Below, in pieces: positions 1 through 64,000 of a stretch of 64,000 nt of DNA (its first letter is position 1; each line of letters opens with the position of its first letter). The position numbers and the translations under genes are program-made. Source of the stretch: Glycocaulis sp. (GTDB lineage: Bacteria; Pseudomonadota; Alphaproteobacteria; Caulobacterales; Maricaulaceae); NCBI GenBank assembly GCA_022565665.1, contig JAIUMI010000011.1, positions 1 through 64,000 of the forward strand. Reading direction: 5' to 3'. The notes beneath the pieces are model-generated. The model did not search any database and was not told where the DNA came from. It saw nothing but the letters and a program-made list of their open reading frames with translations.

Positions 1-189
1 AAGTATGAGTGCGTCTACCTGCATGCCTGGGAGACCGGATCGCAGGCGAAGGCAGGCGTGGGAGCCTGGATGAACTTCTACAATCACCGGCGTCCGCACA
101 CCGCTCATGGCGGGCGGCCGCCCGCCATGGTCTACTGGGAGCAGAGCCAAACCTATCAACCCGGTCAGCAGGAGCAAAAAGTAGCTTAA
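1..189 (+). mobile_element. IS3-family transposase (OrfB), C-terminal end only
   Basis: The reading frame is open from the first base and stops at 187-189. It encodes the last 62 residues of a DDE integrase-type transposase. The tail contains WMNFYNHRRPHTAHGGRPPA, the usual 'W..FYN..RPH...GG..P' end of IS3-family OrfB. The catalytic DDE residues lie upstream, outside the window, so it cannot be judged whether the element is intact. The family is recognised from the motif; the subgroup is not determined. Confidence 0.85.
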
Positions 190-203
190 AAACCGTCAGA
201 AAC

Positions 204-223
204 TGTCCAGGCAATGGGGAGTA
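204..223 (+). repeat. possible right end of the IS3-type element
   Basis: A short TGTCC-AGGCAATGGGGAG-type sequence follows 14 bp after the transposase stop. Similar sequences are common at the ends of IS3-family elements. The other end is outside the window, so the inverted repeat cannot be confirmed. Confidence 0.3.
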
Positions 224-230
224 GCTCACA

Positions 231-575
231 TCGCCCGAGGTGATCCGCCTTGCGGTGATGATGTATTTCCGGTTCCCGTTGTCGCTGCGGAACGTCGAGG
301 GCCTGCTCCACGAGCGGGGCGTGGATGTGAGTCACGAGACGGTGCGGTTCTAGTATATGCCCAGAGAGGGTTGGGTCTCAGCGCCACCCTCTCCGCCACT
401 ATTTCCAGGTGGACGACTTCCTGAAGGTGTGAGCGTGGATTCAGATCCACCAGCGCGACCATGCCCCGGTTCGCGCCCACCCCTCTCCAAAGCCATCTCT
501 ACAGCCGCGAAAATTTCAAGACGAAGCAGGACGCCGCCATGGCCGAGTGGCGCCAGCTCGCCGCCCGGTCACCGG
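231..575 (+). pseudogene. degraded IS6-like transposase remnants
   Basis: Two separated pieces of one transposase type are visible. At 231-353 the frame reads SPEVIRLAVMMYFRFPLSLR and then RNVEGLLHERGVDVSHETVR before a stop, which is the N-terminal part of IS6-family transposases. At about 488-571, in another frame, it reads SHLYSRENFKTKQDAAMAEW and then RQLAA, which matches their C-terminal tail. The catalytic DDE core between them is missing. The gene is therefore dead, left by deletion. The stretch from about 576 to 649 shows no gene. Confidence 0.7.
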
Positions 576-649
576 TGGACTGCCATACCGGGACCGGAGC
601 GCGTGCGTCTGACAGACCCTACCCTTCACGATCCTTATGGGGCTCGGCG

Positions 650-1699
650 TCAGCTGGCCGCCAGATCACCGGCTGGGTCCTTGAGATCGTCTTCCACCGC
701 CCATAGCCGGTCCTGGCCCCAATGGGCGGGCCGGTCATCGACGCGGAAGGCGGGCACGCCCCAGATGCCCAGCGCCAGCATGGCCTCGCGATTGGCCTCG
801 GCCTCTTCGCGCCAGCTCGCGTCGGCTAGCACGGCCTCCATGTCCGCCGCTGTGAGGCCCGCCCGTTCGCACAGCCTGAGAAGGCCTTTGCGGCTTCCAG
901 CGTCAATGCCGTCTGCGAACACGCCCTTGAGGAAGGAGTGGGCGAAGGCCACGCCCTTGCCGGTCTTCATGGCGTGGAAGGTGACGGCAAGACCGCGCTC
1001 GGCCGGGCGCCCCACCGGGTCGGCGATCAGGCCGAACGGCAAGCCCAGACGTTCTGCCTCGCGCTTGGTGTCGCGTACGATGTAGAGCCGTTTGGCGGTG
1101 GGCACGGGCAGGCCGCGCATCACCATGGGCAGGACCGGGCGCAGGCGCAGCTCGGCGTTGTGGGCCTCCGCCAGCGCGATCAGCCGGGCCATTGCGATAT
1201 AGCTGTAGGGGCTGCGCAGGGAGATGAAGGCTTCCACCACGGCCTGTCTCAAGGGTGTGACAGGCTGAAGCGTCACCTCGCGCCGGGGCGTGAAATACTC
1301 CACCGCCCGCCCGTTGATCGCGGCCAGCCGCTCTTCGAGATAGTGGAGCCGGTCGAGCCCCCAATACCATTCCCCGTCAAAATGGAACATGGCCCCGAGA
1401 TAATGGCCGAGACGCTGGCGCTCACGTACGCCCCTCGCCAGCGTGCGCTCCGGATCACCGGTCGCCTCCGGCACGGCCTCGCCCTTTCGCCAGGCTGTCT
1501 CTATTGCTGCGGCGGTGGCGGCGAAGGCACGCGCATCCCTGATGCCGGACAGAGCGGCTTCAGCCGCCCGAACGCCGTCTGCATCCGGCAGTGTGGCGGG
1601 TGGCAGCGCCAGGCCGAGCCCCGCGGCGAGTGTCTGCGCATCGCGCAGTGACCAGCGCGTCAGCCGCTCCCGGTCGGGCGCGCGCCTCGGGCCGGCCAT
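650..1699 (-). CDS. DsbA-family (2-hydroxychromene-2-carboxylate isomerase-like) protein
   Basis: A 349-residue cytoplasmic protein. The C-terminal half, from about residue 160, has the thioredoxin-like fold of the DsbA/kappa-GST/HCCA-isomerase family: EAFISLRSPYSYIAMARL is the typical start of that domain, and GIWGVPAFRVDD carries the cis-proline loop. There is no CxxC motif, which fits the isomerase/kappa-GST branch rather than an oxidoreductase. The N-terminal 150 residues are an extra region of unknown role. The ATG at 1699 is preferred to a TTG at 1720. It is divergent from the Mrp operon with about 53 bp between starts. The substrate is unknown. Confidence 0.7.
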   Translation of the reverse strand: MAGPRRAPDRERLTRWSLRDAQTLAAGLGLALPPATLPDADGVRAAEAALSGIRDARAFAATAAAIETAWRKGEAVPEATGDPERTLARGVRERQRLGHYLGAMFHFDGEWYWGLDRLHYLEERLAAINGRAVEYFTPRREVTLQPVTPLRQAVVEAFISLRSPYSYIAMARLIALAEAHNAELRLRPVLPMVMRGLPVPTAKRLYIVRDTKREAERLGLPFGLIADPVGRPAERGLAVTFHAMKTGKGVAFAHSFLKGVFADGIDAGSRKGLLRLCERAGLTAADMEAVLADASWREEAEANREAMLALGIWGVPAFRVDDRPAHWGQDRLWAVEDDLKDPAGDLAAS

Positions 1700-1752
1700 T
1701 TGCTTTCGCGTTCGGCGCAATATTTACTTCCTGCAACCGCCATCAGACAGGG

Positions 1753-2271
1753 ATGACGCTGCCTGCCGTGTCCTTTTCGCTCCTGCTTTCCGCACTCAAG
1801 CGTGCTGCGCTGCTGGGCCTTGCCTGGCTGGTCCTGACCGGCGGGGAGTTTGGCGCGTTGCCCTATATTCTCATCACTGTTCCGGCTGCTACGGCACTGA
1901 GCCTTCTCCTTCTCCCGCCGGGACCACGCCCTTTACGTCTCCTGCGCCTCGTCGCGCTGTTCCCAGGCTTTCTGGTGCGGTCGGTCATGGGCGGGGTGGA
2001 CGTGGCCTGGCGGGCCTTCCATCCACGCCTGCCCGTGAAGCCGGGCTGGATACATGTTGAAACCCGCATGCAGGACGGCCCCGCCCGCGCGCTTTACGGC
2101 GCAGAGACGAGCCTTCTGCCCGGCACGCTGTCTGCCGGTTGTGACGCGCGCGGCATGAAAATCCACTGCCTTGAGGTGACGGATCACACGCGTGAGCGGC
2201 TTAAAATCGAGGAAGAGCGCCTTGCGCGCGCGTTCTCACAGGATGAGGCGCAGGGCCGCGATGATGGCTGA
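1753..2271 (+). CDS. mrpE: Na+/H+ antiporter subunit E (MrpE/MnhE)
   Basis: A 172-residue membrane protein and first gene of an eight-gene Mrp operon. It has hydrophobic segments at about residues 12-30, 36-50 and 62-78, followed by a cytoplasmic domain. The stretch with 'VETRMQDGPARALYGAETSLLPGTL' character and the downstream 'HCLEV' are typical of MrpE. The ATG at 1753 gives the usual family length of about 160-170 residues; longer upstream reading only adds a non-conserved arginine-rich tail. MrpE is a non-pumping subunit needed for assembly and activity. Its end overlaps the start of the F subunit gene, so translation is probably coupled. Confidence 0.9.
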   Translation: MTLPAVSFSLLLSALKRAALLGLAWLVLTGGEFGALPYILITVPAATALSLLLLPPGPRPLRLLRLVALFPGFLVRSVMGGVDVAWRAFHPRLPVKPGWIHVETRMQDGPARALYGAETSLLPGTLSAGCDARGMKIHCLEVTDHTRERLKIEEERLARAFSQDEAQGRDDG

Positions 2272-2557
2272 CCTCTTCATGCTGACCGCCTTGTGCATAC
2301 TGATCTCGGTCGCTGGTGCGCTGATCCGCGCCTGGAGGGGGCCGGGCCGGGCCGACCGGATGATGAGCGCGCAGCTCATCGGCTCAGGGGGCGTGGGCAT
2401 TGCCGTGCTGATCGCGGCAGCGCGCAGCGAGCCCGCCATTCTGGACGTGGCGCTGGTGCTGGCGCTGCTCGCCGCCTTCGCGGCTCTGGCCTTCGTCAAG
2501 ACCGTCACGCCCGAAGGTGCGGGCGACCCGGAAGCGGACGAGGCTGAAACCCCATGA
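2261..2557 (+). CDS. mrpF: Na+/H+ antiporter subunit F (MrpF/MnhF)
   Basis: A 98-residue protein with three predicted membrane helices. It shows the MrpF pattern: GPGRADRMMSAQLIG after the first helix and 'ILDVALVLALLAAFAALAFVK' in the last. Tandem ATG codons at 2261 and 2264 both lie inside the end of the upstream gene; either could be used. It is a small subunit of the hetero-oligomeric Mrp complex in the inner membrane. It ends in an ATGA overlap with the G subunit gene. Confidence 0.92.
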   Translation: MMADLFMLTALCILISVAGALIRAWRGPGRADRMMSAQLIGSGGVGIAVLIAAARSEPAILDVALVLALLAAFAALAFVKTVTPEGAGDPEADEAETP

Positions 2558-2844
2558 GCGTTGTGGAAGGGATCATTGCGGGCCTGCTGGTGCTCGGCGT
2601 GTTCTTCTATGTCGCCGGAACGGTGGGGCTGCTGCGCTTTCCCGACACCCATTCGCGCCTGCATGCGCTGACCAAGGCGGACAATCTGGGCCTTGGCTTC
2701 ATCGTCATCGCGGCGGGCCTGCACTGGGGCGATGGCTGGATCGCAGGCAAGCTCGCCCTGGTCTGGCTGCTCACCCTGTTTGCAGCCGGAATGGCGGCCC
2801 AGCTGGTCGCGCGCGCAGCCCTGAAGGCGGAGGGCGGCGAGTGA
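2554..2844 (+). CDS. mrpG: Na+/H+ antiporter subunit G (MrpG/MnhG)
   Basis: A 96-residue, three-helix protein. The sequence GLLRFPDTHSRLHALTKADN is the family hallmark of MrpG/PhaG. It starts on an ATGA overlap with subunit F and ends in a GTGA overlap with the next gene. The length is normal for the family. In the complex MrpG packs beside MrpE and MrpF and is thought to contribute to the ion-translocating membrane module. Confidence 0.93.
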   Translation: MSVVEGIIAGLLVLGVFFYVAGTVGLLRFPDTHSRLHALTKADNLGLGFIVIAAGLHWGDGWIAGKLALVWLLTLFAAGMAAQLVARAALKAEGGE

Positions 2845-3770
2845 GCCTTGCCTTCGACCTTGCCCTTTGCGCGCTGATCCTTGGCGCTGCGGGTCTGGCC
2901 GTCGCCGGGCGCAATCTTTTTGGCTCTGTCGTCTTCTACATCGTCTATGGGGTGCTGATCGCGCTCGCCTGGGTCAGTCTCGGAGCCGCTGATGTCGCAC
3001 TCGCCGAGGCGGCCATCGGCGCAGGCGTGACCGGCGTTCTGCTGATCGGGGCCTGGCAAGGCATGAAGGATGCGGGCGGGCTGGAAGCCGAGATCACCCA
3101 AAGCCTGCCCGTGCGCGTCCTGGCGGGGCTGGGCGCCGCCGCGCTCGGCGGTCTGATCGGATTTGCGATCCTCTCCCTGCCCGGCCATGAGGGGCTGACC
3201 GGCCCGGTCGCGGAAAACCAGCCTGCTGTGAATCTTGGCAACCCAGTAACCGCCGTGCTGCTCAGCTTCAGGGCCTATGACACGCTGCTGGAAACGCTGG
3301 TGCTCAGCGCCGCACTGGCCGCCGTTTGGTCGCTGACCCCCGCGGGACTCTGGGGCGGGATTCCCGGCCCGAAGCACACAACGCGGCCTGATGGCGTGAT
3401 GGCGAGCTTTGGCCGCCTCCTGCCCCCTCTGGGCCTGCTGGTCGCGGTCTATCTGGTCTGGGCAGGCGCGGACCAGCCGGGCGGCGCGTTTCAGGCGGGC
3501 ACGGTGCTGGCGGCGGTATGGATACTGATCGTGCTGGCGGGCCTGCGCGATGAGCCGCGCCTGTCCAGCCTCACCTTGCGCGTGATCGTCATTGCCGGGC
3601 CGCTGGTCTTTCTCGGCGCCGCGCTGGCAGGCGCTCTCAGCGGTCTCGCGCTCGGCTATCCTGAAGGTCATGCCCGAACACTGATCCTCATCATCGAATA
3701 CGCCCTCACCCTCTCCATCGCGGCGACACTCGCCCTCCTGATCGCCGGTCCGGCAAGGCGGGCGCCATGA
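2841..3770 (+). CDS. fused DUF4040 (MbhD-like) and MrpB/MnhB antiporter subunit
   Basis: A 309-residue membrane protein starting at GTG 2841, overlapping subunit G by 4 bp. The N-terminal part, about residues 1-85, is a DUF4040/MbhD domain (ALAWVSLGAADVALAEAAIG, then GAGVTGVLL), equivalent to the C-terminal NuoJ-like end of MrpA. The rest, from about 190, is MnhB-like (LVAVYLVWAGADQPGGAFQ, 'GTVLAAVW'). This means MrpA is split here: its NuoL-like core is a separate downstream gene and its tail is fused to MrpB. The order matches archaeal Mbh/Mbs operons (MbhD-E-F). It is an inner-membrane protein of the antiporter complex. Confidence 0.85.
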   Translation: MSLAFDLALCALILGAAGLAVAGRNLFGSVVFYIVYGVLIALAWVSLGAADVALAEAAIGAGVTGVLLIGAWQGMKDAGGLEAEITQSLPVRVLAGLGAAALGGLIGFAILSLPGHEGLTGPVAENQPAVNLGNPVTAVLLSFRAYDTLLETLVLSAALAAVWSLTPAGLWGGIPGPKHTTRPDGVMASFGRLLPPLGLLVAVYLVWAGADQPGGAFQAGTVLAAVWILIVLAGLRDEPRLSSLTLRVIVIAGPLVFLGAALAGALSGLALGYPEGHARTLILIIEYALTLSIAATLALLIAGPARRAP

Positions 3771-4084
3771 TGGAGCTTCTGGCAGAGCGCGGCAGTCTGT
3801 TCGCGCTGACCGGCGCAGCTCTGATTGCGCTGGGGTTTTACGGCTTCATCATGCGCCGCGCGCTGATCCGCCGCCTGATCGCGTTCAACGTGATCGGCAG
3901 CGGGATATTCCTGCTCTTCGGCGGCACGGGCTATTTCGACGACGGGGTCGATCCGGTCCCGCAGGCCCTGATCATTACCGGTATCGTAGTCGCTCTTGCC
4001 CTGACGGCCTTTGCCGCCGCGCTTGCCGTAAGGCTCGCCCAGAGCGGTGATGACGAGGATGAGAATGCGGAGGCGGGCCGGTGA
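3767..4084 (+). CDS. mrpC: Na+/H+ antiporter subunit C (MrpC/MnhC, NuoK-like)
   Basis: A 105-residue protein with three membrane helices and an acidic tail. It is the NuoK-like subunit: 'ALIALGFYGFIMRR', 'LIAFNVIGSGIFLLFGG' and 'DPVPQALIITGIVVALALTAF' reproduce the MrpC pattern, including the conserved DPVPQALVLTAIVI-type loop and helix. It overlaps both neighbours by 4 bp. MrpC links the MrpA and MrpD antiporter-like modules. Confidence 0.93.
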   Translation: MMELLAERGSLFALTGAALIALGFYGFIMRRALIRRLIAFNVIGSGIFLLFGGTGYFDDGVDPVPQALIITGIVVALALTAFAAALAVRLAQSGDDEDENAEAGR

Positions 4085-5556
4085 ACCTGCTGTTCGCGCT
4101 CGTCGCCCTGCCCCTCCTCTTCATGCTGGCGAGCCTTGTGGCCGGACGCCACGGTCCTCGTCTGATCTGGCTGGCAGCGCCGCTGATGACCGGCCTCGCC
4201 GTATGGCTCGCGATGGTGGTCCATACCGCGCCGGAAGGCGGCGCGCTGGGTGGCTGGCCTGTTCCGCTTGGCATCATGCTGGAGGCTGACGGGCTGGCGG
4301 CTGCGCTGATGATGGCGAGCGCCATCACCGCCGCCATTACAGGACTCTTCGCGCTTGGCAGCTATGGCACCACACGGGCCGAAACCACGGGCAGCTACAC
4401 CTTCTGGCCGCTCTTCTATGGCCTGTGGGCTGCGGTCAATGCGGTGCTGGTCAGCCGCGATCTCTTCAATCTCTATGTCGCCATCGAGCTGTTATCGATC
4501 TGTGCGGTGGCACTGGCCGCCTTCGGGTCGCGCAAGGCAGCGATGGACTATCTGATGATCGCCCTGGCGGGCTCTCTGGCCTATCTGCTCGGCGTGGTGC
4601 TGATCTTTGCCGCCGTCGGCACGCTCGACCTTTCCCTCATCGCGGAGCGCGCGCCAGAGGCCCGGACAAGCATCCTCATCGGCGCGGCCCTCATCTCGGC
4701 AGGACTGATCGCCAAGACCGCGCTCTTCCCCCTGCATGGCTGGTTGCCGCCGGCCCATGGCGCAGCGCCGCCTGCGGTCAGCGCACTCCTCTCCGCACTG
4801 GTGGTGAAAGCCTCCTTCGTCATCCTGCTGCGGGTCTGGTTCGAGGCCCTGCCGGGGCTGACCGAACAAGCCATCATAACCGGGTTCGGGATGCTGGGTG
4901 CAGCCGCGATACTCTATGGCTCGGCCCTCGCTCTCCGGCAGGAGGGTCTGAAGGCCCTTATCGCCTATTCCACGGTGGCCCAGCTTGGCTATCTCTTCCT
5001 CGTCTTTCCACTGGCGGGCGGCGGGGAAACCATCACGCCCTGGGCGGCGGGTGCCTGGGGTGCGATGGGCTTTCACGCCAGCGCCCACATGCTCGCCAAG
5101 GCCGGGCTCTTCCTCGCTGCAGGGCTGATGATCCACGCCAGCGGCAATGGGCGCATGGACGGGCTGACCGGCCTTGCCAGAGCCATGCCTGTCACCACGC
5201 TCGCCTTTGCCCTGTGCGCCGTCTCGCTGATGGGCCTGCCGCCGAGCGGTGGCTTCATGGCGAAATATCTCATGCTGATTGCCTCTCTGGCGTCCGGGCA
5301 ATGGCCCTACGCGCTGGTCATCCTCGCAGGCGGGCTGATGGCGGCGGCCTATCTCTTCCGCCCGCTGGCGCGCATGTTTGCAGGCAACGAAACGCCCGCA
5401 ATCACGCCGCTGGCGCATCGCTGGCTGCCATTGGCACCGCTGGCGCTGGCGATAGCGGCAATGGCGCTCGGCCTGCTTTCGGCGGCTCCCTATGAGCTGA
5501 TGGCGTCCGGCCTGCCGGAAGCCGGTGAAGCCGGACTGGAGGAGGTGGAGCCATGA
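4081..5556 (+). CDS. mrpD: proton-conducting antiporter-like subunit 1 (MrpD/NuoN family)
   Basis: A 491-residue protein with about 14 membrane helices, a normal length for MrpD. The key charged residues of this superfamily are present: glutamate 136 in LYVAIELLSI (TM5) and lysine 212 in GLIAKTALFPLHGWLPPAH (TM7). The start is an ATGA-type overlap with subunit C. It is the first of three paralogous pump-like subunits in a row. Each is expected to form a proton or Na+ path in the inner membrane. Of the three it is closest to MrpD by position directly after MrpC. Confidence 0.88.
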   Translation: MNLLFALVALPLLFMLASLVAGRHGPRLIWLAAPLMTGLAVWLAMVVHTAPEGGALGGWPVPLGIMLEADGLAAALMMASAITAAITGLFALGSYGTTRAETTGSYTFWPLFYGLWAAVNAVLVSRDLFNLYVAIELLSICAVALAAFGSRKAAMDYLMIALAGSLAYLLGVVLIFAAVGTLDLSLIAERAPEARTSILIGAALISAGLIAKTALFPLHGWLPPAHGAAPPAVSALLSALVVKASFVILLRVWFEALPGLTEQAIITGFGMLGAAAILYGSALALRQEGLKALIAYSTVAQLGYLFLVFPLAGGGETITPWAAGAWGAMGFHASAHMLAKAGLFLAAGLMIHASGNGRMDGLTGLARAMPVTTLAFALCAVSLMGLPPSGGFMAKYLMLIASLASGQWPYALVILAGGLMAAAYLFRPLARMFAGNETPAITPLAHRWLPLAPLALAIAAMALGLLSAAPYELMASGLPEAGEAGLEEVEP

Positions 5557-7034
5557 ACACCACCATCCTCATCCCCGTCCTGCTGGTGCTGGCCCCGCTC
5601 ATCCCGGCCGTGGTGAGCGCATTTCTGTCCGGCCATACGGGCTGGCGCAATGGCGTGAATATCGGCTTTGCCGCACTGAAGCTGGCACTCGTCGCCTATG
5701 CGCTTGCGGGCGTGGCGGCCGGGGCGGAGTATGAATGGCGGATCGCGTTCGTGCCGGGCCTTGATCTGGTGCTGCGCCTTGATGCGCTGGCGCTGCTTTT
5801 CGTGACTCTCTCTACCGTTTTGTGGGTGGCAACGACGCTCTACGCCATCGCCTATCTCGAGGGCACGCCCCATCAGGCACGCTTCTTCGCCTTCTTCAAT
5901 CTGTGCGTCGTCGCCGCGAGCGGGATCGCCATGTCCGGCTCGCTCATCACCTTCTTCGTCTTCTACGAGGTGCTGACCCTCGCCACCTGGCCGCTGGTCG
6001 TCCACACTGGCAGCGCCAAGGCGATGGCGGCGGGACGCACTTATCTCGCCTACACACTGGCGGGGAGCGCCGCTTTGCTGGCCGGGATTGTCTGGCTGGA
6101 AAGCGGATCGGGGCCGGTGGAGTTCGCCGACGGGGCGGACCTTTCCGGCTTCTCCACACTGAGCGCTAGCGTGATCTTCGTCCTGCTTATCGGCGGGCTG
6201 GGCGCGAAGACAGCCCTTATTCCGCTCCATCCGTGGCTACCCGCGGCCATGGCCGCGCCAGCCCCGGTCAGCGCTTTGCTTCATGCCGTCGCCGTGGTGA
6301 AGGCGGGCGCGTTCGGCGTGGTGCGGGTGATCTATGATGTCTATGGCATCGAGACGGTTGCGGCTCTGGGCCTTGGCATACCGCTCGCGGCCCTTGCCTC
6401 GGCCACCATCATTTACGGCTCGCTGCAGGCCCTGCGTCAGAGCGATATCAAGAAGCGCCTTGCCTACTCCACCGTCAGCCAGGTCAGCTATATCGTGCTG
6501 GGCGCGAGCCTTGCCGGGCCGTTTGCCGTCATTGGCGGGCTGGTCCATCTCGTCCATCAGGGCCTGATGAAGATCACGCTCTTCTTCGGGGCGGGCGTAC
6601 TGGCCGAACGCGCCGGGATTACCGGCATCGCGCAGATGGACGGGATCGGGCGGCGCATGCCCATCACCATGGCAGCGTTCAGCGTTGCCGCGCTCGGCAT
6701 GATAGGGGTGCCGCCCGTCGCGGGCTTTGTCTCCAAATGGTATCTCGCCCTTGGCGGCTACCAGTCCGGGCCCAGCTGGGTAGTGGGCGTGCTCATCGCC
6801 TCGAGCCTTCTGAATGCAGCTTACTTCCTGCCCCTGCTCTACCGCGCCTGGCTGAAACCCTCGGCGGACACATTGCCCAGCCGGGAGACGCTGGCCAGCA
6901 CAAGGACGTGGCTCCTCATCCTGCCCGGCGCCTTCACGGCTGCGGCCGCGCTCGGCGCGGGGCTGTTTGCCGGGTTCGAACTTAGCCCGCTGGGCTGGGC
7001 GACGCTGATCGTTGAACGGATCTACCTGCCATGA
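5553..7034 (+). CDS. proton-conducting antiporter-like subunit 2 (MrpD/NuoM family)
   Basis: A 493-residue protein with about 14 helices. Glutamate 139 in FFVFYEVLTLATWPL and lysine 219 in GLGAKTALIPLHPWLPAAM are the conserved pump residues. The motif KKRLAYSTVSQVSYIVLGAS matches the 'K..LAYSTVSQ' signature of the family. It overlaps both neighbours by 4 bp and is evidently cotranscribed. It may act as a second MrpD or as the partner of the next subunit in place of MrpA. All core residues look intact. Confidence 0.87.
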   Translation: MNTTILIPVLLVLAPLIPAVVSAFLSGHTGWRNGVNIGFAALKLALVAYALAGVAAGAEYEWRIAFVPGLDLVLRLDALALLFVTLSTVLWVATTLYAIAYLEGTPHQARFFAFFNLCVVAASGIAMSGSLITFFVFYEVLTLATWPLVVHTGSAKAMAAGRTYLAYTLAGSAALLAGIVWLESGSGPVEFADGADLSGFSTLSASVIFVLLIGGLGAKTALIPLHPWLPAAMAAPAPVSALLHAVAVVKAGAFGVVRVIYDVYGIETVAALGLGIPLAALASATIIYGSLQALRQSDIKKRLAYSTVSQVSYIVLGASLAGPFAVIGGLVHLVHQGLMKITLFFGAGVLAERAGITGIAQMDGIGRRMPITMAAFSVAALGMIGVPPVAGFVSKWYLALGGYQSGPSWVVGVLIASSLLNAAYFLPLLYRAWLKPSADTLPSRETLASTRTWLLILPGAFTAAAALGAGLFAGFELSPLGWATLIVERIYLP

Positions 7035-8701
7035 GCGCGCTCTGGCTCCTCCCCCTCGCTCTCGCCCTGCCCCTGTTGCTGGCGGCGGGCAGCGCGCTGC
7101 CACTCATCAGGGACCGCAGCCTGACGCTCGCCATCTTCGCGCCGCTTCCCGGGCTTGCCGCAGCCCTCTTCGCGCCGCGCGGCGAGGTTCTTGTACTGCC
7201 TGAACTCGTGCTCGGCGTAACGCTCTCTTTAAGCGAGACAGGCGCGCTCTTCCTCGGCGGGGCAAGCCTTCTCTGGCTGGTCGCCGGGCTCTATTCGCGC
7301 TTCTACATGGCCGGGAGGGACAGGGGCGGAAACTTCGCCCTGTTCTGGAATCTCTGCCTTGCGGGCAATCTGGGCGTCTTCATCGCCGCAGACGCTATCA
7401 GCTTCTATGTCGCCTTCGCACTCGTCTCGCTGATGGCCTTCCCCCTGGTCATCCATGACCGCAGCATCAAGGCCCTTGAAGCCGGGATCGCCTATATCGT
7501 GCTCGCCGTCATCGGGGAGGCCGCCCTGCTGGCCGGGCTGATCCTTGCTTCGGGGGCTGCAGGCGGGGTGGCCGAAATAGAGGCGCTGGTGGGCGCTATC
7601 TGGCTGTCCCCTGACCGCCCCCTCATCCTTGCCCTCCTGATCACCGGGTTTGGCATCAAGGCCGGTCTTGTGCCGCTCCATGTCTGGCTGCCCGTGGCCC
7701 ACCCGGCAGCGCCCGTGCCAGCCTCGGCTGTGCTCTCCGGCGCGATCGTGAAGGCGGGTATTTTCGGCCTGCTGGCCTTCCTGCCGCTGGGCGACAGTCT
7801 CGCAGCAACCGGCGTTATCCTTGCCCTGCTGGGCTTTGCCGGCGCGTTCGGTGCAGCACTCTACGGGCTGACGCAAGACGATCCCAAGGCGATCCTCGCC
7901 TATTCGACCGTCAGCCAGATGGGACTGATGCTGGCCGCTATCGGCGCAGGTCTGGCGACAGGACTGGAAGCCGCTGGTGTCACGAGCGCCATTGCGATCT
8001 ACGCCCTCCATCACGGCCTTGCCAAGGGGGCGCTCTTCCTCGGTGTGGGCGCCATTAGCGCCAGTTCGGGCAAGGCCGCACACCGCCAGCGCGCCGTGCT
8101 CGCGGTCATCGCCCTGTCGGTGGCCGGATTACCGCTGACCGGCGGAGCGCTTGCAAAGCTCGCCCTGAAAGCGCCTCTGGGACCTGTGAGCGAGCTTCTT
8201 GTCACCGCCTCGGCCTTCACCACCGCCCTGCTGCTGACCCGCTTCCTGGCGAGCGTAACGCCCAGCAGCACGGGCAAGGCCCGCGCGCCATTCGTGCGCT
8301 CCATTCCGGTCATGGTGCTGGGCGCAGGCGCGCTGATCCTGCCCTGGGCGGTGTGGGAGATGAGCGGCCTGCCGGTCAGCTATGTCTGGCAGTGGAACAA
8401 TCTCCTGAATGGTGCACTGCCGCTGGCGTTTGCCATTCTGGCCATATGGGCCGCACAGCGCACACGCCTTGCCCTGCCCGCCGCGCCGCAAGGTGATCTG
8501 CTGGCGCTGGCCGCACCGGCCCTGACAGGGCTTGCAAGCGCCCTGCAGGGGCTTGGACGCCGCCTGCCTTCGGCACCGCACCTGCCCGCCCGGAAAGCCC
8601 TCTCCGGCGCCTTGCTCGACAGGGCAGAGGCAGCAATGTCACGCGCCCTGCCTGCCATCCTGCTGGCGCTGGTGCTCGCTCTGGCCCTGCTGGTTCTCTA
8701 G
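7031..8701 (+). CDS. antiporter-like subunit 3 (NuoL/MrpA-core family), lacks TM5 glutamate
   Basis: A 556-residue polytopic protein and last gene of the operon. The motifs KAGLVPLHVWLPVAHPAAP (lysine 210) and KAILAYSTVSQMGLM place it in the NuoL/M/N-MrpA/D superfamily. The position aligning with the TM5 glutamate of the two preceding subunits is alanine 130 (FYVAFALVSLMAFPL). The coupling charge is therefore missing. It has an extra C-terminal extension ending in a hydrophobic helix, 'AILLALVLALALLVL'. It lacks the NuoJ/MbhE tail of a full MrpA; part of that tail is the DUF4040 domain earlier in the operon. Its stop codon shares the palindrome CTAG with the stop of the convergent autotransporter gene. 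Confidence 0.82.
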   Translation: MSALWLLPLALALPLLLAAGSALPLIRDRSLTLAIFAPLPGLAAALFAPRGEVLVLPELVLGVTLSLSETGALFLGGASLLWLVAGLYSRFYMAGRDRGGNFALFWNLCLAGNLGVFIAADAISFYVAFALVSLMAFPLVIHDRSIKALEAGIAYIVLAVIGEAALLAGLILASGAAGGVAEIEALVGAIWLSPDRPLILALLITGFGIKAGLVPLHVWLPVAHPAAPVPASAVLSGAIVKAGIFGLLAFLPLGDSLAATGVILALLGFAGAFGAALYGLTQDDPKAILAYSTVSQMGLMLAAIGAGLATGLEAAGVTSAIAIYALHHGLAKGALFLGVGAISASSGKAAHRQRAVLAVIALSVAGLPLTGGALAKLALKAPLGPVSELLVTASAFTTALLLTRFLASVTPSSTGKARAPFVRSIPVMVLGAGALILPWAVWEMSGLPVSYVWQWNNLLNGALPLAFAILAIWAAQRTRLALPAAPQGDLLALAAPALTGLASALQGLGRRLPSAPHLPARKALSGALLDRAEAAMSRALPAILLALVLALALLVL

Positions 8702-11700
8702 AACCGGGCGCGCAGCTCGAACCCGGCACGGTGGCTCTCGGTGCGGTCGCCATACTCGCCTGAATAGCGCAGCCGCAACGACAACCGGTCATCTCCGCTG
8801 ATGGTGAAGTCGGTACCGAGCCGCCAGAACTGGCGGTCCATCGCCGTGCCGATAATGGCCGGATCGGCAGACGGATTGGCTCCCAGCAGCATGTAGGGCG
8901 AGGCGATGCGGCCCGTGGAGTTGATCACCGACTGCGCGCTGAAGGTCAGCACGCCACTGGTGCGCTCGTCGGGGCGGAAGATCGCGCCAAGCGTCAGGCC
9001 CGGCGTCAACTCCGCGATGGCGCGCGTCTCCGAAAGACCGCGTACGCCCAGCCCGGCAAGGCCCGTTTCCTCGAACGAGGAATTGCGCTGCACGGTCGCT
9101 GCCAAGCCCAGTGACGGTATGGCAAACACATTACCGGCACCGAGATACTGACTGGCCGACAGGTCAAGGCGGGCATAGCCGCTATCCGGGCTGGATTCGC
9201 CAATGCCGACATCGAACACATTGACCACGCGCGAAGAGTTCAGCCACTGCCAGCCACCCGACAGCGCACCGGCCAGAACGAGGCCTTCGGGCGTATGCCG
9301 CTGCAGACCGAGACCGAACTGCACCGCCTGCCCCTCGCTGCGGGCACGGTTATCGTCGATGCGGATTCCGCTGATCGATTCATAGCCAATCCCGGCCGCC
9401 AGCGACCAGCGCTCATTGAGCGGACGCTGCAAGCCGCCGCGGAAGCCGACCGTGTCGGTTTCGGTGTCAAACTGCTCGCCATCGCCGGCCGAGCGCGATC
9501 CGGACATCTCCGCCCGCGTCCATACGCACTGCTCGTCCGGCGCGGTGCCAGGCGTGTCACAGCTGAACAGATCGCTGGCAAAGCTGCGCGCCAGCGCGAT
9601 CTGACCGTGCAACGGCGCGATGTGAGGCTCAGGGTTAAGCTCGTTGAAAACGGCCTGATAGGCATCTTCCTGACCGGCTTGCATATTGCCCAGAAGGGCC
9701 AGCAGACGTCCGACGCCCGACGAACCGCCCGACAGCACGGCGGAGTCCATATGCCCGCCCAGCGAGCGCTGGTTGCGGTTCAGGAAGTCCTGTCCGAAAT
9801 CAGTATCAAGGGTCAGGTGAATGCCCGCCGAATCCGCCACGATGCCGTAAGTGATGGCAAGCGTGCTGTCTATAGACAGTCCGTTGTCGGTGCCCGCCCC
9901 GCCTGTTGCGAACAGGGTGACCCGGTCATTGTTTTCCAGCCAGGTGAGAATGACCTCCCCGCTGCCATTGACCAGCGCATCGCCGGTCACGTTGACCCGG
10001 TCTGACGCATAGGGGCCGAAAGCCACGTCAAAGCGCATCAGGCCATTTTCCGTTTGCACGAAATCGCCATCCAGCTCGACCGTATTGATCACGCGCGCGC
10101 CGTACAGCACGTTGGTCGCCGGATCGCCCGCATCGTCGAGATTGCCGTGGACCGCACCGGCTGCCAGATCGATCGGCACGCGCGGCGCTGACAAGCCCAT
10201 CAGGAAGGTGCCGTCATTGGTGAATGTGCCGCTTCCGGGCGCACCGGACGCGGCTGCGCCGGCGAGTATCGTGCCGGACAGATCAGCCTGCGAACGCAGA
10301 TTGATCCGGTTAAAGGCCACGAACGTCGCCCCGGCATTGTTGTTGAAAGCATTGTTGCCGGTGCCAAGATCGATATTACCGGCCACCAGACCGTCATTAT
10401 GGATCGTATCGTCACCCGACGTGGTGATGATCGCGCGGCCCGACACTGCCGAGATGGAGCCCGACGTGTTGACCGTGTTCTGGTCGCCGCCATCGATGAT
10501 GAGGCCCGCGCCCTGACCGTCACCGCCGCGCAACGCACCGGTGAAGTCCGCCGTGATATCACCGCCCGCGCCGGTCCCGCCCTGGCTTTGCAGAAGAACC
10601 GCGACCGCGTCATCGCCCGTCGCCAGCACAGCGCCGGACAGGGCGACATGGATCAGCCCGCCAACACCGTTTCCGCCTGCACTGCCGGCAAACACGCCGT
10701 CCACCCAGCCGCCGCCGCCACCCAGCGATTGCAGGATGACGCCATACGCACCGGCACCTGTGGTCACGATATTGCCGTTCTGGACGAAGCTGATATCACC
10801 GCCATCGCCAACATTGTCATCCGACAGGGTGAGCGTCACATCGGGCGCGCCGAACACCGCGCCGCCGCCGCCGCCGATGGATTGCAGCACCACGCCGTGC
10901 GCACCGGTGCCGGCAGTGGAGATGGCGCCGGTATTGCTGATGGTGATGCCCGCGCCGTCGCCCTGCGATCCTCCGAGCCCGCCAAGCAGCAGCTCGCCGG
11001 AGGAGAATCCGGACAGGCGCAGTTCTCCGCCGCCGCCGCCGATCGACTGCGCCAGAAGGCCCGGCGCGCTATTGCCCAGCGTAAAGATGCCGCCATTGAG
11101 ATCAGCCAGTATCGAGCCGGCGTCCTGGTCGCTGCCCCCCTCGCCGCCAATAATGACGCCGGTCACGGCACCGTCGGCGCCAGCGCCGTCCACCAGGAAG
11201 GCCGCCGAGCCACCACCGCCACCGATGGACTGAAGGATCAGGCCGGCCGAGAGATCTCCGATGGTGATCAGTTCGCCATTATGGGTGTGTGCGATATCAC
11301 CGCCGGCCTCGCCGGTGCCGTTGACCCCGCCGAGAATGCCCCGCACCGGACCCAGATTGGTCCCGGCGGGCGCGAGTAGCGCCGCCGTGGCGCGGCCACC
11401 ACCGCCACCAATGGACTGTATGATGCTGCCGGGCGCGTTCAGCCCGGTCGTGATGATGGCGCCGTTATGGATATTGTCGATATCCGCACCGGAATTGCCG
11501 ATGCCATTGCTACCGCCCAGCTCAACCAGGGTATCGACGCTGGACGCGATGCCGGTGTCGGACGGGACCGCGTCACCGGCGAGGGCCTCGCTGGTCAGCC
11601 GCGCGATGAGAAGGGCCGAGCCGCCACCGCCGCCAACCGCCTGTATCGCGCTGCCCGCGCCATGATCGCCGGTCGAGGCGATCTGGCCGGTGGTGTTGAT

Positions 11701-14700
11701 CGTCACCTTGCCGGCATTGGTGTCGGTTGCTTCGTCCGCGCCAAGGCGCGCGGCTATCAGCGGATCACCCGGCTGGCCGCCCGAGGGCAGGTCCGGCAGG
11801 ATCAGATTGAGCGGATCCGGCCGTCCCGGCAGGGAGGTGATGCCAGTGAAATCCATCACCAGCGACCCGCCGCCGCCGTTGATGCTTTCCGCCCGGATGG
11901 CCTGTGAACCCGTGCCGGTGACCGTGATGCTGCCGGTATGATTGACCGTCACATGGCCGCCCGTACCGCCCGAACCATTGGCGAATGTCGCGCCCAGAAG
12001 CGCGTTGAAGCCGTTGCCGACAATCAGTGAGCCGGGCTCGGTCGCTGCCGTGATGGCCACGTTGGCGTTACCACCGCCACCGCCAATGGATTGGGCCTGG
12101 ATCCCGTGCGCATTGGCGCCGGAGGTGAAGATCTGGCCCGAATTGGTGACCGTGACATCACCACCATCGCCGCCGGAGCCACCAAAGCCGCCCAGCGAGA
12201 ACATCGGAGCGACTGATTTGGCGATCAGGATATTGCCCGCCAGCACCATACCGCCATTGCCGCCGCCGCCGCCGATTGACTGCGCGAGGATGCCATGCGC
12301 GCCAGAGCCTTCGGTCTGGATCAGCCCGCTATTGAGCACGTCCACCGTGCCGCCCGTATTACCCGACCCGCCAAAACCGCCGATATTCAGTCCAGCCGTC
12401 AGCGAGTAATCCCCGCCGGAGACCACTCCGGTCATCGTGAGGACCGAGCCGCCATTGCCGCCGCCACCGCCCAGCGATTGCGCGAAAATGCCGTAGGCAT
12501 CGTCACCGCTGGTCAGGATCATGCCGGAATATTCACCGGCGCCCTGCCGGTTGGTAACCGTGACATCGCCGCCCGTGCCACCAGATCCGCCAAAGCCGCC
12601 GACATTGACGACAAAGCGCTGCGTGCGCCCGCCAGGCGACACGCCGAACACGCCATCAAGCACCAGCGCGCCGTTGCCGCCGCCGCCGCCGATGGAGTTC
12701 GCGCTGATACCGGCCGCGCCGCGGCCCCCGGTAACGATCAGGCCTTCATTGTCGACCGTAACGTCGCCGCCGATACCGCCAACGCCGCCTGACCCACCGA
12801 CATTGATGTCGGCAGAATGGCTGTCGCCGGGACCATGCACCCGGGCATTGATGACCATGCCGCCATCACCGCCACCGCCGCCAATGGACTGGGCGCGGAT
12901 GCCGTAGGCCAACTCTCCGGTCGTGAAGATCATCCCCGCGTGGGAAACATCGACGTCGCCGCCATCGTTTCCGGTGCCGCCTGCACCGCCAACATTGACC
13001 CCGACCACCACCGATGGCGAGGATTCCGGGTTGGCGTCCCCGCCAACCTGGACACCCAGATTGGCCGCGTAGCCGCCCGTGCCGCCACCGCCGCCAATCG
13101 ACTGGGCCAGAAGCCCGTTCGCGCCCCGACCGGAGGTGCTGATCAACGCGTCGGAGTGAACCGTTATGTCACCGCCAAGGCCGCCTGTGCCACCTGCACC
13201 ACCGACGCCAACCGTCGCTGATACGGTAGTGCGGAACACGATGTTCATCACCGTGCCGCCGGTGCCGCCGCCCCCGCCAATGGACTGGGCGTGAATGCCG
13301 TGGGCATCGAGGCCACGCGTGGTGACCTGACCGGCGGCGGTAACCGCGACATGACCGGCCGTTGCCCCCGCTCCACCTTCAAGCCCGACCGCCACGGCAA
13401 CCTGGCCGGAGCGTGTCGAGTCGCCCGATCCGCTTGTGGCAGACCCGCCAACGGAGGTGGACCCGCTGACGCCACCCCCACCACCGATGGACTGGGCGAA
13501 GATGGCGGTGGACAGATCCCCGCTGGTGTCGAACAGCCCGTTGGCATCGACGCTTACGTCCCCGCCCTCGCCGCCCGTGCCGCCAAGACGGCCGATACTG
13601 ATGCTCAGCGCATTGCGGGTCAGAATCCCGGTCGCCATGGACATGGCCGTGTTACCGCCACCCCCGCCGATGGACTGGGCCACCAGCGCCATGGCGTTGT
13701 CGCCCACGGTCACGATTGCGCCATCATGGCTGACCGTCACATCTCCGCCGCGGCCAGCCGCACCGGTCGCGCCGCCTACGGCAAGGTTCAGCGCATTGGC
13801 ATTGCGCAGCAGACCAAAGCCGACATTGAAGTTCGCGTTACCGCCGCCGCCGCCAATCGACTGCGCGATGAGGCCTGCGCTCTGTTCGCCATCGGTGATG
13901 ATGGTGCCGGCATGACGCACGCTCACATCGCCGCCTGAACCGGCCCCGGCACCGCTGCCGCCCACTGCGATCAGGGCTGCAACCGGATTATCCTCCGAGG
14001 TGCCGCGCACCACACCGGCCGCTGCGATATTGATACCGGCATCACCACCGCCGCCGCCAACGGACTGGACGAGGATGGCGGTGGAGTGGTCGCCAAATGT
14101 ACGCACAAGGCCCGGCGCAGCGATTTCATTGACGCTGCCTGCATCAACAAAGCCGCGTATCAGCGATACGTCGCCGCCATGACCACCGGAGCCGCCAGAG
14201 CCACCAACACCGACCACGATCGGATTGCCCGACGGGGTGCCGGCACCGGCGAAGTTGAACCCGCCCGCACCACCGCCGCCGCCGATGGACTGAACCAGCA
14301 CGCCGCGGGCAAAGCCGGAATACTCCACGCCTTCGAGCGGATCACCGTCAGGGCCCGGGCTGCTGACAAACGCGCCATTGATGATGATGTCGCCCGTACT
14401 GGTGAAGCTTACATCACCGGCATCTGCGCCATCGCCGCCCGTGCCCCCGACGCCGACCGAGAAGGCGTAGCCACGCGCCGGATTGGAATCGGCTTCATTA
14501 CTGCCGACCAGCACATTGGCCGCGACATTCCATCCACCGCTGCCGCCACCGCCGGCCACGGACTGGACCAGGGCGCCATTGGCCAGCTGGCCGGTGACGA
14601 AGATGAGGCCGCTATGGACGGCCGTGACATCGCCAGAGGCATTGCCTGCCCCGCCAAAACCGCCAAGCCCGGCGACAAGCGAGGAATCGGTGCTGTTGGG

Positions 14701-17700
14701 ATCAAAGCTGACACCGCCCGCCACGTTGAAGCCGCCAAACCCGCCGCCACCGCCGACAGACTGGACGAGCAGGCCGCGCGCGCTGACGCCGCTGGCGAAC
14801 AGGTCGGCGTCCACATTGGCAGTCACATTGCCGCCAAGACCGCCATCGCCGCCAAAGCCACCCACACCGGCCACGATCTGGCCGTTGGACGAAATGCCGC
14901 CGCTTATATTGAATGCGCCCGCACCGCCGCCACCGCCGATGGACTGGGCGCCCACCGCAAACCGGTCATCACCGGTGGACTGGATCAGTGCGCGTTCCGT
15001 GCCCGGACCGGCAATCGTCAGATTGACCGTACCCGCATCGCCGCCATCGCCGCCAAAGCCGCCAACACCGAACGCAAATGCGCGTGCAGCCATGTCATTG
15101 GCACCGGGACGTGTGACCGAGACCTGGCCGGTCACGTTGAACGCGCCATTGCCGCCGCCGCCGCCGAGCGACTGGGCGAGCACGCCATGCGAGCCGTTCT
15201 CCCGGCTCAGCCGTTCAAGCGTTTCAGACTGGGTTTCGCCATTGGCGTCTACGGTCTCCACCGTTTCGGTGACGACCTTGCCGGGCTCGGCGCCCGTGGC
15301 GATCACCGAGCCGGTGACCGAGGCAACGACATCGCCTGCATTGCCGCCGCCGCCGCCAAAACCGCCAAGGCCGAAGCCGAAGCTGCCGGCATTGTCGTTC
15401 GTGGTCGCCGACACCCCGCCTGCGACGTTGAAACCGCCATTACCACCACCGCCGCCAATGGACTGCGCAATGATGCCGCTGGAGTTGAGGCCGTGGGTGC
15501 GCGTCAGGCCGGCGCGTACGAGTGTCACGTCATCGCCGTGACCGCCTGCACCGCCAAAGCCGCCAATACCAATCGCGCCGGTTCCGGCCGTACCGGTGCC
15601 GAATGCGAGCGCGCCTGTAACGTTGAATCCGCCATTGCCGCCGCTACCGCCGACAGACTGGGCCAGAACACCATGGGCATTATTGCCGGAAGTCTGATAG
15701 TCGCCAGTGATTGTACCGGTAACGGTGCCGGCATCGCCACCACCGCCGCCAAAGCCGCCAATGCCGATCCCGGCCACAATGGACGGATTGTCACTGACGG
15801 ACACCGAGATGCCGCCGGTGACGTTGAAGCCGCCATTGCCGCCACCACCGCCCAGCGATTGCAGGGATACGCCGTAGGCCCCGTCCCCTTCGGTAACCAC
15901 ATTGCCCGCCAGCGTGCCGGTAACCGCGGCAGCGTCACCGCCGCCACCGCCAAACCCGCCTATACCGACACCGAAGACGCCCGACGCGTCTTTCGCCGCA
16001 CTGATACCGCCTGTGACGTTGAACGCACCGTTACCGCCGCCACCGCCCAGCGATTGCAGCAACGCGCCATAGGATTGGGAGCCCTGCGTGTAGATATCGC
16101 CGGTGATCGCGGCGTTGACGGTGGACGCATCCCCGCCTGCCCCGCCAAATCCGCCGACACCAATACCCAGATTGCCGGTAAAACCGCCCGATGCGGCAAA
16201 GGACACGCCGCCAGTGACATTGAACCCGCCATTACCGCCGCCGCCGCCCAGCGACTGATAGGTAACGCCGGAGGAATTCGCGCCAGCGGTGAACACATCA
16301 CCGCTTACCGAACCCGATACCGCGCCGCCATGGCCACCATCACCGCCAAAACCACCAATACCAACCATGATATTGCCGGATGCCGTCTTGGCCCCGGCGA
16401 TGCCGCCGGACACGTTGAAACCGCCATTGCCGCCGCCGCCGCCGAGCGACTGTACGAAGACCGCAGAGGCATCATCACCCCAGGTCGCCACCCCGCCCGT
16501 GATATTGGCGATGACCGTACCGCCATCGCCGCCGCCACCACCGCCGCCACCAATACCGACACCGATATTGCCGGCCACCGATTTGGCCGCCGAGATACCG
16601 CCGGTCACGGTGAAGCCACCATTACCGCCGCCGCCGCCCACCGCTTGCGCCACCGCGCCGCTGGCCCCGTCGCCGCGCGTGACAACCGCCAGCGTATTGG
16701 CCGGATCGGCCGCACCTGAATTCACGGTCAGCGTGACATTACCGCTATTGCCGCCATCACCGCCCGAACCGCCAACGGCGATCCCCACCGTGCCGGCGCC
16801 GCCTTTGGCGATAGCAATGCCGCCTGTAATGGCAAAACCGCCAGAACCGCCGCCACCGCCAACCGACTGGGCGACGATGCCTGAGCTTTGTTCGCCGCTC
16901 GTATCAGTCTGGCCGGTTACCGATAGCATTACGGCGCCGGAATGGCCGCCGCCGCCACCTGAGCCGCCAACGCCGACATTGATGGCCGCTGCGCCGCCAC
17001 CCGATCCAGCGATCCCGCCAGACACGGCGAAACCGCCCGAACCGCCACCGCCGCCAATCGATTGTGCCGTGATGGCAACGGACTGGTCCCCTTGCGTGAC
17101 CACATCGCCCGTAACGGTGCCTGTGACATTGCCCGCATTGCCGCCGCCGCCGCCCGAGCCGCCGACACCGACCGAGATGGCACCGCCCGCAGTGCCGCCA
17201 ATCCCGATACCCCCGGCCACGTTGAAGCCGCCAGAGCCACCGCCGCCGCCAACGGACTGGGCAACGAAGCCGCCGGACTGGTCGCCACTGGTGAAGATAT
17301 CAAGCGCGGAGAGGGTGACATTGCCCGCATGGCCGCCACCGCCGCCCGCACCGCCCACGCCGATATTCAGCGATCCGCCATAGCTACCAGCGGCGCCAAT
17401 ACCCGCCGATACGTTGAACCCGCCATTACCGCCGCCGCCGCCCAGCGATTGCGCGATCACGGCAGCAGAACGGTCACCCTGCGTCGTGACGACACCGCTG
17501 ACGCTGGCCGTCACATTGCCGCCCGCGCCCCCATCGCCGCCCGCGCCGCCAATCCCGATAGCGCCGGCACCGCCAAACGTACCGCCGCCGCCAATGGCCC
17601 CGGACACATTGAAACCGCCATTGCCACCGCCGCCGCCGACGGACTGGGCAAGGAAGCCGCCGGAATCATGGCCGAGCGTGTGAATCTCTCCCGCGCTGGC

Positions 17701-20700
17701 ATTGACCGTGCCGCCGGCACCGCCGCCGCCGCCCGAACCGCCGACACCGACCGAGATCGCACCACCAAAGCTTCCGCCGCCACCAATGGAACCAGCGACC
17801 GAGAAGCCACCATTACCACCACCGCCGCCAATCGACTGGATGATGACACCCGTAGATCGCTCACCTTCGGTGTAAACCGGGCCGGCAATCGAGCCCGTGA
17901 CCGTACCGCCAGCAGCGCCGCCACCGCCTGAACCGCCAACGCCAACACCAACACCGACACCGCCGGACCCCGAGATCGATGCTGCGCCGGAGATGGCAAA
18001 GCCGCCATTGCCACCGCCACCGCCGACGGACTGGATCAGGGCACCGCCCGCGTCATCGCCAATGGTGTATATCTCGCCGTCAAATGTGGCATTGACCGTG
18101 CCGCCGGCGCCGCCATCACCGCCCGAGCCGCCAACTCCTGCCGCTACCGCGCCGGAACCGGCACCAGCGCCTGAGCCCGCCACAGATATGGCAAAGCCGC
18201 CAGAGCCGCCGCCGCCGCCAATGGACTGGGCCACCAGGCCGGTCGAGAAATCGCCCTCCGTGATGATCTGGCCGCCGGAGTTCAGGATGACCGTGCCGCC
18301 GGCACCGCCCGTACCACCCGAGCCGCCAAGCGCAAGCGAGAACGCGCCCGCCGCCGTTTCCCCGCCAGAGAAGGCAAACGCCCCGGCGAAACCGCCAGAG
18401 CCGCCGCCACCGCCAACCGACTGGGCCATGATGCCTTCGGCGGACTGACCGAAAGTGGTGATGTCGACATGACCATTGACCGTGACGGTGCCGCCAGCCC
18501 CTCCGGACCCGCCCGAACCGCCAATCGCAAACCCGGCCGCTACCGCGTAACCACCAGATACCTGGACCGCAAAGCCGCCATTGCCGCCACCGCCGCCGAC
18601 CGACTGGACATAAAGCCCGCGCGACCGGTCGCCATGCGTGGTAATCGACGGATTGACGCCGCCTGAAGCGGTGAGATTGGCAACAACATTTCCCCCCGCG
18701 CCGCCTGCGCCACCGGCCCCGCCAAGGGCAACCCCGGCAAATGCGCGGATCGAGCCTGATGCGCCGCCATTACCGCCGCCACCGCCGACGGATTGCGCGA
18801 AAATGCCGTGAGAATCGTCGCCAAAGGTCTGCAGGTCACCGGTATGGTTGACCGTGACGAGGCCAGACCCGCCGCCGCCGCCCCCACCGCCGCCAATGGT
18901 AAGGAAGGCCCCGCCCGTCGTGCCGCCATCACCGCCGCCGCCGCCAATGGACTGGGCCTGGATGGCCGACGCGTTGTCGCCCAGCGTTTCCACGATGCCA
19001 TTGTTGGTGACCGTGACATTGCCACCCGTGCTGGCCGTACCACCACTGCCGCCTAGCGAGACAAGTCCGCCGCTATGGCCGCCACTGCCACCGCCACCGC
19101 CGACGGACTGGGCAAAAATCCCGCGCGCGAGATTGCCTTCGGTCAGGATCGAGCCGCCATGGGTAACCGTTACGGCAGCGCCATTGCCACCACCGGCACC
19201 CGAACCGCCCAGCGATACGACACCACCCCCGGAAGAGCCTGACCCACCACCGCCGCCAATCGATTGCGCGAAAATGCCGTGTGCGCCCTGCCCGGACGTG
19301 TGCATGGCAGCCGTACTTCCGGTTGTCACCGTTACGGAGCCACCCGCACCGCCACCGCCACCTGTGCCGCCGAGTGCGAACAGGCCTCCGGTACCGCGCG
19401 CCGAACCGCCACCGCCACCAATGGACTGGGCGAAGATCGCGCTGGCGTCCTCGCCAAGCGTGCGTAATTCACCGTCCATACTGACGACGATATTGCCACC
19501 TGAGCCGCCGCCACTGCCGCCTCCGCCGAGCGCCACCGCGCCGCCAGCGACCCCGGCCATACCACCGCCGCCGCCAATTGACTGGGCAGCGACTGCGTAC
19601 GCCCCGTCCCCCTGCGTCTGGATGTAGCCGCCAGCGTCAACCGTTGCATTGGCCTGACCGCCATTGCCACCGGAACCGCCCTGCGACCCCATCGCCAGAG
19701 CACCGCCTGTGGTGCCGCCCTGTCCGCCACCGCCGCCGGTTGACTGGGCAAAAAGACCGATAGAGCCCTCACCCAGCGTGATGATACTTCCCGAATCGCG
19801 CAGAACGGCCGTGGCCATGCCGCCATTGCCGCCGCCTTCGCCGTTATCGCCAAAGGCCGCCAGACCGAAAGAGGCCCCCGCGCTGCCACCGTTGCCGCCA
19901 ACAGACTGCGCAAAGACACCGTGGGAATAGGCGCCTGCCGTAACCACATTGCCGTGATTGATGACGGTTACCGTACCGCCCGAACCGCCCTCCGCGCCGC
20001 CACCGCCGGACCCGAAAAGACCGATACTGATGCCGCCACTTCCTGCCCCGCCGCCCAGCGACTGGCCAAAAATACCGTGTGCGCCGTCTCCGAGCGTAGT
20101 GATGTCACCCTCACTGGTGACGTGGACCGTGCCGCCATCATTACCCGCACCGCCAGAGCCGCCGCCGGAAAAAATAAAGCCGCTGCCTCCCTGTCCGCCA
20201 CGGCCACTGCGGCTTTGCGCAAAAATGCCATGGGAGCCTGATCCGGAGGTCGTGATCTGAGGCACATTGCTGACGACAGTAACCGGACCGCCGGCACCGC
20301 CGGTACCGCCCGAACGGCCGCTCGCGCCGGCATAACCGTCCCCGCCGCGTCCGCCATTGCCGCCGATGGAGACGACGGAAATACCCGGTGTGTTGGCCGA
20401 TACGGTCTCAATATCGCCGTGGCCGGCCGGGATCGTGTAATTCTGGGTTGGCCCAGTTGCGCCATTACCGCCCGATGTCGCCGGGACAAATAGAGCACCG
20501 GTGCGCCCATTACTGCCGCCCGACCCCCGGTCAATGCGGGAGAAGAAATTTGTGTCGCCCGCGCCCGGCGTGAGATCCAGATTTGCTGCCGGGTCAGGCG
20601 GATCGCCCAACAGGCCCGAAATATCCTGTACGACGGGCAGTACCCGCCCGTCTTCGAGCACCACCGAAACGACATTGCCGTTGTCGGGATCTGTGTTTAC

Positions 20701-21000
20701 CGACTCGATCTTGACGATCTCGCCGGGATCCTCCGGATCGGTGAACTCCGCCCCTACCGTGGTGATCAGCAGGATAAAATTGCCCTGATCGGTGATTACG
20801 CCTTCGGGCAGGATTTCAGCGATGATCTCATTGGCATTGGTAACCGGATTGAGCACCGGATCACCAACCGCATTGCCGTAAGCGGGCGCGATGGTCGCGG
20901 ATGCCAGAACCGTCAGGCCAGCTCCCAGAAGCAGATAGGATCGCAGGCTTCGCCGCCGCCCAGACCCAGCTGGGACCACCGGAAATGACTCGCCGCTCAT
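8698..21000 (-). CDS. giant glycine-rich autotransporter (type Va), 4,100 residues
   Basis: One uninterrupted 12.3-kb reading frame. Residues about 20-43 form a signal peptide (RSLRSYLLLGAGLTVLASAT, cleavage near AYGNA). The passenger, about residues 210-3500, contains roughly fifty units centred on '[IV]xAQS[IVL]GGGGGxGG', followed by a non-repetitive linker. The last 290 residues, from about 'DEQCVWTRAEMSGSRSAGDG', form an autotransporter beta-barrel that alternates hydrophobic and polar residues and ends in AGFELRARF; the terminal Phe fits BAM recognition. The protein should export its repeats to the cell surface, probably as an adhesin or biofilm/matrix protein, but function is inferred from architecture only. 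It is convergent with the Mrp operon, with shared stop bases and no terminator between them. There is no adjacent gene for a partner. Confidence 0.9.
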   Translation of the reverse strand: MSGESFPVVPAGSGRRRSLRSYLLLGAGLTVLASATIAPAYGNAVGDPVLNPVTNANEIIAEILPEGVITDQGNFILLITTVGAEFTDPEDPGEIVKIESVNTDPDNGNVVSVVLEDGRVLPVVQDISGLLGDPPDPAANLDLTPGAGDTNFFSRIDRGSGGSNGRTGALFVPATSGGNGATGPTQNYTIPAGHGDIETVSANTPGISVVSIGGNGGRGGDGYAGASGRSGGTGGAGGPVTVVSNVPQITTSGSGSHGIFAQSRSGRGGQGGSGFIFSGGGSGGAGNDGGTVHVTSEGDITTLGDGAHGIFGQSLGGGAGSGGISIGLFGSGGGGAEGGSGGTVTVINHGNVVTAGAYSHGVFAQSVGGNGGSAGASFGLAAFGDNGEGGGNGGMATAVLRDSGSIITLGEGSIGLFAQSTGGGGGQGGTTGGALAMGSQGGSGGNGGQANATVDAGGYIQTQGDGAYAVAAQSIGGGGGMAGVAGGAVALGGGGSGGGSGGNIVVSMDGELRTLGEDASAIFAQSIGGGGGSARGTGGLFALGGTGGGGGAGGSVTVTTGSTAAMHTSGQGAHGIFAQSIGGGGGSGSSGGGVVSLGGSGAGGGNGAAVTVTHGGSILTEGNLARGIFAQSVGGGGGSGGHSGGLVSLGGSGGTASTGGNVTVTNNGIVETLGDNASAIQAQSIGGGGGDGGTTGGAFLTIGGGGGGGGGSGLVTVNHTGDLQTFGDDSHGIFAQSVGGGGGNGGASGSIRAFAGVALGGAGGAGGAGGNVVANLTASGGVNPSITTHGDRSRGLYVQSVGGGGGNGGFAVQVSGGYAVAAGFAIGGSGGSGGAGGTVTVNGHVDITTFGQSAEGIMAQSVGGGGGSGGFAGAFAFSGGETAAGAFSLALGGSGGTGGAGGTVILNSGGQIITEGDFSTGLVAQSIGGGGGSGGFAISVAGSGAGAGSGAVAAGVGGSGGDGGAGGTVNATFDGEIYTIGDDAGGALIQSVGGGGGNGGFAISGAASISGSGGVGVGVGVGGSGGGGAAGGTVTGSIAGPVYTEGERSTGVIIQSIGGGGGNGGFSVAGSIGGGGSFGGAISVGVGGSGGGGGAGGTVNASAGEIHTLGHDSGGFLAQSVGGGGGNGGFNVSGAIGGGGTFGGAGAIGIGGAGGDGGAGGNVTASVSGVVTTQGDRSAAVIAQSLGGGGGNGGFNVSAGIGAAGSYGGSLNIGVGGAGGGGGHAGNVTLSALDIFTSGDQSGGFVAQSVGGGGGSGGFNVAGGIGIGGTAGGAISVGVGGSGGGGGNAGNVTGTVTGDVVTQGDQSVAITAQSIGGGGGSGGFAVSGGIAGSGGGAAAINVGVGGSGGGGGHSGAVMLSVTGQTDTSGEQSSGIVAQSVGGGGGSGGFAITGGIAIAKGGAGTVGIAVGGSGGDGGNSGNVTLTVNSGAADPANTLAVVTRGDGASGAVAQAVGGGGGNGGFTVTGGISAAKSVAGNIGVGIGGGGGGGGDGGTVIANITGGVATWGDDASAVFVQSLGGGGGNGGFNVSGGIAGAKTASGNIMVGIGGFGGDGGHGGAVSGSVSGDVFTAGANSSGVTYQSLGGGGGNGGFNVTGGVSFAASGGFTGNLGIGVGGFGGAGGDASTVNAAITGDIYTQGSQSYGALLQSLGGGGGNGAFNVTGGISAAKDASGVFGVGIGGFGGGGGDAAAVTGTLAGNVVTEGDGAYGVSLQSLGGGGGNGGFNVTGGISVSVSDNPSIVAGIGIGGFGGGGGDAGTVTGTITGDYQTSGNNAHGVLAQSVGGSGGNGGFNVTGALAFGTGTAGTGAIGIGGFGGAGGHGDDVTLVRAGLTRTHGLNSSGIIAQSIGGGGGNGGFNVAGGVSATTNDNAGSFGFGLGGFGGGGGNAGDVVASVTGSVIATGAEPGKVVTETVETVDANGETQSETLERLSRENGSHGVLAQSLGGGGGNGAFNVTGQVSVTRPGANDMAARAFAFGVGGFGGDGGDAGTVNLTIAGPGTERALIQSTGDDRFAVGAQSIGGGGGAGAFNISGGISSNGQIVAGVGGFGGDGGLGGNVTANVDADLFASGVSARGLLVQSVGGGGGFGGFNVAGGVSFDPNSTDSSLVAGLGGFGGAGNASGDVTAVHSGLIFVTGQLANGALVQSVAGGGGSGGWNVAANVLVGSNEADSNPARGYAFSVGVGGTGGDGADAGDVSFTSTGDIIINGAFVSSPGPDGDPLEGVEYSGFARGVLVQSIGGGGGAGGFNFAGAGTPSGNPIVVGVGGSGGSGGHGGDVSLIRGFVDAGSVNEIAAPGLVRTFGDHSTAILVQSVGGGGGDAGINIAAAGVVRGTSEDNPVAALIAVGGSGAGAGSGGDVSVRHAGTIITDGEQSAGLIAQSIGGGGGNANFNVGFGLLRNANALNLAVGGATGAAGRGGDVTVSHDGAIVTVGDNAMALVAQSIGGGGGNTAMSMATGILTRNALSISIGRLGGTGGEGGDVSVDANGLFDTSGDLSTAIFAQSIGGGGGVSGSTSVGGSATSGSGDSTRSGQVAVAVGLEGGAGATAGHVAVTAAGQVTTRGLDAHGIHAQSIGGGGGTGGTVMNIVFRTTVSATVGVGGAGGTGGLGGDITVHSDALISTSGRGANGLLAQSIGGGGGTGGYAANLGVQVGGDANPESSPSVVVGVNVGGAGGTGNDGGDVDVSHAGMIFTTGELAYGIRAQSIGGGGGDGGMVINARVHGPGDSHSADINVGGSGGVGGIGGDVTVDNEGLIVTGGRGAAGISANSIGGGGGNGALVLDGVFGVSPGGRTQRFVVNVGGFGGSGGTGGDVTVTNRQGAGEYSGMILTSGDDAYGIFAQSLGGGGGNGGSVLTMTGVVSGGDYSLTAGLNIGGFGGSGNTGGTVDVLNSGLIQTEGSGAHGILAQSIGGGGGNGGMVLAGNILIAKSVAPMFSLGGFGGSGGDGGDVTVTNSGQIFTSGANAHGIQAQSIGGGGGNANVAITAATEPGSLIVGNGFNALLGATFANGSGGTGGHVTVNHTGSITVTGTGSQAIRAESINGGGGSLVMDFTGITSLPGRPDPLNLILPDLPSGGQPGDPLIAARLGADEATDTNAGKVTINTTGQIASTGDHGAGSAIQAVGGGGGSALLIARLTSEALAGDAVPSDTGIASSVDTLVELGGSNGIGNSGADIDNIHNGAIITTGLNAPGSIIQSIGGGGGRATAALLAPAGTNLGPVRGILGGVNGTGEAGGDIAHTHNGELITIGDLSAGLILQSIGGGGGSAAFLVDGAGADGAVTGVIIGGEGGSDQDAGSILADLNGGIFTLGNSAPGLLAQSIGGGGGELRLSGFSSGELLLGGLGGSQGDGAGITISNTGAISTAGTGAHGVVLQSIGGGGGAVFGAPDVTLTLSDDNVGDGGDISFVQNGNIVTTGAGAYGVILQSLGGGGGWVDGVFAGSAGGNGVGGLIHVALSGAVLATGDDAVAVLLQSQGGTGAGGDITADFTGALRGGDGQGAGLIIDGGDQNTVNTSGSISAVSGRAIITTSGDDTIHNDGLVAGNIDLGTGNNAFNNNAGATFVAFNRINLRSQADLSGTILAGAAASGAPGSGTFTNDGTFLMGLSAPRVPIDLAAGAVHGNLDDAGDPATNVLYGARVINTVELDGDFVQTENGLMRFDVAFGPYASDRVNVTGDALVNGSGEVILTWLENNDRVTLFATGGAGTDNGLSIDSTLAITYGIVADSAGIHLTLDTDFGQDFLNRNQRSLGGHMDSAVLSGGSSGVGRLLALLGNMQAGQEDAYQAVFNELNPEPHIAPLHGQIALARSFASDLFSCDTPGTAPDEQCVWTRAEMSGSRSAGDGEQFDTETDTVGFRGGLQRPLNERWSLAAGIGYESISGIRIDDNRARSEGQAVQFGLGLQRHTPEGLVLAGALSGGWQWLNSSRVVNVFDVGIGESSPDSGYARLDLSASQYLGAGNVFAIPSLGLAATVQRNSSFEETGLAGLGVRGLSETRAIAELTPGLTLGAIFRPDERTSGVLTFSAQSVINSTGRIASPYMLLGANPSADPAIIGTAMDRQFWRLGTDFTISGDDRLSLRLRYSGEYGDRTESHRAGFELRARF
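10545..20385 (-). repeat. about fifty tandem coding repeats of the autotransporter passenger
   Basis: The DNA shows a core of (CCGCCGCC)-type GGGGG codons plus an ATGGACTGGGC- or ATTGACTGCGC-type AQS segment, recurring on average every 190 bp. By eye about 51 protein units were counted. Spacing varies from about 45 to over 100 residues, so it is not a perfect tandem array. Units in the middle (about 16-25) are the most alike (GGGGGNGGFNV[ST]GG). The first and last units have diverged. Such DNA is prone to recombination and to assembly collapse. Confidence 0.85.
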
Positions 21001-21062
21001 GTTATCCCCCGAACCTACCCTTCACCCTCATCCTCACCCGGCCACGGCAAGTAAGGATGGAA

Positions 21063-21078
21063 TTAATAAAGTATTAAC
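21063..21078 (+). promoter_or_regulatory. perfect CtrA-type box upstream of the autotransporter
   Basis: The sequence is TTAATAAAGTATTAAC, which equals TTAA-N7-TTAAC, the consensus of the alphaproteobacterial cell-cycle regulator CtrA. It lies 62 bp before the autotransporter start codon, within promoter distance. The match is exact; binding is inferred. Confidence 0.55.
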
Positions 21079-21095
21079 CCGGACGGGCCGTCCGG
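21079..21095. promoter_or_regulatory. 17-bp perfect palindrome beside the CtrA-type box
   Basis: CCGGACGGGCCGTCCGG is self-complementary around base 21087 and directly abuts the CtrA-type box. It could be an operator or a hairpin in the 5' leader of the autotransporter mRNA. No regulator is assigned. The rest of the 200-bp gap (21001-21206) shows nothing else recognisable. Confidence 0.4.
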
Positions 21096-21206
21096 CAATC
21101 AGAATTTGCAACCACGCGCGTACCTTTCCGGAACGGGCTGTTCGGGTACAGCAAGGCGCGCGCCAGTTTCGGCGGCATGCCAGCATGTCGCTTTCTTTTA
21201 AGAAGC

Positions 21207-21836
21207 TTACTCTGCGTCGGGCTGGTTTGCCGGAACCGCCCCGGCAAAGGCCGGTAGCGCCATGGCCGCGGCTTCAGCCTGCAAAAGGCGCGCGTGCCAC
21301 AGATCCACGCCGAACCGGCGCGCATTGCCCAGCTGCGGCACCAGACACACATCCGCCAGAGTGGGCAGCGGCCCGAAACAGAACGGTCCGGGCTGGGTGG
21401 CCACCGTCCTTTCCAGCGCATCCAGCCCGCTCTGGATGGTGTCGCGCGCCCAGGCCTTCACAGTCTCCTCGTCATGACCGAGCCCTGCGATACGCTTGAG
21501 CACGCGCAGGTTCTGCACCGGATGAATGTCGCATGCGATGGCGAGCGCGAAGGCGCGCACCTTCGCTGCTTCAACCGGATCAGCCGGAATGAGGCGCGGT
21601 TCGGGGTGCATGACGTCCAGATATTCCAGGATCGCCAGCGACTGGGTGATCACCACCCCGTCATCGGTTTCCAGCGCCGGCACCAGCCCTTGCGGGTTGA
21701 GCTTCAGATAGGCGTCCGACAACTGCTCGCCCTTGGCGAGATGGTGGGAGACATGCTGCGCCTCCAGTCCTTTCAGCCCCAGCGCGATGCGGATGCGCCA
21801 GGCGGCCGAGGAGCGGAAATAGCCGTGGAGTATCAT
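21207..21836 (-). CDS. maiA: zeta-class GST: maleylacetoacetate/maleylpyruvate isomerase
   Basis: A 209-residue cytoplasmic protein. YFRSSAAWRIRIALGLKGL with the SSxxxRVRI-type active-site serine motif is the signature of zeta GSTs, followed by NPQGLVPAL and ITQSLAILEYLD. These enzymes perform glutathione-dependent cis-trans isomerisation of maleyl to fumaryl compounds (MaiA in tyrosine breakdown, NagL in the gentisate route). The next gene upstream is an FAH-family hydrolase, the normal following step. No homogentisate or gentisate dioxygenase is in the window. The real substrate may therefore be another maleyl-type diacid made by the surrounding cluster. Last gene of the minus-strand run that starts at the DUF3598 gene. 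Confidence 0.85.
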   Translation of the reverse strand: MILHGYFRSSAAWRIRIALGLKGLEAQHVSHHLAKGEQLSDAYLKLNPQGLVPALETDDGVVITQSLAILEYLDVMHPEPRLIPADPVEAAKVRAFALAIACDIHPVQNLRVLKRIAGLGHDEETVKAWARDTIQSGLDALERTVATQPGPFCFGPLPTLADVCLVPQLGNARRFGVDLWHARLLQAEAAAMALPAFAGAVPANQPDAE

Positions 21837-21857
21837 GTGAAAACCGTCCCTGTCTGA

Positions 21858-22553
21858 TCAGTCCTTCGCCGGCCCGCCAATGGTGACAGAGAGCGTAGGC
21901 AATCCCTCTATCTCCACCCGCACCGTGTCGCCGGGCCTCACCGCGGCAACGCCCGCCGGAGTTCCGGTATAGATCAGGTCGCCCGGTTCGACCCGGTAGA
22001 AACCGGAGAGGCAGGCGATGATGTCGGCGACCGGCCAGATCATGTCGGACAGGCTGGCCTCCTGGCGGGTTTCGCCATTGAGGGAGAGCGTGATGCGCCC
22101 GCGCGCCGGATCAAAACCGTCCGCGCGCCGGATCGGGCCCAGCGGCTTGGACTGCTCCACATTCTTGGCCACGTCCCACGGACGGCCCTGCTTCTTGGCC
22201 TCGGCCTGCAGATCGCGGCGCGTCATGTCGAGCCCGCAGGCATAGCCGAAGACATGGTCCATGGCCTGCGATACCGCTATATCGCGCCCGCCCTTGCCGA
22301 TCGCCACCACCAGCTCGGCCTCGAAATGGTAATTCTGCGTCGCGGGCGGATAGGCGATCTTGTCACCATCGGCCGCTATCGTTTCCGCCCAGGCAGTGAA
22401 GAAGAAGGGCGGCTCCTTGTCCGGATCGGCGCCCATCTCGCGGGCATGGTCGGCATAATTGCGGCCCACGCAGAAAATGCGGCGCACCGGAAACGCGCCG
22501 CCACCCTCCACGGGGGTGGTCACAGGCGGGCGGGGCTCAAGGACAAGGCTCAT
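21858..22553 (-). CDS. fumarylacetoacetate hydrolase-family protein (fumarylpyruvate hydrolase-like)
   Basis: A 231-residue FAH-fold enzyme. FCVGRNYADHAREMG, the metal-binding FEAELVVAIG and the C-terminal GDLIYTGTPAGVAAVRPGD are the family signatures. It hydrolyses C-C bonds of beta-dicarbonyl acids, here most like NagK-type fumarylpyruvate hydrolases. The ATG at 22553 is chosen because GGAG lies 9 nt before it; another ATG at 22568 has no ribosome site. The gene sits 21 bp before maiA and probably forms a pair with it. Exact substrate unknown. Confidence 0.85.
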   Translation of the reverse strand: MSLVLEPRPPVTTPVEGGGAFPVRRIFCVGRNYADHAREMGADPDKEPPFFFTAWAETIAADGDKIAYPPATQNYHFEAELVVAIGKGGRDIAVSQAMDHVFGYACGLDMTRRDLQAEAKKQGRPWDVAKNVEQSKPLGPIRRADGFDPARGRITLSLNGETRQEASLSDMIWPVADIIACLSGFYRVEPGDLIYTGTPAGVAAVRPGDTVRVEIEGLPTLSVTIGGPAKD

Positions 22554-22628
22554 TACCGGACACTCCATCTAGGGCGGTCAGTTCGCCCGCAGGTGTGCCA
22601 GCGTGATGGGTGAGAGACAAGCTGCCGC

Positions 22629-23075
22629 CTACTTCACCCGGCGCTCCTTGATGACGGTGCGCATATACATCTCGTCATCGCGGAACCAGTGCCAGGTGCG
22701 TCCGCGCTTGTTGCCGCAATCGGAAATCTGGATCATCTCGTAGAGATATTCGCCGGGGAGATCCTTGCGTTTCCAGGTGAGGACGACCGTCTTTGAATCG
22801 ATCTCCCAGGCGCAGCCCTCGATCCGGTCGGTATCCCACCAGATGCGTCCTTCTGCGTATTTCGCCGGGAAGTGATGCTCCTCGGTTTTACCGTCCGGCC
22901 ACATATAGCGGTTGATCTGGTAGTAGGCGTGCTCGCCCTCTTCCGGGAAAGTGCAGGTCAGGTGCGAGCTGTGCTGGTCGAGGATTTTGTTGTCGGTATC
23001 GACATAGGTGTAGGTACCCTCCCACTCGCCTTCATGGCGCGCCAGCACCGGCATCTGCCAGGCAATCATCCGCAT
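22629..23075 (-). CDS. DUF3598-type (calycin/lipocalin-like) small protein
   Basis: A 148-residue protein without signal peptide. It is rich in beta-strand patterns: LARHEGEWEGTYTYVDTDN near the N-terminus, 'HAYYQINRYMWPDG' and GRTWHWFRDDEMYMRTVIKE near the end. The HEGEWEGTY start is typical of DUF3598-like proteins, which adopt a lipocalin-like barrel. It would bind or transform a small hydrophobic ligand, but no activity is known. First gene of the DUF3598-FAH-maiA run, with the shared palindromic operator 33 bp before its start. Confidence 0.6.
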   Translation of the reverse strand: MRMIAWQMPVLARHEGEWEGTYTYVDTDNKILDQHSSHLTCTFPEEGEHAYYQINRYMWPDGKTEEHHFPAKYAEGRIWWDTDRIEGCAWEIDSKTVVLTWKRKDLPGEYLYEMIQISDCGNKRGRTWHWFRDDEMYMRTVIKERRVK

Positions 23076-23108
23076 TACGTATCTCCCTTAAAACGACTGA
23101 CCCGGAGC

Positions 23109-23124
23109 AAAAGATATATCCTTT
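23109..23124. promoter_or_regulatory. regulon palindrome, site A
   Basis: AAAAGATATATCCTTT, a 16-bp near-perfect palindrome around GATATATC. It lies 33 bp upstream of the DUF3598 start and after the amidase stop, so it serves the DUF3598-FAH-maiA unit. It matches seven other intergenic sites in this window. Confidence 0.65.
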
Positions 23125-23146
23125 ATCGGCGTGGCAAGATGCCGGT

Positions 23147-24454
23147 TTACAGCTCTGCCTGCGCGAAATCGCCGCGCGCGGCTTCAAACGCTGCCGCTGC
23201 TACAATACCGGCGAAATCGCCGCCCGCAGGCGCCATGATCTGCAAACCCAGCGGCAGGCGTTCACGGCTCAGTCCCATCGGCACCGAAGTGGACGGGATA
23301 CCGGCAAAATCGGCAAAGGCAGTGAGATCAGCCTGGCTGGCAGGGATCGGTTCACCAAACCGGAAGGCCGGCTCCAGCGCCGTCGGCGCGGCAATGAAAT
23401 CGACCCTGGTGAAGGCGTCGGCCGCGTCCAGCCCGGACGCATCAAGCACGCCAAGCGCCTCGCGATAACGCGCCTCTCCCTGCTTTGCGCCCCATTGCAG
23501 CATTTTGGTGAAACTATCTGAAAAGCCTTGCGGATTCTCCGCCATGACAGCGGCGTGTTCGGCATAACCCTCCCACTCCGAGATGATGAGACCTTCCCGG
23601 CGCGACTGGCCGAAGGCGTAGCGCTTGAAGCGGATATCGACGATCTGCGCACCCTGCTCCCGCAAGAGCATCAGCGCCGCCTCAAACGCCCGCATCACAT
23701 CGGAGCGGACGTCCATCTCGGTCTCGAAGCGCCAGCGACCGACGCGTTTCCCCGCAAGCGGCCTGTCGACGGCACGCACCGGCAGCCCTGAAAGCACCGC
23801 AAAGGCAGGGGCAAGATCGGCGGCTCTGCGTGCTATCGGTCCGACATGATCAAGCGAATAGGAGAGCGGGATGACGCCCTCCACCGGTACCGCCCCGCGC
23901 GAGGGCTTGTGCCCGCACAAACCGCAATAGGCAGCCGGGATGCGCACCGAGCCCATCGTGTCGGTGCCCAGCGTCACCGGCGCAAAGCCCGCCGCCGCGG
24001 CTGCGCCCGATCCGCCGGAGGAACCGCCGGGCGTCAGCCCTTCGCCCCACGGATTGAAACAGCGCCCGAAATGGGCGTTGTCGGTCACCGCGCCGAGCGC
24101 GCCTTCCTCCATGTTCAGCGTGCCGAGGATCACCGCCCCGCCTGCCCGCAGGCGCGCCACCACCGCAGCATCCTCGCCCGCGATCCGGTCCCGGTAGGCG
24201 CCTATCCCGGCATGCCAGGGCAGGCCGCGAACCGCGATATTGGCCTTCACCAGCACCGGCACGCCATCAAGCGCGGAGAGGCTCGCTCCCGCCTTGCGGC
24301 GCGCCCCTGCCGCTTCCGCTTCTGCGCGGGCACCGGGCGCGAGGTCGAGCACGGCGTTGAGCCGCCCGTTCAGCGCCTCGATACGCGCCAGAGAGGCCTC
24401 CAGCGCTTCCACGGGCCGGGCGTGGGCCTCGGCAAGGGTCGGGGCCGGGATCAT
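23147..24454 (-). CDS. amidase-signature family hydrolase
   Basis: A 435-residue enzyme with the complete Ser-cisSer-Lys triad: lysine 70 (PVLVKANI), serine 145 in GGSSGGSGAAAA and serine 169 in TLGTDTMGSVRIPA. The 24-residue spacing between the serines is normal. Amidase-signature enzymes hydrolyse amides or half-amides such as maleamate-type compounds. The start overlaps the end of the PaaK-like ligase gene by 4 bp, so it belongs to the operon that begins with the two MmgE/PrpD genes. The substrate is unknown; a role in ring-opened imide or amide hydrolysis is an inference from context. Confidence 0.88.
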   Translation of the reverse strand: MIPAPTLAEAHARPVEALEASLARIEALNGRLNAVLDLAPGARAEAEAAGARRKAGASLSALDGVPVLVKANIAVRGLPWHAGIGAYRDRIAGEDAAVVARLRAGGAVILGTLNMEEGALGAVTDNAHFGRCFNPWGEGLTPGGSSGGSGAAAAAGFAPVTLGTDTMGSVRIPAAYCGLCGHKPSRGAVPVEGVIPLSYSLDHVGPIARRAADLAPAFAVLSGLPVRAVDRPLAGKRVGRWRFETEMDVRSDVMRAFEAALMLLREQGAQIVDIRFKRYAFGQSRREGLIISEWEGYAEHAAVMAENPQGFSDSFTKMLQWGAKQGEARYREALGVLDASGLDAADAFTRVDFIAAPTALEPAFRFGEPIPASQADLTAFADFAGIPSTSVPMGLSRERLPLGLQIMAPAGGDFAGIVAAAAFEAARGDFAQAEL

Positions 24455-25848
24455 GAAAAGCGGCTGTCGATCAGGCGAATGGGCTTCTGGCGCACTTCGG
24501 TCTGGGTGAGCTCTGCCAGCCCGCCGGGGGCGCTGAGCTCCACCTCCACCTCGATACCGATCTTGCGTTTCAGAAGGTCACCGATTGCGTCCTTCAGGCC
24601 TTGCGGCTGCTCGCGCACTTCCACCGCCACGGTGAAGATTTCACGGCCATCAGCCTCGCGGCGCGCCTTGCAGATGAACTCGCCATTGAAGGCGCTGATC
24701 TCCTCGATCAGCGGGCCGATGGCCTGCGGGAAGATGTTTATGCCGCGGATCTTGACCATGTTATCCGAACGCCCGAGAAACCCCTCTATCCGCTTGAAAG
24801 TGCAATTGATTGAGGATTTGCCTGTGATCACACGGGTCACGTCGTGCGTGTTGAAGCGGATGATCGGGTAGATGTCGTCCTTGTAGAGGCAGGTGCAGAT
24901 CATGTCGCCGCTCTGGCCATCCGCCACCGGCTTGCCGGTCTCGATATCGGCGACTTCGAGATACTGCGCATCCTCCATCACATAGAGGCCGTCGCGGTCC
25001 GGGCCTTCGCCGGCGATGACGCCAGTATCGCCGACGCCATACCAGTCAAAGCATTCCGCCCCGCCCCAGGCACGCGAGAGCGCCTCCTTGTCCTCGCGGC
25101 CCAGATGGCCGGAGATCATCCGGATATTCAGATCACGAACCGGATCGATACCTTGCTCTACAGCCACTTGGGACAGTTTCTTGATGTAGTCTGCAAAGCC
25201 GACAATCACCGTTGCGCCGAAATCGCGCATCAGCTCCACCTGCCGGGCTGAGCGGGTTTCCACGCCCGTGCCGGCGCTCATGAATATGGCGCTGGTCCAG
25301 TGGATCACGGCTTCGCGCACATAGTGCCCACCATTGATCATGCCGTGGCCATAGACGGAGTGGACCACATCATCGGGGCGCAGCCCCTGAAAGCGGTAGA
25401 GCCGGCCCAAGAGCAGGTTCTGTATCTCGCGCGATTTCGCTCCGAAGAGCAGAACCTGCGGCGTACCCGTGGTGCCGGATGTGGTGTGCATCACGACCGG
25501 AGGGCGCTCTCCGGCGCCATAGCTTTCAAAGCCGCCAAAATCCCCGAACGGGGGCTTCAGGGCGATGGAGTCCATGATGTCCTGCTTGTCAAAGCTCGGT
25601 AGGGAGGGGAGCGTTTCCAGCCCCTTGATATCGCCGGGCTCGATACCCGCCTGCCCCCAGAGGCGCTGATAGAAGGGGGTCGCCCAAGCACGGGTAACGC
25701 AGCGGGCAAAGAGCTTTTCCTGACGCGCGCGCAGTTCGTCCCGGCTGATCGAGGTGACAAAGCGGGTGAAGTCATCGCCCACCGGGAAATCGGCGCGCAC
25801 CGCGTTCCAGTCCACCGCGTTGAAATAGGTATTATGCCCGTCACTCAT
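24451..25848 (-). CDS. PaaK-like acyl-CoA ligase (AMP-forming)
   Basis: A 465-residue ANL-superfamily enzyme. The P-loop is HTTSGTTGTPQVLLFG at about residue 120. Next come DWYGVGDTGV and 'DDIYPIIRFNTHDVTRV' (adenylate binding), and the C-terminal hinge GRSDNMVKIRGINIFPQAI is close to phenylacetate-CoA ligase (PaaK). It activates a carboxylic acid with ATP and CoA. The window has no PaaABC epoxidase, so phenylacetate itself is not implied. It is 26 bp after the upstream MmgE/PrpD gene and overlaps the amidase gene. Probably the entry step that makes a CoA thioester of the pathway substrate. Confidence 0.87.
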   Translation of the reverse strand: MSDGHNTYFNAVDWNAVRADFPVGDDFTRFVTSISRDELRARQEKLFARCVTRAWATPFYQRLWGQAGIEPGDIKGLETLPSLPSFDKQDIMDSIALKPPFGDFGGFESYGAGERPPVVMHTTSGTTGTPQVLLFGAKSREIQNLLLGRLYRFQGLRPDDVVHSVYGHGMINGGHYVREAVIHWTSAIFMSAGTGVETRSARQVELMRDFGATVIVGFADYIKKLSQVAVEQGIDPVRDLNIRMISGHLGREDKEALSRAWGGAECFDWYGVGDTGVIAGEGPDRDGLYVMEDAQYLEVADIETGKPVADGQSGDMICTCLYKDDIYPIIRFNTHDVTRVITGKSSINCTFKRIEGFLGRSDNMVKIRGINIFPQAIGPLIEEISAFNGEFICKARREADGREIFTVAVEVREQPQGLKDAIGDLLKRKIGIEVEVELSAPGGLAELTQTEVRQKPIRLIDSRFS

Positions 25849-25874
25849 ATGTCGTCCCCGTATCGGTAGTTTGC

Positions 25875-27221
25875 TTATGGCCTCAGCAGCGCAGCAATCG
25901 CGCCGCCTGCGGCCTCGGTTTCCATGCCCGCCACCCGCGCAGCCAGCGTATCGGCCAGCGCCAGTGGCAGCCTTGCAAAGGCAAGGCAGGTTTCCTGCTT
26001 GGCGCGTTGATCTTCGGGGCGCATCGGGTCTTGCGGCGAGCCGTAGAGGGCGCGCGTCTCCACGGTGACCTGCCGCCCGTCTTTCAGCCGCGCCTCGGTA
26101 ATCTGCGGCGTGAAGGCGGCCGGATCGTCCGTGCCGTCTTCCACCACCTCGATGCGTGCGCCCAGTGTCAGCGTGTCCGCGTCACCCAGCGCGCTTTCGG
26201 TGAAATCAGAGAGCCCCACCTGCCCCGTCATCAGCGCGCGTGCGCCGACATACTGAAAGCACAGCCGGGCATGGTTGATGCCCATGCCGGCAAACGCCTT
26301 GCGGCCCACCAGCCGCTTGATCAGAGGCGGCGCGATGAGGCGGATCGACTCCACTTCGCTGGCGACCACGCCTTCAGCGCGCAAAGCCTGCATCAGGGCA
26401 ATGCCGCCTTGCGCGGCGCGGCCCGTCGGCCAGGGTTTGTGGGATATCTCCAGAACCCTCCATATTCGCCCCAGAGAGGCGAGAACGGGTTTTGGGTCTA
26501 CTGACTGCTCAAAGAGCGCAAAATAGCCGTATGGGCCTTCCAGGGCCTTTGACGGGCCTTCCAGACCCGCTTCTGCCAGATCACACGCCACGATGGCGGC
26601 GCGGGCCGCCTGCGCGATCTGGATGGGCAGAGCTGGCTTGCCCTCCACATGCGCCTGCATCGTGCCTGCCGCCTGTGCCAGCGCATAGCCAAGCGCGTTG
26701 CGGGCGGTCGCCTCGTCAAAGCCGCGCATCCGCGCAATGCCGAGCGTCGCACCGAACAGACCTGCCGTTGCAGGCCGGAAAAAGCGGATCGGGCTGGTGA
26801 CAGCGACACCGAGGCCCGCCGCCACATCCACCGCTACCACGATGGCCGCCAGAAGGTCTGCGCCCGGATGGCCCCGGTCTGCGGCGTCTGCCGTCAGCGC
26901 CGCGCCGATGGTTGCCATGGGATGGACGACCGCGCGCTCATGCACGCAGTCATATTCCTGGCAGTGGATCTGGAAGCCGTTCACATAGGCCGCGCTCGCG
27001 GCGGGCAATGTCTCGCCCGTGCCCCAGACGGCCACCTTGCCGCCTGTGCCCCAGCGCCGCACGACGGAGCGCACAGGCTCGGCCAGCGGGCTCATCGCAC
27101 CTGCGGCGCCCACGCACAGCGTATCGAGATAGAAGGTCCTGGCGGCGGCAATCGCCTCTGCCGGAATATCCTTCCGGCGCACGCCCAGCGCATGGGCAGT
27201 GAAGGCGGCCTCCGCGCTCAT
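25875..27221 (-). CDS. MmgE/PrpD family protein (copy 2)
   Basis: A 448-residue protein of the MmgE/PrpD superfamily, which includes 2-methylcitrate dehydratase, cis-aconitate decarboxylase and iminodisuccinate epimerase. Family features are FYLDTLCVGAAGAMSPLA, FQIHCQEYDCVHERAVVHPM (the catalytic helix with the conserved D-x-x-x-x-x-HP pattern) and ISHKPWPTGRAAQGGI. It acts on small tricarboxylate-like acids. Its start overlaps the stop of the other MmgE/PrpD gene by 4 bp; the two proteins are clearly diverged. They may form two enzymes or a heteromer. Reaction unknown. Confidence 0.85.
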   Translation of the reverse strand: MSAEAAFTAHALGVRRKDIPAEAIAAARTFYLDTLCVGAAGAMSPLAEPVRSVVRRWGTGGKVAVWGTGETLPAASAAYVNGFQIHCQEYDCVHERAVVHPMATIGAALTADAADRGHPGADLLAAIVVAVDVAAGLGVAVTSPIRFFRPATAGLFGATLGIARMRGFDEATARNALGYALAQAAGTMQAHVEGKPALPIQIAQAARAAIVACDLAEAGLEGPSKALEGPYGYFALFEQSVDPKPVLASLGRIWRVLEISHKPWPTGRAAQGGIALMQALRAEGVVASEVESIRLIAPPLIKRLVGRKAFAGMGINHARLCFQYVGARALMTGQVGLSDFTESALGDADTLTLGARIEVVEDGTDDPAAFTPQITEARLKDGRQVTVETRALYGSPQDPMRPEDQRAKQETCLAFARLPLALADTLAARVAGMETEAAGGAIAALLRP

Positions 27222-28591
27222 ACCACACCCCTTATGCCCAGAGCGGGCAGCATGGTGGTGAAGGATTTAAGCGGCCCGCCTTCGGCCATATCCAGCGCGG
27301 CATGGCACAATCGGTCCGCCATGAGCGGACTCATCCCGCCCGCCGCGCACAGGGCGAGCGCCTTCTCCTTCAGCCGGTCAACGCTGACCGGGTTTTCAGG
27401 ATCACCCAGGGCGTCCGGTGCCTCGCCTACATGCTCGCTGCCATCGCGCAGGCCAACCGAAACCCGCGCGCCATAGCGGGCGGGATAGGCGCTGGCGAAG
27501 TCGTCACTGGCCGCGACATCCACCTTGGCGGCGAGCGCGCGCACCTGAAGATCGGAATAGCTTTCCGGCTCGAAATCGGCCAGTGCCGGGCCGCCGCGCA
27601 GCAAAGCAATCGCGACCGAATGCTGGAGAGAAAACTTCGCTTCCAGAACGGTTTGCGGCTGGGGCTTGTCACAGAACTTCAAGGCGTCGGGATAGGTCTC
27701 GATGCGGATGCTGGCGATCTCGCCAGCGGCAACACGCCCGCCAAGCTCCAGCGCGGCATCAATCGCGGCGTGGGCGTGGCGGCAGGCGGGCCAGGGCTTG
27801 AAGCTGACCTCGTCAATGCGCCAGCCCGGCCCGTAATCGGCCAGCACATCGGTCGGCTCCGCGCCGGGGCAGGTGGCGGCGAAAAAGCCCTGCGGCCCTT
27901 CAAGGATAGCCAGCGGACCATCAAAGCCCTGCGCGGCCAGCTTCGCGCCCAGCAGCCCCGCATGGGCCGCCCGCGCAGTGTGCAATTGCTTGGCCATGGA
28001 GGCCGGTTCATGGCGCGTCTGCCAGAAGCCGCTGGCTTGGGTACCCGCCAGCGCCAGCGCGTGGGCGGTGCGTTCAGGGGAAAGCTCCAGCACGCTCGCT
28101 GCCGCCATCGCCGCGCCGAACGGTCCGCACGTGCCGGTATTGTGCCAGTAGGCGTAGTGACCAGCGCCGACCGCGCGGCCAACGCGGATCACCGCCTCAT
28201 AGCCGCGCACTATCGCATCAAGGAAATGCAGTGTGCCCCGGCCTGCATCCTCGCAGGCGGCCAGCGCCGCCGGGATGACCACGGGGCCGGGATGGAGGAT
28301 GGCGCGCTTGTCGACATCATCCATCTCCAGAACATTGCCGAGCGCGCCATTGGCCATCACGGCGGTAAGGGCGCCGGAAGGCAGTGCGCCAATGGCCGTG
28401 CAATAGCCGCGCGCCTCGTCCTTCACCGCCGCGCGCAAGGCCTTTGCCTGCTCGCAAATCGAGCCCGCCACCGCGCAGCCCGCCCAGTCGAGCACATGCA
28501 GGGCCGCACGCGACCGCGCATCGTCGCTGACCGGCGACGCGCAGAGCGCAGCCAGCTCACTTGTCAGCGCATTTGGCATTTGTCCGGACAT
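27218..28591 (-). CDS. MmgE/PrpD family protein (copy 1)
   Basis: A 457-residue member of the MmgE/PrpD family. It shows ALHVLDWAGCAVAGSICEQA, NGALGNVLEMDDVDKRAILH and FKPWPACRHAHAAIDAAL, the family's dimer, active-site and substrate regions. The start at 28591 keeps the conserved N-terminus (MSGQMPNALTSELAALCASP); 28579 is an alternative, and longer reading would run into the divergent gene. First gene of the five-gene run MmgE/PrpD-MmgE/PrpD-PaaK-amidase, with operator B 34 bp upstream. The tandem pair resembles PA0881-like genes of itaconate-type clusters in family only. Confidence 0.85.
   Translation of the reverse strand: MSGQMPNALTSELAALCASPVSDDARSRAALHVLDWAGCAVAGSICEQAKALRAAVKDEARGYCTAIGALPSGALTAVMANGALGNVLEMDDVDKRAILHPGPVVIPAALAACEDAGRGTLHFLDAIVRGYEAVIRVGRAVGAGHYAYWHNTGTCGPFGAAMAAASVLELSPERTAHALALAGTQASGFWQTRHEPASMAKQLHTARAAHAGLLGAKLAAQGFDGPLAILEGPQGFFAATCPGAEPTDVLADYGPGWRIDEVSFKPWPACRHAHAAIDAALELGGRVAAGEIASIRIETYPDALKFCDKPQPQTVLEAKFSLQHSVAIALLRGGPALADFEPESYSDLQVRALAAKVDVAASDDFASAYPARYGARVSVGLRDGSEHVGEAPDALGDPENPVSVDRLKEKALALCAAGGMSPLMADRLCHAALDMAEGGPLKSFTTMLPALGIRGVV
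28581..28590. promoter_or_regulatory. TGTCCGGACA palindrome next to operator B
   Basis: A perfect 10-bp palindrome overlapping the first codons of MmgE/PrpD copy 1. The same 10-mer recurs at 36005-36014 beside operator C. It may be a second operator, or a codon coincidence here. Confidence 0.3.
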
Positions 28592-28625
28592 ATCTGAGCT
28601 TGTAGCATGCGCGCCGCGCGACGCA

Positions 28626-28641
28626 AAAGGATATGTCATTT
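28626..28641. promoter_or_regulatory. regulon palindrome, site B (divergent promoter)
   Basis: AAAGGATATGTCATTT, one base off the GATATATC core. It lies between the divergent MmgE/PrpD and CoA-transferase genes and overlaps the presumed ribosome site (AAAGGA) and TTG start of the latter. Confidence 0.6.
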
Positions 28642-29899
28642 GCCCCTGCCCCATGTCATCACCGCCCGCGAGGCTCTTGAACGCATCCGCCTGAGCCACC
28701 CTGATGGCGCGCGCATCTATGTGCCCGGTGTGGCAGCTGAACCGCTTGTGCTGGCAGAAGCGCTTCGTGCTTCACCCGATATCGCGGCGGGCCATACCTT
28801 CCTTGGAATCTGGATACCGGGCGTGAACGCGACGGACTGGGCAGGACTGAATCCGAAGGCGCGCTCCGAGCAGATTTTCCTCGGCAGTGAATGGCGGGAG
28901 AGCTTTGAAGCGGGCCGGGCGCGCTTTCTGCCCTTCACCTACACCCGCGCCTGGCGCTGGCTGGAGGAAGCGCGCGTCGATGCCGCCTTCGTCACGGTAT
29001 CCATGCCGGATGCGAAAGGACGCGCGAGCCTTGGCGCTGCGAGTGATTTCACCCCGGCATTGTGGGCGCGCGCACCGCTGAGATTCGCCATTGTGAACCC
29101 CAACATGCCGTTTATCGCGTCGGCACCCTTCATCGATCTTGCCGCATGTGACGGGGTGATCGAGGCTGATACACCCCTGCCCGGCTATGACGCGGGCGCG
29201 CTCGCCCCGGAATTTGCCGCAATCGCCCGCCATATCGCAGGTGTGGTGAGGGACGGCGATGCGGTGCAGTTCGGCCTCGGCAAGGTGCAACTGGCCGTCC
29301 TGCCCGCCCTCAAGGCGCATAAAGGCCTCACCATCCATTCCGGCATGGTGTCCGATCCGCTGCTGGACATTCTGGACGGGGGTCAGGTCGCGGCCATCCG
29401 CACCGGTGCGATCCTGGGCAGCCCGGCCTTGAATGCCCGCCTTGCCCATGATCCACGCCTTGCCATGCGCACCGTGCGGCAAACGCATTTTCCAGACTGT
29501 TTCCCACCGCTGAACGGCTTCTGCGCCATCAACTCGCTGATCGAACTGGATCTGTTCGGTCAGGGCAATGGCGAGTTTGTCGGCAACCGGCAGGTTTCGG
29601 GCGGCGGCGGACTGCTCGACTTTGCGCGGGGCGCGCAGATTGCACCCGGTGGCCGGGCCGTGTTCGCGCTGGTTTCCACGGCGAGGAACGGTGCCGTGAG
29701 CCGCATCGTGCCGCGCCTCAAATCAGGGGCCGTCACCCTCACCCGCAGCGATATCGCGATTGTCGTGACCGAGCACGGCGTGGCGTATCTGGACGGCCTT
29801 GATATCGACGCGCGCGCTGAAGCCCTGATCAGCGTGGCGGCACCGCAGCATCGCGACGCGCTGGCAGACGCGTGGGCGCGGATGCGCCGGGAGATGTAA
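28640..29899 (+). CDS. acetyl-CoA hydrolase/transferase family (4-hydroxybutyrate CoA-transferase-like)
   Basis: A 419-residue CoA-transferase. The conserved catalytic region INSLIELDLFGQGNGEFVGN, followed by SGGGGLLDFARGA, identifies the acetyl-CoA hydrolase/4-hydroxybutyrate CoA-transferase family; the glutamate in LIELDL is the expected thioester carrier. The N-terminal ARIYVPGVAAEPLVLAEAL fits. A TTG start at 28640 is proposed because AAAGGA lies 8 nt before it; an ATG at 28607 is possible but adds an unlikely arginine-rich tail. It would move CoA between acetyl-CoA and a carboxylic acid of the pathway. It is divergent from MmgE/PrpD and alone in its plus-strand unit. Confidence 0.85.
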   Translation: MPLPHVITAREALERIRLSHPDGARIYVPGVAAEPLVLAEALRASPDIAAGHTFLGIWIPGVNATDWAGLNPKARSEQIFLGSEWRESFEAGRARFLPFTYTRAWRWLEEARVDAAFVTVSMPDAKGRASLGAASDFTPALWARAPLRFAIVNPNMPFIASAPFIDLAACDGVIEADTPLPGYDAGALAPEFAAIARHIAGVVRDGDAVQFGLGKVQLAVLPALKAHKGLTIHSGMVSDPLLDILDGGQVAAIRTGAILGSPALNARLAHDPRLAMRTVRQTHFPDCFPPLNGFCAINSLIELDLFGQGNGEFVGNRQVSGGGGLLDFARGAQIAPGGRAVFALVSTARNGAVSRIVPRLKSGAVTLTRSDIAIVVTEHGVAYLDGLDIDARAEALISVAAPQHRDALADAWARMRREM

Positions 29900-31069
29900 T
29901 CAGATCACCTTGCGGGCAATGAGATCGGCGATGCCCGCCTCGCTGAAACCGGCCGCCCTTGCGAGCTCTTCCGAATGCTCGCCAAAACCCGGCACGGACG
30001 GGTCTGGCGTGCCCGGCTCATCGGCAAAGCGGATCGGCAGGCCGATATGGCGGTTTCCGTCAGCGTCTGTGAAGACCAGCCCGCGCGCCGCCGTGTGAGG
30101 ATCGTCAAACGCGTCTTTCAGCGTACGCACCGGTGCCCAGCAGCAATCCACGTTTTTGAGGAACGCCGCCCACTCTTCCAGCGTACGGCTGGCGAAAGTA
30201 TCGCGAAAGAAGGCGCGCACCGGCTCCTGGTGGGGGCCCGGCTCCAGTAGCGCGACCGCCACCAGATCCGGCCGTCCAAGGGCTGTGAGCAGGTTCTCGG
30301 TGAACTTCGCTTCCGACCCGCCGAGCACAAGGAAGCGGCCATCCTTGGTCTCATAGACATGATACATCGCCGCGCCGCCAAAGCTGCGCATGTCCTTGAC
30401 GGGCGGGTGAGCATCCTCAGCAAACACAGGTCCGGTGACGTTCGGCGTCCAGCTCAGCGCCGCGTCATACATGGCCATGTCGATATAATCGCCCTTACCC
30501 GTCTCATGGCGGCGATAGAGCGCCATCAGAATGGCCGATAGCGCCATCAGCGAGGCTGCCATGTCGGCCACCGGCATGTTGGGGCTGGCGGGCTTGCCGT
30601 CCTCCAGCCCGCGATTGAGATCAACCAGTCCGGCGAGAGCCTGCACGGTCAGGTCATGGGCGGGCTTCATCGCATAGGCGCCCTCCTGCCCGAAGGCGGA
30701 GATGGAGCAATAGACGAGGCGCGGATTGAGGGCCTTTAGCGTCTCGTAATCCACGCCCAGCCGCTTCACGACGCCGGGGCGGAACGCCTCCACGAACACA
30801 TCGGCCTCTTTCGCGAGCGCCTGCACCAGCTTCTGCCCGGCAGGGTCTTTCAAATTCACTTTCAGCGAGCGCTTGCCGCGCGCGATATTGCGAAACCAGA
30901 CCGAAACACCGCCAGCCGTCTTCCAGCCGATCTCGCGCGTCGGCTCGCCAATGGCATTGGCCGGCTCGATCATGACCACGTCCGCGCCATGGTCCGCCAT
31001 CATCATGGTCATGTGCGGACCAGGCAGAAAGGCAGACAGATCAAGGACTTTGAGGCCGGAAAGCTTCAT
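29900..31069 (-). CDS. CaiB/BaiF CoA-transferase family protein (copy 2)
   Basis: A 389-residue type III CoA-transferase. GLKVLDLSAFLPGPHMTMMM at the start, EAFRPGVVKRLGVDYE and the catalytic aspartate in KPAHDLTVQALAGLVDL are the family signatures. It transfers CoA between small acids, or acts as an alpha-methylacyl-CoA racemase. It is the last gene of the minus-strand run starting with the CitE-like lyase and follows the DUF433/DUF5615 pair by 10 bp. Which acid it activates is unknown; an itaconate- or mesaconate-like C5 diacid would suit its neighbours. Confidence 0.87.
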   Translation of the reverse strand: MKLSGLKVLDLSAFLPGPHMTMMMADHGADVVMIEPANAIGEPTREIGWKTAGGVSVWFRNIARGKRSLKVNLKDPAGQKLVQALAKEADVFVEAFRPGVVKRLGVDYETLKALNPRLVYCSISAFGQEGAYAMKPAHDLTVQALAGLVDLNRGLEDGKPASPNMPVADMAASLMALSAILMALYRRHETGKGDYIDMAMYDAALSWTPNVTGPVFAEDAHPPVKDMRSFGGAAMYHVYETKDGRFLVLGGSEAKFTENLLTALGRPDLVAVALLEPGPHQEPVRAFFRDTFASRTLEEWAAFLKNVDCCWAPVRTLKDAFDDPHTAARGLVFTDADGNRHIGLPIRFADEPGTPDPSVPGFGEHSEELARAAGFSEAGIADLIARKVI

Positions 31070-31079
31070 GGGTGGCTCG

Positions 31080-31421
31080 TCAGGAAGAAAGTGGACGGAT
31101 GCGGACGCGGTCGTCGGACACGACGATCAGATTGCCATGAACCTGATCGAGATGTTCCAGAATTGCGGCTGTACAGAGGGATACGCTCACGGAGCGGAGC
31201 AGGAATGCGCCCGTCCTCGCCGTGGTTGCCGCGAGCAAGAGCGGACCGAAATCCTTGTCGTGAGTGATCAGGATGCTCCCCGTCTCCACGGCGCGCTCCA
31301 GCACCACGGCGTCCATGATCCCCGGCTCGGTCTCCAGGATTGAGAGAACATCATGGCCTGCCCCGCGCAGCTGTCGCACGACGCGCATGTCGACGCACTC
31401 ATCAGCGAGAAGCCTCATCAC
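31080..31421 (-). CDS. DUF5615 PIN-like protein (putative toxin)
   Basis: A 113-residue protein starting MMRLLADECVDMRVVRQLRG and containing SILITHDKDFGPLLLA, the DUF5615 PIN-like pattern with conserved acidic residues (D and E near residue 8, THDKDF in the middle). Proteins of this family pair with DUF433 partners in predicted toxin-antitoxin modules and are presumed ribonucleases. It overlaps the DUF433 gene by 4 bp. It interrupts a CoA-enzyme operon, so it is probably a passenger. Confidence 0.75.
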   Translation of the reverse strand: MMRLLADECVDMRVVRQLRGAGHDVLSILETEPGIMDAVVLERAVETGSILITHDKDFGPLLLAATTARTGAFLLRSVSVSLCTAAILEHLDQVHGNLIVVSDDRVRIRPLSS

Positions 31422-31663
31422 TCGGCGGCGGGCAGAACGCTGTCAGCCGTCCGGTCCGCCGCGTAGGCCAGCGCCGCGCGTACATCCTCCGCCGTCAGGT
31501 GCGGATAGGCGGACAGAACGTCGGCCATTGTCTCACCTTCGGAGAACATCATCACAATCAGATAGACCGGCACACGTGTGCCCTTGATGCAGGGCTTGCC
31601 GCCCATGATCGCCGGGTCTGCGGATATCCGCGGATGATCGTGTTCAAGGTTCATGACCGTCAT
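31418..31663 (-). CDS. DUF433 protein (putative antitoxin)
   Basis: An 81-residue protein with the DUF433 signature: HPRISADPAIMGGKPCIKGT followed by RVPVYLIVMMFSEGET, and a small helical region (YPHLTAEDVRAALAYAAD). DUF433 proteins are VapB-like DNA-binding partners of DUF5615. It is directly upstream of and overlapping the putative toxin, the usual antitoxin-first order. Located 26 bp after the end of the thioesterase gene. Confidence 0.75.
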   Translation of the reverse strand: MTVMNLEHDHPRISADPAIMGGKPCIKGTRVPVYLIVMMFSEGETMADVLSAYPHLTAEDVRAALAYAADRTADSVLPAAE

Positions 31664-31689
31664 TCTACCACATCACCACCTGAAAACAC

Positions 31690-32103
31690 TCACCCCTTCG
31701 GCCACATGTTTAGCTGGGTCTGGGTGGTCAGCGAGACGAGCTTGCCGTCCTCGCGCTCGATCCGCGTCTGCCAGACCTGGCTCGTGCGGCCCTTGTGAAC
31801 CGGCGTCGCGGTCGCGATGACTTTCGTGCCCACTGGCGGGCTGGAGATCATGTTGGTCTTGCTCTCGGTCGTGGTGGTGCCGATGGAACCTTCGGGCAGC
31901 GACAGGAAGGCGCCGGTCGCACCCGCAATGTCCGCCAGGCTCATCATCGCGCCGCCATGGAGCGTGTTTCCGAGCGTGCAGATCTCCTCGCGGACAATCA
32001 TCTCCGCAACGACGCGCTCCGGCCCGGCCTCCACCATCACGATGCCCAGCGTGCGCGAGAGCGGAACCGCGTGTTCGTTCAACTGTTCAACCGTCAGCTT
32101 CAT
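31690..32103 (-). CDS. PaaI-family hotdog thioesterase
   Basis: A 137-residue hotdog-fold protein. GNTLHGGAMMSLADIAGATG is the PaaI active-site pattern (HGG plus a downstream acidic residue), followed by TTTTESKTNMISSPPVGTKV. Such enzymes hydrolyse acyl-CoA thioesters and often rescue CoA trapped as dead-end products in aromatic pathways. The start at 32103 (MKLTVEQLNEHAVPL) overlaps the end of the CaiB copy 1 gene by 17 bp; the longer frame has no conserved residues. Confidence 0.83.
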   Translation of the reverse strand: MKLTVEQLNEHAVPLSRTLGIVMVEAGPERVVAEMIVREEICTLGNTLHGGAMMSLADIAGATGAFLSLPEGSIGTTTTESKTNMISSPPVGTKVIATATPVHKGRTSQVWQTRIEREDGKLVSLTTQTQLNMWPKG

Positions 32104-33262
32104 CCCGTTTCCCGTCCCGGCCCTGCCTTGCTGGCCCCAGCAGCGCGTCCGTGTGCTCGCCAAGCTTTGGCGCACGGCGGCCCGTGGGGCGTTCGCCATT
32201 GATGGCGAAAGGCTCGCGCAGCAGCTTCAATCCGTCCAGCCTGTCTGGATGTTCGATGGTTTCGATGAGGTGCGCGGCGGTAGGCGCGTCGAGCGCCGAG
32301 GCAATGTCGTGCACCGGCGCGACCGGCACCTTGCCGCCCAGCAGCTTTACCCAGTGCGCGGTCGGCTGCGTCATGAAGAGCGCGTCGAGCTCGCCTTGCA
32401 GCGCATCGCGGTTTTCCCGGCGCGCGGCGACATCAGCATATTCCGGGCGAGCGGCCAGATCATTGCGGCCCACCGCCTCGCAGAACACAGCCCAGAATTT
32501 CGGCAGCTGGCACATCAGGAACACCCAGCCATCGGCGGTGCGGAAAAGCTGGCTGGGCACGACGGAGGGGTGGGAGGAGCGCGAAAGCCGCGTCGTCTCC
32601 GCTCCTTCATTCAGATACCACGTCGCCGGATAGGAAAGCTGGTGCAGGGCGGTGTCGAGAAGGCTGACATCCACATCGCATCCCACGCCCCTGGAGCGCG
32701 CGCCGTGAATTGCGGCGAGCAGGCTCATCGCCATCATCGTGCCGGTCATGAAATCGACCATGGAGAGGCCAAAGCGCGCGGGCGGGCCATCGGGCTCGCC
32801 TGTCAGCGACAAAAAGCCTGCTTCAGCCTGCATGAGATAGTCATAGCCGGGCCACGCCTCGCGCTCATAGCCGCGTCCATAGGCGGAGAGATGCACGCAC
32901 ACAATGTCGCCCTTGATGGCTTTGAGCGCCGGATAATCGACCTTCATCTTCGCCGGCAGATCACCGCGCAGATTGTTGGCCACCGCGTCGGCGGTTTTCA
33001 CCAGCGCCTCAAAGCCCGCCCGGCCTTCGGGCGATTTCAGGTCCAGCACGACCGACTTCTTGCCCCGGTTGAAGGTCTGGAAGAACTGGCTGTCGTTTTC
33101 ACCGAGATAATACGGCCCCGCCGCGCGCGAAGTATCGCCGCCGTCCGGGTTCTCGATCTTGATCACTTCCGCGCCGAGGGCAGCAAGAAGCTGGGTGCCA
33201 TAGGGTGCCGCGCCATACTGCTCGATGGTCAAAATGCGCAGGCCTTCAAGGGGTTGGTGCAT
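32087..33262 (-). CDS. CaiB/BaiF CoA-transferase family protein (copy 1)
   Basis: A 391-residue type III CoA-transferase. GLRILTIEQYGAAPYGTQLL replaces the usual start, then FNRGKKSVVLDLKSPEGRAG, and GYDYLMQAEAGFLSLTGEP carries the catalytic aspartate. It is preferentially like succinyl-CoA-dependent transferases such as those for mesaconate, itaconate or citramalate. It sits in the same run as the MaoC hydratase and CitE-like lyase, as in P. aeruginosa ict-ich-ccl. Substrate specificity cannot be read from the sequence. Confidence 0.87.
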   Translation of the reverse strand: MHQPLEGLRILTIEQYGAAPYGTQLLAALGAEVIKIENPDGGDTSRAAGPYYLGENDSQFFQTFNRGKKSVVLDLKSPEGRAGFEALVKTADAVANNLRGDLPAKMKVDYPALKAIKGDIVCVHLSAYGRGYEREAWPGYDYLMQAEAGFLSLTGEPDGPPARFGLSMVDFMTGTMMAMSLLAAIHGARSRGVGCDVDVSLLDTALHQLSYPATWYLNEGAETTRLSRSSHPSVVPSQLFRTADGWVFLMCQLPKFWAVFCEAVGRNDLAARPEYADVAARRENRDALQGELDALFMTQPTAHWVKLLGGKVPVAPVHDIASALDAPTAAHLIETIEHPDRLDGLKLLREPFAINGERPTGRRAPKLGEHTDALLGPARQGRDGKRDEADG

Positions 33263-33279
33263 GGGGTTTCCTTACTTTT

Positions 33280-33381
33280 CCTCCCCGCTTGCGGGGGAGG
33301 TGGTCCGAAGGACCGGAGGGGGGGAGTTTGTTTCACTACCCCCCTCGCCGCTTCGCGGCCCTCCCCCAGTGAACGGGGGAG
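33280..33381. repeat. cluster of GC-rich hairpins between two acyl-CoA genes
   Basis: Within the 146-bp gap 33263-33408 there are three inverted repeats: 33280-33300 (CTCCCC...GGGGAG arms), 33302-33314 (GGTCC GAA GGACC) and 33361-33381 (CTCCCC...GGGGGAG). This composite looks like a dispersed intergenic repeat of the REP/RPE type. It may stabilise or attenuate the operon mRNA between the acyl-CoA dehydrogenase and CaiB genes. Confidence 0.55.
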
Positions 33382-33408
33382 ACAGAAGGGACTTGCTACG
33401 CTTGCCCG

Positions 33409-34605
33409 TCAGACCGGGTTACGCTTGACCAGCTGCTTGGCGATGATGATGCGCTGCATCTCGTTCGTGCCCTCGCCAATGCACATTAGCGGCGCATCGC
33501 GGTAGAGCCGCTCGATCGGATATTCCTTCGAATAGCCATAGCCGCCATGGATGCGCATGGCTTCGGTGGCCACCTCGACAGCGGTTTCGGAGGCAAAATA
33601 CTTCGCCATGCCGGCTTCCATGTCGATGCGCGCGCCGGTGTCATAGGCACGGGCAGCATCTTCTACCAGCAGCTCGGCGGCGCGCGTCTTGGCCGCCATC
33701 TCGCCCAGCTTCAGCTGGATCGCCTGATGCTCGCAGATCGGCTTGCCCATCGTCTTGCGGGTCTGGGCGTAGGCGACGCTTTCGCGCAAAGCCCGGCGCG
33801 CAATACCGACCGAGCGCGCGGCTATATTGATACGCCCGATCTCCAGCCCGCCTGTGGCCATGAAGAAGCCCTGCCCCTCCTCACCGCCGACCAGCGACAG
33901 CTCGGCATCGCACTCATAGTTTTCGAAGATGAACTCGCCGGAATCGATGCCCTTGTATCCGAGCTTTTCCAGCTTCTTGCCGTTGCGGATGCCCGGCAGC
34001 GCCTCGCCCGTCTCCGGGTTCATCTTGGTGACGATCAGCATGCTCATCCCCTTGTAACGGGGCTGGGCAGCAGGGTCGGTCTTCACCAGAAGCGCGCTCG
34101 CATGGCCTTCAATGGCGTTGGAAATCCAGGTCTTCGCGCCATTGACGACATATTTGTCGCCCACACGCTTTGCCGTGGTGCGGATGGCCTGCAGATCGGT
34201 CCCGGCATCAGGCTCGGTCAAACCCAGCCCGCCACGGAACTCGCCGGTCGCAAAGCGCGGCAGCCAGTATTCCTTCTGGCGGGCTGTGCCAAAGCGCTGG
34301 ACGATCTGGGCCATCATCAGATGCGAATTGAAGATGCCGGTCAGGCTCATCCACTCTTCCGCGATCATGGTGACGATTTTGGAATAGGTAGCCGCCGTCA
34401 GGCCAAGCCCGCCATATTCAGGATCGATGAGCGCGCCGAACAGGCCCAGCTCCTTCATGTCCTCCACGAGCTCGGCCGGCCAGATATCGTCATGCTCCAG
34501 CTGCATGGCGACGGGCGCGACCTTCTTCTCGATCCATTTGGCGATGGCATCGAGCATCTGGCGCTCATCGGCGTCGGTCATGTGATGGTTTTCGGCAGCG
34601 GCCAT
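33409..34605 (-). CDS. acyl-CoA dehydrogenase family protein
   Basis: A 398-residue flavoprotein. The signatures are FRGGLGLTEPDAGTDLQAIR (FAD/substrate loop), YVVNGAKTWISNA, RINIAARSVGIARRAL and the C-terminal HGGYGYSKEYPIERLYRDA with IGEGTNEMQR, which holds the expected catalytic glutamate. It oxidises an acyl-CoA to the 2-enoyl-CoA with electrons passed to ETF. It lies between the MaoC hydratase gene and the CaiB copy 1 gene, so it likely makes the unsaturated intermediate that MaoC hydrates. Chain length is uncertain; a short, branched or dicarboxylic acyl-CoA fits context. Confidence 0.9.
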   Translation of the reverse strand: MAAAENHHMTDADERQMLDAIAKWIEKKVAPVAMQLEHDDIWPAELVEDMKELGLFGALIDPEYGGLGLTAATYSKIVTMIAEEWMSLTGIFNSHLMMAQIVQRFGTARQKEYWLPRFATGEFRGGLGLTEPDAGTDLQAIRTTAKRVGDKYVVNGAKTWISNAIEGHASALLVKTDPAAQPRYKGMSMLIVTKMNPETGEALPGIRNGKKLEKLGYKGIDSGEFIFENYECDAELSLVGGEEGQGFFMATGGLEIGRINIAARSVGIARRALRESVAYAQTRKTMGKPICEHQAIQLKLGEMAAKTRAAELLVEDAARAYDTGARIDMEAGMAKYFASETAVEVATEAMRIHGGYGYSKEYPIERLYRDAPLMCIGEGTNEMQRIIIAKQLVKRNPV

Positions 34606-34630
34606 GATCGGTGTCTCCGTTGGGGGCGCT

Positions 34631-35152
34631 TTAGTAGTTTTCGACCTTGTCCTCGACCGCGTTGCCGCGCGCCGGGATCAGCATGTTGCGCTTGAAGGTG
34701 CACACCATCTCGCCATTCTGGTTGTGGCCGCGCGTCAGGATGGTGACGATGCCCTGCCCGGGGCGGGACTGGCTCTCGCGCTTGGCCAGCACCTCGCTCT
34801 CGCCATAGATCGTGTCGCCTGCAAAGACCGGCGCGGTGAACTTCACCTCGTCCATGCCCAGATTGGCGATGGCTTTCTGGGAGACGTCGGTCACGCTCAT
34901 GCCGATCAGCAGGGCGAGCGTATAGGGGCTCACCACCAGATTCTGCTTGAATTCCGAGGCCTTGGCGAACTCCGCATCGAAGTGCATCGGATGCGTGTTC
35001 AGCGTCAGCAGGGTGAAGAGGTGATTATCGTACTCGGTCACCGTCTTGCCGGGCCGATGCTCGTAGATATCGCCGACATGGAAGTCCTCGAAATAACGGC
35101 CAAACGTTTCGCGGTACCGGTTCGGGCCCACTTCCTTCCAGTTCTGCACCAT
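34631..35152 (-). CDS. MaoC-family enoyl-CoA hydratase (mesaconyl/itaconyl-CoA hydratase-like)
   Basis: A 173-residue hotdog-fold hydratase. GRYFEDFHVGDIYEHRPGKT at the N-terminus, and EYDNHLFTLLTLNTHPMHFD with the catalytic D/H dyad, match the MaoC branch that contains mesaconyl-C1-CoA hydratase and itaconyl-CoA hydratase. It would add water to a branched dicarboxylic enoyl-CoA and give a citramalyl- or beta-methylmalyl-CoA-like product for the adjacent lyase. It lies 3 bp from the lyase gene, so the two are translated together. Confidence 0.85.
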   Translation of the reverse strand: MVQNWKEVGPNRYRETFGRYFEDFHVGDIYEHRPGKTVTEYDNHLFTLLTLNTHPMHFDAEFAKASEFKQNLVVSPYTLALLIGMSVTDVSQKAIANLGMDEVKFTAPVFAGDTIYGESEVLAKRESQSRPGQGIVTILTRGHNQNGEMVCTFKRNMLIPARGNAVEDKVENY

Positions 35153-35155
35153 GAC

Positions 35156-35977
35156 TTACTCCACAAGGCCGGCCGCCTGGAGCGTTCGCTCCGCCGCGCG
35201 GATCACCGGCAGTTCCACAAGTTTTCCATCCAGCAGCGCCGCCCCGCCCTTGCTCTGCGCAAAGGCAGCCAGCACGCGGCGCGCCTGTTCAATCTCGGTG
35301 TTCGTAGGCGTGAAGGCGGCGTTGACGCCCGCAATCTGCTTGGGGTGGATACAGGCCCGCCCGGTAAAGCCCAGCGCCTTCACGCGCGCCGTGCTGGCGG
35401 CAAGCCCCTCATCGTCATTCACATCGAGATACGGAACATCCAGCAGCTGGATGCCCGCCGCAGCCGCAGCAGCGGACAGCGTGCCGCGCGCATGGAAGAG
35501 CGGCTCCCACTCCATCGTCGTGCCAAGATCAGCGGCAAAGTCCGCTCCGCCAAACAGCATGCCCTGCACGCGAGGCCCCGCAGCGATATCGTAAGCGCGC
35601 GACAAACCTTCGGCGCTTTCCACGATGGGCCACAGATGGGGGCGCTCATGGCTTTCCAGCGCACCGGCGATGATCTCCAGCTCCACCGGGTGGGAGACTT
35701 TTGGGATCATGATGAAATCGGCGGCGGCGCTGGATGCGCTGTAGGCGGCAAGATCAGCGAGCCCGTTCGGGGTGCGCACCGGATTGATGCGGAAACCGAG
35801 GCGGGGCGTTTGCGCGCGCGGCTCTGACAGCGCCGCCATCACGCTGGCGCGTGCCTCGGTCTTGCCGTCAGGCGGAACGGCGTCCTCAAGGTCGATACAT
35901 ACCGCATCCGCGCCGGCGCCCAGCGCCTTGGCGATACGGTCTGGGCGCGAGCCCGGGACAAACAGAAGCGATCGCAT
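35156..35977 (-). CDS. HpcH/HpaI (CitE-like) CoA-ester lyase
   Basis: A 273-residue TIM-barrel enzyme. MRSLLFVPGSRPDRIAKALG, then ADAVCIDLEDAVPPDGKTEA (acidic metal ligands) and RACIHPKQIAGVNAAFTPT are the signatures of citrate lyase beta, malyl-CoA and citramalyl-CoA lyases. It cleaves a 3-hydroxyacyl-CoA to acetyl-CoA (or similar) and a 2-oxoacid, with Mg2+. It is the first gene of the run lyase-MaoC-ACAD-CaiB-PaaI-DUF433-DUF5615-CaiB. Operator C is only 5 bp before the start codon, suggesting a very short leader. Confidence 0.87.
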   Translation of the reverse strand: MRSLLFVPGSRPDRIAKALGAGADAVCIDLEDAVPPDGKTEARASVMAALSEPRAQTPRLGFRINPVRTPNGLADLAAYSASSAAADFIMIPKVSHPVELEIIAGALESHERPHLWPIVESAEGLSRAYDIAAGPRVQGMLFGGADFAADLGTTMEWEPLFHARGTLSAAAAAAGIQLLDVPYLDVNDDEGLAASTARVKALGFTGRACIHPKQIAGVNAAFTPTNTEIEQARRVLAAFAQSKGGAALLDGKLVELPVIRAAERTLQAAGLVE

Positions 35978-35982
35978 GGGTT

Positions 35983-35998
35983 TAAGGATATATCCTTG
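35983..35998. promoter_or_regulatory. regulon palindrome, site C
   Basis: TAAGGATATATCCTTG, with a perfect AAGGATATATCCTT core, directly before the CitE-like gene. It would block transcription start or the ribosome site if bound by a repressor. Beside it, at 36005-36014, is the TGTCCGGACA palindrome. Confidence 0.65.
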
Positions 35999-36004
35999 CC
36001 GAAA

Positions 36005-36014
36005 TGTCCGGACA
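36005..36014. promoter_or_regulatory. TGTCCGGACA palindrome next to operator C
   Basis: A perfect 10-bp palindrome flanked by AT-rich bases (GAAA left, AATTATGTCC right). The same 10-mer is found near operator B, and the half GGACATTT also stands beside operator H. It could be a second regulator's site. Confidence 0.4.
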
Positions 36015-36069
36015 AATTATGTCCGCGCCCCGCAAAGGTCAAGGAAGGGATGTGCGGAGGGGCTAACCC

Positions 36070-36642
36070 TCAATCCCACTCCAGCGGCGGGGAGATGAGA
36101 TGGTTCAGCTCCACGATATGCCCGTCAGGATCGCGCAGCATCGACACCATCACCTGAAACGTCACCCCGTCGCCCGGATACTCGCGATAGGCAGGCTCGC
36201 TCATGACGGTGACGCCGGGTACCGCGGCGGCGGCGGGAAACACCGTGTCGAGCTCGGGCGTATTGAACAGCAGGACAATCTCGCCGGTGCGAAAGCCCGT
36301 TTCCGGCACGTCCGGCGGCGGCGCATCGCCCGCATTCTCCAGTTCCCACAGGCCCAGCATGCCGATCCGGTCATCATTGGCTTTCAGCAGGACAAGGCGC
36401 GACTGGCTGGTGCCATCGCGGCTGGTGATGATCTGGTCGTAGCTGACCTCCATCCCCATCGCATCGCGATAGAGCGCCAGTGACGCCTCCAGATCGCGCA
36501 CCAATAGCGTGGTACGGCGCAGATCGAGCGGATTGCGCGTCGAGGCTGCTTCCTGCGCATCAGCGCTGGCAGACGGCGCGGCGTTGCAGGCGCCCAGCGC
36601 CAGTGCGGCCAGCCCTGCGGTGATGAGCGATAGCGTCTTCAT
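36070..36642 (-). CDS. VOC-family lipoprotein
   Basis: A 190-residue protein with a lipoprotein signal peptide (MKTLSLITAGLAALALGACN; the lipobox ends at cysteine 19). The mature part is a single glyoxalase/bleomycin-resistance (VOC) domain: LVRDLEASLALYRDAMGMEV, 'EIVLLFNTPELD' and MLRDPDGHIVELNHLI with the C-terminal metal-ligand glutamate. A membrane-anchored, periplasmic VOC protein is unusual because most are cytoplasmic. It ends the minus-strand run HapK-SDR-deacetylase-CpcT-VOC. Reaction unknown. Confidence 0.75.
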   Translation of the reverse strand: MKTLSLITAGLAALALGACNAAPSASADAQEAASTRNPLDLRRTTLLVRDLEASLALYRDAMGMEVSYDQIITSRDGTSQSRLVLLKANDDRIGMLGLWELENAGDAPPPDVPETGFRTGEIVLLFNTPELDTVFPAAAAVPGVTVMSEPAYREYPGDGVTFQVMVSMLRDPDGHIVELNHLISPPLEWD

Positions 36643-36665
36643 GGCGGTCTCCCCTGCCCCTGTTT

Positions 36666-37298
36666 CTAGTTCACCCGGTCAAACACATAGCCGCCGCGCG
36701 CCGGGCCCCAGATGAGGGTGCCTTCGGCGTCAAAGCCCCGGTCCCAGTTGGCATGGCCTTGCGGGGTGTGGATGGAGCGCGAGACCGTGCGCACCGCGCC
36801 GCGCAGGCCCGACGGGCAGGTGTCGAAGTTCGATTGCCAGTAGCCGTGGGCGATGCGGTGCACCTCGCCCGAACAGCTCACGGCGCCCAGCTGGTCTTCG
36901 GCGATACGTTCCGGCTCGGCATAGGCACCCACAACGCTCGCCGGATCGTTGAGGGTGTAGATCGTGCGCAGCACCAGCCGGTTATTCAGCTCCCAGATGC
37001 GGATGATGCGCTGGAAGTACGGGCGCTGCTTGATGGCAGGGTCGAAGTCCTCGGGGCTGGAGCCCAGAAAGGCGTTTTCCTGATAGAGCCAGATGCCGTC
37101 CTCGCGGTGCGGCCAGATGCGCACCGTCTCGCTCTCCACATAGCCCCAACCCTCGATGCGGGACTGTTCCAGCGTCGAGAACGAGCCGATCAGCAGGCCC
37201 GCCAGCTCGTTGGCACCGGGAAACCCCGGCTCATCCTCCTGCGCAAGCGCCATCGGCGCGGCAAGGCACAAGGCAAGGGCGGCAATGAGCATACGCAT
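36666..37298 (-). CDS. secreted CpcT/CpeT-like protein (copy 1)
   Basis: A 210-residue protein with a Sec signal peptide (MRMLIAALALCLAAPMALAQ). The mature part shows LAGLLIGSFSTLEQSRIEGW, DGIWLYQENAFLG and QRPYFQRIIRIWELNNRLVL, the pattern of the CpcT/CpeT family. In cyanobacteria these are bilin lyases with a calycin barrel. In non-photosynthetic bacteria their role is unknown; ligand binding in the periplasm is a reasonable guess. Two cysteines in the C-terminal third may form a disulfide. A second member is encoded at 51151-52200. Confidence 0.65.
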   Translation of the reverse strand: MRMLIAALALCLAAPMALAQEDEPGFPGANELAGLLIGSFSTLEQSRIEGWGYVESETVRIWPHREDGIWLYQENAFLGSSPEDFDPAIKQRPYFQRIIRIWELNNRLVLRTIYTLNDPASVVGAYAEPERIAEDQLGAVSCSGEVHRIAHGYWQSNFDTCPSGLRGAVRTVSRSIHTPQGHANWDRGFDAEGTLIWGPARGGYVFDRVN

Positions 37299-37319
37299 GG
37301 ACTATCTCCCCGTTGGTTT

Positions 37320-38213
37320 TCAGATTTTGGGCGCGGGCACGGCGGCGGCAAAGGCCTCGGCGATCTGCTCGCGCGTAGCGAGCCACACGCCGGATTTTTC
37401 CGACACGTATTGCAGGAAATCGCGAAACGCCCCGATCCGCCCCGGACGCCCGATGATACGCAAGTGCAGGCCAAGGCTCATCATGCGCGCGCCATCGGCC
37501 TGCGCCTCGGCGTGCAGCCAGTCGAACGTATCAATGGCGTATTGCAGCCAGTCGCGCGTGGTGAGCGAGGGCGCGAGCCAGAACTTCATGTCATTGGTAT
37601 CAAGCGCGTAGGGAAGGACGATGATCGGCTTTTGCCCGCCACCCGGCAGATCGACGACATCCCAGTAGGGAAAATCGTCTGAATAATCGTCCATGTGATA
37701 GGTGTAGCCAGCCTCGGCCAGAAGCCCGCGCGTAATGTCGGTATGCAGATAGCGCGACAGCCAGCCCGCCGGGCGGCGCCCGCAGGTCTGCGCAATGCTG
37801 TCCGTGCCCTTCTTGATGAACTCGCGCTCGCGCTCTTCGTCCATGAAGGCCTGAAACTTCCAGCGCCAGCCATGGCAGCACGGCTCATCGCCCCGCGCCG
37901 TGATGGCCTTGGCTACCCAGGGCGCGCGCTCCAGCGCCTGCGAGCACGCCGTCCAGGTGGCGGGGACGTTGTACTCATCGAGCAGCTTTAGCACCCGGCC
38001 CGCACCGCGATTGATGCCGTACTGATAGTTCGTCTCATTGCCGTGAATGCGGATCGGGGCTTTCAGCGATACGCCCAGCTCATCAACCGGCTCCGGGCCC
38101 TTGTCCCCGTCACGGATATTGGCCTCCGCCCCCTCCTCGACATTGACGACGATGGAGAGCGCGAGTTTCGCGCCATTTGGCCAGCTGAAACCGGGCGGGG
38201 GATTATGGGTCAT
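37320..38213 (-). CDS. polysaccharide deacetylase/allantoinase-like (PuuE-type) hydrolase
   Basis: A 297-residue carbohydrate-esterase-4 fold protein without signal peptide. ALSIVVNVEEGAEANIRDGD, GAGRVLKLLDEYNVPATWTACS, HGWRWKFQAFMDEEREREF and LSLGLHLRIIGRPGRIGAFR match the cytoplasmic PuuE/allantoinase-like branch, which acts on cyclic amides or imides as well as on acetylated substrates. ATG 38213 is chosen over TTG 38234. In this cluster a cyclic amide hydrolase would fit better than a sugar deacetylase, but this is inference. Confidence 0.75.
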   Translation of the reverse strand: MTHNPPPGFSWPNGAKLALSIVVNVEEGAEANIRDGDKGPEPVDELGVSLKAPIRIHGNETNYQYGINRGAGRVLKLLDEYNVPATWTACSQALERAPWVAKAITARGDEPCCHGWRWKFQAFMDEEREREFIKKGTDSIAQTCGRRPAGWLSRYLHTDITRGLLAEAGYTYHMDDYSDDFPYWDVVDLPGGGQKPIIVLPYALDTNDMKFWLAPSLTTRDWLQYAIDTFDWLHAEAQADGARMMSLGLHLRIIGRPGRIGAFRDFLQYVSEKSGVWLATREQIAEAFAAAVPAPKI

Positions 38214-38237
38214 GGTGGCAATGGTCCAGTTCAACTT

Positions 38238-38320
38238 CCGGGGTCCCGGCCCCCGAGCCGGGATCCAACTTCAAAATGCGACGGCGCTGATGGGTCCCGG
38301 CTCGGGGGCCGGGACCCCGG
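38238..38320. repeat. long GC-rich inverted repeat (29-bp arms)
   Basis: Arms 38238-38266 and 38292-38320 are reverse complements at 28 of 29 positions, separated by 25 bp. The arms are internally symmetrical (GGTCCCGGC/GCCGGGACC). This is the form of a dispersed hairpin repeat common between alphaproteobacterial genes. It lies after the SDR stop and before the deacetylase start, and could reduce read-through in either direction. Confidence 0.75.
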
Positions 38321-38329
38321 TATTGGGTA

Positions 38330-39166
38330 TTAATGCGGCTCCTCACCGCCGGAGACATTCATGCTTTCAGCCGTGATGTATTCGGCCTCGTCGGAGCACA
38401 GGAAGGCAACCGCCTTGGCGGTGTCCTCCGGCTTGCCGGGGCGTTTTAGCGGAATACGCTCGGCCATGGCCTTGAGGTAGTCATCGACGCTGGCCGCGCC
38501 GACCACTTTCGAGAAATACTCGTTCTGCCACGCGCCCAGCCCCGTGGTGACATGGTTCGGGCAGACATTGTTGACGGTGATGGCGTGCGGGCCCAGCTCA
38601 ATCGCCGCGGAGCGCACGAGGCCGACGAGGCCGTGCTTGGAGCTGGTATAGGCCTGCGCATGGGGGAAGCCGGATTTCGCCGCCTGGCTCGCGATATTGA
38701 CGATGCGCCCGCCCTTGCCGGCCTTCACCATCACTTCAGCGGCGGCCTTGATGCCGAAGAAGCAGCCCGTCAGGTTCACATCGATCACCGCGCGCCAGTC
38801 ATCGGCCGTCACATCCAGCAGCGGCTTCATGATGTAGCCGATACCGGCATTATTCACCCAGATATCGAGCGAGCCGTGCGTATCGACCGCGTGTCTGGCC
38901 AGCGCGCGCATCTGTTCCAGATCGCGCACATCACACACCTTCGTTGACGCCGCAACGCCGGTTTTTCGGATATCGGCGGCAATCGCCTCCATCTCGTCGG
39001 TCGCGCCAATATGTTCGGCAGGGGTGGCGAGGTCTGCTGCCTTGCCGATATCGGAGATGACGATATTGGCGCCCTCCGCAGCGAGGCGCAGGGCGATGGC
39101 TTCGCCTAAGCCCTTCCGCCGTCCCGAACCGGTGATGACCGCCGTCTTGCCGCTGAAACGTCCCAT
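38330..39166 (-). CDS. short-chain dehydrogenase/reductase
   Basis: A 278-residue classical SDR. VITGSGRRKGLGEAIALRLA is the NAD(P)-binding glycine motif, NNAGIGYIM the NNAG motif, and YTSSKHGLVGLV holds the catalytic Tyr-x-x-x-Lys; the serine lies in NIASQAAKS. It interconverts an alcohol and a ketone. It sits 9 bp after the HapK-like gene in the run controlled by operator D. The substrate is not evident. Confidence 0.87.
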   Translation of the reverse strand: MGRFSGKTAVITGSGRRKGLGEAIALRLAAEGANIVISDIGKAADLATPAEHIGATDEMEAIAADIRKTGVAASTKVCDVRDLEQMRALARHAVDTHGSLDIWVNNAGIGYIMKPLLDVTADDWRAVIDVNLTGCFFGIKAAAEVMVKAGKGGRIVNIASQAAKSGFPHAQAYTSSKHGLVGLVRSAAIELGPHAITVNNVCPNHVTTGLGAWQNEYFSKVVGAASVDDYLKAMAERIPLKRPGKPEDTAKAVAFLCSDEAEYITAESMNVSGGEEPH

Positions 39167-39175
39167 GCCTGCCCC

Positions 39176-39490
39176 CTAGCCGAGCTTGTCGGTGAGGATG
39201 AAGGCCAGATCATCGGTCATGGCCTGAAACTCCGCCGCAATGGCCTGCATGGTGGAGGTGGAGACGTCCGCGCCAAACTGGGTCATGTCGTTCACATCAA
39301 TGATCTCGACATAGGCGTAAGGCGGCTTTGCGTCAGAGCCCAGCAGGCCCACCGACTTGAAGACGGCAAAGTCGTCCACCGATTTCAGGCCGTTGACCGT
39401 GGGAATGTCCTTGGCCTTCGCCCAGGCTTCATAATCAGCCTCGCTGATGCCGGGCTTCAGATTGAACAGGGCAATGATGCGCGTCGTCAT
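39176..39490 (-). CDS. REDY-like protein HapK family
   Basis: A 104-residue small protein starting MTTRIIALFNLKPGISEADY. This is the ferredoxin-like alpha-beta fold (EthD/dimeric barrel type) of the HapK/RedY family, named after prodigiosin-type gene clusters. Next come DIPTVNGLKSVDDFAVFK and PPYAYVEIIDVNDMTQFG. No prodigiosin synthase genes are present, so pigment synthesis is not implied. In this setting it may be a small monooxygenase or isomerase. First gene of its run; operator D lies 73 bp upstream. A much longer frame through this gene is an artefact of the divergent methyltransferase gene. Confidence 0.75.
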   Translation of the reverse strand: MTTRIIALFNLKPGISEADYEAWAKAKDIPTVNGLKSVDDFAVFKSVGLLGSDAKPPYAYVEIIDVNDMTQFGADVSTSTMQAIAAEFQAMTDDLAFILTDKLG

Positions 39491-39563
39491 GGGCTCGTCT
39501 CCTCCGGTTTTTGTCTGGCGCGCCTGCGACACACTGGCACTTGCATGTGACGGCGCAACGCTC

Positions 39564-39579
39564 AAATGATATATCATTA
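39564..39579. promoter_or_regulatory. regulon palindrome, site D (divergent promoter)
   Basis: AAATGATATATCATTA: the central TAATGATATATCATT-type symmetry is perfect for 14 bp (AATGATATATCATT). It lies between the HapK-like gene (73 bp) and the methyltransferase gene (97 bp). Confidence 0.7.
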
Positions 39580-39676
39580 GATCGGAGCGCGCTTGCCAAG
39601 CCCTGATCGGCGCGTCAGATGAGAAAAGTGTGGGCAGTGATGCCCGATATCGGCTCGCAATGCCGGGGAGAATGTG

Positions 39677-40900
39677 ATGGCCAAGGACAGCGCAGACCCG
39701 AAATCTTCCGTGCCGGCCTATGACGGCCCGCCCGACTATCGCCTTGTCGGCCAGCACGATGTCTTCCCGCAGGTCACCCATGACGAGGCCGAACGGTTCA
39801 ACTATCTCGCCCACATGAACCGGCATCTGGCCGCGCGCGTCCTGCCGGGCGTCAAGGCCGCCTTCGAGCAACGCATCGCGCCCAAAGCCGGGGACGGCTT
39901 CAAATCGCGCCACGATGTCAGGAAGGCGCTCCTGAAAGACCCTGCCTTCCAGACCTGGAGCGCGCTGCGCCGGGCCACCATGGAACAGCGCCAGCAGGCG
40001 GGGCGCTGGGTGACGCTGCGTCAGGGCGAAGCCCTGACCGCCAGAGCCCGCGAACTGACCGAGGGCGATGGCCGGCTGCAGCTGGAGCCGAGCTTCACCG
40101 TGCCGAACTATCTCACCGCCGTGGATCATCACTGCATGCCCGGCAGCTATCATGGCGAGATCGTTGAGGGTGACGTCACCGGCCCGGCCAATTACGATTG
40201 CGGCATCTTCGCCACCACGGGCGGAGCGCTCGGTCGCTACAATGATGGCGGCGGTCATGCGGTGGTCGCGTGGCTGAAAAAGCACCTGCCGGACTTCCAG
40301 CCCAAGCGCATTCTCGATCTCGGCTGCGGGCTGGGCCACAACGTGCTGCCCATCGCGCAGGCCTTCCCGGACGCCGAAGTGATTGCGGTGGATTCCGGCG
40401 CGCCCATGCTGCGCTATGGCCTGGCGCGCGCCAAATCGCTCGGCATCAACAATGTGACATTCATTCAGGCCAATGCCGAGGATCTGTCCCGGTTTGCCGA
40501 TGAGAGCTTTGACTGGGTGCAGACCACCATGTTCCTGCACGAGACCAGCCGCTCGGCCATGGGCCGCATCTTCGCCGAGAGCCGCCGCGTGCTGAAGCCC
40601 GGCGGCATCGTGCTCCATGTCGAGCAGCCGCAATATGCCGAGGATATGCCGCTTTTCGAACAGGCCATCCGCGACTGGGACGCGTTCTACAATAACGAGC
40701 CCTTCTGGACGACCATGCACGAGATCGATCTTGATGATCTGATGATCAAGGCAGGCTTCAAGCCGGGCAGCGCCATCCATGGCGGCGTCGCGGCGGTGGT
40801 CGATACCACGCTGTTCCCCTCTGCCGGTGACGACAAGGTGGAAGACTATGGCCGCAAGGCCGCGTGGGAGCTGATCGGTGCGAAGAAGGAGGCCGCGTGA
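39677..40900 (+). CDS. class I SAM-dependent methyltransferase
   Basis: A 407-residue protein. The SAM-binding motif I is ILDLGCGLGHNVLPIAQAFP at about residue 208, motif II EVIAVDSGAPM, and the post-motif FDWVQTTMFLHETSRSAMGR. The N-terminal 180 residues are an extra domain (QHDVFPQVTHDEAERFNYLA, ...VPNYLTAVDHHCMPGSYHGE) of unknown role, perhaps substrate binding. ATG 39677 follows a GTG and ATG pair; both are possible. It overlaps the next gene by one base. Methylation target unknown. Confidence 0.82.
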   Translation: MAKDSADPKSSVPAYDGPPDYRLVGQHDVFPQVTHDEAERFNYLAHMNRHLAARVLPGVKAAFEQRIAPKAGDGFKSRHDVRKALLKDPAFQTWSALRRATMEQRQQAGRWVTLRQGEALTARARELTEGDGRLQLEPSFTVPNYLTAVDHHCMPGSYHGEIVEGDVTGPANYDCGIFATTGGALGRYNDGGGHAVVAWLKKHLPDFQPKRILDLGCGLGHNVLPIAQAFPDAEVIAVDSGAPMLRYGLARAKSLGINNVTFIQANAEDLSRFADESFDWVQTTMFLHETSRSAMGRIFAESRRVLKPGGIVLHVEQPQYAEDMPLFEQAIRDWDAFYNNEPFWTTMHEIDLDDLMIKAGFKPGSAIHGGVAAVVDTTLFPSAGDDKVEDYGRKAAWELIGAKKEAA

Positions 40901-41259
40901 TGGCCGGTTTTGATCCGCTTTCCCAGGCAGGCAACAAGGCCAAGGGCAAGCGCCCCTGGTTCTTCGAGGACCGTGAAGCCGAGCGCGTGATGAACATCGT
41001 CATGGCGCTGGCGCAGGAAGTTTCCGTCATGCGCATGCGCCTCGACACGGTCGAGCGCCTGCTGGAGGAGAAAGGCGCCCTCACCCGCGCCGATATCGAA
41101 GCGTTTGCGCCTGACAAGGCGGAGGCCGCCGAGCGCGGCGCGTGGAACCAGGAATTCATCGCCCGTATCCTGCGCATCGTGCAGCAGGAGAACGAAGCCA
41201 TCGAGGCCGGCGCAGAAATGAGCTCTGAGGACGCCGGCAAGGAGCTGGGGCTGAGCTAG
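40900..41259 (+). CDS. small conserved hypothetical, partner of the methyltransferase
   Basis: A 119-residue soluble protein with no recognised domain. It begins MAGFDPLSQAGNKAKGKRPW, then FFEDREAERVMNIVMALAQEVSVMR, and a predicted coiled-coil or helical stretch (VMRMRLDTVERLLEEKGA). The start codon overlaps the methyltransferase stop (TGATG), so translation is coupled and the product may be an accessory subunit. I do not recognise a family. It ends the plus-strand unit of operator D. Confidence 0.7.
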   Translation: MAGFDPLSQAGNKAKGKRPWFFEDREAERVMNIVMALAQEVSVMRMRLDTVERLLEEKGALTRADIEAFAPDKAEAAERGAWNQEFIARILRIVQQENEAIEAGAEMSSEDAGKELGLS

Positions 41260-41268
41260 GCGTCAAGG

Positions 41269-41670
41269 TCAGGCGTCGAGTCCTTCGCGGATTGCCTTGC
41301 GGGCCGCCGCGGCCAGCAGTCCGGAGCGCGTGAAGCCGTGGTCGCTCGCATAGCGGTCAATCTCGCGCAGCGTGTCGTCCGGCAGGGTGATATTGACCCG
41401 CACCGTCTTCGGTTCGGCTTTCAGCGCGACCAGCACCGCGACGCCGTCACGGTTCTGCGGATCGGCCATGATGTCGGTCAGGCTGGACGGTTCGGGGATC
41501 GCCTCGCCATCCTCCAGCATGCCCTCGACATGAAAGGCCAGCGCCTCCTCGGCCATGGCTCGCGCTTCATCCAGCGTTGACCCTGCCGTGATGCAGCCGG
41601 AGAAATCGGGGAAGGACACGCCAAAATCGCTGTCGGCGTCCTTGTGGATCAGAGCGATATATTCAGCCAC
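41269..41670 (-). CDS. hicB: HicB-family antitoxin with RHH tail
   Basis: A 133-residue protein. The N-terminal HicB partial RNase H fold is seen in DSDFGVSFPDFSGCITAGST and LDEARAMAEEALAFHVEGM. The C-terminal part, VRVNITLPDDTLREIDRYAS, is a ribbon-helix-helix DNA-binding domain. It neutralises HicA and should repress its own operon. It is encoded 4 bp after hicA, the toxin-first order that is usual for hicAB. Confidence 0.9.
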   Translation of the reverse strand: MAEYIALIHKDADSDFGVSFPDFSGCITAGSTLDEARAMAEEALAFHVEGMLEDGEAIPEPSSLTDIMADPQNRDGVAVLVALKAEPKTVRVNITLPDDTLREIDRYASDHGFTRSGLLAAAARKAIREGLDA

Positions 41671-41674
41671 GGGG

Positions 41675-41866
41675 CTATTTCCTGAGCTTCATGTCTGCCT
41701 GCTGCTCGATGGAGCGCAGCGTGCCGATGGGCACGTCCTTTTTCGGATGCGGTACGGTAACGCGGCCCGGCTTTGCCGGATGCTTGAACTGGAGGTGCGA
41801 GCCCTTGCTTGCTACCAGCTCCCACCCCTCACGCTTGAGGGCCGCGATGATCGACCTGCTATCCAT
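41675..41866 (-). CDS. hicA: HicA-family mRNA interferase toxin
   Basis: A 63-residue double-stranded RNA-binding-like toxin. ALKREGWELVASKGSHLQFK contains the G-S-H active-site histidine, and HPAKPGRVTVPHPKKDVPIG is the usual second half. HicA cleaves mRNA independently of the ribosome. Length and motifs are complete, so the module looks functional. It is inserted between two catabolic units of the cluster and is controlled by its own operator. Confidence 0.9.
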   Translation of the reverse strand: MDSRSIIAALKREGWELVASKGSHLQFKHPAKPGRVTVPHPKKDVPIGTLRSIEQQADMKLRK

Positions 41867-41908
41867 GTGTATTTATGCGCACTCGATGCGAATGTCAATA
41901 AATACACA
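41866..41908. promoter_or_regulatory. hicAB operator: 11-bp inverted repeat
   Basis: TGTGTATTTAT (41866-41876) and ATAAATACACA (41898-41908) are exact reverse complements separated by 21 bp, about two helical turns between the arm ends. The left arm touches the hicA start codon. A HicB RHH dimer pair is the likely ligand, giving autorepression. The DNA is much more AT-rich than its surroundings. Confidence 0.7.
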
Positions 41909-41914
41909 CTAACA

Positions 41915-42655
41915 TCACTCCCCCAGCACGAACAGGCTCTCCTCCATGGGGGCGTTGAGGGTGTAGGACGTCCAGATGGTCTCATTGGCCTTTACGCCAT
42001 TATAGAACAGGCGCACCCGGCCGGGCTGGACCCATGAATCGCCCGGATTGGAGTAGAAGTCCGAATAGATGCGCTCATGCCAGCCGCGCGCGGTCTGGAA
42101 GCCGACGCGCAGGATGGCGTGATCATCGTGCGCAATCGCAAACAGCGCCTGCCCGCCCACCGCATCGGTGACGCGGATCACATAGACCTCGCGCCCATCG
42201 ACATAATCATCCGGCAAACGGTGCAGGCTGTATTCGGGATCAAGCGCATAGCGGATCGCGCCGAAGCCGAAATTATTGGCCCATTCGGCGCTTGCCTCCG
42301 CCCCCGGCACGAGGCCGTTCTGGTTGTAGGTGTTCACCCCGTCAAAGGCGAGCTGGAACACGATCTCTCCGTCCCTGAACGCGTCGATGCGCACACGCCC
42401 ATCGGCGATATGGGCATCATCCTTGCCTTCAGGATACACGCGCCACATCCGGTAGGGTTCATAGATGACCGGCTCATGCCCGCCACCGGAGAAGAACACG
42501 CCATGGCCCTCCATCAGCAGGGTCTGCGGGGATACCCATTCCGCCCCGCCAGCGGCCTCGTGAGCGCGCGCCACGATGTCGCGGGGGCCGAGCCCCTCAT
42601 CAGCGGCAGACGGCGCTGTAAGGGCCACACAGACGGCAATAGCGGCAAAACGCAT
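41915..42655 (-). CDS. periplasmic protein, LolA/VioE-like fold suspected
   Basis: A 246-residue protein with a Sec signal peptide (MRFAAIAVCVALTAPSAADE). The mature part begins GPRDIVARAHEAAGGAEWVS, common in outer-membrane-lipoprotein-sorting-like proteins. It has repeating beta-strand patterns: VFFSGGGHEPVIYEPYRMWR, DGREVYVIRVTDAVGG and WHERIYSDFYSNPGDSWVQP. No catalytic motif is recognised. It may bind a hydrophobic ligand in the periplasm. The ATG at 42655 puts the signal peptide first; a longer frame runs into the divergent gene. Operator E lies 58 bp upstream. Confidence 0.6.
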   Translation of the reverse strand: MRFAAIAVCVALTAPSAADEGLGPRDIVARAHEAAGGAEWVSPQTLLMEGHGVFFSGGGHEPVIYEPYRMWRVYPEGKDDAHIADGRVRIDAFRDGEIVFQLAFDGVNTYNQNGLVPGAEASAEWANNFGFGAIRYALDPEYSLHRLPDDYVDGREVYVIRVTDAVGGQALFAIAHDDHAILRVGFQTARGWHERIYSDFYSNPGDSWVQPGRVRLFYNGVKANETIWTSYTLNAPMEESLFVLGE

Positions 42656-42713
42656 GGAAAGGCTTCCTCCGGCATCCTCCGGGCGCTGAGCGAAGGGGCT
42701 GGCGCACCGGATC

Positions 42714-42729
42714 AAATGATATAACCTTT
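42714..42729. promoter_or_regulatory. regulon palindrome, site E (divergent promoter)
   Basis: AAATGATATAACCTTT, one base off in the core (GATATAAC). It lies 58 bp from the LolA-like gene and 61 bp from the VOC gene, nearly central between the two starts. Confidence 0.6.
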
Positions 42730-42790
42730 TACATAGTGCACCGTGAAAGTGCTGTCTGACAATCACCTCAGGAACCGGGGGACAGGGGCC

Positions 42791-43672
42791 ATGAAATGCC
42801 TGCGCGCCGCGACACTGACCGTCGCCAATCTCGATGCCAGCGAAGCGCTTTACCGCGACGTTCTGGACTATCGCACCATCGCCAGCGGGCCTTTGCCGGC
42901 GGACCTGGCGGCCAGCTGGGGCGCACCAAAGTCTGCAGGCGCGCGCCATGTGGTGATGCAGCCCTCATCCGGAGCAGAGATTTATCTGCGCCTGGTCGAG
43001 CAGGTCCCGCACCCCGATTTCGTGCCGCTGCGCAGCTATGGCTGGGCAGCCATCGAAATCTGCGTGCAGGATGTGCTGGCCGCCAATGAGCGGGTGAAGG
43101 GCACGCCGTTTGAGGTGATCGGCCCGCCGCGCGAGATCGAGGGTCTGCCGGCCATCTATCCCATGCAGGTGAAGGGCCCCGATGGCGAGATCGTCTATCT
43201 GACCCAGATCCGCGATGATCTCCCGGCCTATGATCTGCCGCGCGCGCAGAGCCCCATCGACAAGCTCTTCATCCTCGTGATTGCCTGCAGCGACATGCAC
43301 GCCTCGCTGGACTGGTTTGAGAAGAATATTGGCTTCCCGACCGGGCGCGTGATGGATATCGAGTATCACATGCTCGCGAACGCCTTCGGCACGCCGACAA
43401 ACGAGCTGCACACCATCTCCACCGCCATCCACGGGCGCGACGTGTTCCTGGAGCTGGACCAGTATCCGGAGAACGCCACCGTGCGCCCGAGGCATCCCGG
43501 CATGCTGGCGCCGGGCTGCGCCGTCGGCAGCTTCATCCACCCGGACTTTGACAGCGTGACCGGTGAATGGGTGAGCAAACCCGTCATCCGCTCCGGCGCG
43601 CCCTATACCGGCAAGCGGGCAGGCACGCTCAAAGCCCCTGACGGTACGCTGGTCGAGATCATCGAGCTTTAG
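42791..43672 (+). CDS. two-domain VOC (glyoxalase/ring-cleavage dioxygenase-like) protein
   Basis: A 293-residue cytoplasmic protein with two VOC modules. The first begins AATLTVANLDASEALYRDVL and ends with GPDGEIVYLTQI. The second begins LFILVIACSDMHASLDWFEK and ends with KAPDGTLVEIIEL, where a glutamate is the expected metal ligand. Two-domain VOC enzymes include extradiol dioxygenases and isomerases. A comparable VOC gene occurs in the P. aeruginosa itaconate locus as recalled. ATG 42791 is preferred (GGGG about 9 nt upstream). Followed 8 bp later by the MDR gene. Confidence 0.8.
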   Translation: MKCLRAATLTVANLDASEALYRDVLDYRTIASGPLPADLAASWGAPKSAGARHVVMQPSSGAEIYLRLVEQVPHPDFVPLRSYGWAAIEICVQDVLAANERVKGTPFEVIGPPREIEGLPAIYPMQVKGPDGEIVYLTQIRDDLPAYDLPRAQSPIDKLFILVIACSDMHASLDWFEKNIGFPTGRVMDIEYHMLANAFGTPTNELHTISTAIHGRDVFLELDQYPENATVRPRHPGMLAPGCAVGSFIHPDFDSVTGEWVSKPVIRSGAPYTGKRAGTLKAPDGTLVEIIEL

Positions 43673-43680
43673 GCCGCGCC

Positions 43681-44688
43681 ATGACCGGCAAGATGCAGCA
43701 GGGCGTTCTGAGAGCCGCGATTGATCGCCGCCCGGTGGCAAGCGACATCGCCATCATCGAGACACCGCGCCCAGACTGCCCTGAAGACGGTGTGCTGGTG
43801 AAGCTCGCCGCCATCTCGCTTGATCCTTATGTCGGCACGCGCCTGCGCGGCAAGCATATGGGCGAGCCGGCGCCGGTGCCGATGCGCGATGCCATCCCGG
43901 CCCACGGTGTCGGCCAGATCGCGCAGAGCCGGGCAGACGGCCTGAAGGAAGGTGACTGGGTTCATACCACCGAAGCAGGCTGGCGGGACTATGCCGCCCT
44001 GCCCGCCAGCGCGGTGCGCACAATCGACATGACCGGGCTCGACCCGGCGGACCATCTCGGTCCCTTGGGCATGCCGGGCCTCACCGCCTGGGCGGCGATG
44101 GCGAAACGCGCCGAGGTGCAACCGGGCGATAGCGTGCTCATCGATGCGGCGGCTGGCGCGGTGGGCGGCACAGCAGGCCAGATCGCGCGGGCGCTGGGTG
44201 CATCACGTATCACCGGCATTGCGGGCGGGCCGGAAAAGTGCGCGGCCGTAACCGGCACCTACCGCTTTGACGCCTGCATCGACTACCGCACTGAAGGCTG
44301 GCGAGACGCGCTGGCAGCCGCCCTGCCGGACGGGCTCAACGTGCATCTGGAAAATGTGAGTATGGACCTCCTCACCCTCGCCCTCACCCATATGCGCCCC
44401 TATGGCCGCGCGGTCCTGTGCGGGCTGGCAGACCAGTACCACGCAGACGCCCCTCCGCCGGGCATTCCAGCAGGGCTCATCATCGGCAAGCGGGCGAGCC
44501 TGATGGGGCTTGTCGTCTATGACTTCTATGATCGCTGGAACGAGTTCACCGAATTTGCCGCGCCTCTGGTCCGTTCTGGCGATCTGAAAATCGCGAAAGA
44601 CAGCGTGACCGGCTGGGCCGACGCCCCTGCCTTGTTCGAGCGCATGCTGGCGGGGAAGCATATCGGAAAAGCGATGGTGCGATTGTGA
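43681..44688 (+). CDS. MDR-family NADP-dependent oxidoreductase (PTGR/CurA-like)
   Basis: A 335-residue zinc-free medium-chain reductase. VLIDAAAGAVGGTAGQIARA is the NADPH-binding AxxGxxG motif. The C-terminal part (GAPLFERMLAGKHIGKAMVR-type end) is typical of leukotriene-B4/prostaglandin reductases and curcumin reductase CurA, which reduce the C=C bond of an alpha,beta-unsaturated ketone. No zinc ligands are seen. It is the middle gene of the VOC-MDR-hydrolase unit and overlaps the hydrolase gene by 4 bp. Confidence 0.85.
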   Translation: MTGKMQQGVLRAAIDRRPVASDIAIIETPRPDCPEDGVLVKLAAISLDPYVGTRLRGKHMGEPAPVPMRDAIPAHGVGQIAQSRADGLKEGDWVHTTEAGWRDYAALPASAVRTIDMTGLDPADHLGPLGMPGLTAWAAMAKRAEVQPGDSVLIDAAAGAVGGTAGQIARALGASRITGIAGGPEKCAAVTGTYRFDACIDYRTEGWRDALAAALPDGLNVHLENVSMDLLTLALTHMRPYGRAVLCGLADQYHADAPPPGIPAGLIIGKRASLMGLVVYDFYDRWNEFTEFAAPLVRSGDLKIAKDSVTGWADAPALFERMLAGKHIGKAMVRL

Positions 44689-45764
44689 GTGCTCCCGACC
44701 ATGTCTGGGGCCAGCGCGGCGCGGTGCGCGTGCAGGGCCGCCCGGTCCATTACCGGCGGACGGGGCAGAGCGGCGCGCCGGTCGCAATCCTGCTGCATGG
44801 CTCACCGGAAAGCGCCAGCGCGCTGCACGCCATCGCTCATCGTCTGGCAGACCGGTTCGACGTGATCGGCATCGACACGCCCGGCAATGGCCTCAGCGCG
44901 CCACTCGACCATCCTGCGCCCGAACGCGCCGACTATGCCCGCCACCTCCTCGGCTTCATGGACGCGATAGGCGTCGCGCGCGCCGCGCTCTACGGCTTTC
45001 ATACCGGCGCAGGCACGGCGATGGTGGCGGCCACGCTCGCCCCGGAGCGCGTCAGTGCGCTGGCGCTCGACGGCTATGCGGTGTGGACCGAAGCCGAGCG
45101 CGCTGATCTCGTCAGCCGCTATTGCGTGGTCTATCCGCCCGTCTGGGACGGCTCGCATCTGGCGCAGATCTGGGCGCGGCTGGAAGAGCAGACGATCTTC
45201 TTTCCCTGGAATACACCGCGCCTTGATGCGCGCATGGCCCTGCCGCCCACACCCATCGACATTCGCCTGCGCCGCCTGCGCGACTGGCTGACCGCATGGG
45301 ACACCTATCCCGCGCCGTATCTGGCTGCTTTCCGCGCGGTGGGGCAGGACGGTCCGGACCGGGTGGAAGTGCCAACCCTGATCGGCGCGATGGCGCGCGA
45401 TCCGCTCAGCATTCATCTGGATCGGCTGACCGATGTGTCGCCGCAAGTGCGCCTCGTGAACTGGGGCGATGACCGCGACCAGGCGCTTGCCGGGATGACG
45501 GCCCACCTCACCGCTTATCCCGGCGAACCGGCCACACGCCCCGACCCGTCCGATGCGGCGCTGCTGGCAAGCCTTGCGAGGCCGGAGCCTCGCGAAAGCT
45601 GGGAGCCGGATGATCATGGCGGCTTCCTCCTGCAGCTCTGGCATGAGCTCCGCCGGGAGGTGATCGCGAGCGCAGAGACACAAGACGCGCTGGACGCTGG
45701 CCTCGACCCGATGGCGCTGCAGGCCCGCCTCACCGCGATCATCCAGGCGCGAACGGGGGTTTAG
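44685..45764 (+). CDS. alpha/beta-hydrolase with His at the nucleophile elbow
   Basis: A 359-residue alpha/beta-hydrolase fold protein. AILLHGSPESASALHAIAHR (oxyanion HG), VIGIDTPGNGLSAP and the elbow LYGFHTGAGTAMVAA are visible. In the normal G-x-S-x-G elbow the middle residue is the nucleophile. Here the pattern is G-F-H-T-G, so a histidine stands at the nucleophile position, with no serine. The remaining C-terminal region has DDHGGF, a possible catalytic histidine. It may not be a normal esterase. A threonine shifted by one is the only nearby hydroxyl. It ends the unit under operator E. Confidence 0.75.
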   Translation: MSAPDHVWGQRGAVRVQGRPVHYRRTGQSGAPVAILLHGSPESASALHAIAHRLADRFDVIGIDTPGNGLSAPLDHPAPERADYARHLLGFMDAIGVARAALYGFHTGAGTAMVAATLAPERVSALALDGYAVWTEAERADLVSRYCVVYPPVWDGSHLAQIWARLEEQTIFFPWNTPRLDARMALPPTPIDIRLRRLRDWLTAWDTYPAPYLAAFRAVGQDGPDRVEVPTLIGAMARDPLSIHLDRLTDVSPQVRLVNWGDDRDQALAGMTAHLTAYPGEPATRPDPSDAALLASLARPEPRESWEPDDHGGFLLQLWHELRREVIASAETQDALDAGLDPMALQARLTAIIQARTGV

Positions 45765-46681
45765 GGGCGGAACCGTTCTTCGTTATGCCATCGCAGCGCT
45801 TCAGCATCAGGATGTTTCAACCGGTCGTCCGGAGCGAAAATCTTTTGCCCATGTAATGCGTAATAGTGCTTGCCGTTCTCAAACTCTTCCCGAATTCGGC
45901 GGCTAACCTCGAACGAAAGGTCTGGGGTCACCGTGACGTAACCAGCATCAAAAAGGCTGTGAATGTCGCGCCGTAGAAGCAGGCCATTGCGTACATCGTG
46001 TGTGCCACCGTCTCCGTAGGGTCGAATATGAGCCGCCTCTAGGGCGGGCAACGTACGTTCCTTTGTAATGGCGCATCGGCGCTGATAGCTATCGGTCACG
46101 ACAACTCGGAACGCACCCTGCCCCAAGCGTGGACGAATGAGCTGTGGTTCTCCGAAGCGCGCCTGCGTCTCAGCGACACCGAATGGTGTTGTCCCGGAGA
46201 GTCTCTCGTGCGCGAACTCCCAAAGAGCTGCGCCCTCTTCGTCAGAAGTCGTGTAGGTCTTGAACGCTACAACGTGTTTGGAGAGACTAGCAGGCGGGTC
46301 TATCCAGTCACGCTCTTCAAGAAAAAATGGCTGGGTGAGAATCCTGCACCCAATCTCAAAGTTTGTCCTGTCGCCGGCATCTGCTCGCCGGTAACGGGCG
46401 ATCCTGTCGCGCATCTCGCCAGCAGAATTTGCGCCATTGGCGCGTCCAAATGCTTCCCAAGCCATGGTCCATGGCAACATCGTTGAATAAGCAAATACAC
46501 CGCCGCCGACGATTTTATTGTAGGGCGCATGAAGCTTGAACAAGAACAGCTCACCAGGCTCCAGGGCACGAAAATCCCTTGCCGACGGCGACCAGAAATT
46601 GACCTCGGCAATCTCTGGCGAGGCCCGAAGCAACTCGAACCAATCATAGTCTGTTATGGCAACGATGAGCTTTAGCGTCAT
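45761..46681 (-). CDS. HNH endonuclease with N-terminal EVE/PUA-like domain
   Basis: A 306-residue protein. The C-terminal HNH motif is seen in RRCAITKERTLPALEAAHIR and DVRNGLLLRRDIHSLFDAGY, with the two metal/catalytic histidines. The N-terminal half (VNFWSPSARDFRALEPGELF, FLFKLHAPYNKIVGGGVFAY) looks like an EVE/PUA-like modified-base reader. EVE-HNH proteins are thought to be type IV-like restriction enzymes. The DNA here is visibly less GC-rich than its neighbours, and the gene splits two catabolic units, so transfer is likely. It ends against the hydrolase stop with a 4-bp overlap. Confidence 0.75.
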   Translation of the reverse strand: MTLKLIVAITDYDWFELLRASPEIAEVNFWSPSARDFRALEPGELFLFKLHAPYNKIVGGGVFAYSTMLPWTMAWEAFGRANGANSAGEMRDRIARYRRADAGDRTNFEIGCRILTQPFFLEERDWIDPPASLSKHVVAFKTYTTSDEEGAALWEFAHERLSGTTPFGVAETQARFGEPQLIRPRLGQGAFRVVVTDSYQRRCAITKERTLPALEAAHIRPYGDGGTHDVRNGLLLRRDIHSLFDAGYVTVTPDLSFEVSRRIREEFENGKHYYALHGQKIFAPDDRLKHPDAEALRWHNEERFRP

Positions 46682-46693
46682 CGTAAGAGCGTA

Positions 46694-47953
46694 CTAACGC
46701 ACAAAGAACAGCGCAATCTGCGGGAAGGCGGCGATGATCCACAGCCCCACCAGCATCAGCCCGATAAACGGCAGCACCGCCTTGCAGACCGTGCCGAAAC
46801 TCTCCCGGAAGGCGGCCATCGCCACGATCAGGTTGAGCCCCAACGGCGGGGTCAGATAGCCGATCCCCAGATTGACGATCATCATGATGCCGAAATGGAC
46901 AGGGTGAATGCCCTGCGCCTCGGCCAGCGGCTGCAATAGCGGGGCCAGCACCAGCGTCGCAGAACCCACATCGATGACCATGCCGACAACCAGCAACAAG
47001 GCGTTGGCAGCGATCAGGAATTCGACCGGCGAGGAAATCACGTCGGCGAGCTGCGCAACCAGCGCCTGTGGCACGCCTTCGGCGGTCAGGAACACGTTGA
47101 GGGCAAAGGCAAAGGCGAGGATGGGATAGAGGCTGCCGAGGAGCTTGGCCGAATCCACCGCCACGTCCTTGAGCTGCACGAAGCTGAGATCGCGGTGGAT
47201 GAACACTTCCACGATTACCGCCAGCGCCACGGCGACGGCTGCTGCCTCTGTGACGGTGAAGACGCCGGTATAGATACCGCCGAGTATCACGAAGGGTACC
47301 GGCAGGGCAAAGCCTGCCCGGCCGAAGGCGCGCACGATCTGCCTGGGCCGCCAGCCGCCTTCCCGGTTCTTCCGGTTCAGCACCACCGCATAGACCGAGA
47401 AGATGGCGATCAGCACCAGCGCCGGGCCGATGCCGGCAAGGAAAAGCTGCGAGATCGAGACCTGGGTGATGTAGCCATAGAGGATGAGCGGGATGGAGGG
47501 CGGGATGATGATGCCGAGCACGCCGCCGGCGCATAGCGCGCCGATGGAGAAGGTCTTCGAATACCCGCACTCGATCAGCGCGCGGTACATGATCCCGCCG
47601 ACGGCCAGCAGCGTGACGGCAGCAGAGCCGGAAATCGCGGCAAAGCCCGCACATGAGAGGACCGCCGCCAGCGCCAGCCCGCCGGGGATGGGCCGGGTCA
47701 GCTCGCGCATGAAGGCGATGATGCGCTCGGCTATCGCGCCAGCCGACATCACCGCGCCCGCCAGCACGAAAAGCGGGATTGCCAGCAGCACATCCTGGTT
47801 GACGGCAAACCACACATCGTAAAGCGCGTATTCGGGCCGGCCATCATTCCAGACCGCGTAGACAAAGAGCGCGGCCACACCCAGCAGCACCAGAACCGGC
47901 TGGCGCAGGAAGGCGAGCACCACAATGGCGGCGATGAGGATCCAGATTTCCAT
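46694..47953 (-). CDS. dctM: TRAP transporter large permease (DctM)
   Basis: A 419-residue inner-membrane protein with about 12 helices, the normal DctM size. FAAISGSAAVTLLAVGGIMY, GVLGIIIPPSIPLILYGYIT and the C-terminal GIGYLTPPLGLNLIVAMAAF are the DctM signatures. It is the Na+-coupled transport channel that accepts substrate from DctP. It is the last gene of the operon DctP-DctQ-DctM, one base overlapping DctQ. In context it would import a carboxylate used by the CoA-enzymes. Confidence 0.93.
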   Translation of the reverse strand: MEIWILIAAIVVLAFLRQPVLVLLGVAALFVYAVWNDGRPEYALYDVWFAVNQDVLLAIPLFVLAGAVMSAGAIAERIIAFMRELTRPIPGGLALAAVLSCAGFAAISGSAAVTLLAVGGIMYRALIECGYSKTFSIGALCAGGVLGIIIPPSIPLILYGYITQVSISQLFLAGIGPALVLIAIFSVYAVVLNRKNREGGWRPRQIVRAFGRAGFALPVPFVILGGIYTGVFTVTEAAAVAVALAVIVEVFIHRDLSFVQLKDVAVDSAKLLGSLYPILAFAFALNVFLTAEGVPQALVAQLADVISSPVEFLIAANALLLVVGMVIDVGSATLVLAPLLQPLAEAQGIHPVHFGIMMIVNLGIGYLTPPLGLNLIVAMAAFRESFGTVCKAVLPFIGLMLVGLWIIAAFPQIALFFVR

Positions 47954-48501
47954 CAGCGCGCCTCCCCGTTTTGCGGGGCAGCAACGTCCGCTGTCTCATC
48001 CACCGGCGGTCCATCACCGCCCACGCGTTCGACCGGTTTGAGGGCCGGATTGGCGAAATAGATCAGGAAGCGCACTGCATTGCTGGCGAAGGCGAGCAGC
48101 AGGATGAGCTGCAAGGCCCAGACCGGCGCGCGCAGGATCGGCGTGCGGTCGCCCAGCGCGAAGGATTCCGCCACGATCCACACCGCAAATCCCGTCAGGA
48201 CGAGGAAGAAGATTCCGGTCAGAAGGCTGGCGAAGCGTTCCACCCCGCCGCGCAAGGGCTTGGGGACCAGCGCATCAAACACGGTCGGGCGCAGATGCGC
48301 GCCGTGATCGGTGGCAACACCGATACCGAACATGGCCAGCGCAATCATGCCGAACACGGCAATCTCCACCGCGCCGATCAGCCCGGTCTGGAACAGGCGC
48401 CGCGAGATCACATCAGCCAGCAGGGCGAGCGTCATGATGGCGAAGGCGAACACCGCCGCCCAGCGCTCTGCACCGGCGATGAATTTCAGGATCGCGTTCA
48501 T
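47953..48501 (-). CDS. dctQ: TRAP transporter small permease (DctQ)
   Basis: A 182-residue protein with four membrane helices. AVFAFAIMTLALLADVISRR, then TGLIGAVEIAVFGMIALAMF and GVATDHGAHLRPTVFDALVP (the DctQ 'HIRV'-like segment), identify the family. It forms the permease with DctM. The C-terminal 25 residues are hydrophilic. Its start overlaps the DctP gene by 4 bp. Confidence 0.9.
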   Translation of the reverse strand: MNAILKFIAGAERWAAVFAFAIMTLALLADVISRRLFQTGLIGAVEIAVFGMIALAMFGIGVATDHGAHLRPTVFDALVPKPLRGGVERFASLLTGIFFLVLTGFAVWIVAESFALGDRTPILRAPVWALQLILLLAFASNAVRFLIYFANPALKPVERVGGDGPPVDETADVAAPQNGEAR

Positions 48502-49586
48502 GCCGCACCGCCAGAGCGCTCGGCAGCAAAGGCCGCCTTGCCCGCAAGGATGGCCTCATAGACCTCGCGTGAACGCCCGCCGACATCATCAATCAGCTGG
48601 TCGATGACATTCTCCGTCGCACGCCGCCAGGCCGCCAGCTGGGCCGCATCTAGGTCGTGGACATGAATTTCCTCACCGCGCGAGGTGCGCAGTTCGCGCA
48701 CTACACTGCCATCGGGCCCGCGCTGCACGCCGGAACGCATAGCGCCTTCAAGAATCCCGGTCATCTGCCGCACGCCCGCGCGCGCATCGGCGGACGAGCC
48801 CCAGGCGGTGTCGATGGTTTCACGCTGGGAGGCGGTCGCGCGCCCATACCAGTCCCGGTTCAGCACGATGGCGCCGGTATCAAAGGAGTGGCGCGTCAGG
48901 GTGAAGTCGGTCGACAGCTCCAGCGTGGAAAAGAAGTGGAAGGGCAGGCTGGAAAGCCCGCCTTCGACGAGGCCTGTCTGCAGCGCGGGGATCACGTCGG
49001 AAATCCCCAGCGCTATGGCGTCCATCCCGGCAGCCTCGCAGAAAAAGCGCGCGGCAGCATTCGGCGAGGTGCGGATTTTCAGGCCCGCAGCATCGTCCGG
49101 CGTCAGGAGCGGGCGGTTGGCGAAGATGTGCGTCCAGCCCACCTCCACCCATTGCAGGATGAGCAGGTTCTGCGCCAGCGCCAGCTCATTGATGATGTCA
49201 TAGAGATGGTTGTCATAGACATAGTCCACCTCCTCGTAACTATCGAAAAGATAGGGCGATATGGCGATGGAGAGCTCGGGGATGCTCGACGCCAGCCCTT
49301 GCAGGCTCATGCCTCCGATATGAGCCCGGCCGCGCCGGAGATCGTGGAGCATGCGCTCCTCATTGCCGAGCTCGGCCTTGGTGAAATAGTCGATATTGAG
49401 CGTCGGATTCTCGGCCATGCGGGCCTCGAAGGCGAGCCATTGCGCATCCCACGGCGTACGGGGCGGGGCCTGCGCCACGGCGCGGCCATAGAGCGTTCCA
49501 GGCGGATCATTGCGCCGCCCGCACCCGGCAAGAGTGCCCGCGCCCGCCAGCCCGGCAAGGGCCAGGAATTCCCGGCGTTTCAACAT
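48498..49586 (-). CDS. TRAP transporter substrate-binding lipoprotein (DctP-like)
   Basis: A 362-residue periplasmic binding protein. The N-terminus has a twin-arginine signal and lipobox (MLKRREFLALAGLAGAGTLA, then GCG). AHIGGMSLQGLASSIPELSI, SPYLFDSYEEVDYVYDN and RTSPNAAARFFCEAAGMDAI give the DctP fold; the arginine before TSPN is the usual carboxylate ligand. The ATG at 49586 matches the signal peptide start; a longer frame would run over operator F. It captures a carboxylate for DctQM. Tat export suggests folding before export or a cofactor. Confidence 0.88.
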   Translation of the reverse strand: MLKRREFLALAGLAGAGTLAGCGRRNDPPGTLYGRAVAQAPPRTPWDAQWLAFEARMAENPTLNIDYFTKAELGNEERMLHDLRRGRAHIGGMSLQGLASSIPELSIAISPYLFDSYEEVDYVYDNHLYDIINELALAQNLLILQWVEVGWTHIFANRPLLTPDDAAGLKIRTSPNAAARFFCEAAGMDAIALGISDVIPALQTGLVEGGLSSLPFHFFSTLELSTDFTLTRHSFDTGAIVLNRDWYGRATASQRETIDTAWGSSADARAGVRQMTGILEGAMRSGVQRGPDGSVVRELRTSRGEEIHVHDLDAAQLAAWRRATENVIDQLIDDVGGRSREVYEAILAGKAAFAAERSGGAA

Positions 49587-49641
49587 TGGCTCTGGCCTCT
49601 CCCCAACGCTTGACCGCAGCGATTGAACGCCGTCATTCTGC

Positions 49642-49657
49642 AAAAGATATAACATTT
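49642..49657. promoter_or_regulatory. regulon palindrome, site F (divergent promoter)
   Basis: AAAAGATATAACATTT, between the TRAP operon (55 bp) and the amine oxidase gene (62 bp). The geometry is nearly the same as at site E. Confidence 0.6.
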
Positions 49658-49719
49658 CATCCGGGCGGCGATGGCAAGGCCATCCGCGCAGATGTTTGCA
49701 CAGTTTGGTGGAGGCCCCC

Positions 49720-51147
49720 ATGAGATTATCACGCCGCACAATGCTGGCCGGAAGCGCCGCTCTGACTGGCAGTTTCGCCATTGGCGGCTGTGGCCCTCGC
49801 GGAGATCGTGCGGCGAGGGACGCCGATGTCATCGTGCTGGGCGCAGGCCTGTCGGGGCTTCATGCAGCACGCATCCTTTCTGCTGCCGGCATGGACGTGC
49901 TGGTGCTGGAGGCATCAAGCCGGATTGGCGGGCGCATGGTGACGCTGGATCATCTGCCCGGAGCCCCCGAAGCCGGCGGCGAGCAGGTCGGGCGCGGCTA
50001 TGCGCGCGCTCACGCAGAGGCCGCCGCGCTGGGCCTGGAGTTCGAGGATTTCGCGCCCTCGCGCTTTGGCGAACAGCTGGTGGTGGACGGGCAAAGAATT
50101 GCTGCCAGCGAATGGCCGGCATCGCAGCTAAACCAGCTGCCTGAAGCCATGCGGGGTTTAAGCCCGCATCAGCTCTTCTTCGGGCTGGTCGCACGCCATA
50201 ACCCGCTGCCCGATGTCTACGCCTGGCGCGAGGAGGCCTGGCAGAGCCATGACATCGCTGCAGAGGACTTCGTGCGGTCGCTGGGTGCCAATGACGCGGC
50301 GGTCAGTCTGATGGATGCGACGCTCAATGCCGGGCGGCTTTCCACCTACTCGATGATGAATGTGTGGCGCTCGCTGACGCTGTACAATTCCGAGCGCGAG
50401 CTGGGCCCGTCACAGCGCGTCCGCGGCGGCTCGCAGCGCCTGCCTGAAGCCATGGCGGCGAGCCTTCCAAGGCCTGTACGCACCGATGCGCGGGTGGTGG
50501 CAATCGAAACCGACGATACCGGGGCAGCGGTGCGTCTGGAGAGCGGTGAGACGCTGCGGGCAGACTTCCTCGTCAGCGCCCTGCCCTTCCCGGTGCTTCG
50601 TGCGCTGGATGTCTCGGCGCCCGTCTCGGCGGCACAGGCCGAAGCCATTGACGGCCTGCCCTACACGCCGATCGTGCAGCTTCACCTGGAGGCCGAGACA
50701 CCCTTCTGGGAAGAGGATGGCCTTGCGCCCGAAATGTGGACCAACTCTCCGCTGAACCGGATTTTCGCACGCCGTGATGCGGACGGGCCGACGGGCATGT
50801 TCACCTGCTGGATCGATGGCATGGACGCCCTCGCGGCTGACGGTCGAAGCGAGGCCGAACTGCAGGCGCTGGTGTCAGAGATATTCGCCGCCGCCCGCCC
50901 GGCCAGCGAAGGGCGCTTGCGCTTGCGTGAGGTGATCCGCTGGACACCGTCCAATGCGCACGCAGGCGGGGCCTACATGCACTGGGCGCCGGGGCAGATC
51001 AGCCACTGGGCCGAACCGATGATCCGGCCTGCCGGGCGGCTCTTCATCGCAGGCGAGCACGCCAGCCATTTGCACACCGGCATGGAAGGCGCGATGGAGG
51101 CCGGCGAACGCGCTGGTGTCGACATTCTGGATATGGCAGGGGCTTGA
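49720..51147 (+). CDS. Tat-exported flavin monoamine oxidase-like lipoprotein
   Basis: A 475-residue flavoprotein. It starts MRLSRRTMLAGSAALTGSFA with a twin-arginine motif and GGCG lipobox. VIVLGAGLSGLHAARILSAA and SSRIGGRMVTLDH are the FAD-binding amine oxidase motifs; RLFIAGEHASHLHTGMEGAM closes the FAD site. It would oxidise an amine or desaturate a substrate in the periplasm with oxygen or a quinone as acceptor. It is divergent from the TRAP operon, so uptake and this oxidation may be coordinated. The substrate is unknown. Confidence 0.85.
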   Translation: MRLSRRTMLAGSAALTGSFAIGGCGPRGDRAARDADVIVLGAGLSGLHAARILSAAGMDVLVLEASSRIGGRMVTLDHLPGAPEAGGEQVGRGYARAHAEAAALGLEFEDFAPSRFGEQLVVDGQRIAASEWPASQLNQLPEAMRGLSPHQLFFGLVARHNPLPDVYAWREEAWQSHDIAAEDFVRSLGANDAAVSLMDATLNAGRLSTYSMMNVWRSLTLYNSERELGPSQRVRGGSQRLPEAMAASLPRPVRTDARVVAIETDDTGAAVRLESGETLRADFLVSALPFPVLRALDVSAPVSAAQAEAIDGLPYTPIVQLHLEAETPFWEEDGLAPEMWTNSPLNRIFARRDADGPTGMFTCWIDGMDALAADGRSEAELQALVSEIFAAARPASEGRLRLREVIRWTPSNAHAGGAYMHWAPGQISHWAEPMIRPAGRLFIAGEHASHLHTGMEGAMEAGERAGVDILDMAGA

Positions 51148-51150
51148 GGC

Positions 51151-52200
51151 CTACCGCCCCAAGCTCTCCGGCGTGTGGGTGCAGCTTGCCTGTAGCCAGC
51201 GCAGATTGATGCCCAGTCGCTCTGCGCCCGCCTCTCCCCAAGCATAGGACAGCGCCCGGTCATCACCCGCCTCATGGACATAGAGGGTCAGCGAGCCCCG
51301 GCGGTCCCGTGCAGGCCATTCCACATCGCGCAGGCGTAGCTCGATCTGGCGTGGCGGGGTCTCGTCGGTGGTGACAATCGCGCTGCCACCCTGATCATGC
51401 AGCCAGACATCGCGCAGGAACTGCCAGTCGGACGAACCCGCCCCGCTATCGCCGTGCGAGGCCCCGCGCAATACCGCCATCCAGCACTCGAAGGGGCGCA
51501 CCTTGAGCAGGCGATGCGGCAGGCCAAGCCGGTTGCCATAGACATACTCGCCCTCAGCCGTTTCGGCCCGGTCGCGGATCCAGATCGCATCCGGCGTCAG
51601 GACCAGATCATCCTCGATGACAAGCGTGCGCCCCGACTGGCGGCTTTCCACCACACAAACCCCGCGCACGGTCTCGCCGACAAACTGGTTTTCACGGCGA
51701 CGCCAATACACTTCGCAGCCGGGATAGCTGAGCGTGGCCGCTGGCGTCAGCCCTGCCAGCAGCGATGGATCACGCCACGCACCGCGCAACGCCGCCACGT
51801 CACGCGGCGCATAAATGTCCAGCCGGATGGCGTTGGCCTCGTGATCGGCGGTGAAGGTGTAGATACGCTGGCGATAGATGTTTTCGGGGTCATTGCCCGA
51901 ATACTGCTCGACATAGAATACGTGCTCGCCAAAGGCGGGTAGCTCCACACGGGCGAAGATGGAATGGATACGGCCATTGCGGCCCTCTTCAGGAATGCCC
52001 GCGGCCTCGGCGAAGAAGACCTCGCGGTCATTGTCGAACCGGCCTTCAAACCATTCCAGCATCAAGGCGAGGTCGGCCTCCAGCACGGCCTGCGCTGAAC
52101 GGTTCTCCGTTACCGGGTGGGTGTGGGGTAGTTGCGCCGGGGCAGGGCTGCTGCCTGCTGCCAACGCTCCCACTATCAGCCATGTCCTAAACCCGTTCAT
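51151..52200 (-). CDS. secreted CpcT/CpeT-like protein (copy 2)
   Basis: A 349-residue protein with a Sec signal peptide (MNGFRTWLIVGALAAGSSPAPA). ALMLEWFEGRFDNDREVFFA, IHSIFARVELPAFGEHVFYV and YRQRIYTFTADHEANAIRLD match the CpcT/CpeT family, as do the cysteines in YPGCEVYW and VRGVCVV. The C-terminal 140 residues (RPFECWMAVLRGASHGDSGA onward) are an extension. It is likely a calycin-type ligand-binding protein in the periplasm. It lies 99 bp after the TonB receptor gene on the same strand, with a terminator between, so it may be partly read through. Confidence 0.65.
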   Translation of the reverse strand: MNGFRTWLIVGALAAGSSPAPAQLPHTHPVTENRSAQAVLEADLALMLEWFEGRFDNDREVFFAEAAGIPEEGRNGRIHSIFARVELPAFGEHVFYVEQYSGNDPENIYRQRIYTFTADHEANAIRLDIYAPRDVAALRGAWRDPSLLAGLTPAATLSYPGCEVYWRRRENQFVGETVRGVCVVESRQSGRTLVIEDDLVLTPDAIWIRDRAETAEGEYVYGNRLGLPHRLLKVRPFECWMAVLRGASHGDSGAGSSDWQFLRDVWLHDQGGSAIVTTDETPPRQIELRLRDVEWPARDRRGSLTLYVHEAGDDRALSYAWGEAGAERLGINLRWLQASCTHTPESLGR

Positions 52201-52228
52201 GCCGCACCTCTCCCATTCCTTGACTTCC

Positions 52229-52270
52229 CCGTGAAAAGGAAAAGGCCGGGCAGCGTGATGCTGCCCGGCC
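52229..52270 (-). terminator. Rho-independent terminator of the TonB receptor gene
   Basis: A perfect 11-bp stem (GGCCGGGCAGC, 52244-52254, and its complement 52260-52270) with a 5-nt loop. On the minus strand it is followed by a T-rich tract (CCTTTTCCTTTTCAC). It lies 30 bp after the receptor stop codon. Confidence 0.8.
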
Positions 52271-52299
52271 CGTCCCAGTCCCCCGGCCTGTTGGCCGTA

Positions 52300-54768
52300 C
52301 TAGAAGCGGTAACGCGCTTCGATGCCGTAGCTTGCCCCGCGGCGCAGCGTGCCGAAGAAGGCACGCGGAGCGCTTTGGGAAGCACCCGCAGGCGCAATGT
52401 TCGGCGAGAAGCCGGTGCTGATATACGGCGTCTGGAGCCAGCGCGTGGCCATCACGATGGAGTCCTCGTCAAGGATGTTCCGGCCATAGGCAAGAAGGGT
52501 CCAGTTGCCGCTCTCAATACCGAGTTGAGCGCCCAGGATCGAGGCATCCCCCGTCTCGGCAAGATTGTGAACCTGCACGTATTTCGACGATTCATAGGTG
52601 TAGTCGCCGCGCAGGAACCACTCCAGCATGCCTGCCGAGCCCAACGGAGCGCGCAGTTCGGCGTTCAAAGAGAGCTGGTGTTCGGAGGTGAGCGGAATGC
52701 GATTGCCCGCGATGGAGCAATTGCCGGTCTGACCGAAGAAGGATGTACCCGTGCCCGGCGCACTGGATCCCGGCGCCAGAAGGCCGCCACCGGAGGTGAG
52801 TTGCCACTGGTCCTCGTCGCAGCCTTCGGTGAACTCCGGCCGCGTCCAGGCATAGGTCGCGCCAATCGTCAGCATGTCATTGACGCGCTGGCGGTATTCC
52901 AGTTCCACGCCCCAGATTTCAGCAGAGCCCTGGTTGGTGGCCACCGAGTTGACCGCACCGGTCGGCGCCGCCACCGCCGTGGTTAGCTGCACATCAGAGG
53001 CATCGATATAATATACCGAACCGGCGAAGTAGCCGCTGCCGCCAAACAGGAAGCGCTTCAGACCAATCTCGAAATTGTCCGACGTTTCCTGATCATAGGT
53101 CGGGCGGCCAACGGTCTCACCGATCTGGCCATTTTGACCACCCGGCTTCACACCGCGCGAATAGACCGCAAACAGCGTCGTATCAGCGTCGACATTCCAG
53201 TTCACCGTGAGACGGGGGGTGAAGTTGTTGAACGTATCCGCCCGGCTGAACTGCGTAGTGGCGCTCAGCCCGTCAACCGTCGTTTTTTCCTCTTCCGCGT
53301 AACGGCCTTCCAGCGTCACGGTAAGCGCGTCGGTAAGGTCATACTCCAGCAGTGCAAACACTGCCTGGTTGGTCGTCGTCAACCGGCTGGACGGGTTGCC
53401 CTGCGGATTGGAGAAGGTGATGCTGCGGCCGTTATTGGTCTGGTCGTAATAATACAGGCCCGCCATCCAGCGGAAGCGGTCGGTGACAGGCGAGGCCAGA
53501 CGGACCTCGATCGAGTAGTCCTCGACCAGATTGCGCGTGGTGTTGGCAAAGAAGGCGCCAGTATCAGCCATGCCGACCGGCTGCAGAACGAAGTTCACCG
53601 CCGAATGATCGGAGTCCGAGCCGAAGCGGCGTTCCTCATCACGATACCCGCCTGATACGGTCAGGACATAGCCCGAACCGCCCAGATCCCAGTTCATGAT
53701 GGCCGAGAGCAGAAGTGTGTCGTTCGATACGCCATCGAATGCCGTGCCATCAGCCGTCGAGTAGAGCTGGAACGGCAGGAAGGGGTGCAGCGCGTTAGCC
53801 GGAACACCCGGTATCGGTACCGGCTGGCCTGGTTGGGCCGGGCCGGTGTTAAGCGCCACCGGTGCGGGGCGGATCACGCCGCAGAAATACTGATTGTTGT
53901 TGGTGCTGCCCGAACGCGGCCAGGACGCCAGCGAGCGATGGCCAGGCGAACAGTTGTTCGATGCGGCCGGCTGCAGGAAGAGCGGCAGGGTGCCGTCACG
54001 GGACTCCGAGTACTGGGCGCGCAAACGGATATCGATATTGCTGGACGGATTGAAATCCAGCAGGCCGGAGATTGACGTGGTGGATTGTGAGCCCACCGTC
54101 TGGCCGGTCACCTGATTGGTCCACTCACCATCATAATTATAATCGCGTACCGACAGGCGGAAACCCGCATTGGGGCCGAGCGGGCCGGAGACGCCGCCGG
54201 CAATCTCATGCTCGCCATAAGAGCCATACCGGCCGCGCAGGTTGCCCTCAAGCGTGTCGGTGGCGCCGCGCGTGATAAAATTGATCGCGCCGGCATAGGT
54301 GTTGCGGCCATAGAGCGCGCTCTGCGGGCCGCGGATCACTTCCACGCGGGCCAGATCGTTCGGATCGAGATTCTGGATCGATCCGGGATAGTAGACGCCA
54401 TCCACAAAGTAGGCCGTGCCGGACTCCACCCCGAACTGCACGCCAGCCAGCACGTTGGCCTGGCCACGGATCACCGGGCGCTCCGAGGTGCGCCCAAAGG
54501 CGGCCGAAAAGGACAGGCCCGGCGTGAACCGCGCCACATCGTCCACCGTCTGGAGACCAAGGCTGAGAATGTCTTCCTCGCCAAATGCGGTCACGGACAC
54601 CGGCGCATCAAGGATGGTTTCCTCGCGGCGGCGCGCGGTCACTGTGATGATGTCACGCGCGCTGCGCTGATCGGCTTCGGTATCAGCCTGACGCGCAACA
54701 CCCGGCGCGCTGACAAGCGCGGTCATGGCCAGCGCGGCGGCCGAGCTCAGTAGAATGGTTTTCTTCAC
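52300..54768 (-). CDS. TonB-dependent outer-membrane receptor
   Basis: An 822-residue receptor. A signal peptide (MKKTILLSSAAALAMTALVS) precedes a TonB-box-like DIITVTARRREETILD, the plug (FTPGLSFSAAFGRTSERPVI, DLARVEVIRGPQSALYGRNT, YAGAINFITRGATDTLEGNL) and a 22-strand barrel ending in GIEARYRF. It imports scarce or bulky molecules using TonB-ExbBD energy. Four cysteines in two loops suggest disulfides. The gene has operator G 54 bp upstream and so is coregulated with the catabolic genes, which points to uptake of the pathway substrate rather than iron. Confidence 0.92.
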   Translation of the reverse strand: MKKTILLSSAAALAMTALVSAPGVARQADTEADQRSARDIITVTARRREETILDAPVSVTAFGEEDILSLGLQTVDDVARFTPGLSFSAAFGRTSERPVIRGQANVLAGVQFGVESGTAYFVDGVYYPGSIQNLDPNDLARVEVIRGPQSALYGRNTYAGAINFITRGATDTLEGNLRGRYGSYGEHEIAGGVSGPLGPNAGFRLSVRDYNYDGEWTNQVTGQTVGSQSTTSISGLLDFNPSSNIDIRLRAQYSESRDGTLPLFLQPAASNNCSPGHRSLASWPRSGSTNNNQYFCGVIRPAPVALNTGPAQPGQPVPIPGVPANALHPFLPFQLYSTADGTAFDGVSNDTLLLSAIMNWDLGGSGYVLTVSGGYRDEERRFGSDSDHSAVNFVLQPVGMADTGAFFANTTRNLVEDYSIEVRLASPVTDRFRWMAGLYYYDQTNNGRSITFSNPQGNPSSRLTTTNQAVFALLEYDLTDALTVTLEGRYAEEEKTTVDGLSATTQFSRADTFNNFTPRLTVNWNVDADTTLFAVYSRGVKPGGQNGQIGETVGRPTYDQETSDNFEIGLKRFLFGGSGYFAGSVYYIDASDVQLTTAVAAPTGAVNSVATNQGSAEIWGVELEYRQRVNDMLTIGATYAWTRPEFTEGCDEDQWQLTSGGGLLAPGSSAPGTGTSFFGQTGNCSIAGNRIPLTSEHQLSLNAELRAPLGSAGMLEWFLRGDYTYESSKYVQVHNLAETGDASILGAQLGIESGNWTLLAYGRNILDEDSIVMATRWLQTPYISTGFSPNIAPAGASQSAPRAFFGTLRRGASYGIEARYRF

Positions 54769-54822
54769 GGTGTCTCTCCCCTGTTACCCGGCCGACCCGC
54801 AGGATTCGGAACTCGGTCGGTA

Positions 54823-54838
54823 TATTGATATATCATTT
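54823..54838. promoter_or_regulatory. regulon palindrome, site G
   Basis: TATTGATATATCATTT, with an intact GATATATC core, 54 bp upstream of the TonB receptor start. The left arm deviates from the consensus. Confidence 0.6.
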
Positions 54839-54871
54839 AACATGTGGCGTCAGGCCATTTTCGCCAACCGT

Positions 54872-54926
54872 CGCGAAGGCGCGGCGAAGTGTTGCAATTC
54901 GGTGACAAACCCCGCCGCGCCTCGCG
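54872..54926. repeat. inverted repeat near the DUF1838 stop
   Basis: CGCGAAGGCGCGGCG (54872-54886) is nearly the reverse complement of CGCCGCGCCTCGCG (54913-54926), with one extra base and a 26-bp loop. On the plus strand it is followed by five T. It may act as a weak terminator or separate the DUF1838 and TonB units. Confidence 0.4.
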
Positions 54927-54934
54927 TTTTTCCT

Positions 54935-55822
54935 TTAGTTGCTGCGGTCGGGCGCTTCGATCTCGCCACGCGCCACGCCAAGGAAATAGGACCAGCTCGT
55001 CACGTTCGGACGGGTGTCATCCAGCGGCGGCGCCTGATTGTATTCGGGATAATGGCGTTCGATTTCCGCACGGAAGAATTCAGGAAGGGCGTCATAGCCG
55101 CCTTCCAGCTTGCGCCCTGCCGTGGAGAAATAGATCACGCCTTCGCGGCCCTGCATGCGCATCCAGGGAAGCCAGTCGGACATGCGCACCCAGCCGACCC
55201 AGGCTTCTGCTGTGGTCGTTTCGGGATCGAGCACGTCAGCATCATTGCCGAAGAAATTGAACATCTCGGTCGCATGATAGGTGCCGCCAATCTCGCTCTG
55301 GAACTCGCTGGCCAGCGGGTTTGAGTAGAAGAGCGGGACCGTGTTGGTGAACCACCAGCCGCCATCAGTGGACTGGCCGTTCCAGCGCAGCGGGCCGCGC
55401 GGCCCGTTCACATAGGCGGTGAAGTTCACCGGATCGTTGGCAACGTGGAGGACGTCCACCGTCTCGCCCGTCCACGGATTGTCCCAGGTGGAGAGGATTT
55501 CGTTGGTCTCCGGATCGAGATAGAGAAGGATTTCGCGCGATACGAGGCGATACCCGTCGCCATACTCAGGATGACTGATGGACGCGCAGGCACGGATATT
55601 CATGCCCTCGACCCGGAACAGGCGCCGGTCCGCCTCGCCTTGACGGCGTGAAAAGGCATAGCCGTTCCAGTAATAGACCACCGGCTCGCCATCGACCGTG
55701 GAGCACTGGATCTTGCGATTGATCTGCAACACGTCCTCGGGATTGTCGAAGCTCAGCGGCTCTGCGGCCCATGCCGTACTGCTCATTGCAAGGACGCAGC
55801 CCGCAATCATGATCTGTTTCAT
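54935..55822 (-). CDS. DUF1838 family secreted protein
   Basis: A 295-residue protein with a Sec signal peptide (MKQIMIAGCVLAMSSTAWAA). The DUF1838 pattern is clear: DGEPVVYYWNGYAFSRRQGE, LYLDPETNEILSTWDNPWTG and ETVDVLHVANDPVNF. Next comes SDWLPWMRMQGREGVIYFST. No function is assigned to the family; the Trp-rich strands suggest binding of a flat hydrophobic ligand. Operator H is 37 bp upstream. A much longer frame upstream is an artefact of the plus-strand gene. Confidence 0.75.
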   Translation of the reverse strand: MKQIMIAGCVLAMSSTAWAAEPLSFDNPEDVLQINRKIQCSTVDGEPVVYYWNGYAFSRRQGEADRRLFRVEGMNIRACASISHPEYGDGYRLVSREILLYLDPETNEILSTWDNPWTGETVDVLHVANDPVNFTAYVNGPRGPLRWNGQSTDGGWWFTNTVPLFYSNPLASEFQSEIGGTYHATEMFNFFGNDADVLDPETTTAEAWVGWVRMSDWLPWMRMQGREGVIYFSTAGRKLEGGYDALPEFFRAEIERHYPEYNQAPPLDDTRPNVTSWSYFLGVARGEIEAPDRSN

Positions 55823-55859
55823 ATCACTCTCCCCGTTGGGTCCGCTTATCGGACATTTC

Positions 55860-55875
55860 AAATGGTATATCATTT
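55860..55875. promoter_or_regulatory. regulon palindrome, site H
   Basis: AAATGGTATATCATTT, one base off the core, 37 bp upstream of the DUF1838 start. Next to it is GGACATTTC, the half of the second motif found at 36005-36014. Confidence 0.6.
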
Positions 55876-55917
55876 CAAAATGCCCGCCGGGGCAAGTTCT
55901 TTTGGGCACCCGGCCCG

Positions 55918-55958
55918 TTAACCCCTCGCTTACCAACCTCCTTAACGCGCCTCTAAAC
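55918..55958 (+). promoter_or_regulatory. two imperfect CtrA-like boxes before the PleC-like locus
   Basis: TTAA-N7-CTTA at 55918-55932 and TTAA-N7-CTAA-AC at 55942-55958 are three-quarter matches to TTAA-N7-TTAAC. They lie 12-50 bp before the hypothetical gene that precedes the kinase. Weak evidence. Confidence 0.3.
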
Positions 55959-55969
55959 CCCGATAGGCC

Positions 55970-56584
55970 ATGATGCTTGGCAAGTTCGCGCCAGACGCGA
56001 ACGAAAAGGGGCATTTCGTCATGGCCAAGGCCGTCTTTCACAAGCACCAGCGAGTCTATGTGCACCCTGTGGGCACCTGGGCGCTGATTGAGAAGGTGAA
56101 GCCGCAATGGGTGCGTGACGTGGAAGAGCCGGTGAAGGTCTTCTACGATTGCGGCCTTGGCCGCGATTTTCAGGCTCACGAGCTGGCCGTGGAAGACAGT
56201 GGCGGGGAACAGCCGGGCGCGCATTGGCGCATATTGCGCGCCGCCAACAAATGGCAGACCCCGGAAGAATGCGCCCACCACCCCTTCCCCGGTACCTATC
56301 CGGTCGTGGTGACCGACCAGCAGAACTGGGGCGGCTGGCGCACGCCCGGCGCAGAATATGACCGCGACCCCCACAGGATAGAGGCGCAAGCCCGCCTGAT
56401 TGCGCAAGCGCCCCGCCTTCTGGCGCTGGCTGAGGCCTTTGCCCGCGCTGTGGCGGACAACCCTGAATGCGGGCCTGAGCTCGTCAATCTGGCGCGCCAA
56501 GCCGGCCAGACAGTCAAGACCGTGCGCGCGCGGCCCGGTGAGCCGGGCCAAGGCAGCGAGGATGCGCTTCACGCCGCCGAATAA
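55970..56584 (+). CDS. conserved hypothetical protein upstream of the PleC-like kinase
   Basis: A 204-residue soluble protein with no known domain. The core is FHKHQRVYVHPVGTWALIEK, PVKVFYDCGLGRDFQAHELA and GAHWRILRAANKWQTPEECA, then PGTYPVVVTDQQNWGGWRTP; tryptophans and histidines are frequent. The C-terminal third is helical. A Met at 56021 (MAKAVFHKH) could be the true start, since the conserved block begins there. It is 53 bp before the kinase gene in the same direction, so it may be cotranscribed. No function is proposed. Confidence 0.75.
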   Translation: MMLGKFAPDANEKGHFVMAKAVFHKHQRVYVHPVGTWALIEKVKPQWVRDVEEPVKVFYDCGLGRDFQAHELAVEDSGGEQPGAHWRILRAANKWQTPEECAHHPFPGTYPVVVTDQQNWGGWRTPGAEYDRDPHRIEAQARLIAQAPRLLALAEAFARAVADNPECGPELVNLARQAGQTVKTVRARPGEPGQGSEDALHAAE

Positions 56585-56637
56585 CCGGCAGGGTCTGCGC
56601 TGGACGCCAGCCTGTCCGCGCACTTAATCTGCAATCG

Positions 56638-59175
56638 ATGATTCGAACCCGGCCAGCGACCGGCGCCGCTCCCCGGCGCCAGCATGACCGGCTGGCTGCA
56701 GACGGGCAGCCGGCCGGACGGCGTGCGCTGTCCCGGCTGGTGCTGCTGGCCCTGATCGTGTTCGGCGCGGTATTCGGCGCGGTGATCTGGGCCAAGCTTC
56801 AGATGGAGTGGACCACCGCGCGCGCGGAGGCAGAGAACCGGCAGGCGCGCAGCGCGGCCTTTCTGGCGGAAAGCGTGACCGGGCGTCTCTCCGAAGCGCG
56901 CGGCGCGCTCAGCTTTGCAGCCGCCGGCCTGCGCGGCGATGACAATCCCGAAAGCCAGCTTCAGGTGGTGGAGAGCCTGGCCAGCTCCTCCTACATCGCT
57001 GGCGCGGCGCTATGGCTGCCCGATAGCGTGCCGGTAACGGCCGGGGCCCTGCCACCTGACATCGCGCTGGCCGCCGATGCGGCGCTGGGCAGTCCGCAAT
57101 GGATCGCGGCCATGGCCGGACCAGACGGATTCGTGGTGCTCGCCGCACCGGTTCAGGGCACGGACAGCCAGGTGGGTACGCTGCTGGCCTTTGCCGAACC
57201 GGCTCGCCTGATGGGCAGCGTGGATGGCAATCGCATAGCGGTGCTGACCGACGGGCTGGGCCGTACACTTGCCCTGCGCCCGGAGGCTCAGATTTCCGGT
57301 GCTCCGCTGGCTGCCGAGCGGTTCGGGATCGAGACACGCCGGGCCCGTGCCATTGGCGATGCGGGCGGCGGCGCGATCTCGGGTGCGCAGCTGGGCGATA
57401 GCGAGCATATTCTCGGCGTGGCACGGCTCGGCGAGGCACCGCTTTATGTCTACGCCCTCGCCCCCAGCGGGCTGGATACCGGCGCGTGGAATGCCACGCT
57501 GGTCTTCCACGCGCTCCTGTTCTTTGGCCCGCTCTTCACCGCGATCGCGTTCTACGTCGTGTTGCTGATGCAGTCGGGCGCGCTGAAGAAAACCGAGGCG
57601 CAATTGCGCGACTCCGCCCGCCGCTTCCGTCTGGCCATCGAGGGCGCGCGCTGCGGGGTCTGGGACTGGGATATGGAGACCGACGAGGTGTTCATCACCG
57701 ACTCCTTTGCCCGCATGCTTGGCCTGACCGATACCAGCCGGCTGGCCGGGACCGACTTCCTGCAATTGCTCGGTTCGGAGGACCGTTCACGCCTGCGTAC
57801 CGCCATACGGGGCGCCGCGCGCGAGGGCGAGGTCGATCTGGAGGTGCGCGCGCAGCATCTGGCGGTCTGGGTGCAGATGCGCGGGCGGCTTCTGTCCAGC
57901 GAAAGCTCGGCGGCGGGCCCGCGCCTTGTCGGCGTTGCCATCGACGTGACCGAACGCAAGGGCGCGCAGGCACGGGTGGCTGCGGCAGAGACACGTCTGC
58001 GCGCGGCTCTGGAATCGATGACCGAAAGCTTTGCGCTGTGGGACTCCCGCCGGCGGCTGGTCCTGTGGAACCGCAAGTTCCGGGACTTCTTCCACCTGCC
58101 GGAGGGCTCCTTGCGGCCGGGCATGGCCTATGAGGCCGTGGAAGCGGCAGCCGCCCCCTCCATCCGTGATGTGCACAATAGCGAGAATGACGGGGAGTCC
58201 TACCAGATGGAACTCGCCGACGGGCGCTGGCTGCACTATTCGGAGCGGCAGACGGCCGATGGCGGTCTGGTCAGTGTGGGCGCCGACATCACTCTGCTCA
58301 AGCAGCAGGAAGCCGAGCTGATGGACAGTGAACGCGAGCTGCGCCGTACGGTGGAAACGCTTGAGCAATCCCGCGCGCAGATCCACGAGCTGGCCGAAAG
58401 CCATCGCCGCGAGAAACTGCGCGCCGAGGAAGCCAATCGCTCCAAGTCTGAATTTCTCGCCAATATGAGCCATGAGCTGCGTACCCCGCTCAACGCCATT
58501 ATCGGCTTTTCGGAGATGATGAAGACGCAGATGTTCGGCGCGCTCGGCCATGACCGCTATGTCGAATATGCCGGCGACATTCATAGCTCCGGCACGCACC
58601 TGCTCTCGCTGATCAACGATATTCTCGATATGTCCAAGGTGGAGGCTGGCAAGTTCAACCTGCAGACCGAGCCGGTCGATGCGGGCGAGATCATCGAACA
58701 ATGCCTGCGTCTTATCTCGGCGCGCGCGCAGGAAAAGAGCCTGCAGATGCGCGTGGAAGCCCGGGACCTGCCCGAGGTGGAGGCTGACCCGCGCGCCCTC
58801 AAGCAGATACTCATAAATCTGATGACCAATGCAGTGAAATTCACCCCCGCTGGCGGACAGGTGGTCGTGCGCGGCTTCGAGGCGGCAGACGGGATCGTGC
58901 TACAGGTCGCCGATACCGGCATCGGCATTGCCGAGGAAGACCTACCACGGCTTGGCCGCCCGTTCGAGCAGATCGAAAGCCAGCATTCCAAGAGCCATCA
59001 GGGCTCAGGCCTCGGACTTGCCCTGTCGAAATCCCTTATCGAGCTGCATGGCGGGGAGTTGCGCATCGATTCCGCGCTTGGAAAGGGCACGACCGTGTCC
59101 TTCACCATTCCGGCCACACCGGTCAGCCAGAACCCGCAAGGTGATGGTGAAACGATGATCGAGGCGGCAGAATAG
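56638..59175 (+). CDS. PleC/DivJ/PdhS-type sensor histidine kinase
   Basis: An 845-residue membrane kinase, about the size of Caulobacter PleC. Helices at about 34-54 and 285-310 frame a periplasmic domain. Two PAS-like regions follow (FRLAIEGARCGVWDWDMETD and RAALESMTESFALWDSRRRL), then a coiled linker. The dimerisation/phosphorylation site is NMSHELRTPLNAIIGFSEMM, followed by the MFGALGHDRYVEYAGDIHSS segment that marks the PleC-DivJ-PdhS group. The ATPase boxes NLMTNAVKFTPAGGQ, VADTGIGIAEEDL and SGLGLALSKSLIELHGG are complete. Such kinases phosphorylate or dephosphorylate DivK/PleD and control polarity and the cell cycle. Orthology to PleC is likely but not proven. Confidence 0.85.
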   Translation: MIRTRPATGAAPRRQHDRLAADGQPAGRRALSRLVLLALIVFGAVFGAVIWAKLQMEWTTARAEAENRQARSAAFLAESVTGRLSEARGALSFAAAGLRGDDNPESQLQVVESLASSSYIAGAALWLPDSVPVTAGALPPDIALAADAALGSPQWIAAMAGPDGFVVLAAPVQGTDSQVGTLLAFAEPARLMGSVDGNRIAVLTDGLGRTLALRPEAQISGAPLAAERFGIETRRARAIGDAGGGAISGAQLGDSEHILGVARLGEAPLYVYALAPSGLDTGAWNATLVFHALLFFGPLFTAIAFYVVLLMQSGALKKTEAQLRDSARRFRLAIEGARCGVWDWDMETDEVFITDSFARMLGLTDTSRLAGTDFLQLLGSEDRSRLRTAIRGAAREGEVDLEVRAQHLAVWVQMRGRLLSSESSAAGPRLVGVAIDVTERKGAQARVAAAETRLRAALESMTESFALWDSRRRLVLWNRKFRDFFHLPEGSLRPGMAYEAVEAAAAPSIRDVHNSENDGESYQMELADGRWLHYSERQTADGGLVSVGADITLLKQQEAELMDSERELRRTVETLEQSRAQIHELAESHRREKLRAEEANRSKSEFLANMSHELRTPLNAIIGFSEMMKTQMFGALGHDRYVEYAGDIHSSGTHLLSLINDILDMSKVEAGKFNLQTEPVDAGEIIEQCLRLISARAQEKSLQMRVEARDLPEVEADPRALKQILINLMTNAVKFTPAGGQVVVRGFEAADGIVLQVADTGIGIAEEDLPRLGRPFEQIESQHSKSHQGSGLGLALSKSLIELHGGELRIDSALGKGTTVSFTIPATPVSQNPQGDGETMIEAAE

Positions 59176-59181
59176 ACCGGC

Positions 59182-59703
59182 TTACTCTTCGGAGGCATCC
59201 CTGCCCTGGCGGCGTTCGCGCTCACGCCGGCCGCGCCCCTCACGCCCGCGCGGAGCATAAGCCGCTTCCAGCGCAGCGGCACGGGTTTCGGGATCCAGAT
59301 CGGCCACGATGGCCAGAATGACCTGCTCGCCCGCCGCGTCGATTTCGGCGCGAAGGGCCCGGAACTCGGCCATGGAAGCCAGCACGGCATCACGATCGAA
59401 CTCGGCAGCCGCCATGGCCTGATTGGCCCGGCGGCGCGCCTCGAAGGACTGCCGCAATAGCGGGCGCATATCGCGCAGGCCTTCGCGCAGCTCACGCCGG
59501 GCGACTTCCTGCCTGTCCTCGGGCAGCGCTGCGATGAAGGCGCGCGGATTGAAGGACCCGCGGATCAGCACGCGTTCGGCAGGCGCTTCCACCCGCGCTT
59601 CGTTCACCTTGCGCTGTATCAGCACCCCGGCCAGCACGCCATTGGCGAGCAGGGAGACAATCAGCAATATGATCCAGACCCTGCGGCCCGCGAACACGCC
59701 CAT
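59182..59703 (-). CDS. periplasmic heavy-metal sensor/Spy-like (CnrR-type) protein
   Basis: A 173-residue protein with an N-terminal membrane helix (VWIILLIVSLLANGVLAGVL) and a helical periplasmic part with LPEDRQEVARRELREGLRDM and RQSFEARRRANQAMAAAEFD. This is the CnrR/CpxP/Spy-like 'heavy-metal resistance' fold. The tail is rich in Arg and Glu (GREGRGRRERERRQGRDASE). It is the last gene of the sigma-factor operon and starts one base from the anti-sigma gene end. It may sense metals or misfolded protein and control the anti-sigma factor. Confidence 0.8.
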   Translation of the reverse strand: MGVFAGRRVWIILLIVSLLANGVLAGVLIQRKVNEARVEAPAERVLIRGSFNPRAFIAALPEDRQEVARRELREGLRDMRPLLRQSFEARRRANQAMAAAEFDRDAVLASMAEFRALRAEIDAAGEQVILAIVADLDPETRAAALEAAYAPRGREGRGRRERERRQGRDASEE

Positions 59704-60125
59704 CAGCGCGCCTCCTCCTGCACCCAGTCGGCGATATAGTCATACCCGTCATCGGCAAAGCCTGAATAGGCCGCCGCATAGGCCGCACTGTCGAGATTGC
59801 CGCCTTCAAGGCTCGCCCCGCCCCAGCCAAGGCCAAGCCCGGCGGAGAGGGCCAGCACCGCCGCGAGCTGCATCCAGCGCGGAGCAAAGCGCGTCTCGGC
59901 CAGACCGGCCTCGAGAATGCGCGCTGCCAGTGCGTCAGACGGTTCCGGGGTGTGGGCACCTGCCAAAAGCGTGTCCAGCCCGGCTGCCGCCTCTCGGATG
60001 GCCTTGGCCGTGTCCGGCTCGGCGCACTCAAAGGCGAGCGCATCGGCGCGCTCGGCCGGTGGCCAGCGCGACGGATCGGCTCCGTAGGCCGTCAGAATGG
60101 CTTCAAAGCGCTGTGCGTCCATCAT
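59703..60125 (-). CDS. anti-sigma factor-like membrane protein
   Basis: A 140-residue protein. The N-terminal AILTAYGADPSRWPPAERAD is typical of alphaproteobacterial proteins encoded next to ECF sigma factors. One membrane helix (RWMQLAAVLALSAGLGLGWG) is followed by a short periplasmic tail (YSGFADDGYDYIADWVQEEA). It overlaps the sigma-factor gene by 4 bp. It likely holds the sigma factor inactive at the membrane. Confidence 0.75.
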   Translation of the reverse strand: MMDAQRFEAILTAYGADPSRWPPAERADALAFECAEPDTAKAIREAAAGLDTLLAGAHTPEPSDALAARILEAGLAETRFAPRWMQLAAVLALSAGLGLGWGGASLEGGNLDSAAYAAAYSGFADDGYDYIADWVQEEAR

Positions 60126-60817
60126 GTTGGGTCTCCCCGGCTCTGGCTCAGCGAGCCGATCAGTTCCTGCGCCTCGCCCATCAGGGCCTGCCGCAATGTG
60201 CGTCTTGCGCGCGAGAGAAGCGATTCCACCGCCTCGACACTCACCTCCATCACTTCGGCTGCCTCGATATTGGACATTTCCTGGAAGTGACAGAGTTCAA
60301 GGGCCAGTCTCTGGCGCTCCGGCAGGGCCGCAATCGCGGCGTGCACCTGAAGCGCGCTATCGGTTCCAGCCATCACCGCTTCGGCGTTCGCCGCGCCATC
60401 AGGCTGGTCGTAATCTTCCGGCAGGGCCGCCTCGCGGCGCTTGCGCAGCCGGTCATAGCAAAGATTGACCGCGATGCGCAGAACCCAGCTTTCAAACCTT
60501 GCGGTGCCGGGCGTCCAGCTGTTCGCCTTGCGCCAGACCCGCAAATACGTCTCCTGCGCCACATCTTCGGCCTCGGCCCGGTCGCCCAGAAGGCGGAAGG
60601 CCGTGCCGGTAATGCGTGGCAGGGTGCGCGCGATGAAAGCCTGCATGGTGCTGTCATCACCGCGCGCGAGTGCCTTTGCCAGCGCCGCGTCGCTGTCAGG
60701 GGGGCTGGCCCGTCCGGACCCGGTAATGACGCGCAGAACCGGCCGGATGGGGGCCTCCCTGACAAACGCGCTGGCGGGTAAGGGCCTAGTCGCGGCTGCG
60801 GCGTTGACGGCGTTCAC
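60122..60817 (-). CDS. ECF-family RNA polymerase sigma factor
   Basis: A 231-residue protein. Sigma region 2 is seen in FRLLGDRAEAEDVAQETYLR and RFESWVLRIAVNLCYDRLRK, and region 4 in LPERQRLALELCHFQEMSNI and EAAEVMEVSVEAVESLLSRA. The first 50 residues are not conserved. The true start may be internal, because the frame begins inside the end of the EF-hand gene (32-bp overlap). It would direct expression of the adjacent operon, including itself. The stimulus is probably metal or envelope stress, from the CnrR-like protein. Confidence 0.88.
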   Translation of the reverse strand: MNAVNAAAATRPLPASAFVREAPIRPVLRVITGSGRASPPDSDAALAKALARGDDSTMQAFIARTLPRITGTAFRLLGDRAEAEDVAQETYLRVWRKANSWTPGTARFESWVLRIAVNLCYDRLRKRREAALPEDYDQPDGAANAEAVMAGTDSALQVHAAIAALPERQRLALELCHFQEMSNIEAAEVMEVSVEAVESLLSRARRTLRQALMGEAQELIGSLSQSRGDPT

Positions 60818-61382
60818 CGCGCTCGCCCCTTTGACCGCGCTGGGCCCGCATCTCGGCCATACGCTCCTGCACCGCCTCGACGCTTACTGAATCATTGCCT
60901 TCACCGGCCCAGCGGTCAAACATCGCATTGCCGCGCGCCTCGAAATCGGCCCGGGTGATCTCCCGGTCGGCCCACTCACGGCGCTCGCCGGAGCGCTGGC
61001 CCCACTGACGCCGCTCGACAGTGCGCCCGGCCCGTTCGCCGCGCTCGGCCCGGCGCTCTGCCCAGCGTTCGCGCATAAGCTCACGGTCCTCCGCATTGAT
61101 GACGCCATCATTATTGACGTCCATGCGGTCGAACTGGGCGTTGTGGTGGGCGAGGAATTCCTCACGGGTGATGATGCCGTCATCATTGGCGTCCATACGG
61201 TTCAGACGCTCCGCAAACGCCTCCGGGCTCCAGCGGCGCTGCATGTAGCGCCCGCGGCGCTCGGTGCGCTCGCCCGCCTCGGCTTCCTGGGCCACAGACG
61301 CGGCATGGGCGCCCACGGCAACAGCCGGAACGGCCGTAAAGCCCAGCGCCAGCGCGGTAACGAGTTTCAGGGAAGTTTTCAT
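60786..61382 (-). CDS. secreted EF-hand protein
   Basis: A 198-residue protein with a Sec signal peptide (MKTSLKLVTALALGFTAVPA). Two canonical EF-hands are clear: RMDANDDGIITREEFLAHHN and RMDVNNDGVINAEDRELMRE, both with the D-x-[DN]-x-DG pattern. A degenerate third site (WAGEGNDSVSVEAVQERM) follows. The rest is rich in Arg and Glu. It is the first gene of the minus-strand unit with the sigma factor. It likely binds Ca2+ or other metal in the periplasm. ATG 61382 is the start; a longer frame adds a non-signal prefix. Confidence 0.85.
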   Translation of the reverse strand: MKTSLKLVTALALGFTAVPAVAVGAHAASVAQEAEAGERTERRGRYMQRRWSPEAFAERLNRMDANDDGIITREEFLAHHNAQFDRMDVNNDGVINAEDRELMRERWAERRAERGERAGRTVERRQWGQRSGERREWADREITRADFEARGNAMFDRWAGEGNDSVSVEAVQERMAEMRAQRGQRGERGERRQRRSRD

Positions 61383-61451
61383 GGGGATTGTCTCCAGATG
61401 CTTGGTCCAGCAGTTGTCCCTCTGCACCTGGAATAACGCGGGCTGACCGGC

Positions 61452-64000
61452 CTATCCGTCGCCCGTCTCTGACAAATCACCTATCTGGCTGATAAATATG
61501 TCCCTTACCGCATGGGCGGTCTCGTTCAGCCCGTCGGACAACGCCTCCAGCGTGTCAAAACCGGCCTCGCGGGCGAGCCTGCCGGCAAAAGGCCCGCTGG
61601 CCTCGCCGGCATCAAACCCGCTGCCATGAGCCAGCCGCGTCAGCTGGGTCACATCGCCATAGAGCCGGTGCGCATCCGCCAGCGCCTTCGCATCGGCCTT
61701 GTCCAGCACGCCCTTACTGGCCAGCAGATCCAGCGCCTCGCGGGTAGACGGATATGGCCCCATCTGATGTGCCACCAGCCCCGCCTGCACAATGAACTCG
61801 ATATCAATCAGACCACCGGGGCGCATTTTGAGATCCCAGGTGGACCCTGCCGGCTTGTCGCGCTCCAGCCGCGCGCGCATGTCCAGCGCCGCCTTGCGGA
61901 TATCGCCTTGCGACAGGCCGTGCGCGTTCACTGCCGCGCGAATTGCCCCCTCCATGGCCTTGTCCTTGCCACTTGACGCAATGATGGCCGCGCGCGTCAT
62001 CGCCATGCGCTCCCACACCCAGGCCTCCTCCCGGTAATAGGTCCCGAAGCGTTGCAGGGAGACCGCGACCGGCCCGGCCGATCCGGACGGCCTCAGCGCC
62101 AGATCAACCGGATAGAGCTCACCTTCCTCGGTCGGCGCAGAGAGCGCTGCGACCAGCCTCTGCGTAAAGCGGGCAAACCAGACTGACGCCTCCAGAGGCC
62201 GTTCGCCCGAAGAGCGCTCCTTGCTCGCCTCGTAGACCACGATGAGATCGAGATCGGAATCAGCCGAAAGCTCGCCGCCGCCGAGCTTGCCCATGCCCAG
62301 CACATGCCAGCGGCCCGGCGCAGGGCCGTGACGGGCGGCGATCTCTGCTTCGGCAGCCCTCGCCATGGCCCTTACCGAGATCGCGGCCAGCACCGAATAG
62401 GCGTTTGCCGCCTCGCTCGCCCTGGCCCGCCCGCGCAATAGCTGCGCCCCGATGCGCAGGCGCTCCTCGCGCACGATGCGGCGGGCCTCGTTGATCTGCC
62501 CTTCAAACCCGTCCGCCCGTTTCAGGCGGGCGGTGTAGGCGTCTTCGTCCATCGGCCCGGTTTCAGACAGCGGGGTGGTGAAGACCGGCTCCAGCATCAC
62601 ATCGAGCAGAGCCGGGCGTTGACCGATCTGCTCGGCAAGGCGCGGAGCAAGGCCCAATATGGTGATCAGCTCGTCGGCGAGCTCCGGATGATTGATCAGC
62701 AAGGAGAGCGGCTGCACGCCGGACGGCAGGCCCTCGAAGAAGACCGCAAACCGGGTGAAGGTGGCGTCAGGATCGCCCGTGGCGCCAATAGCTTCCACAA
62801 GGCGCGGGGCGAGGCGGGAGAAAAGCCGTCTTGCCCGTTCGGTGCGCGCGGCCCGCGCCCGGCCCGCCGCCCATCCGGCCAGCTGGTGCCAGATGCGCAC
62901 CGGGTCGGAGAAGCCGAGCTTTTCCAGCGTCGCCAGCGTATCCGGCTCCGGCTCCACGCCGGTGAGCACCAGGCTACCCGCGCTGGTGGCAAGGCTCTCG
63001 CCATCGGCAAACTGCTCGGAGAAGGCCGTGTGGACGGCCTTAAGCGCCTCCTCGACGCGTGCATCGAACGCACCGAGCTCTGCATCCCCGGACAGCGCGG
63101 CGACCGCCCTGCGGCGTTCAGCATCGGCGGGCAGAACTTGCGTCTGTGCATCGTCGAGCATCTGGATCCGGTGCTCGCAATGGCGCAGGAAGGTGTAGGC
63201 TCCCCTCAGGCGCTTCGCCTCGTCTGCATCGACCAGCTCGGCGTCCGCCAATGCTGCCAGCGCTTTCAGCGTGCCGGGCACGCGTACGCTGGCTCTGCGG
63301 CCGCCAAAAACAAGCTGGATCACCTGAGCGTAGAACTCCACCTCGCGAATGCCGCCAAGGCCGAGTTTCAGATCATGACCCGCCACTTCCAGCACCGCCC
63401 GGTTGCCCACCGCCTGCATCTGCTTGGCCAGCGCGCGGATGTCCTCAACGGCGGCATAGTCCAGCGTGCGCCGCCAGATGAAGGGTTCCAGATCACCGAT
63501 AAAGGCATTCCCGGCCCGGATATCGCCCGCGATCGCGCGCGCCTTGGCATAGGCGGCCCGCTCCCAGTTCTGGCCCCCGGCCTCGAAATAGTGCCGGGCC
63601 ATATCGGCATTGATGCACAAGGGCGTGGAGGACGGATCAGGGCGCAGACGCAGATCGGTGCGAAAGACGTAGCCCGCCGGCGTCATTTCGCTCAGCAGGC
63701 GCACAAGGCTCTGGGCGAGCTTGGTGGCCGTGCGCTGGGCCTCCCGCCCCTCCGGCGGCGTGAACAGCTCCGGCTCATAGGCCAGAACCAGATCAATGTC
63801 GGAGGAATAGTTGAGCGAACGCGTTCCCAGCTTGCCCAATGCCAGCACGATGAGCCCCGGCACGGGATTGTCCTCGTTCCCCTCAAACCCCGCCACCCGC
63901 GCCGCATAGCCGAGCGCGCCCTTCACGGCGGCATCGGCAAAGTCCGATAGCGCGGCCGTAGTCTCTTCCAGCGTCCACGCGCCAGAGAGGTCGGCCAGCG
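61452..64000 (-). CDS. glnE: GlnE: glutamine synthetase adenylyltransferase/deadenylase, C-terminal 848 residues
   Basis: The frame runs off the right edge; about 110-130 N-terminal residues of a normal 950-980-residue enzyme are missing from view. Both nucleotidyltransferase centres are present: LGTRSLNYSSDIDLVLAYEP in the N-terminal (deadenylase) half and GGGELSADSDLDLIVVYEAS in the C-terminal (adenylylase) half, each with the DxD metal site. The enzyme adds or removes AMP on glutamine synthetase under control of PII. The stop at 61452 follows the EF-hand gene start by 69 bp. The first Met-type codon at 63926 is internal, not the start. Confidence 0.95.
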   Translation of the reverse strand, partial: LADLSGAWTLEETTAALSDFADAAVKGALGYAARVAGFEGNEDNPVPGLIVLALGKLGTRSLNYSSDIDLVLAYEPELFTPPEGREAQRTATKLAQSLVRLLSEMTPAGYVFRTDLRLRPDPSSTPLCINADMARHYFEAGGQNWERAAYAKARAIAGDIRAGNAFIGDLEPFIWRRTLDYAAVEDIRALAKQMQAVGNRAVLEVAGHDLKLGLGGIREVEFYAQVIQLVFGGRRASVRVPGTLKALAALADAELVDADEAKRLRGAYTFLRHCEHRIQMLDDAQTQVLPADAERRRAVAALSGDAELGAFDARVEEALKAVHTAFSEQFADGESLATSAGSLVLTGVEPEPDTLATLEKLGFSDPVRIWHQLAGWAAGRARAARTERARRLFSRLAPRLVEAIGATGDPDATFTRFAVFFEGLPSGVQPLSLLINHPELADELITILGLAPRLAEQIGQRPALLDVMLEPVFTTPLSETGPMDEDAYTARLKRADGFEGQINEARRIVREERLRIGAQLLRGRARASEAANAYSVLAAISVRAMARAAEAEIAARHGPAPGRWHVLGMGKLGGGELSADSDLDLIVVYEASKERSSGERPLEASVWFARFTQRLVAALSAPTEEGELYPVDLALRPSGSAGPVAVSLQRFGTYYREEAWVWERMAMTRAAIIASSGKDKAMEGAIRAAVNAHGLSQGDIRKAALDMRARLERDKPAGSTWDLKMRPGGLIDIEFIVQAGLVAHQMGPYPSTREALDLLASKGVLDKADAKALADAHRLYGDVTQLTRLAHGSGFDAGEASGPFAGRLAREAGFDTLEALSDGLNETAHAVRDIFISQIGDLSETGDG

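Follow-up and report, generated by a model that had tools for sequence, protein, structure and literature searches.

In nicotinate fermentation, a 2,3-dimethylmalate/methylisocitrate lyase works together with a LeuCD-type hydro-lyase (the DmdAB-DML system). The fungal HxnM/HxnN nicotinate module and the Pseudomonas putida imidase, as presented in the sections of PMC9304392 used here, have a cyclic imidase of the deacetylase fold followed by a half-amidase of the amidase-signature (FAAH-like) type. Regulators of the HutC subfamily recognise the consensus GTMTAKAC through an arginine-guanine contact, according to the available part of PMC4494728.

Here we describe a 64,000-nucleotide stretch of Glycocaulis sp. 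DNA (the window) in which a 16-bp palindrome is very probably the operator of a HutC-subfamily (UTRA) GntR protein, encoded on another contig (C6:68860-69705) and ruling a dispersed catabolic regulon. As in the known regulons of this subfamily (NagR/YvoA, DasR, HutC, PhnF), the candidate regulator combines a GntR helix-turn-helix with a UTRA domain, the operator is palindromic, and a single operator can lie in a divergent promoter.

Results

We searched both strands of the window for the palindrome with up to three mismatches and took the expectation from 100 shuffles. There are 16 strand matches against 0.09 expected, the largest shuffle count being 2. All eight site coordinates of the original prediction are borne out, as are the exact core, GATATATC, at 23109, 35983, 39564 and 54823, the single mismatch at 28626, 42714, 49642 and 55860, and the location of four sites (28626, 39564, 42714 and 49642) between divergent units. 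The sites at 28626, 42714, 49642 and 55860 are overrun by first-start ORFs, so the true starts lie inside those ORFs. The eight palindromes are predicted to behave like operators.

In the following, genes lie on the minus strand unless marked plus, and families are those of Pfam. Operator A (23109..23124, AAAAGATATATCCTTT) is situated past the 3' end of the amidase ORF; the only gene it serves encodes a 148-aa DUF3598_N protein (22629..23075; PF12204, 6e-6), whose start at 23075 is 33 bp away. Next come an amidase-signature enzyme that is a half-amidase candidate (23147..24454; PF01425, 3e-91), a CoA ligase of PaaK type by its C-terminal domain (24451..25848; PF14535, 4e-8, with PF00501 below the cut-off) and two MmgE/PrpD family proteins (25875..27221 and, for PrpD2, 27218..28699). 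Operator B (28626..28641, AAAGGATATGTCATTT) separates PrpD2 from a gene of the acetyl-CoA hydrolase/CoA-transferase family (28607..29899, plus; PF13336), the first-start ORFs of both running over it.

Operator C (35983..35998, TAAGGATATATCCTTG) is upstream of a unit made of an HpcH/HpaI citrate-lyase-type C-C lyase (35156..35977; PF03328), a MaoC-type, mesaconyl-CoA hydratase-like enzyme (34631..35152; PF19315/PF01575), an acyl-CoA dehydrogenase (33409..34605) and CaiB; the stretch has CaiB/BaiF CoA-transferases 2 (32087..33262) and 1 (29900..31069). Operator D (39564..39579, AAATGATATATCATTA) lies between the gene of a methyltransferase-domain protein (39674..40900, plus) and the unit of an SDR oxidoreductase (38330..39166), whose identity is 89-95% across the five relatives in which this gene was picked. 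Also located between operators C and D are a polysaccharide-deacetylase/PuuE-type hydrolase 1, a cyclic-imide hydrolase candidate (37320..38234; PuuE allantoinase 3cl6, E 3e-61), a CpeT/CpcT-family protein 1 with a signal peptide by eye (36666..37298; PF06206, 4e-16) and the glyoxalase-family protein Glyox1, with a lipoprotein-like leader by eye (36070..36642).

Operator E (42714..42729, AAATGATATAACCTTT) stands between orf41915 and the glyoxalase-family gene Glyox2 (42743..43672, plus), which is followed by a zinc-binding-dehydrogenase-type (MDR) reductase (43681..44688, plus) and an alpha/beta hydrolase (44685..45764, plus). Operator F (49642..49657, AAAAGATATAACATTT) is placed between the gene of the TRAP binding protein DctP (48498..49832, whose first-start ORF overruns it; DctQ at 47953..48501, DctM at 46694..47953) and that of FAD amine-oxidase-family enzyme 1 (49696..51147, plus), whose leader looks twin-arginine-like by eye. 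CpeT/CpcT-family protein 2 follows (51151..52200; Pfam 6e-30); its model matches CpcT 4o4o with a Foldseek E of 2.6e-9 and a TMt of 0.76, against only E 0.028 by sequence alone. Operator G (54823..54838, TATTGATATATCATTT) is upstream of a TonB-dependent receptor gene (52300..54768), and operator H (55860..55875, AAATGGTATATCATTT) of the gene for a 295-aa DUF1838 protein with a signal peptide by eye (54938..55822; PF08894); the start of the latter is most likely 55822, 37 bp from the operator.

In the whole genome (2.74 Mb), 12 places match with at most one mismatch, and the reversed control has none; with 8 of the 12 in the window, sites are far denser there than in the rest of the genome. The regulon foreseen by the original prediction is supported by sequence, and its 33-kb limit falls: three further places, on contig C6, precede catabolic genes of related kinds, and the fourth, on C12, probably belongs to the set. 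On C6, the sites lie upstream of a second FAD amine oxidase together with a membrane protein, of a further DUF1838 gene with an SSF symporter, and of an acyl-CoA dehydrogenase/aconitase-family pair. Also paired on C6 are a HacA/LeuC-type large subunit, whose small-subunit domain is seen in the relative G084, and a lyase that matches 2,3-dimethylmalate lyase 3fa3 and methylisocitrate lyases. The kinds of gene in the regulon are TonB, TRAP and SSF uptake systems, exported FAD oxidases, CpcT-fold proteins, imidase-like and amidase-like hydrolases and LeuC/PrpB-like enzymes. The host is an aquatic bacterium, and the regulon genes are scattered over several parts of its genome.

Promoters were compared in six relatives (G012, G081, G084, G092, G093, G097) of the 11 other genomes with the site set, and many orthologous promoters retain the site; loci were taken at their sites, so genes that have lost theirs fall outside this view. 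The site occurs in all six for the methyltransferase (operator D), aconitase and Mem230 promoters. It is found for operator H in G012, G084, G092, G093 and G097, for operator G in G012, G084, G092 and G093 (with none directly before TonB1 in G097), for the DctP side of operator F in G012, G081 and G092, for operator E in G012 and G081, and for the DUF3598-like gene of operator A in G097 and G092. Operator B has an equivalent in G012 and none seen in the other relatives fetched. For operator C, G012 carries a site at the equivalent place after Glyox1 (L072:8940), HpcH not being picked as an ORF there. Four genomes of other genera (G002, G024, G106, G111) reach comparable counts at one mismatch and have no GntR match at 1e-8; their sites are mostly one-sided and scattered, and exact matches number 0, 1, 0 and 0, respectively.

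None of the 30 window ORFs scanned with Pfam is a DNA-binding regulator (the scan excluded others, among them a 4100-aa ORF at 8698-21000), and the ORF at 56638-59175 is a histidine kinase. This agrees with the expectation that the regulator is encoded elsewhere, and the candidate GntR on C6 lies in the same genome. It carries PF00392 (GntR helix-turn-helix, N-terminal, 6e-18) and PF07702 (UTRA, C-terminal, 6e-31), and its nearest named solved relatives, YvoA/NagR and DasR, are repressors. Among the 23 genomes of genera g1, g14 and g15, picked after the counts were seen, orthologues at 67% or more are present in all 12 genomes that have a site set and absent from the 11 others (Fisher p 7e-7, with genera chosen post hoc and kinship uncorrected). 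The former have 7 to 19 strand matches each and no control match; the latter have none, save G010 with two, and five of them have one control match each. Any gene that belongs with the pathway would show such co-occurrence; GntR was chosen as regulator for being the DNA-binding protein of the conserved genes.

A site in the regulator's own promoter is found in relatives. Four of the 14 g17 genomes encode a 40-43% relative of the GntR, and in all four the site is 29-43 bp upstream of its gene. The recognition segment is invariant in 15 proteins. Around the best 80 of 226 GntR relatives, 1.37 Mb of sequence contains 69 sites, against none in the reversed sequences; 25 of the 80 loci have a site no more than about 300 bp from the GntR match, and a regulon-type gene is present in 68. 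The 55 loci with no site within 300 bp include most Brevundimonas and all Niveispirillum-type relatives, and the C6 GntR gene of the window genome has no site next to it.

Discussion

We infer that the C6 GntR binds the site, represses and responds to an inducer. Its dimer would sit on or next to the promoter, most likely as a repressor, and would overlap the -10 box in part of the promoters. Binding of a pathway intermediate to the UTRA domain would make it leave the DNA, opening the eight window promoters, the three further places on C6 and probably the one on C12, in all a dispersed catabolic regulon of about 40 genes by a rough count of positions. In distant relatives, the smallest unit kept beside GntR pairs a LeuC-like hydro-lyase with a PrpB/dimethylmalate-lyase-like enzyme, which makes a substituted malate or maleate a candidate for the effector.

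Judged from its gene families, the regulon is probably suited to ring-shaped nitrogen compounds, with uptake and breakdown of cyclic imides. It includes imide-opening hydrolase and maleamate-type amidase families, of a specificity not assignable by sequence, as well as CpeT-family and, by modelling, CpcT-fold proteins, putatively bilin-binding. As the best single candidate for the substrate we tentatively put forward tetrapyrrole fragments, that is, maleimides from chlorophyll or bilin. TonB would then import pigment fragments, and the exported oxidases would act together with the CpcT-fold and DUF1838 proteins; the resulting maleimides would be taken up by TRAP/SSF, and imide hydrolysis would be followed by maleamate hydrolysis, hydration and C-C cleavage.

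There is nearly an even chance that the regulon is right and its substrate is a different cyclic compound, an amide, ureide or imide resembling allantoin, hydantoin or nicotinate, the CpeT-fold proteins binding something else. Both imidase candidates are nearer the PuuE allantoinase (3cl6, E 3e-61 and 1e-26) than 3qbu (1e-15 and 1e-6), a structure related to proven imidases in the portion of PMC9304392 available. N-carbamoylsarcosine amidase is among the isochorismatase relatives, GntR stands beside hydantoinase A/B genes in Hwanghaeella, of the reference genes only the LeuC- and PrpB-like ones accompany it, with ABC-transporter genes, in Stappia and one Rhodospirillaceae locus, and two site-set genomes, G081 and G090, gave no CpeT match. 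Against such a substrate, the genome has four CpeT-type genes, one with a clear CpcT fold by its model, and CpeT matches occur in 10 of 12 site-set genomes versus 7 of 125 others and, among 14 control genomes, only a cyanobacterium. TonB uptake with exported oxidases suits a large pigment, and to our knowledge ureides need no CoA routes or C-C lyases.

A second palindrome, TGTCCGGACA, adjoins operators B (28581..28590) and C (36005..36014); its count within the window alone is not above chance. It probably marks the operator of a second HutC-type GntR, encoded at C2:195822-196580. That the 16-bp palindrome is instead bound by another regulator, such as this second GntR or the C12 TetR, while the C6 GntR merely travels along, seems to us improbable. 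The clusters of G081 and G084 do contain the second GntR, the window genome having a 70% orthologue, and a TetR gene (L025:210-794) is about 4 kb from the C12 site. However, TGTCCGGACA lies within about 270 bp upstream of the second GntR in 6 of 13 loci (L076, L146, L152, L153, L170, L193), and this GntR also occurs in G008 and G011, genomes without any GATATATC match, whereas GATATATC adjoins the first GntR in 25 of 80 loci and precedes its gene in the four g17 genomes.

Taken as a whole, the regulon may be a bacterial system for uptake and mineralisation of tetrapyrrole pigments, namely chlorophyll or phycobilin fragments, under two interlocking HutC-type repressors with two palindromes and spread among alphaproteobacteria, some of which live with cyanobacteria or algae.

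Sequence around the sites was compared in 124 distinct contexts selected for likeness to GATATATC, in both orientations (248 oriented contexts). The original prediction's alternative, a -10 region for a special sigma factor, is very unlikely despite the AT-rich core: conservation outside the 16 bp nowhere exceeds 0.23 bits, the 248 oriented contexts show no oriented element with a fixed -35 partner, single sites serve divergent genes, and the site is linked to GntR genes. A TTGNC excess about 14-20 bp outside the site (8-12.5% of oriented contexts at four overlapping offsets, 1-6% at other offsets) is weakly -35-like, which fits operators overlapping ordinary sigma-70 promoters and suggests that some overlap ordinary -10 boxes.

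Poorly annotated genes are drawn together into a single regulon open to testing, with a candidate regulator and with operator and gene set both defined; it has relatives in many alphaproteobacteria. Chlorophyll is made and degraded at 10^12 kg a year, by the figure in the accessible part of PMC7318184; if the tetrapyrrole reading is true, candidate genes for chlorophyll and bilin breakdown would be at hand. Among the matches listed from the open-access literature, no bacterial gene set for this breakdown appears, which is weak evidence of absence.

Set beside the HutC consensus in the consulted part of PMC4494728, GATATATC keeps the G-to-C distance, but the bases next to the outer G and C depart from GTMTAKAC: in the 124 contexts, selected for likeness to GATATATC, the G is at 98% and the next base is A in 85%, G in 12% and T in 2%. 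GT and AC four bases apart are absent from GATATATC, in a comparison that presumes a HutC-type binder. Unlike in HutC-subfamily systems, the regulator gene is away from most of its targets, and 11 operators are distributed over C11 and C6, a twelfth probably lying on C12. None of the pathways that this part of PMC4494728 names for HutC-type regulons is the one regulated here, and Caulobacter, Hyphomonas, Oceanicaulis and Rhodospirillales go unmentioned in that paper.

The CpcT/CpeT phycobiliprotein lyases are approached through Pfam CpeT (6e-30) and a modelled fold match to CpcT that includes the phycocyanobilin complex 4o4s; unlike these lyases, the protein here would be exported, given a signal peptide by eye. 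No reaction centre was found in the host genome, and 21% identity to CpcT does not imply lyase activity. Both families of the HxnM/HxnN-type pair, as outlined in the part of PMC9304392 used, are in the window (37320-38234 and 23147-24454), yet the PuuE-type enzyme is nearer PuuE than 3qbu. Finally, the LeuC-type large subunit and the dimethylmalate-lyase-like enzyme of C6 resemble, by sequence, the DmdAB-DML system, from which the present set differs in that they appear combined with imide-type hydrolases under one operator.

A dispersed regulon with one shared predicted operator

The original prediction of a 33-kb regulon marked by one palindrome is right but understated: the regulon is dispersed, and its regulator has a strong candidate. 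All eight 16-bp palindromes of the window (operators A–H, or GATATATC sites) are present as written, with 16 strand matches against 0.09 expected. Across the genome (2.74 Mb, 99.9% complete), 12 places lie within one mismatch of AAWGATATATCMTT: the eight in the window (contig C11, 1-64000), three on contig C6 (45643, 48469 and 62584) and one, with one mismatch, close to an end of contig C19 (298). The reversed pattern finds no place in the whole genome at this level. The shared palindrome is confirmed and the regulon reading supported, and the C6 places carry the set beyond the proposed limits.

The genes at the C6 places belong to the same families as those of the window. One place is flanked by a second FAD amine oxidase gene and the gene of a 230-aa membrane protein (Mem230). 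Another separates an SSF symporter gene from a second DUF1838 gene, behind which stand a further CpeT-type gene, an isochorismatase-family gene and a PuuE/deacetylase-family gene. The remaining one is flanked by an acyl-CoA dehydrogenase gene and an aconitase-family gene.

Allowing two mismatches adds eight further places genome-wide, with 11 strand hits; this level is partly noise, because the control gives 4. Of these places only C12:20810 was kept, as a probable member, because a TonB receptor gene lies downstream and the 226-aa protein encoded there has relatives beside the GntR in other genomes; C8:109039 sits within an open reading frame. Three matches close to contig starts (C19:298, C14:648 and C23:368) are site-like and lie in stretches without clear genes. 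No gene was assigned around C19:298, and an Rfam search of the fetched loci L020–L022 gave no match.

A HutC-type candidate regulator

The genome contains ten TetR-domain matches and four GntR-domain matches, one of the latter under the family cut-off. The GntR protein at C6:68860-69705 carries a UTRA domain and is our candidate. In the family scan of 137 genomes, those of g1, g14 and g15 fall into two groups: 12 have 7 to 19 strand hits of the operator and 11 have none, bar one with 2. When these 137 genomes were searched at the protein level, orthologues of the candidate (67–92% identity) turned up in G012, G081, G084, G086, G088, G089, G090, G092, G093, G094 and G097. Together with the window's own genome, these are exactly the members of the three genera that have a site set. 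The orthologue is missing from the remaining 11, two of which, G009 and G010, have a 52–53% paralogue, with 0 and 2 strand hits. Fisher's test on the co-occurrence gives 7e-7, a value to be taken as a guide only, as the genera were picked after the counts were seen and kinship is uncorrected.

One-mismatch counts are noisy in other genera. Exact matches in six genomes checked there number one each in G024, G060 and G117 and none in G002, G106 and G111; G002, G024, G106 and G111 have no GntR match at 1e-8. In G060 the exact site stands about 600 bp from its GntR relative (33% identity). In genus g17 (14 genomes), the four genomes with a 40–43% relative have a site 29–43 bp upstream of the GntR start, the distance in one of them (L119) being measured to the ATG that matches the other starts. 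A candidate regulator with the site before its own gene, which the original prediction had proposed to look for, is seen in these relatives. The recognition segment VSRITVKRA does not vary among 15 proteins.

Of 226 GntR relatives in named genomes, the best 80 were retained; these include Hyphomonas, Henriciella, Parvularcula, Brevundimonas, Niveispirillum, Kordiimonas, Stappia, Hwanghaeella, Aquidulcibacter, Candidatus Phycosocius and others. Across the 1.37 Mb of their loci there are 69 sites, and reversing the sequences gives none. Of the 80 loci, 68 contain one or more regulon-type genes; in 25 a site lies no more than about 300 bp from the GntR match, and the other 55 have none within that distance. 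Most Brevundimonas relatives and all of the Niveispirillum type show no site at the threshold used. A different palindrome, of the type GATATAA..TTATATC, recurs in Niveispirillum-type loci (L146:7260, L149:428, L150:175 and L154:7081). In Hwanghaeella (L202:13468-17312), the site and GntR stand beside hydantoinase A/B, a TRAP binding protein and a methyltransferase; other ring-opening hydrolases may therefore join the regulon of the same regulator.

Conservation of the operators

Sites were fetched from six of the 11 other genomes with a site set (G012, G081, G084, G092, G093 and G097). Many orthologous promoters keep the site, as expected of a true regulon in the original prediction. It is found in all six for the methyltransferase, aconitase and Mem230 promoters, in five for DUF1838a, in four for the receptor TonB1 (absent in G097) and in three for DctP; the lower counts are not conservation rates, since DNA was taken at sites and a gene without one is invisible. 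Contig C1 of G081 has the same gene run at both ends (L078 against L076/L077), with one copy split into many short frames; this is probably an assembly overlap.

Predicted functions and substrate

By Pfam, the regulon joins uptake systems (TonB receptors, TRAP, SSF) with FAD oxidases and with proteins of the CpeT, DUF1838 and glyoxalase types; inspection by eye gives several of these a leader peptide. Its hydrolases are PuuE-type enzymes, an amidase and an isochorismatase-type amidase; further members are CoA ligase, CaiB, acyl-CoA dehydrogenase, MaoC and HpcH, as well as LeuC-like and PrpB-like enzymes. The isochorismatase-type enzyme matches 3ot4/3uao, which we take to be the maleamate amidase NicF; N-carbamoylsarcosine amidase scores higher. 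For the PrpB-like lyase, the matches are methylisocitrate lyases, the petal death protein and 2,3-dimethylmalate lyase, the last of which acts with DmdAB in nicotinate fermentation.

CpeT matches occur in 10 of 12 site-set genomes (none in G081 and G090) and in 7 of 125 others. The CpeT2 model matches the phycobiliprotein lyase CpcT; with a single sequence as query, this connection reaches only E 0.028. The DUF1838 model is fair (pLDDT 86), and nothing in the PDB matches it at or below E 0.001; weaker hits, among them a haemophore and the lipocalin-like Ycf58, were not counted as evidence. Separately, the minus strand holds a 4100-aa open reading frame at 8698-21000, much of which has negative GC skew.

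A cyclic amide, ureide or imide not derived from a pigment is quite plausible as the substrate. A fungal nicotinate route pairs deacetylase-fold imidases with FAAH-like half-amidases (PMC9304392); the window's imidase candidate, a deacetylase-fold enzyme, is nearer to PuuE allantoinase, in favour of such a substrate. More tentatively, the regulon set fits a route, each substrate step of which we infer, whereby pigment would give a maleimide, then an alkylmaleate, and finally undergo C–C cleavage. Chlorophyll degradation yields maleimides and hematinic acid (PMC7318184), and two of the hosts are described as coming from cyanobacterial aggregates (Aquidulcibacter) and as an algal ectosymbiont (Candidatus Phycosocius). 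Turnover of the cell's own bacteriochlorophyll is rejected: the reaction centre is matched in 10 of 137 genomes, which do not include the window's, G012, G081 or G089, all with a site set, and G091 and G095 have it without one.

A second palindrome and a second GntR

Another palindrome, TGTCCGGACA, lies at 28581-28590 close to operator B and at 36005-36014 close to operator C, and at C12:20826 adjoins the C12 site. Within the window alone it is not above chance, with three matches when one mismatch is allowed and 1.78 expected; its case therefore rests on genome comparison and on the loci of a second HutC-type GntR, whose orthologue in the window's genome is at C2:195822-196580. The 12-mer ATGTCCGGACAW is found in all seven site-set genomes tried and in one of seven without a site set; G008 and G011 have the second GntR and lack the 12-mer. 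The 10-mer TGTCCGGACA stands within about 270 bp upstream of the second GntR in 6 of the 13 loci where that gene was found. Judged from sequence, TGTCCGGACA is probably the operator of this second regulator, and the two GntR proteins probably share control of some lower-pathway promoters. A further CpeT-type gene (L212:10969-11757, on C2) is divergent from the second GntR; by position, such a neighbour also occurs in G008, G009, G010 and G012.

The operator and its relation to HutC sites

The consensus AAATGATA–TATCATTT comes from 124 distinct contexts, chosen for consensus likeness and counted in both orientations, so that the symmetry of the table is a product of the counting; the palindromy itself is read straight from the sequence. 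Nearly nothing is conserved outside the 16 bp in these contexts, which disfavours the alternative that the element is the -10 region of a special sigma factor. TTGNC is in excess 14–20 bp from the site, reaching at most 12.5% of the oriented contexts; this suggests that some operators overlie the -10 box, which fits repression.

The published HutC consensus is GTMTAKAC, and its recognition involves an Arg–G contact (PMC4494728). The window-type operator retains its G-to-C distance and differs in having A (or G) where the HutC consensus has T. If the first GntR binds it, the operator would be a variant HutC-type site.
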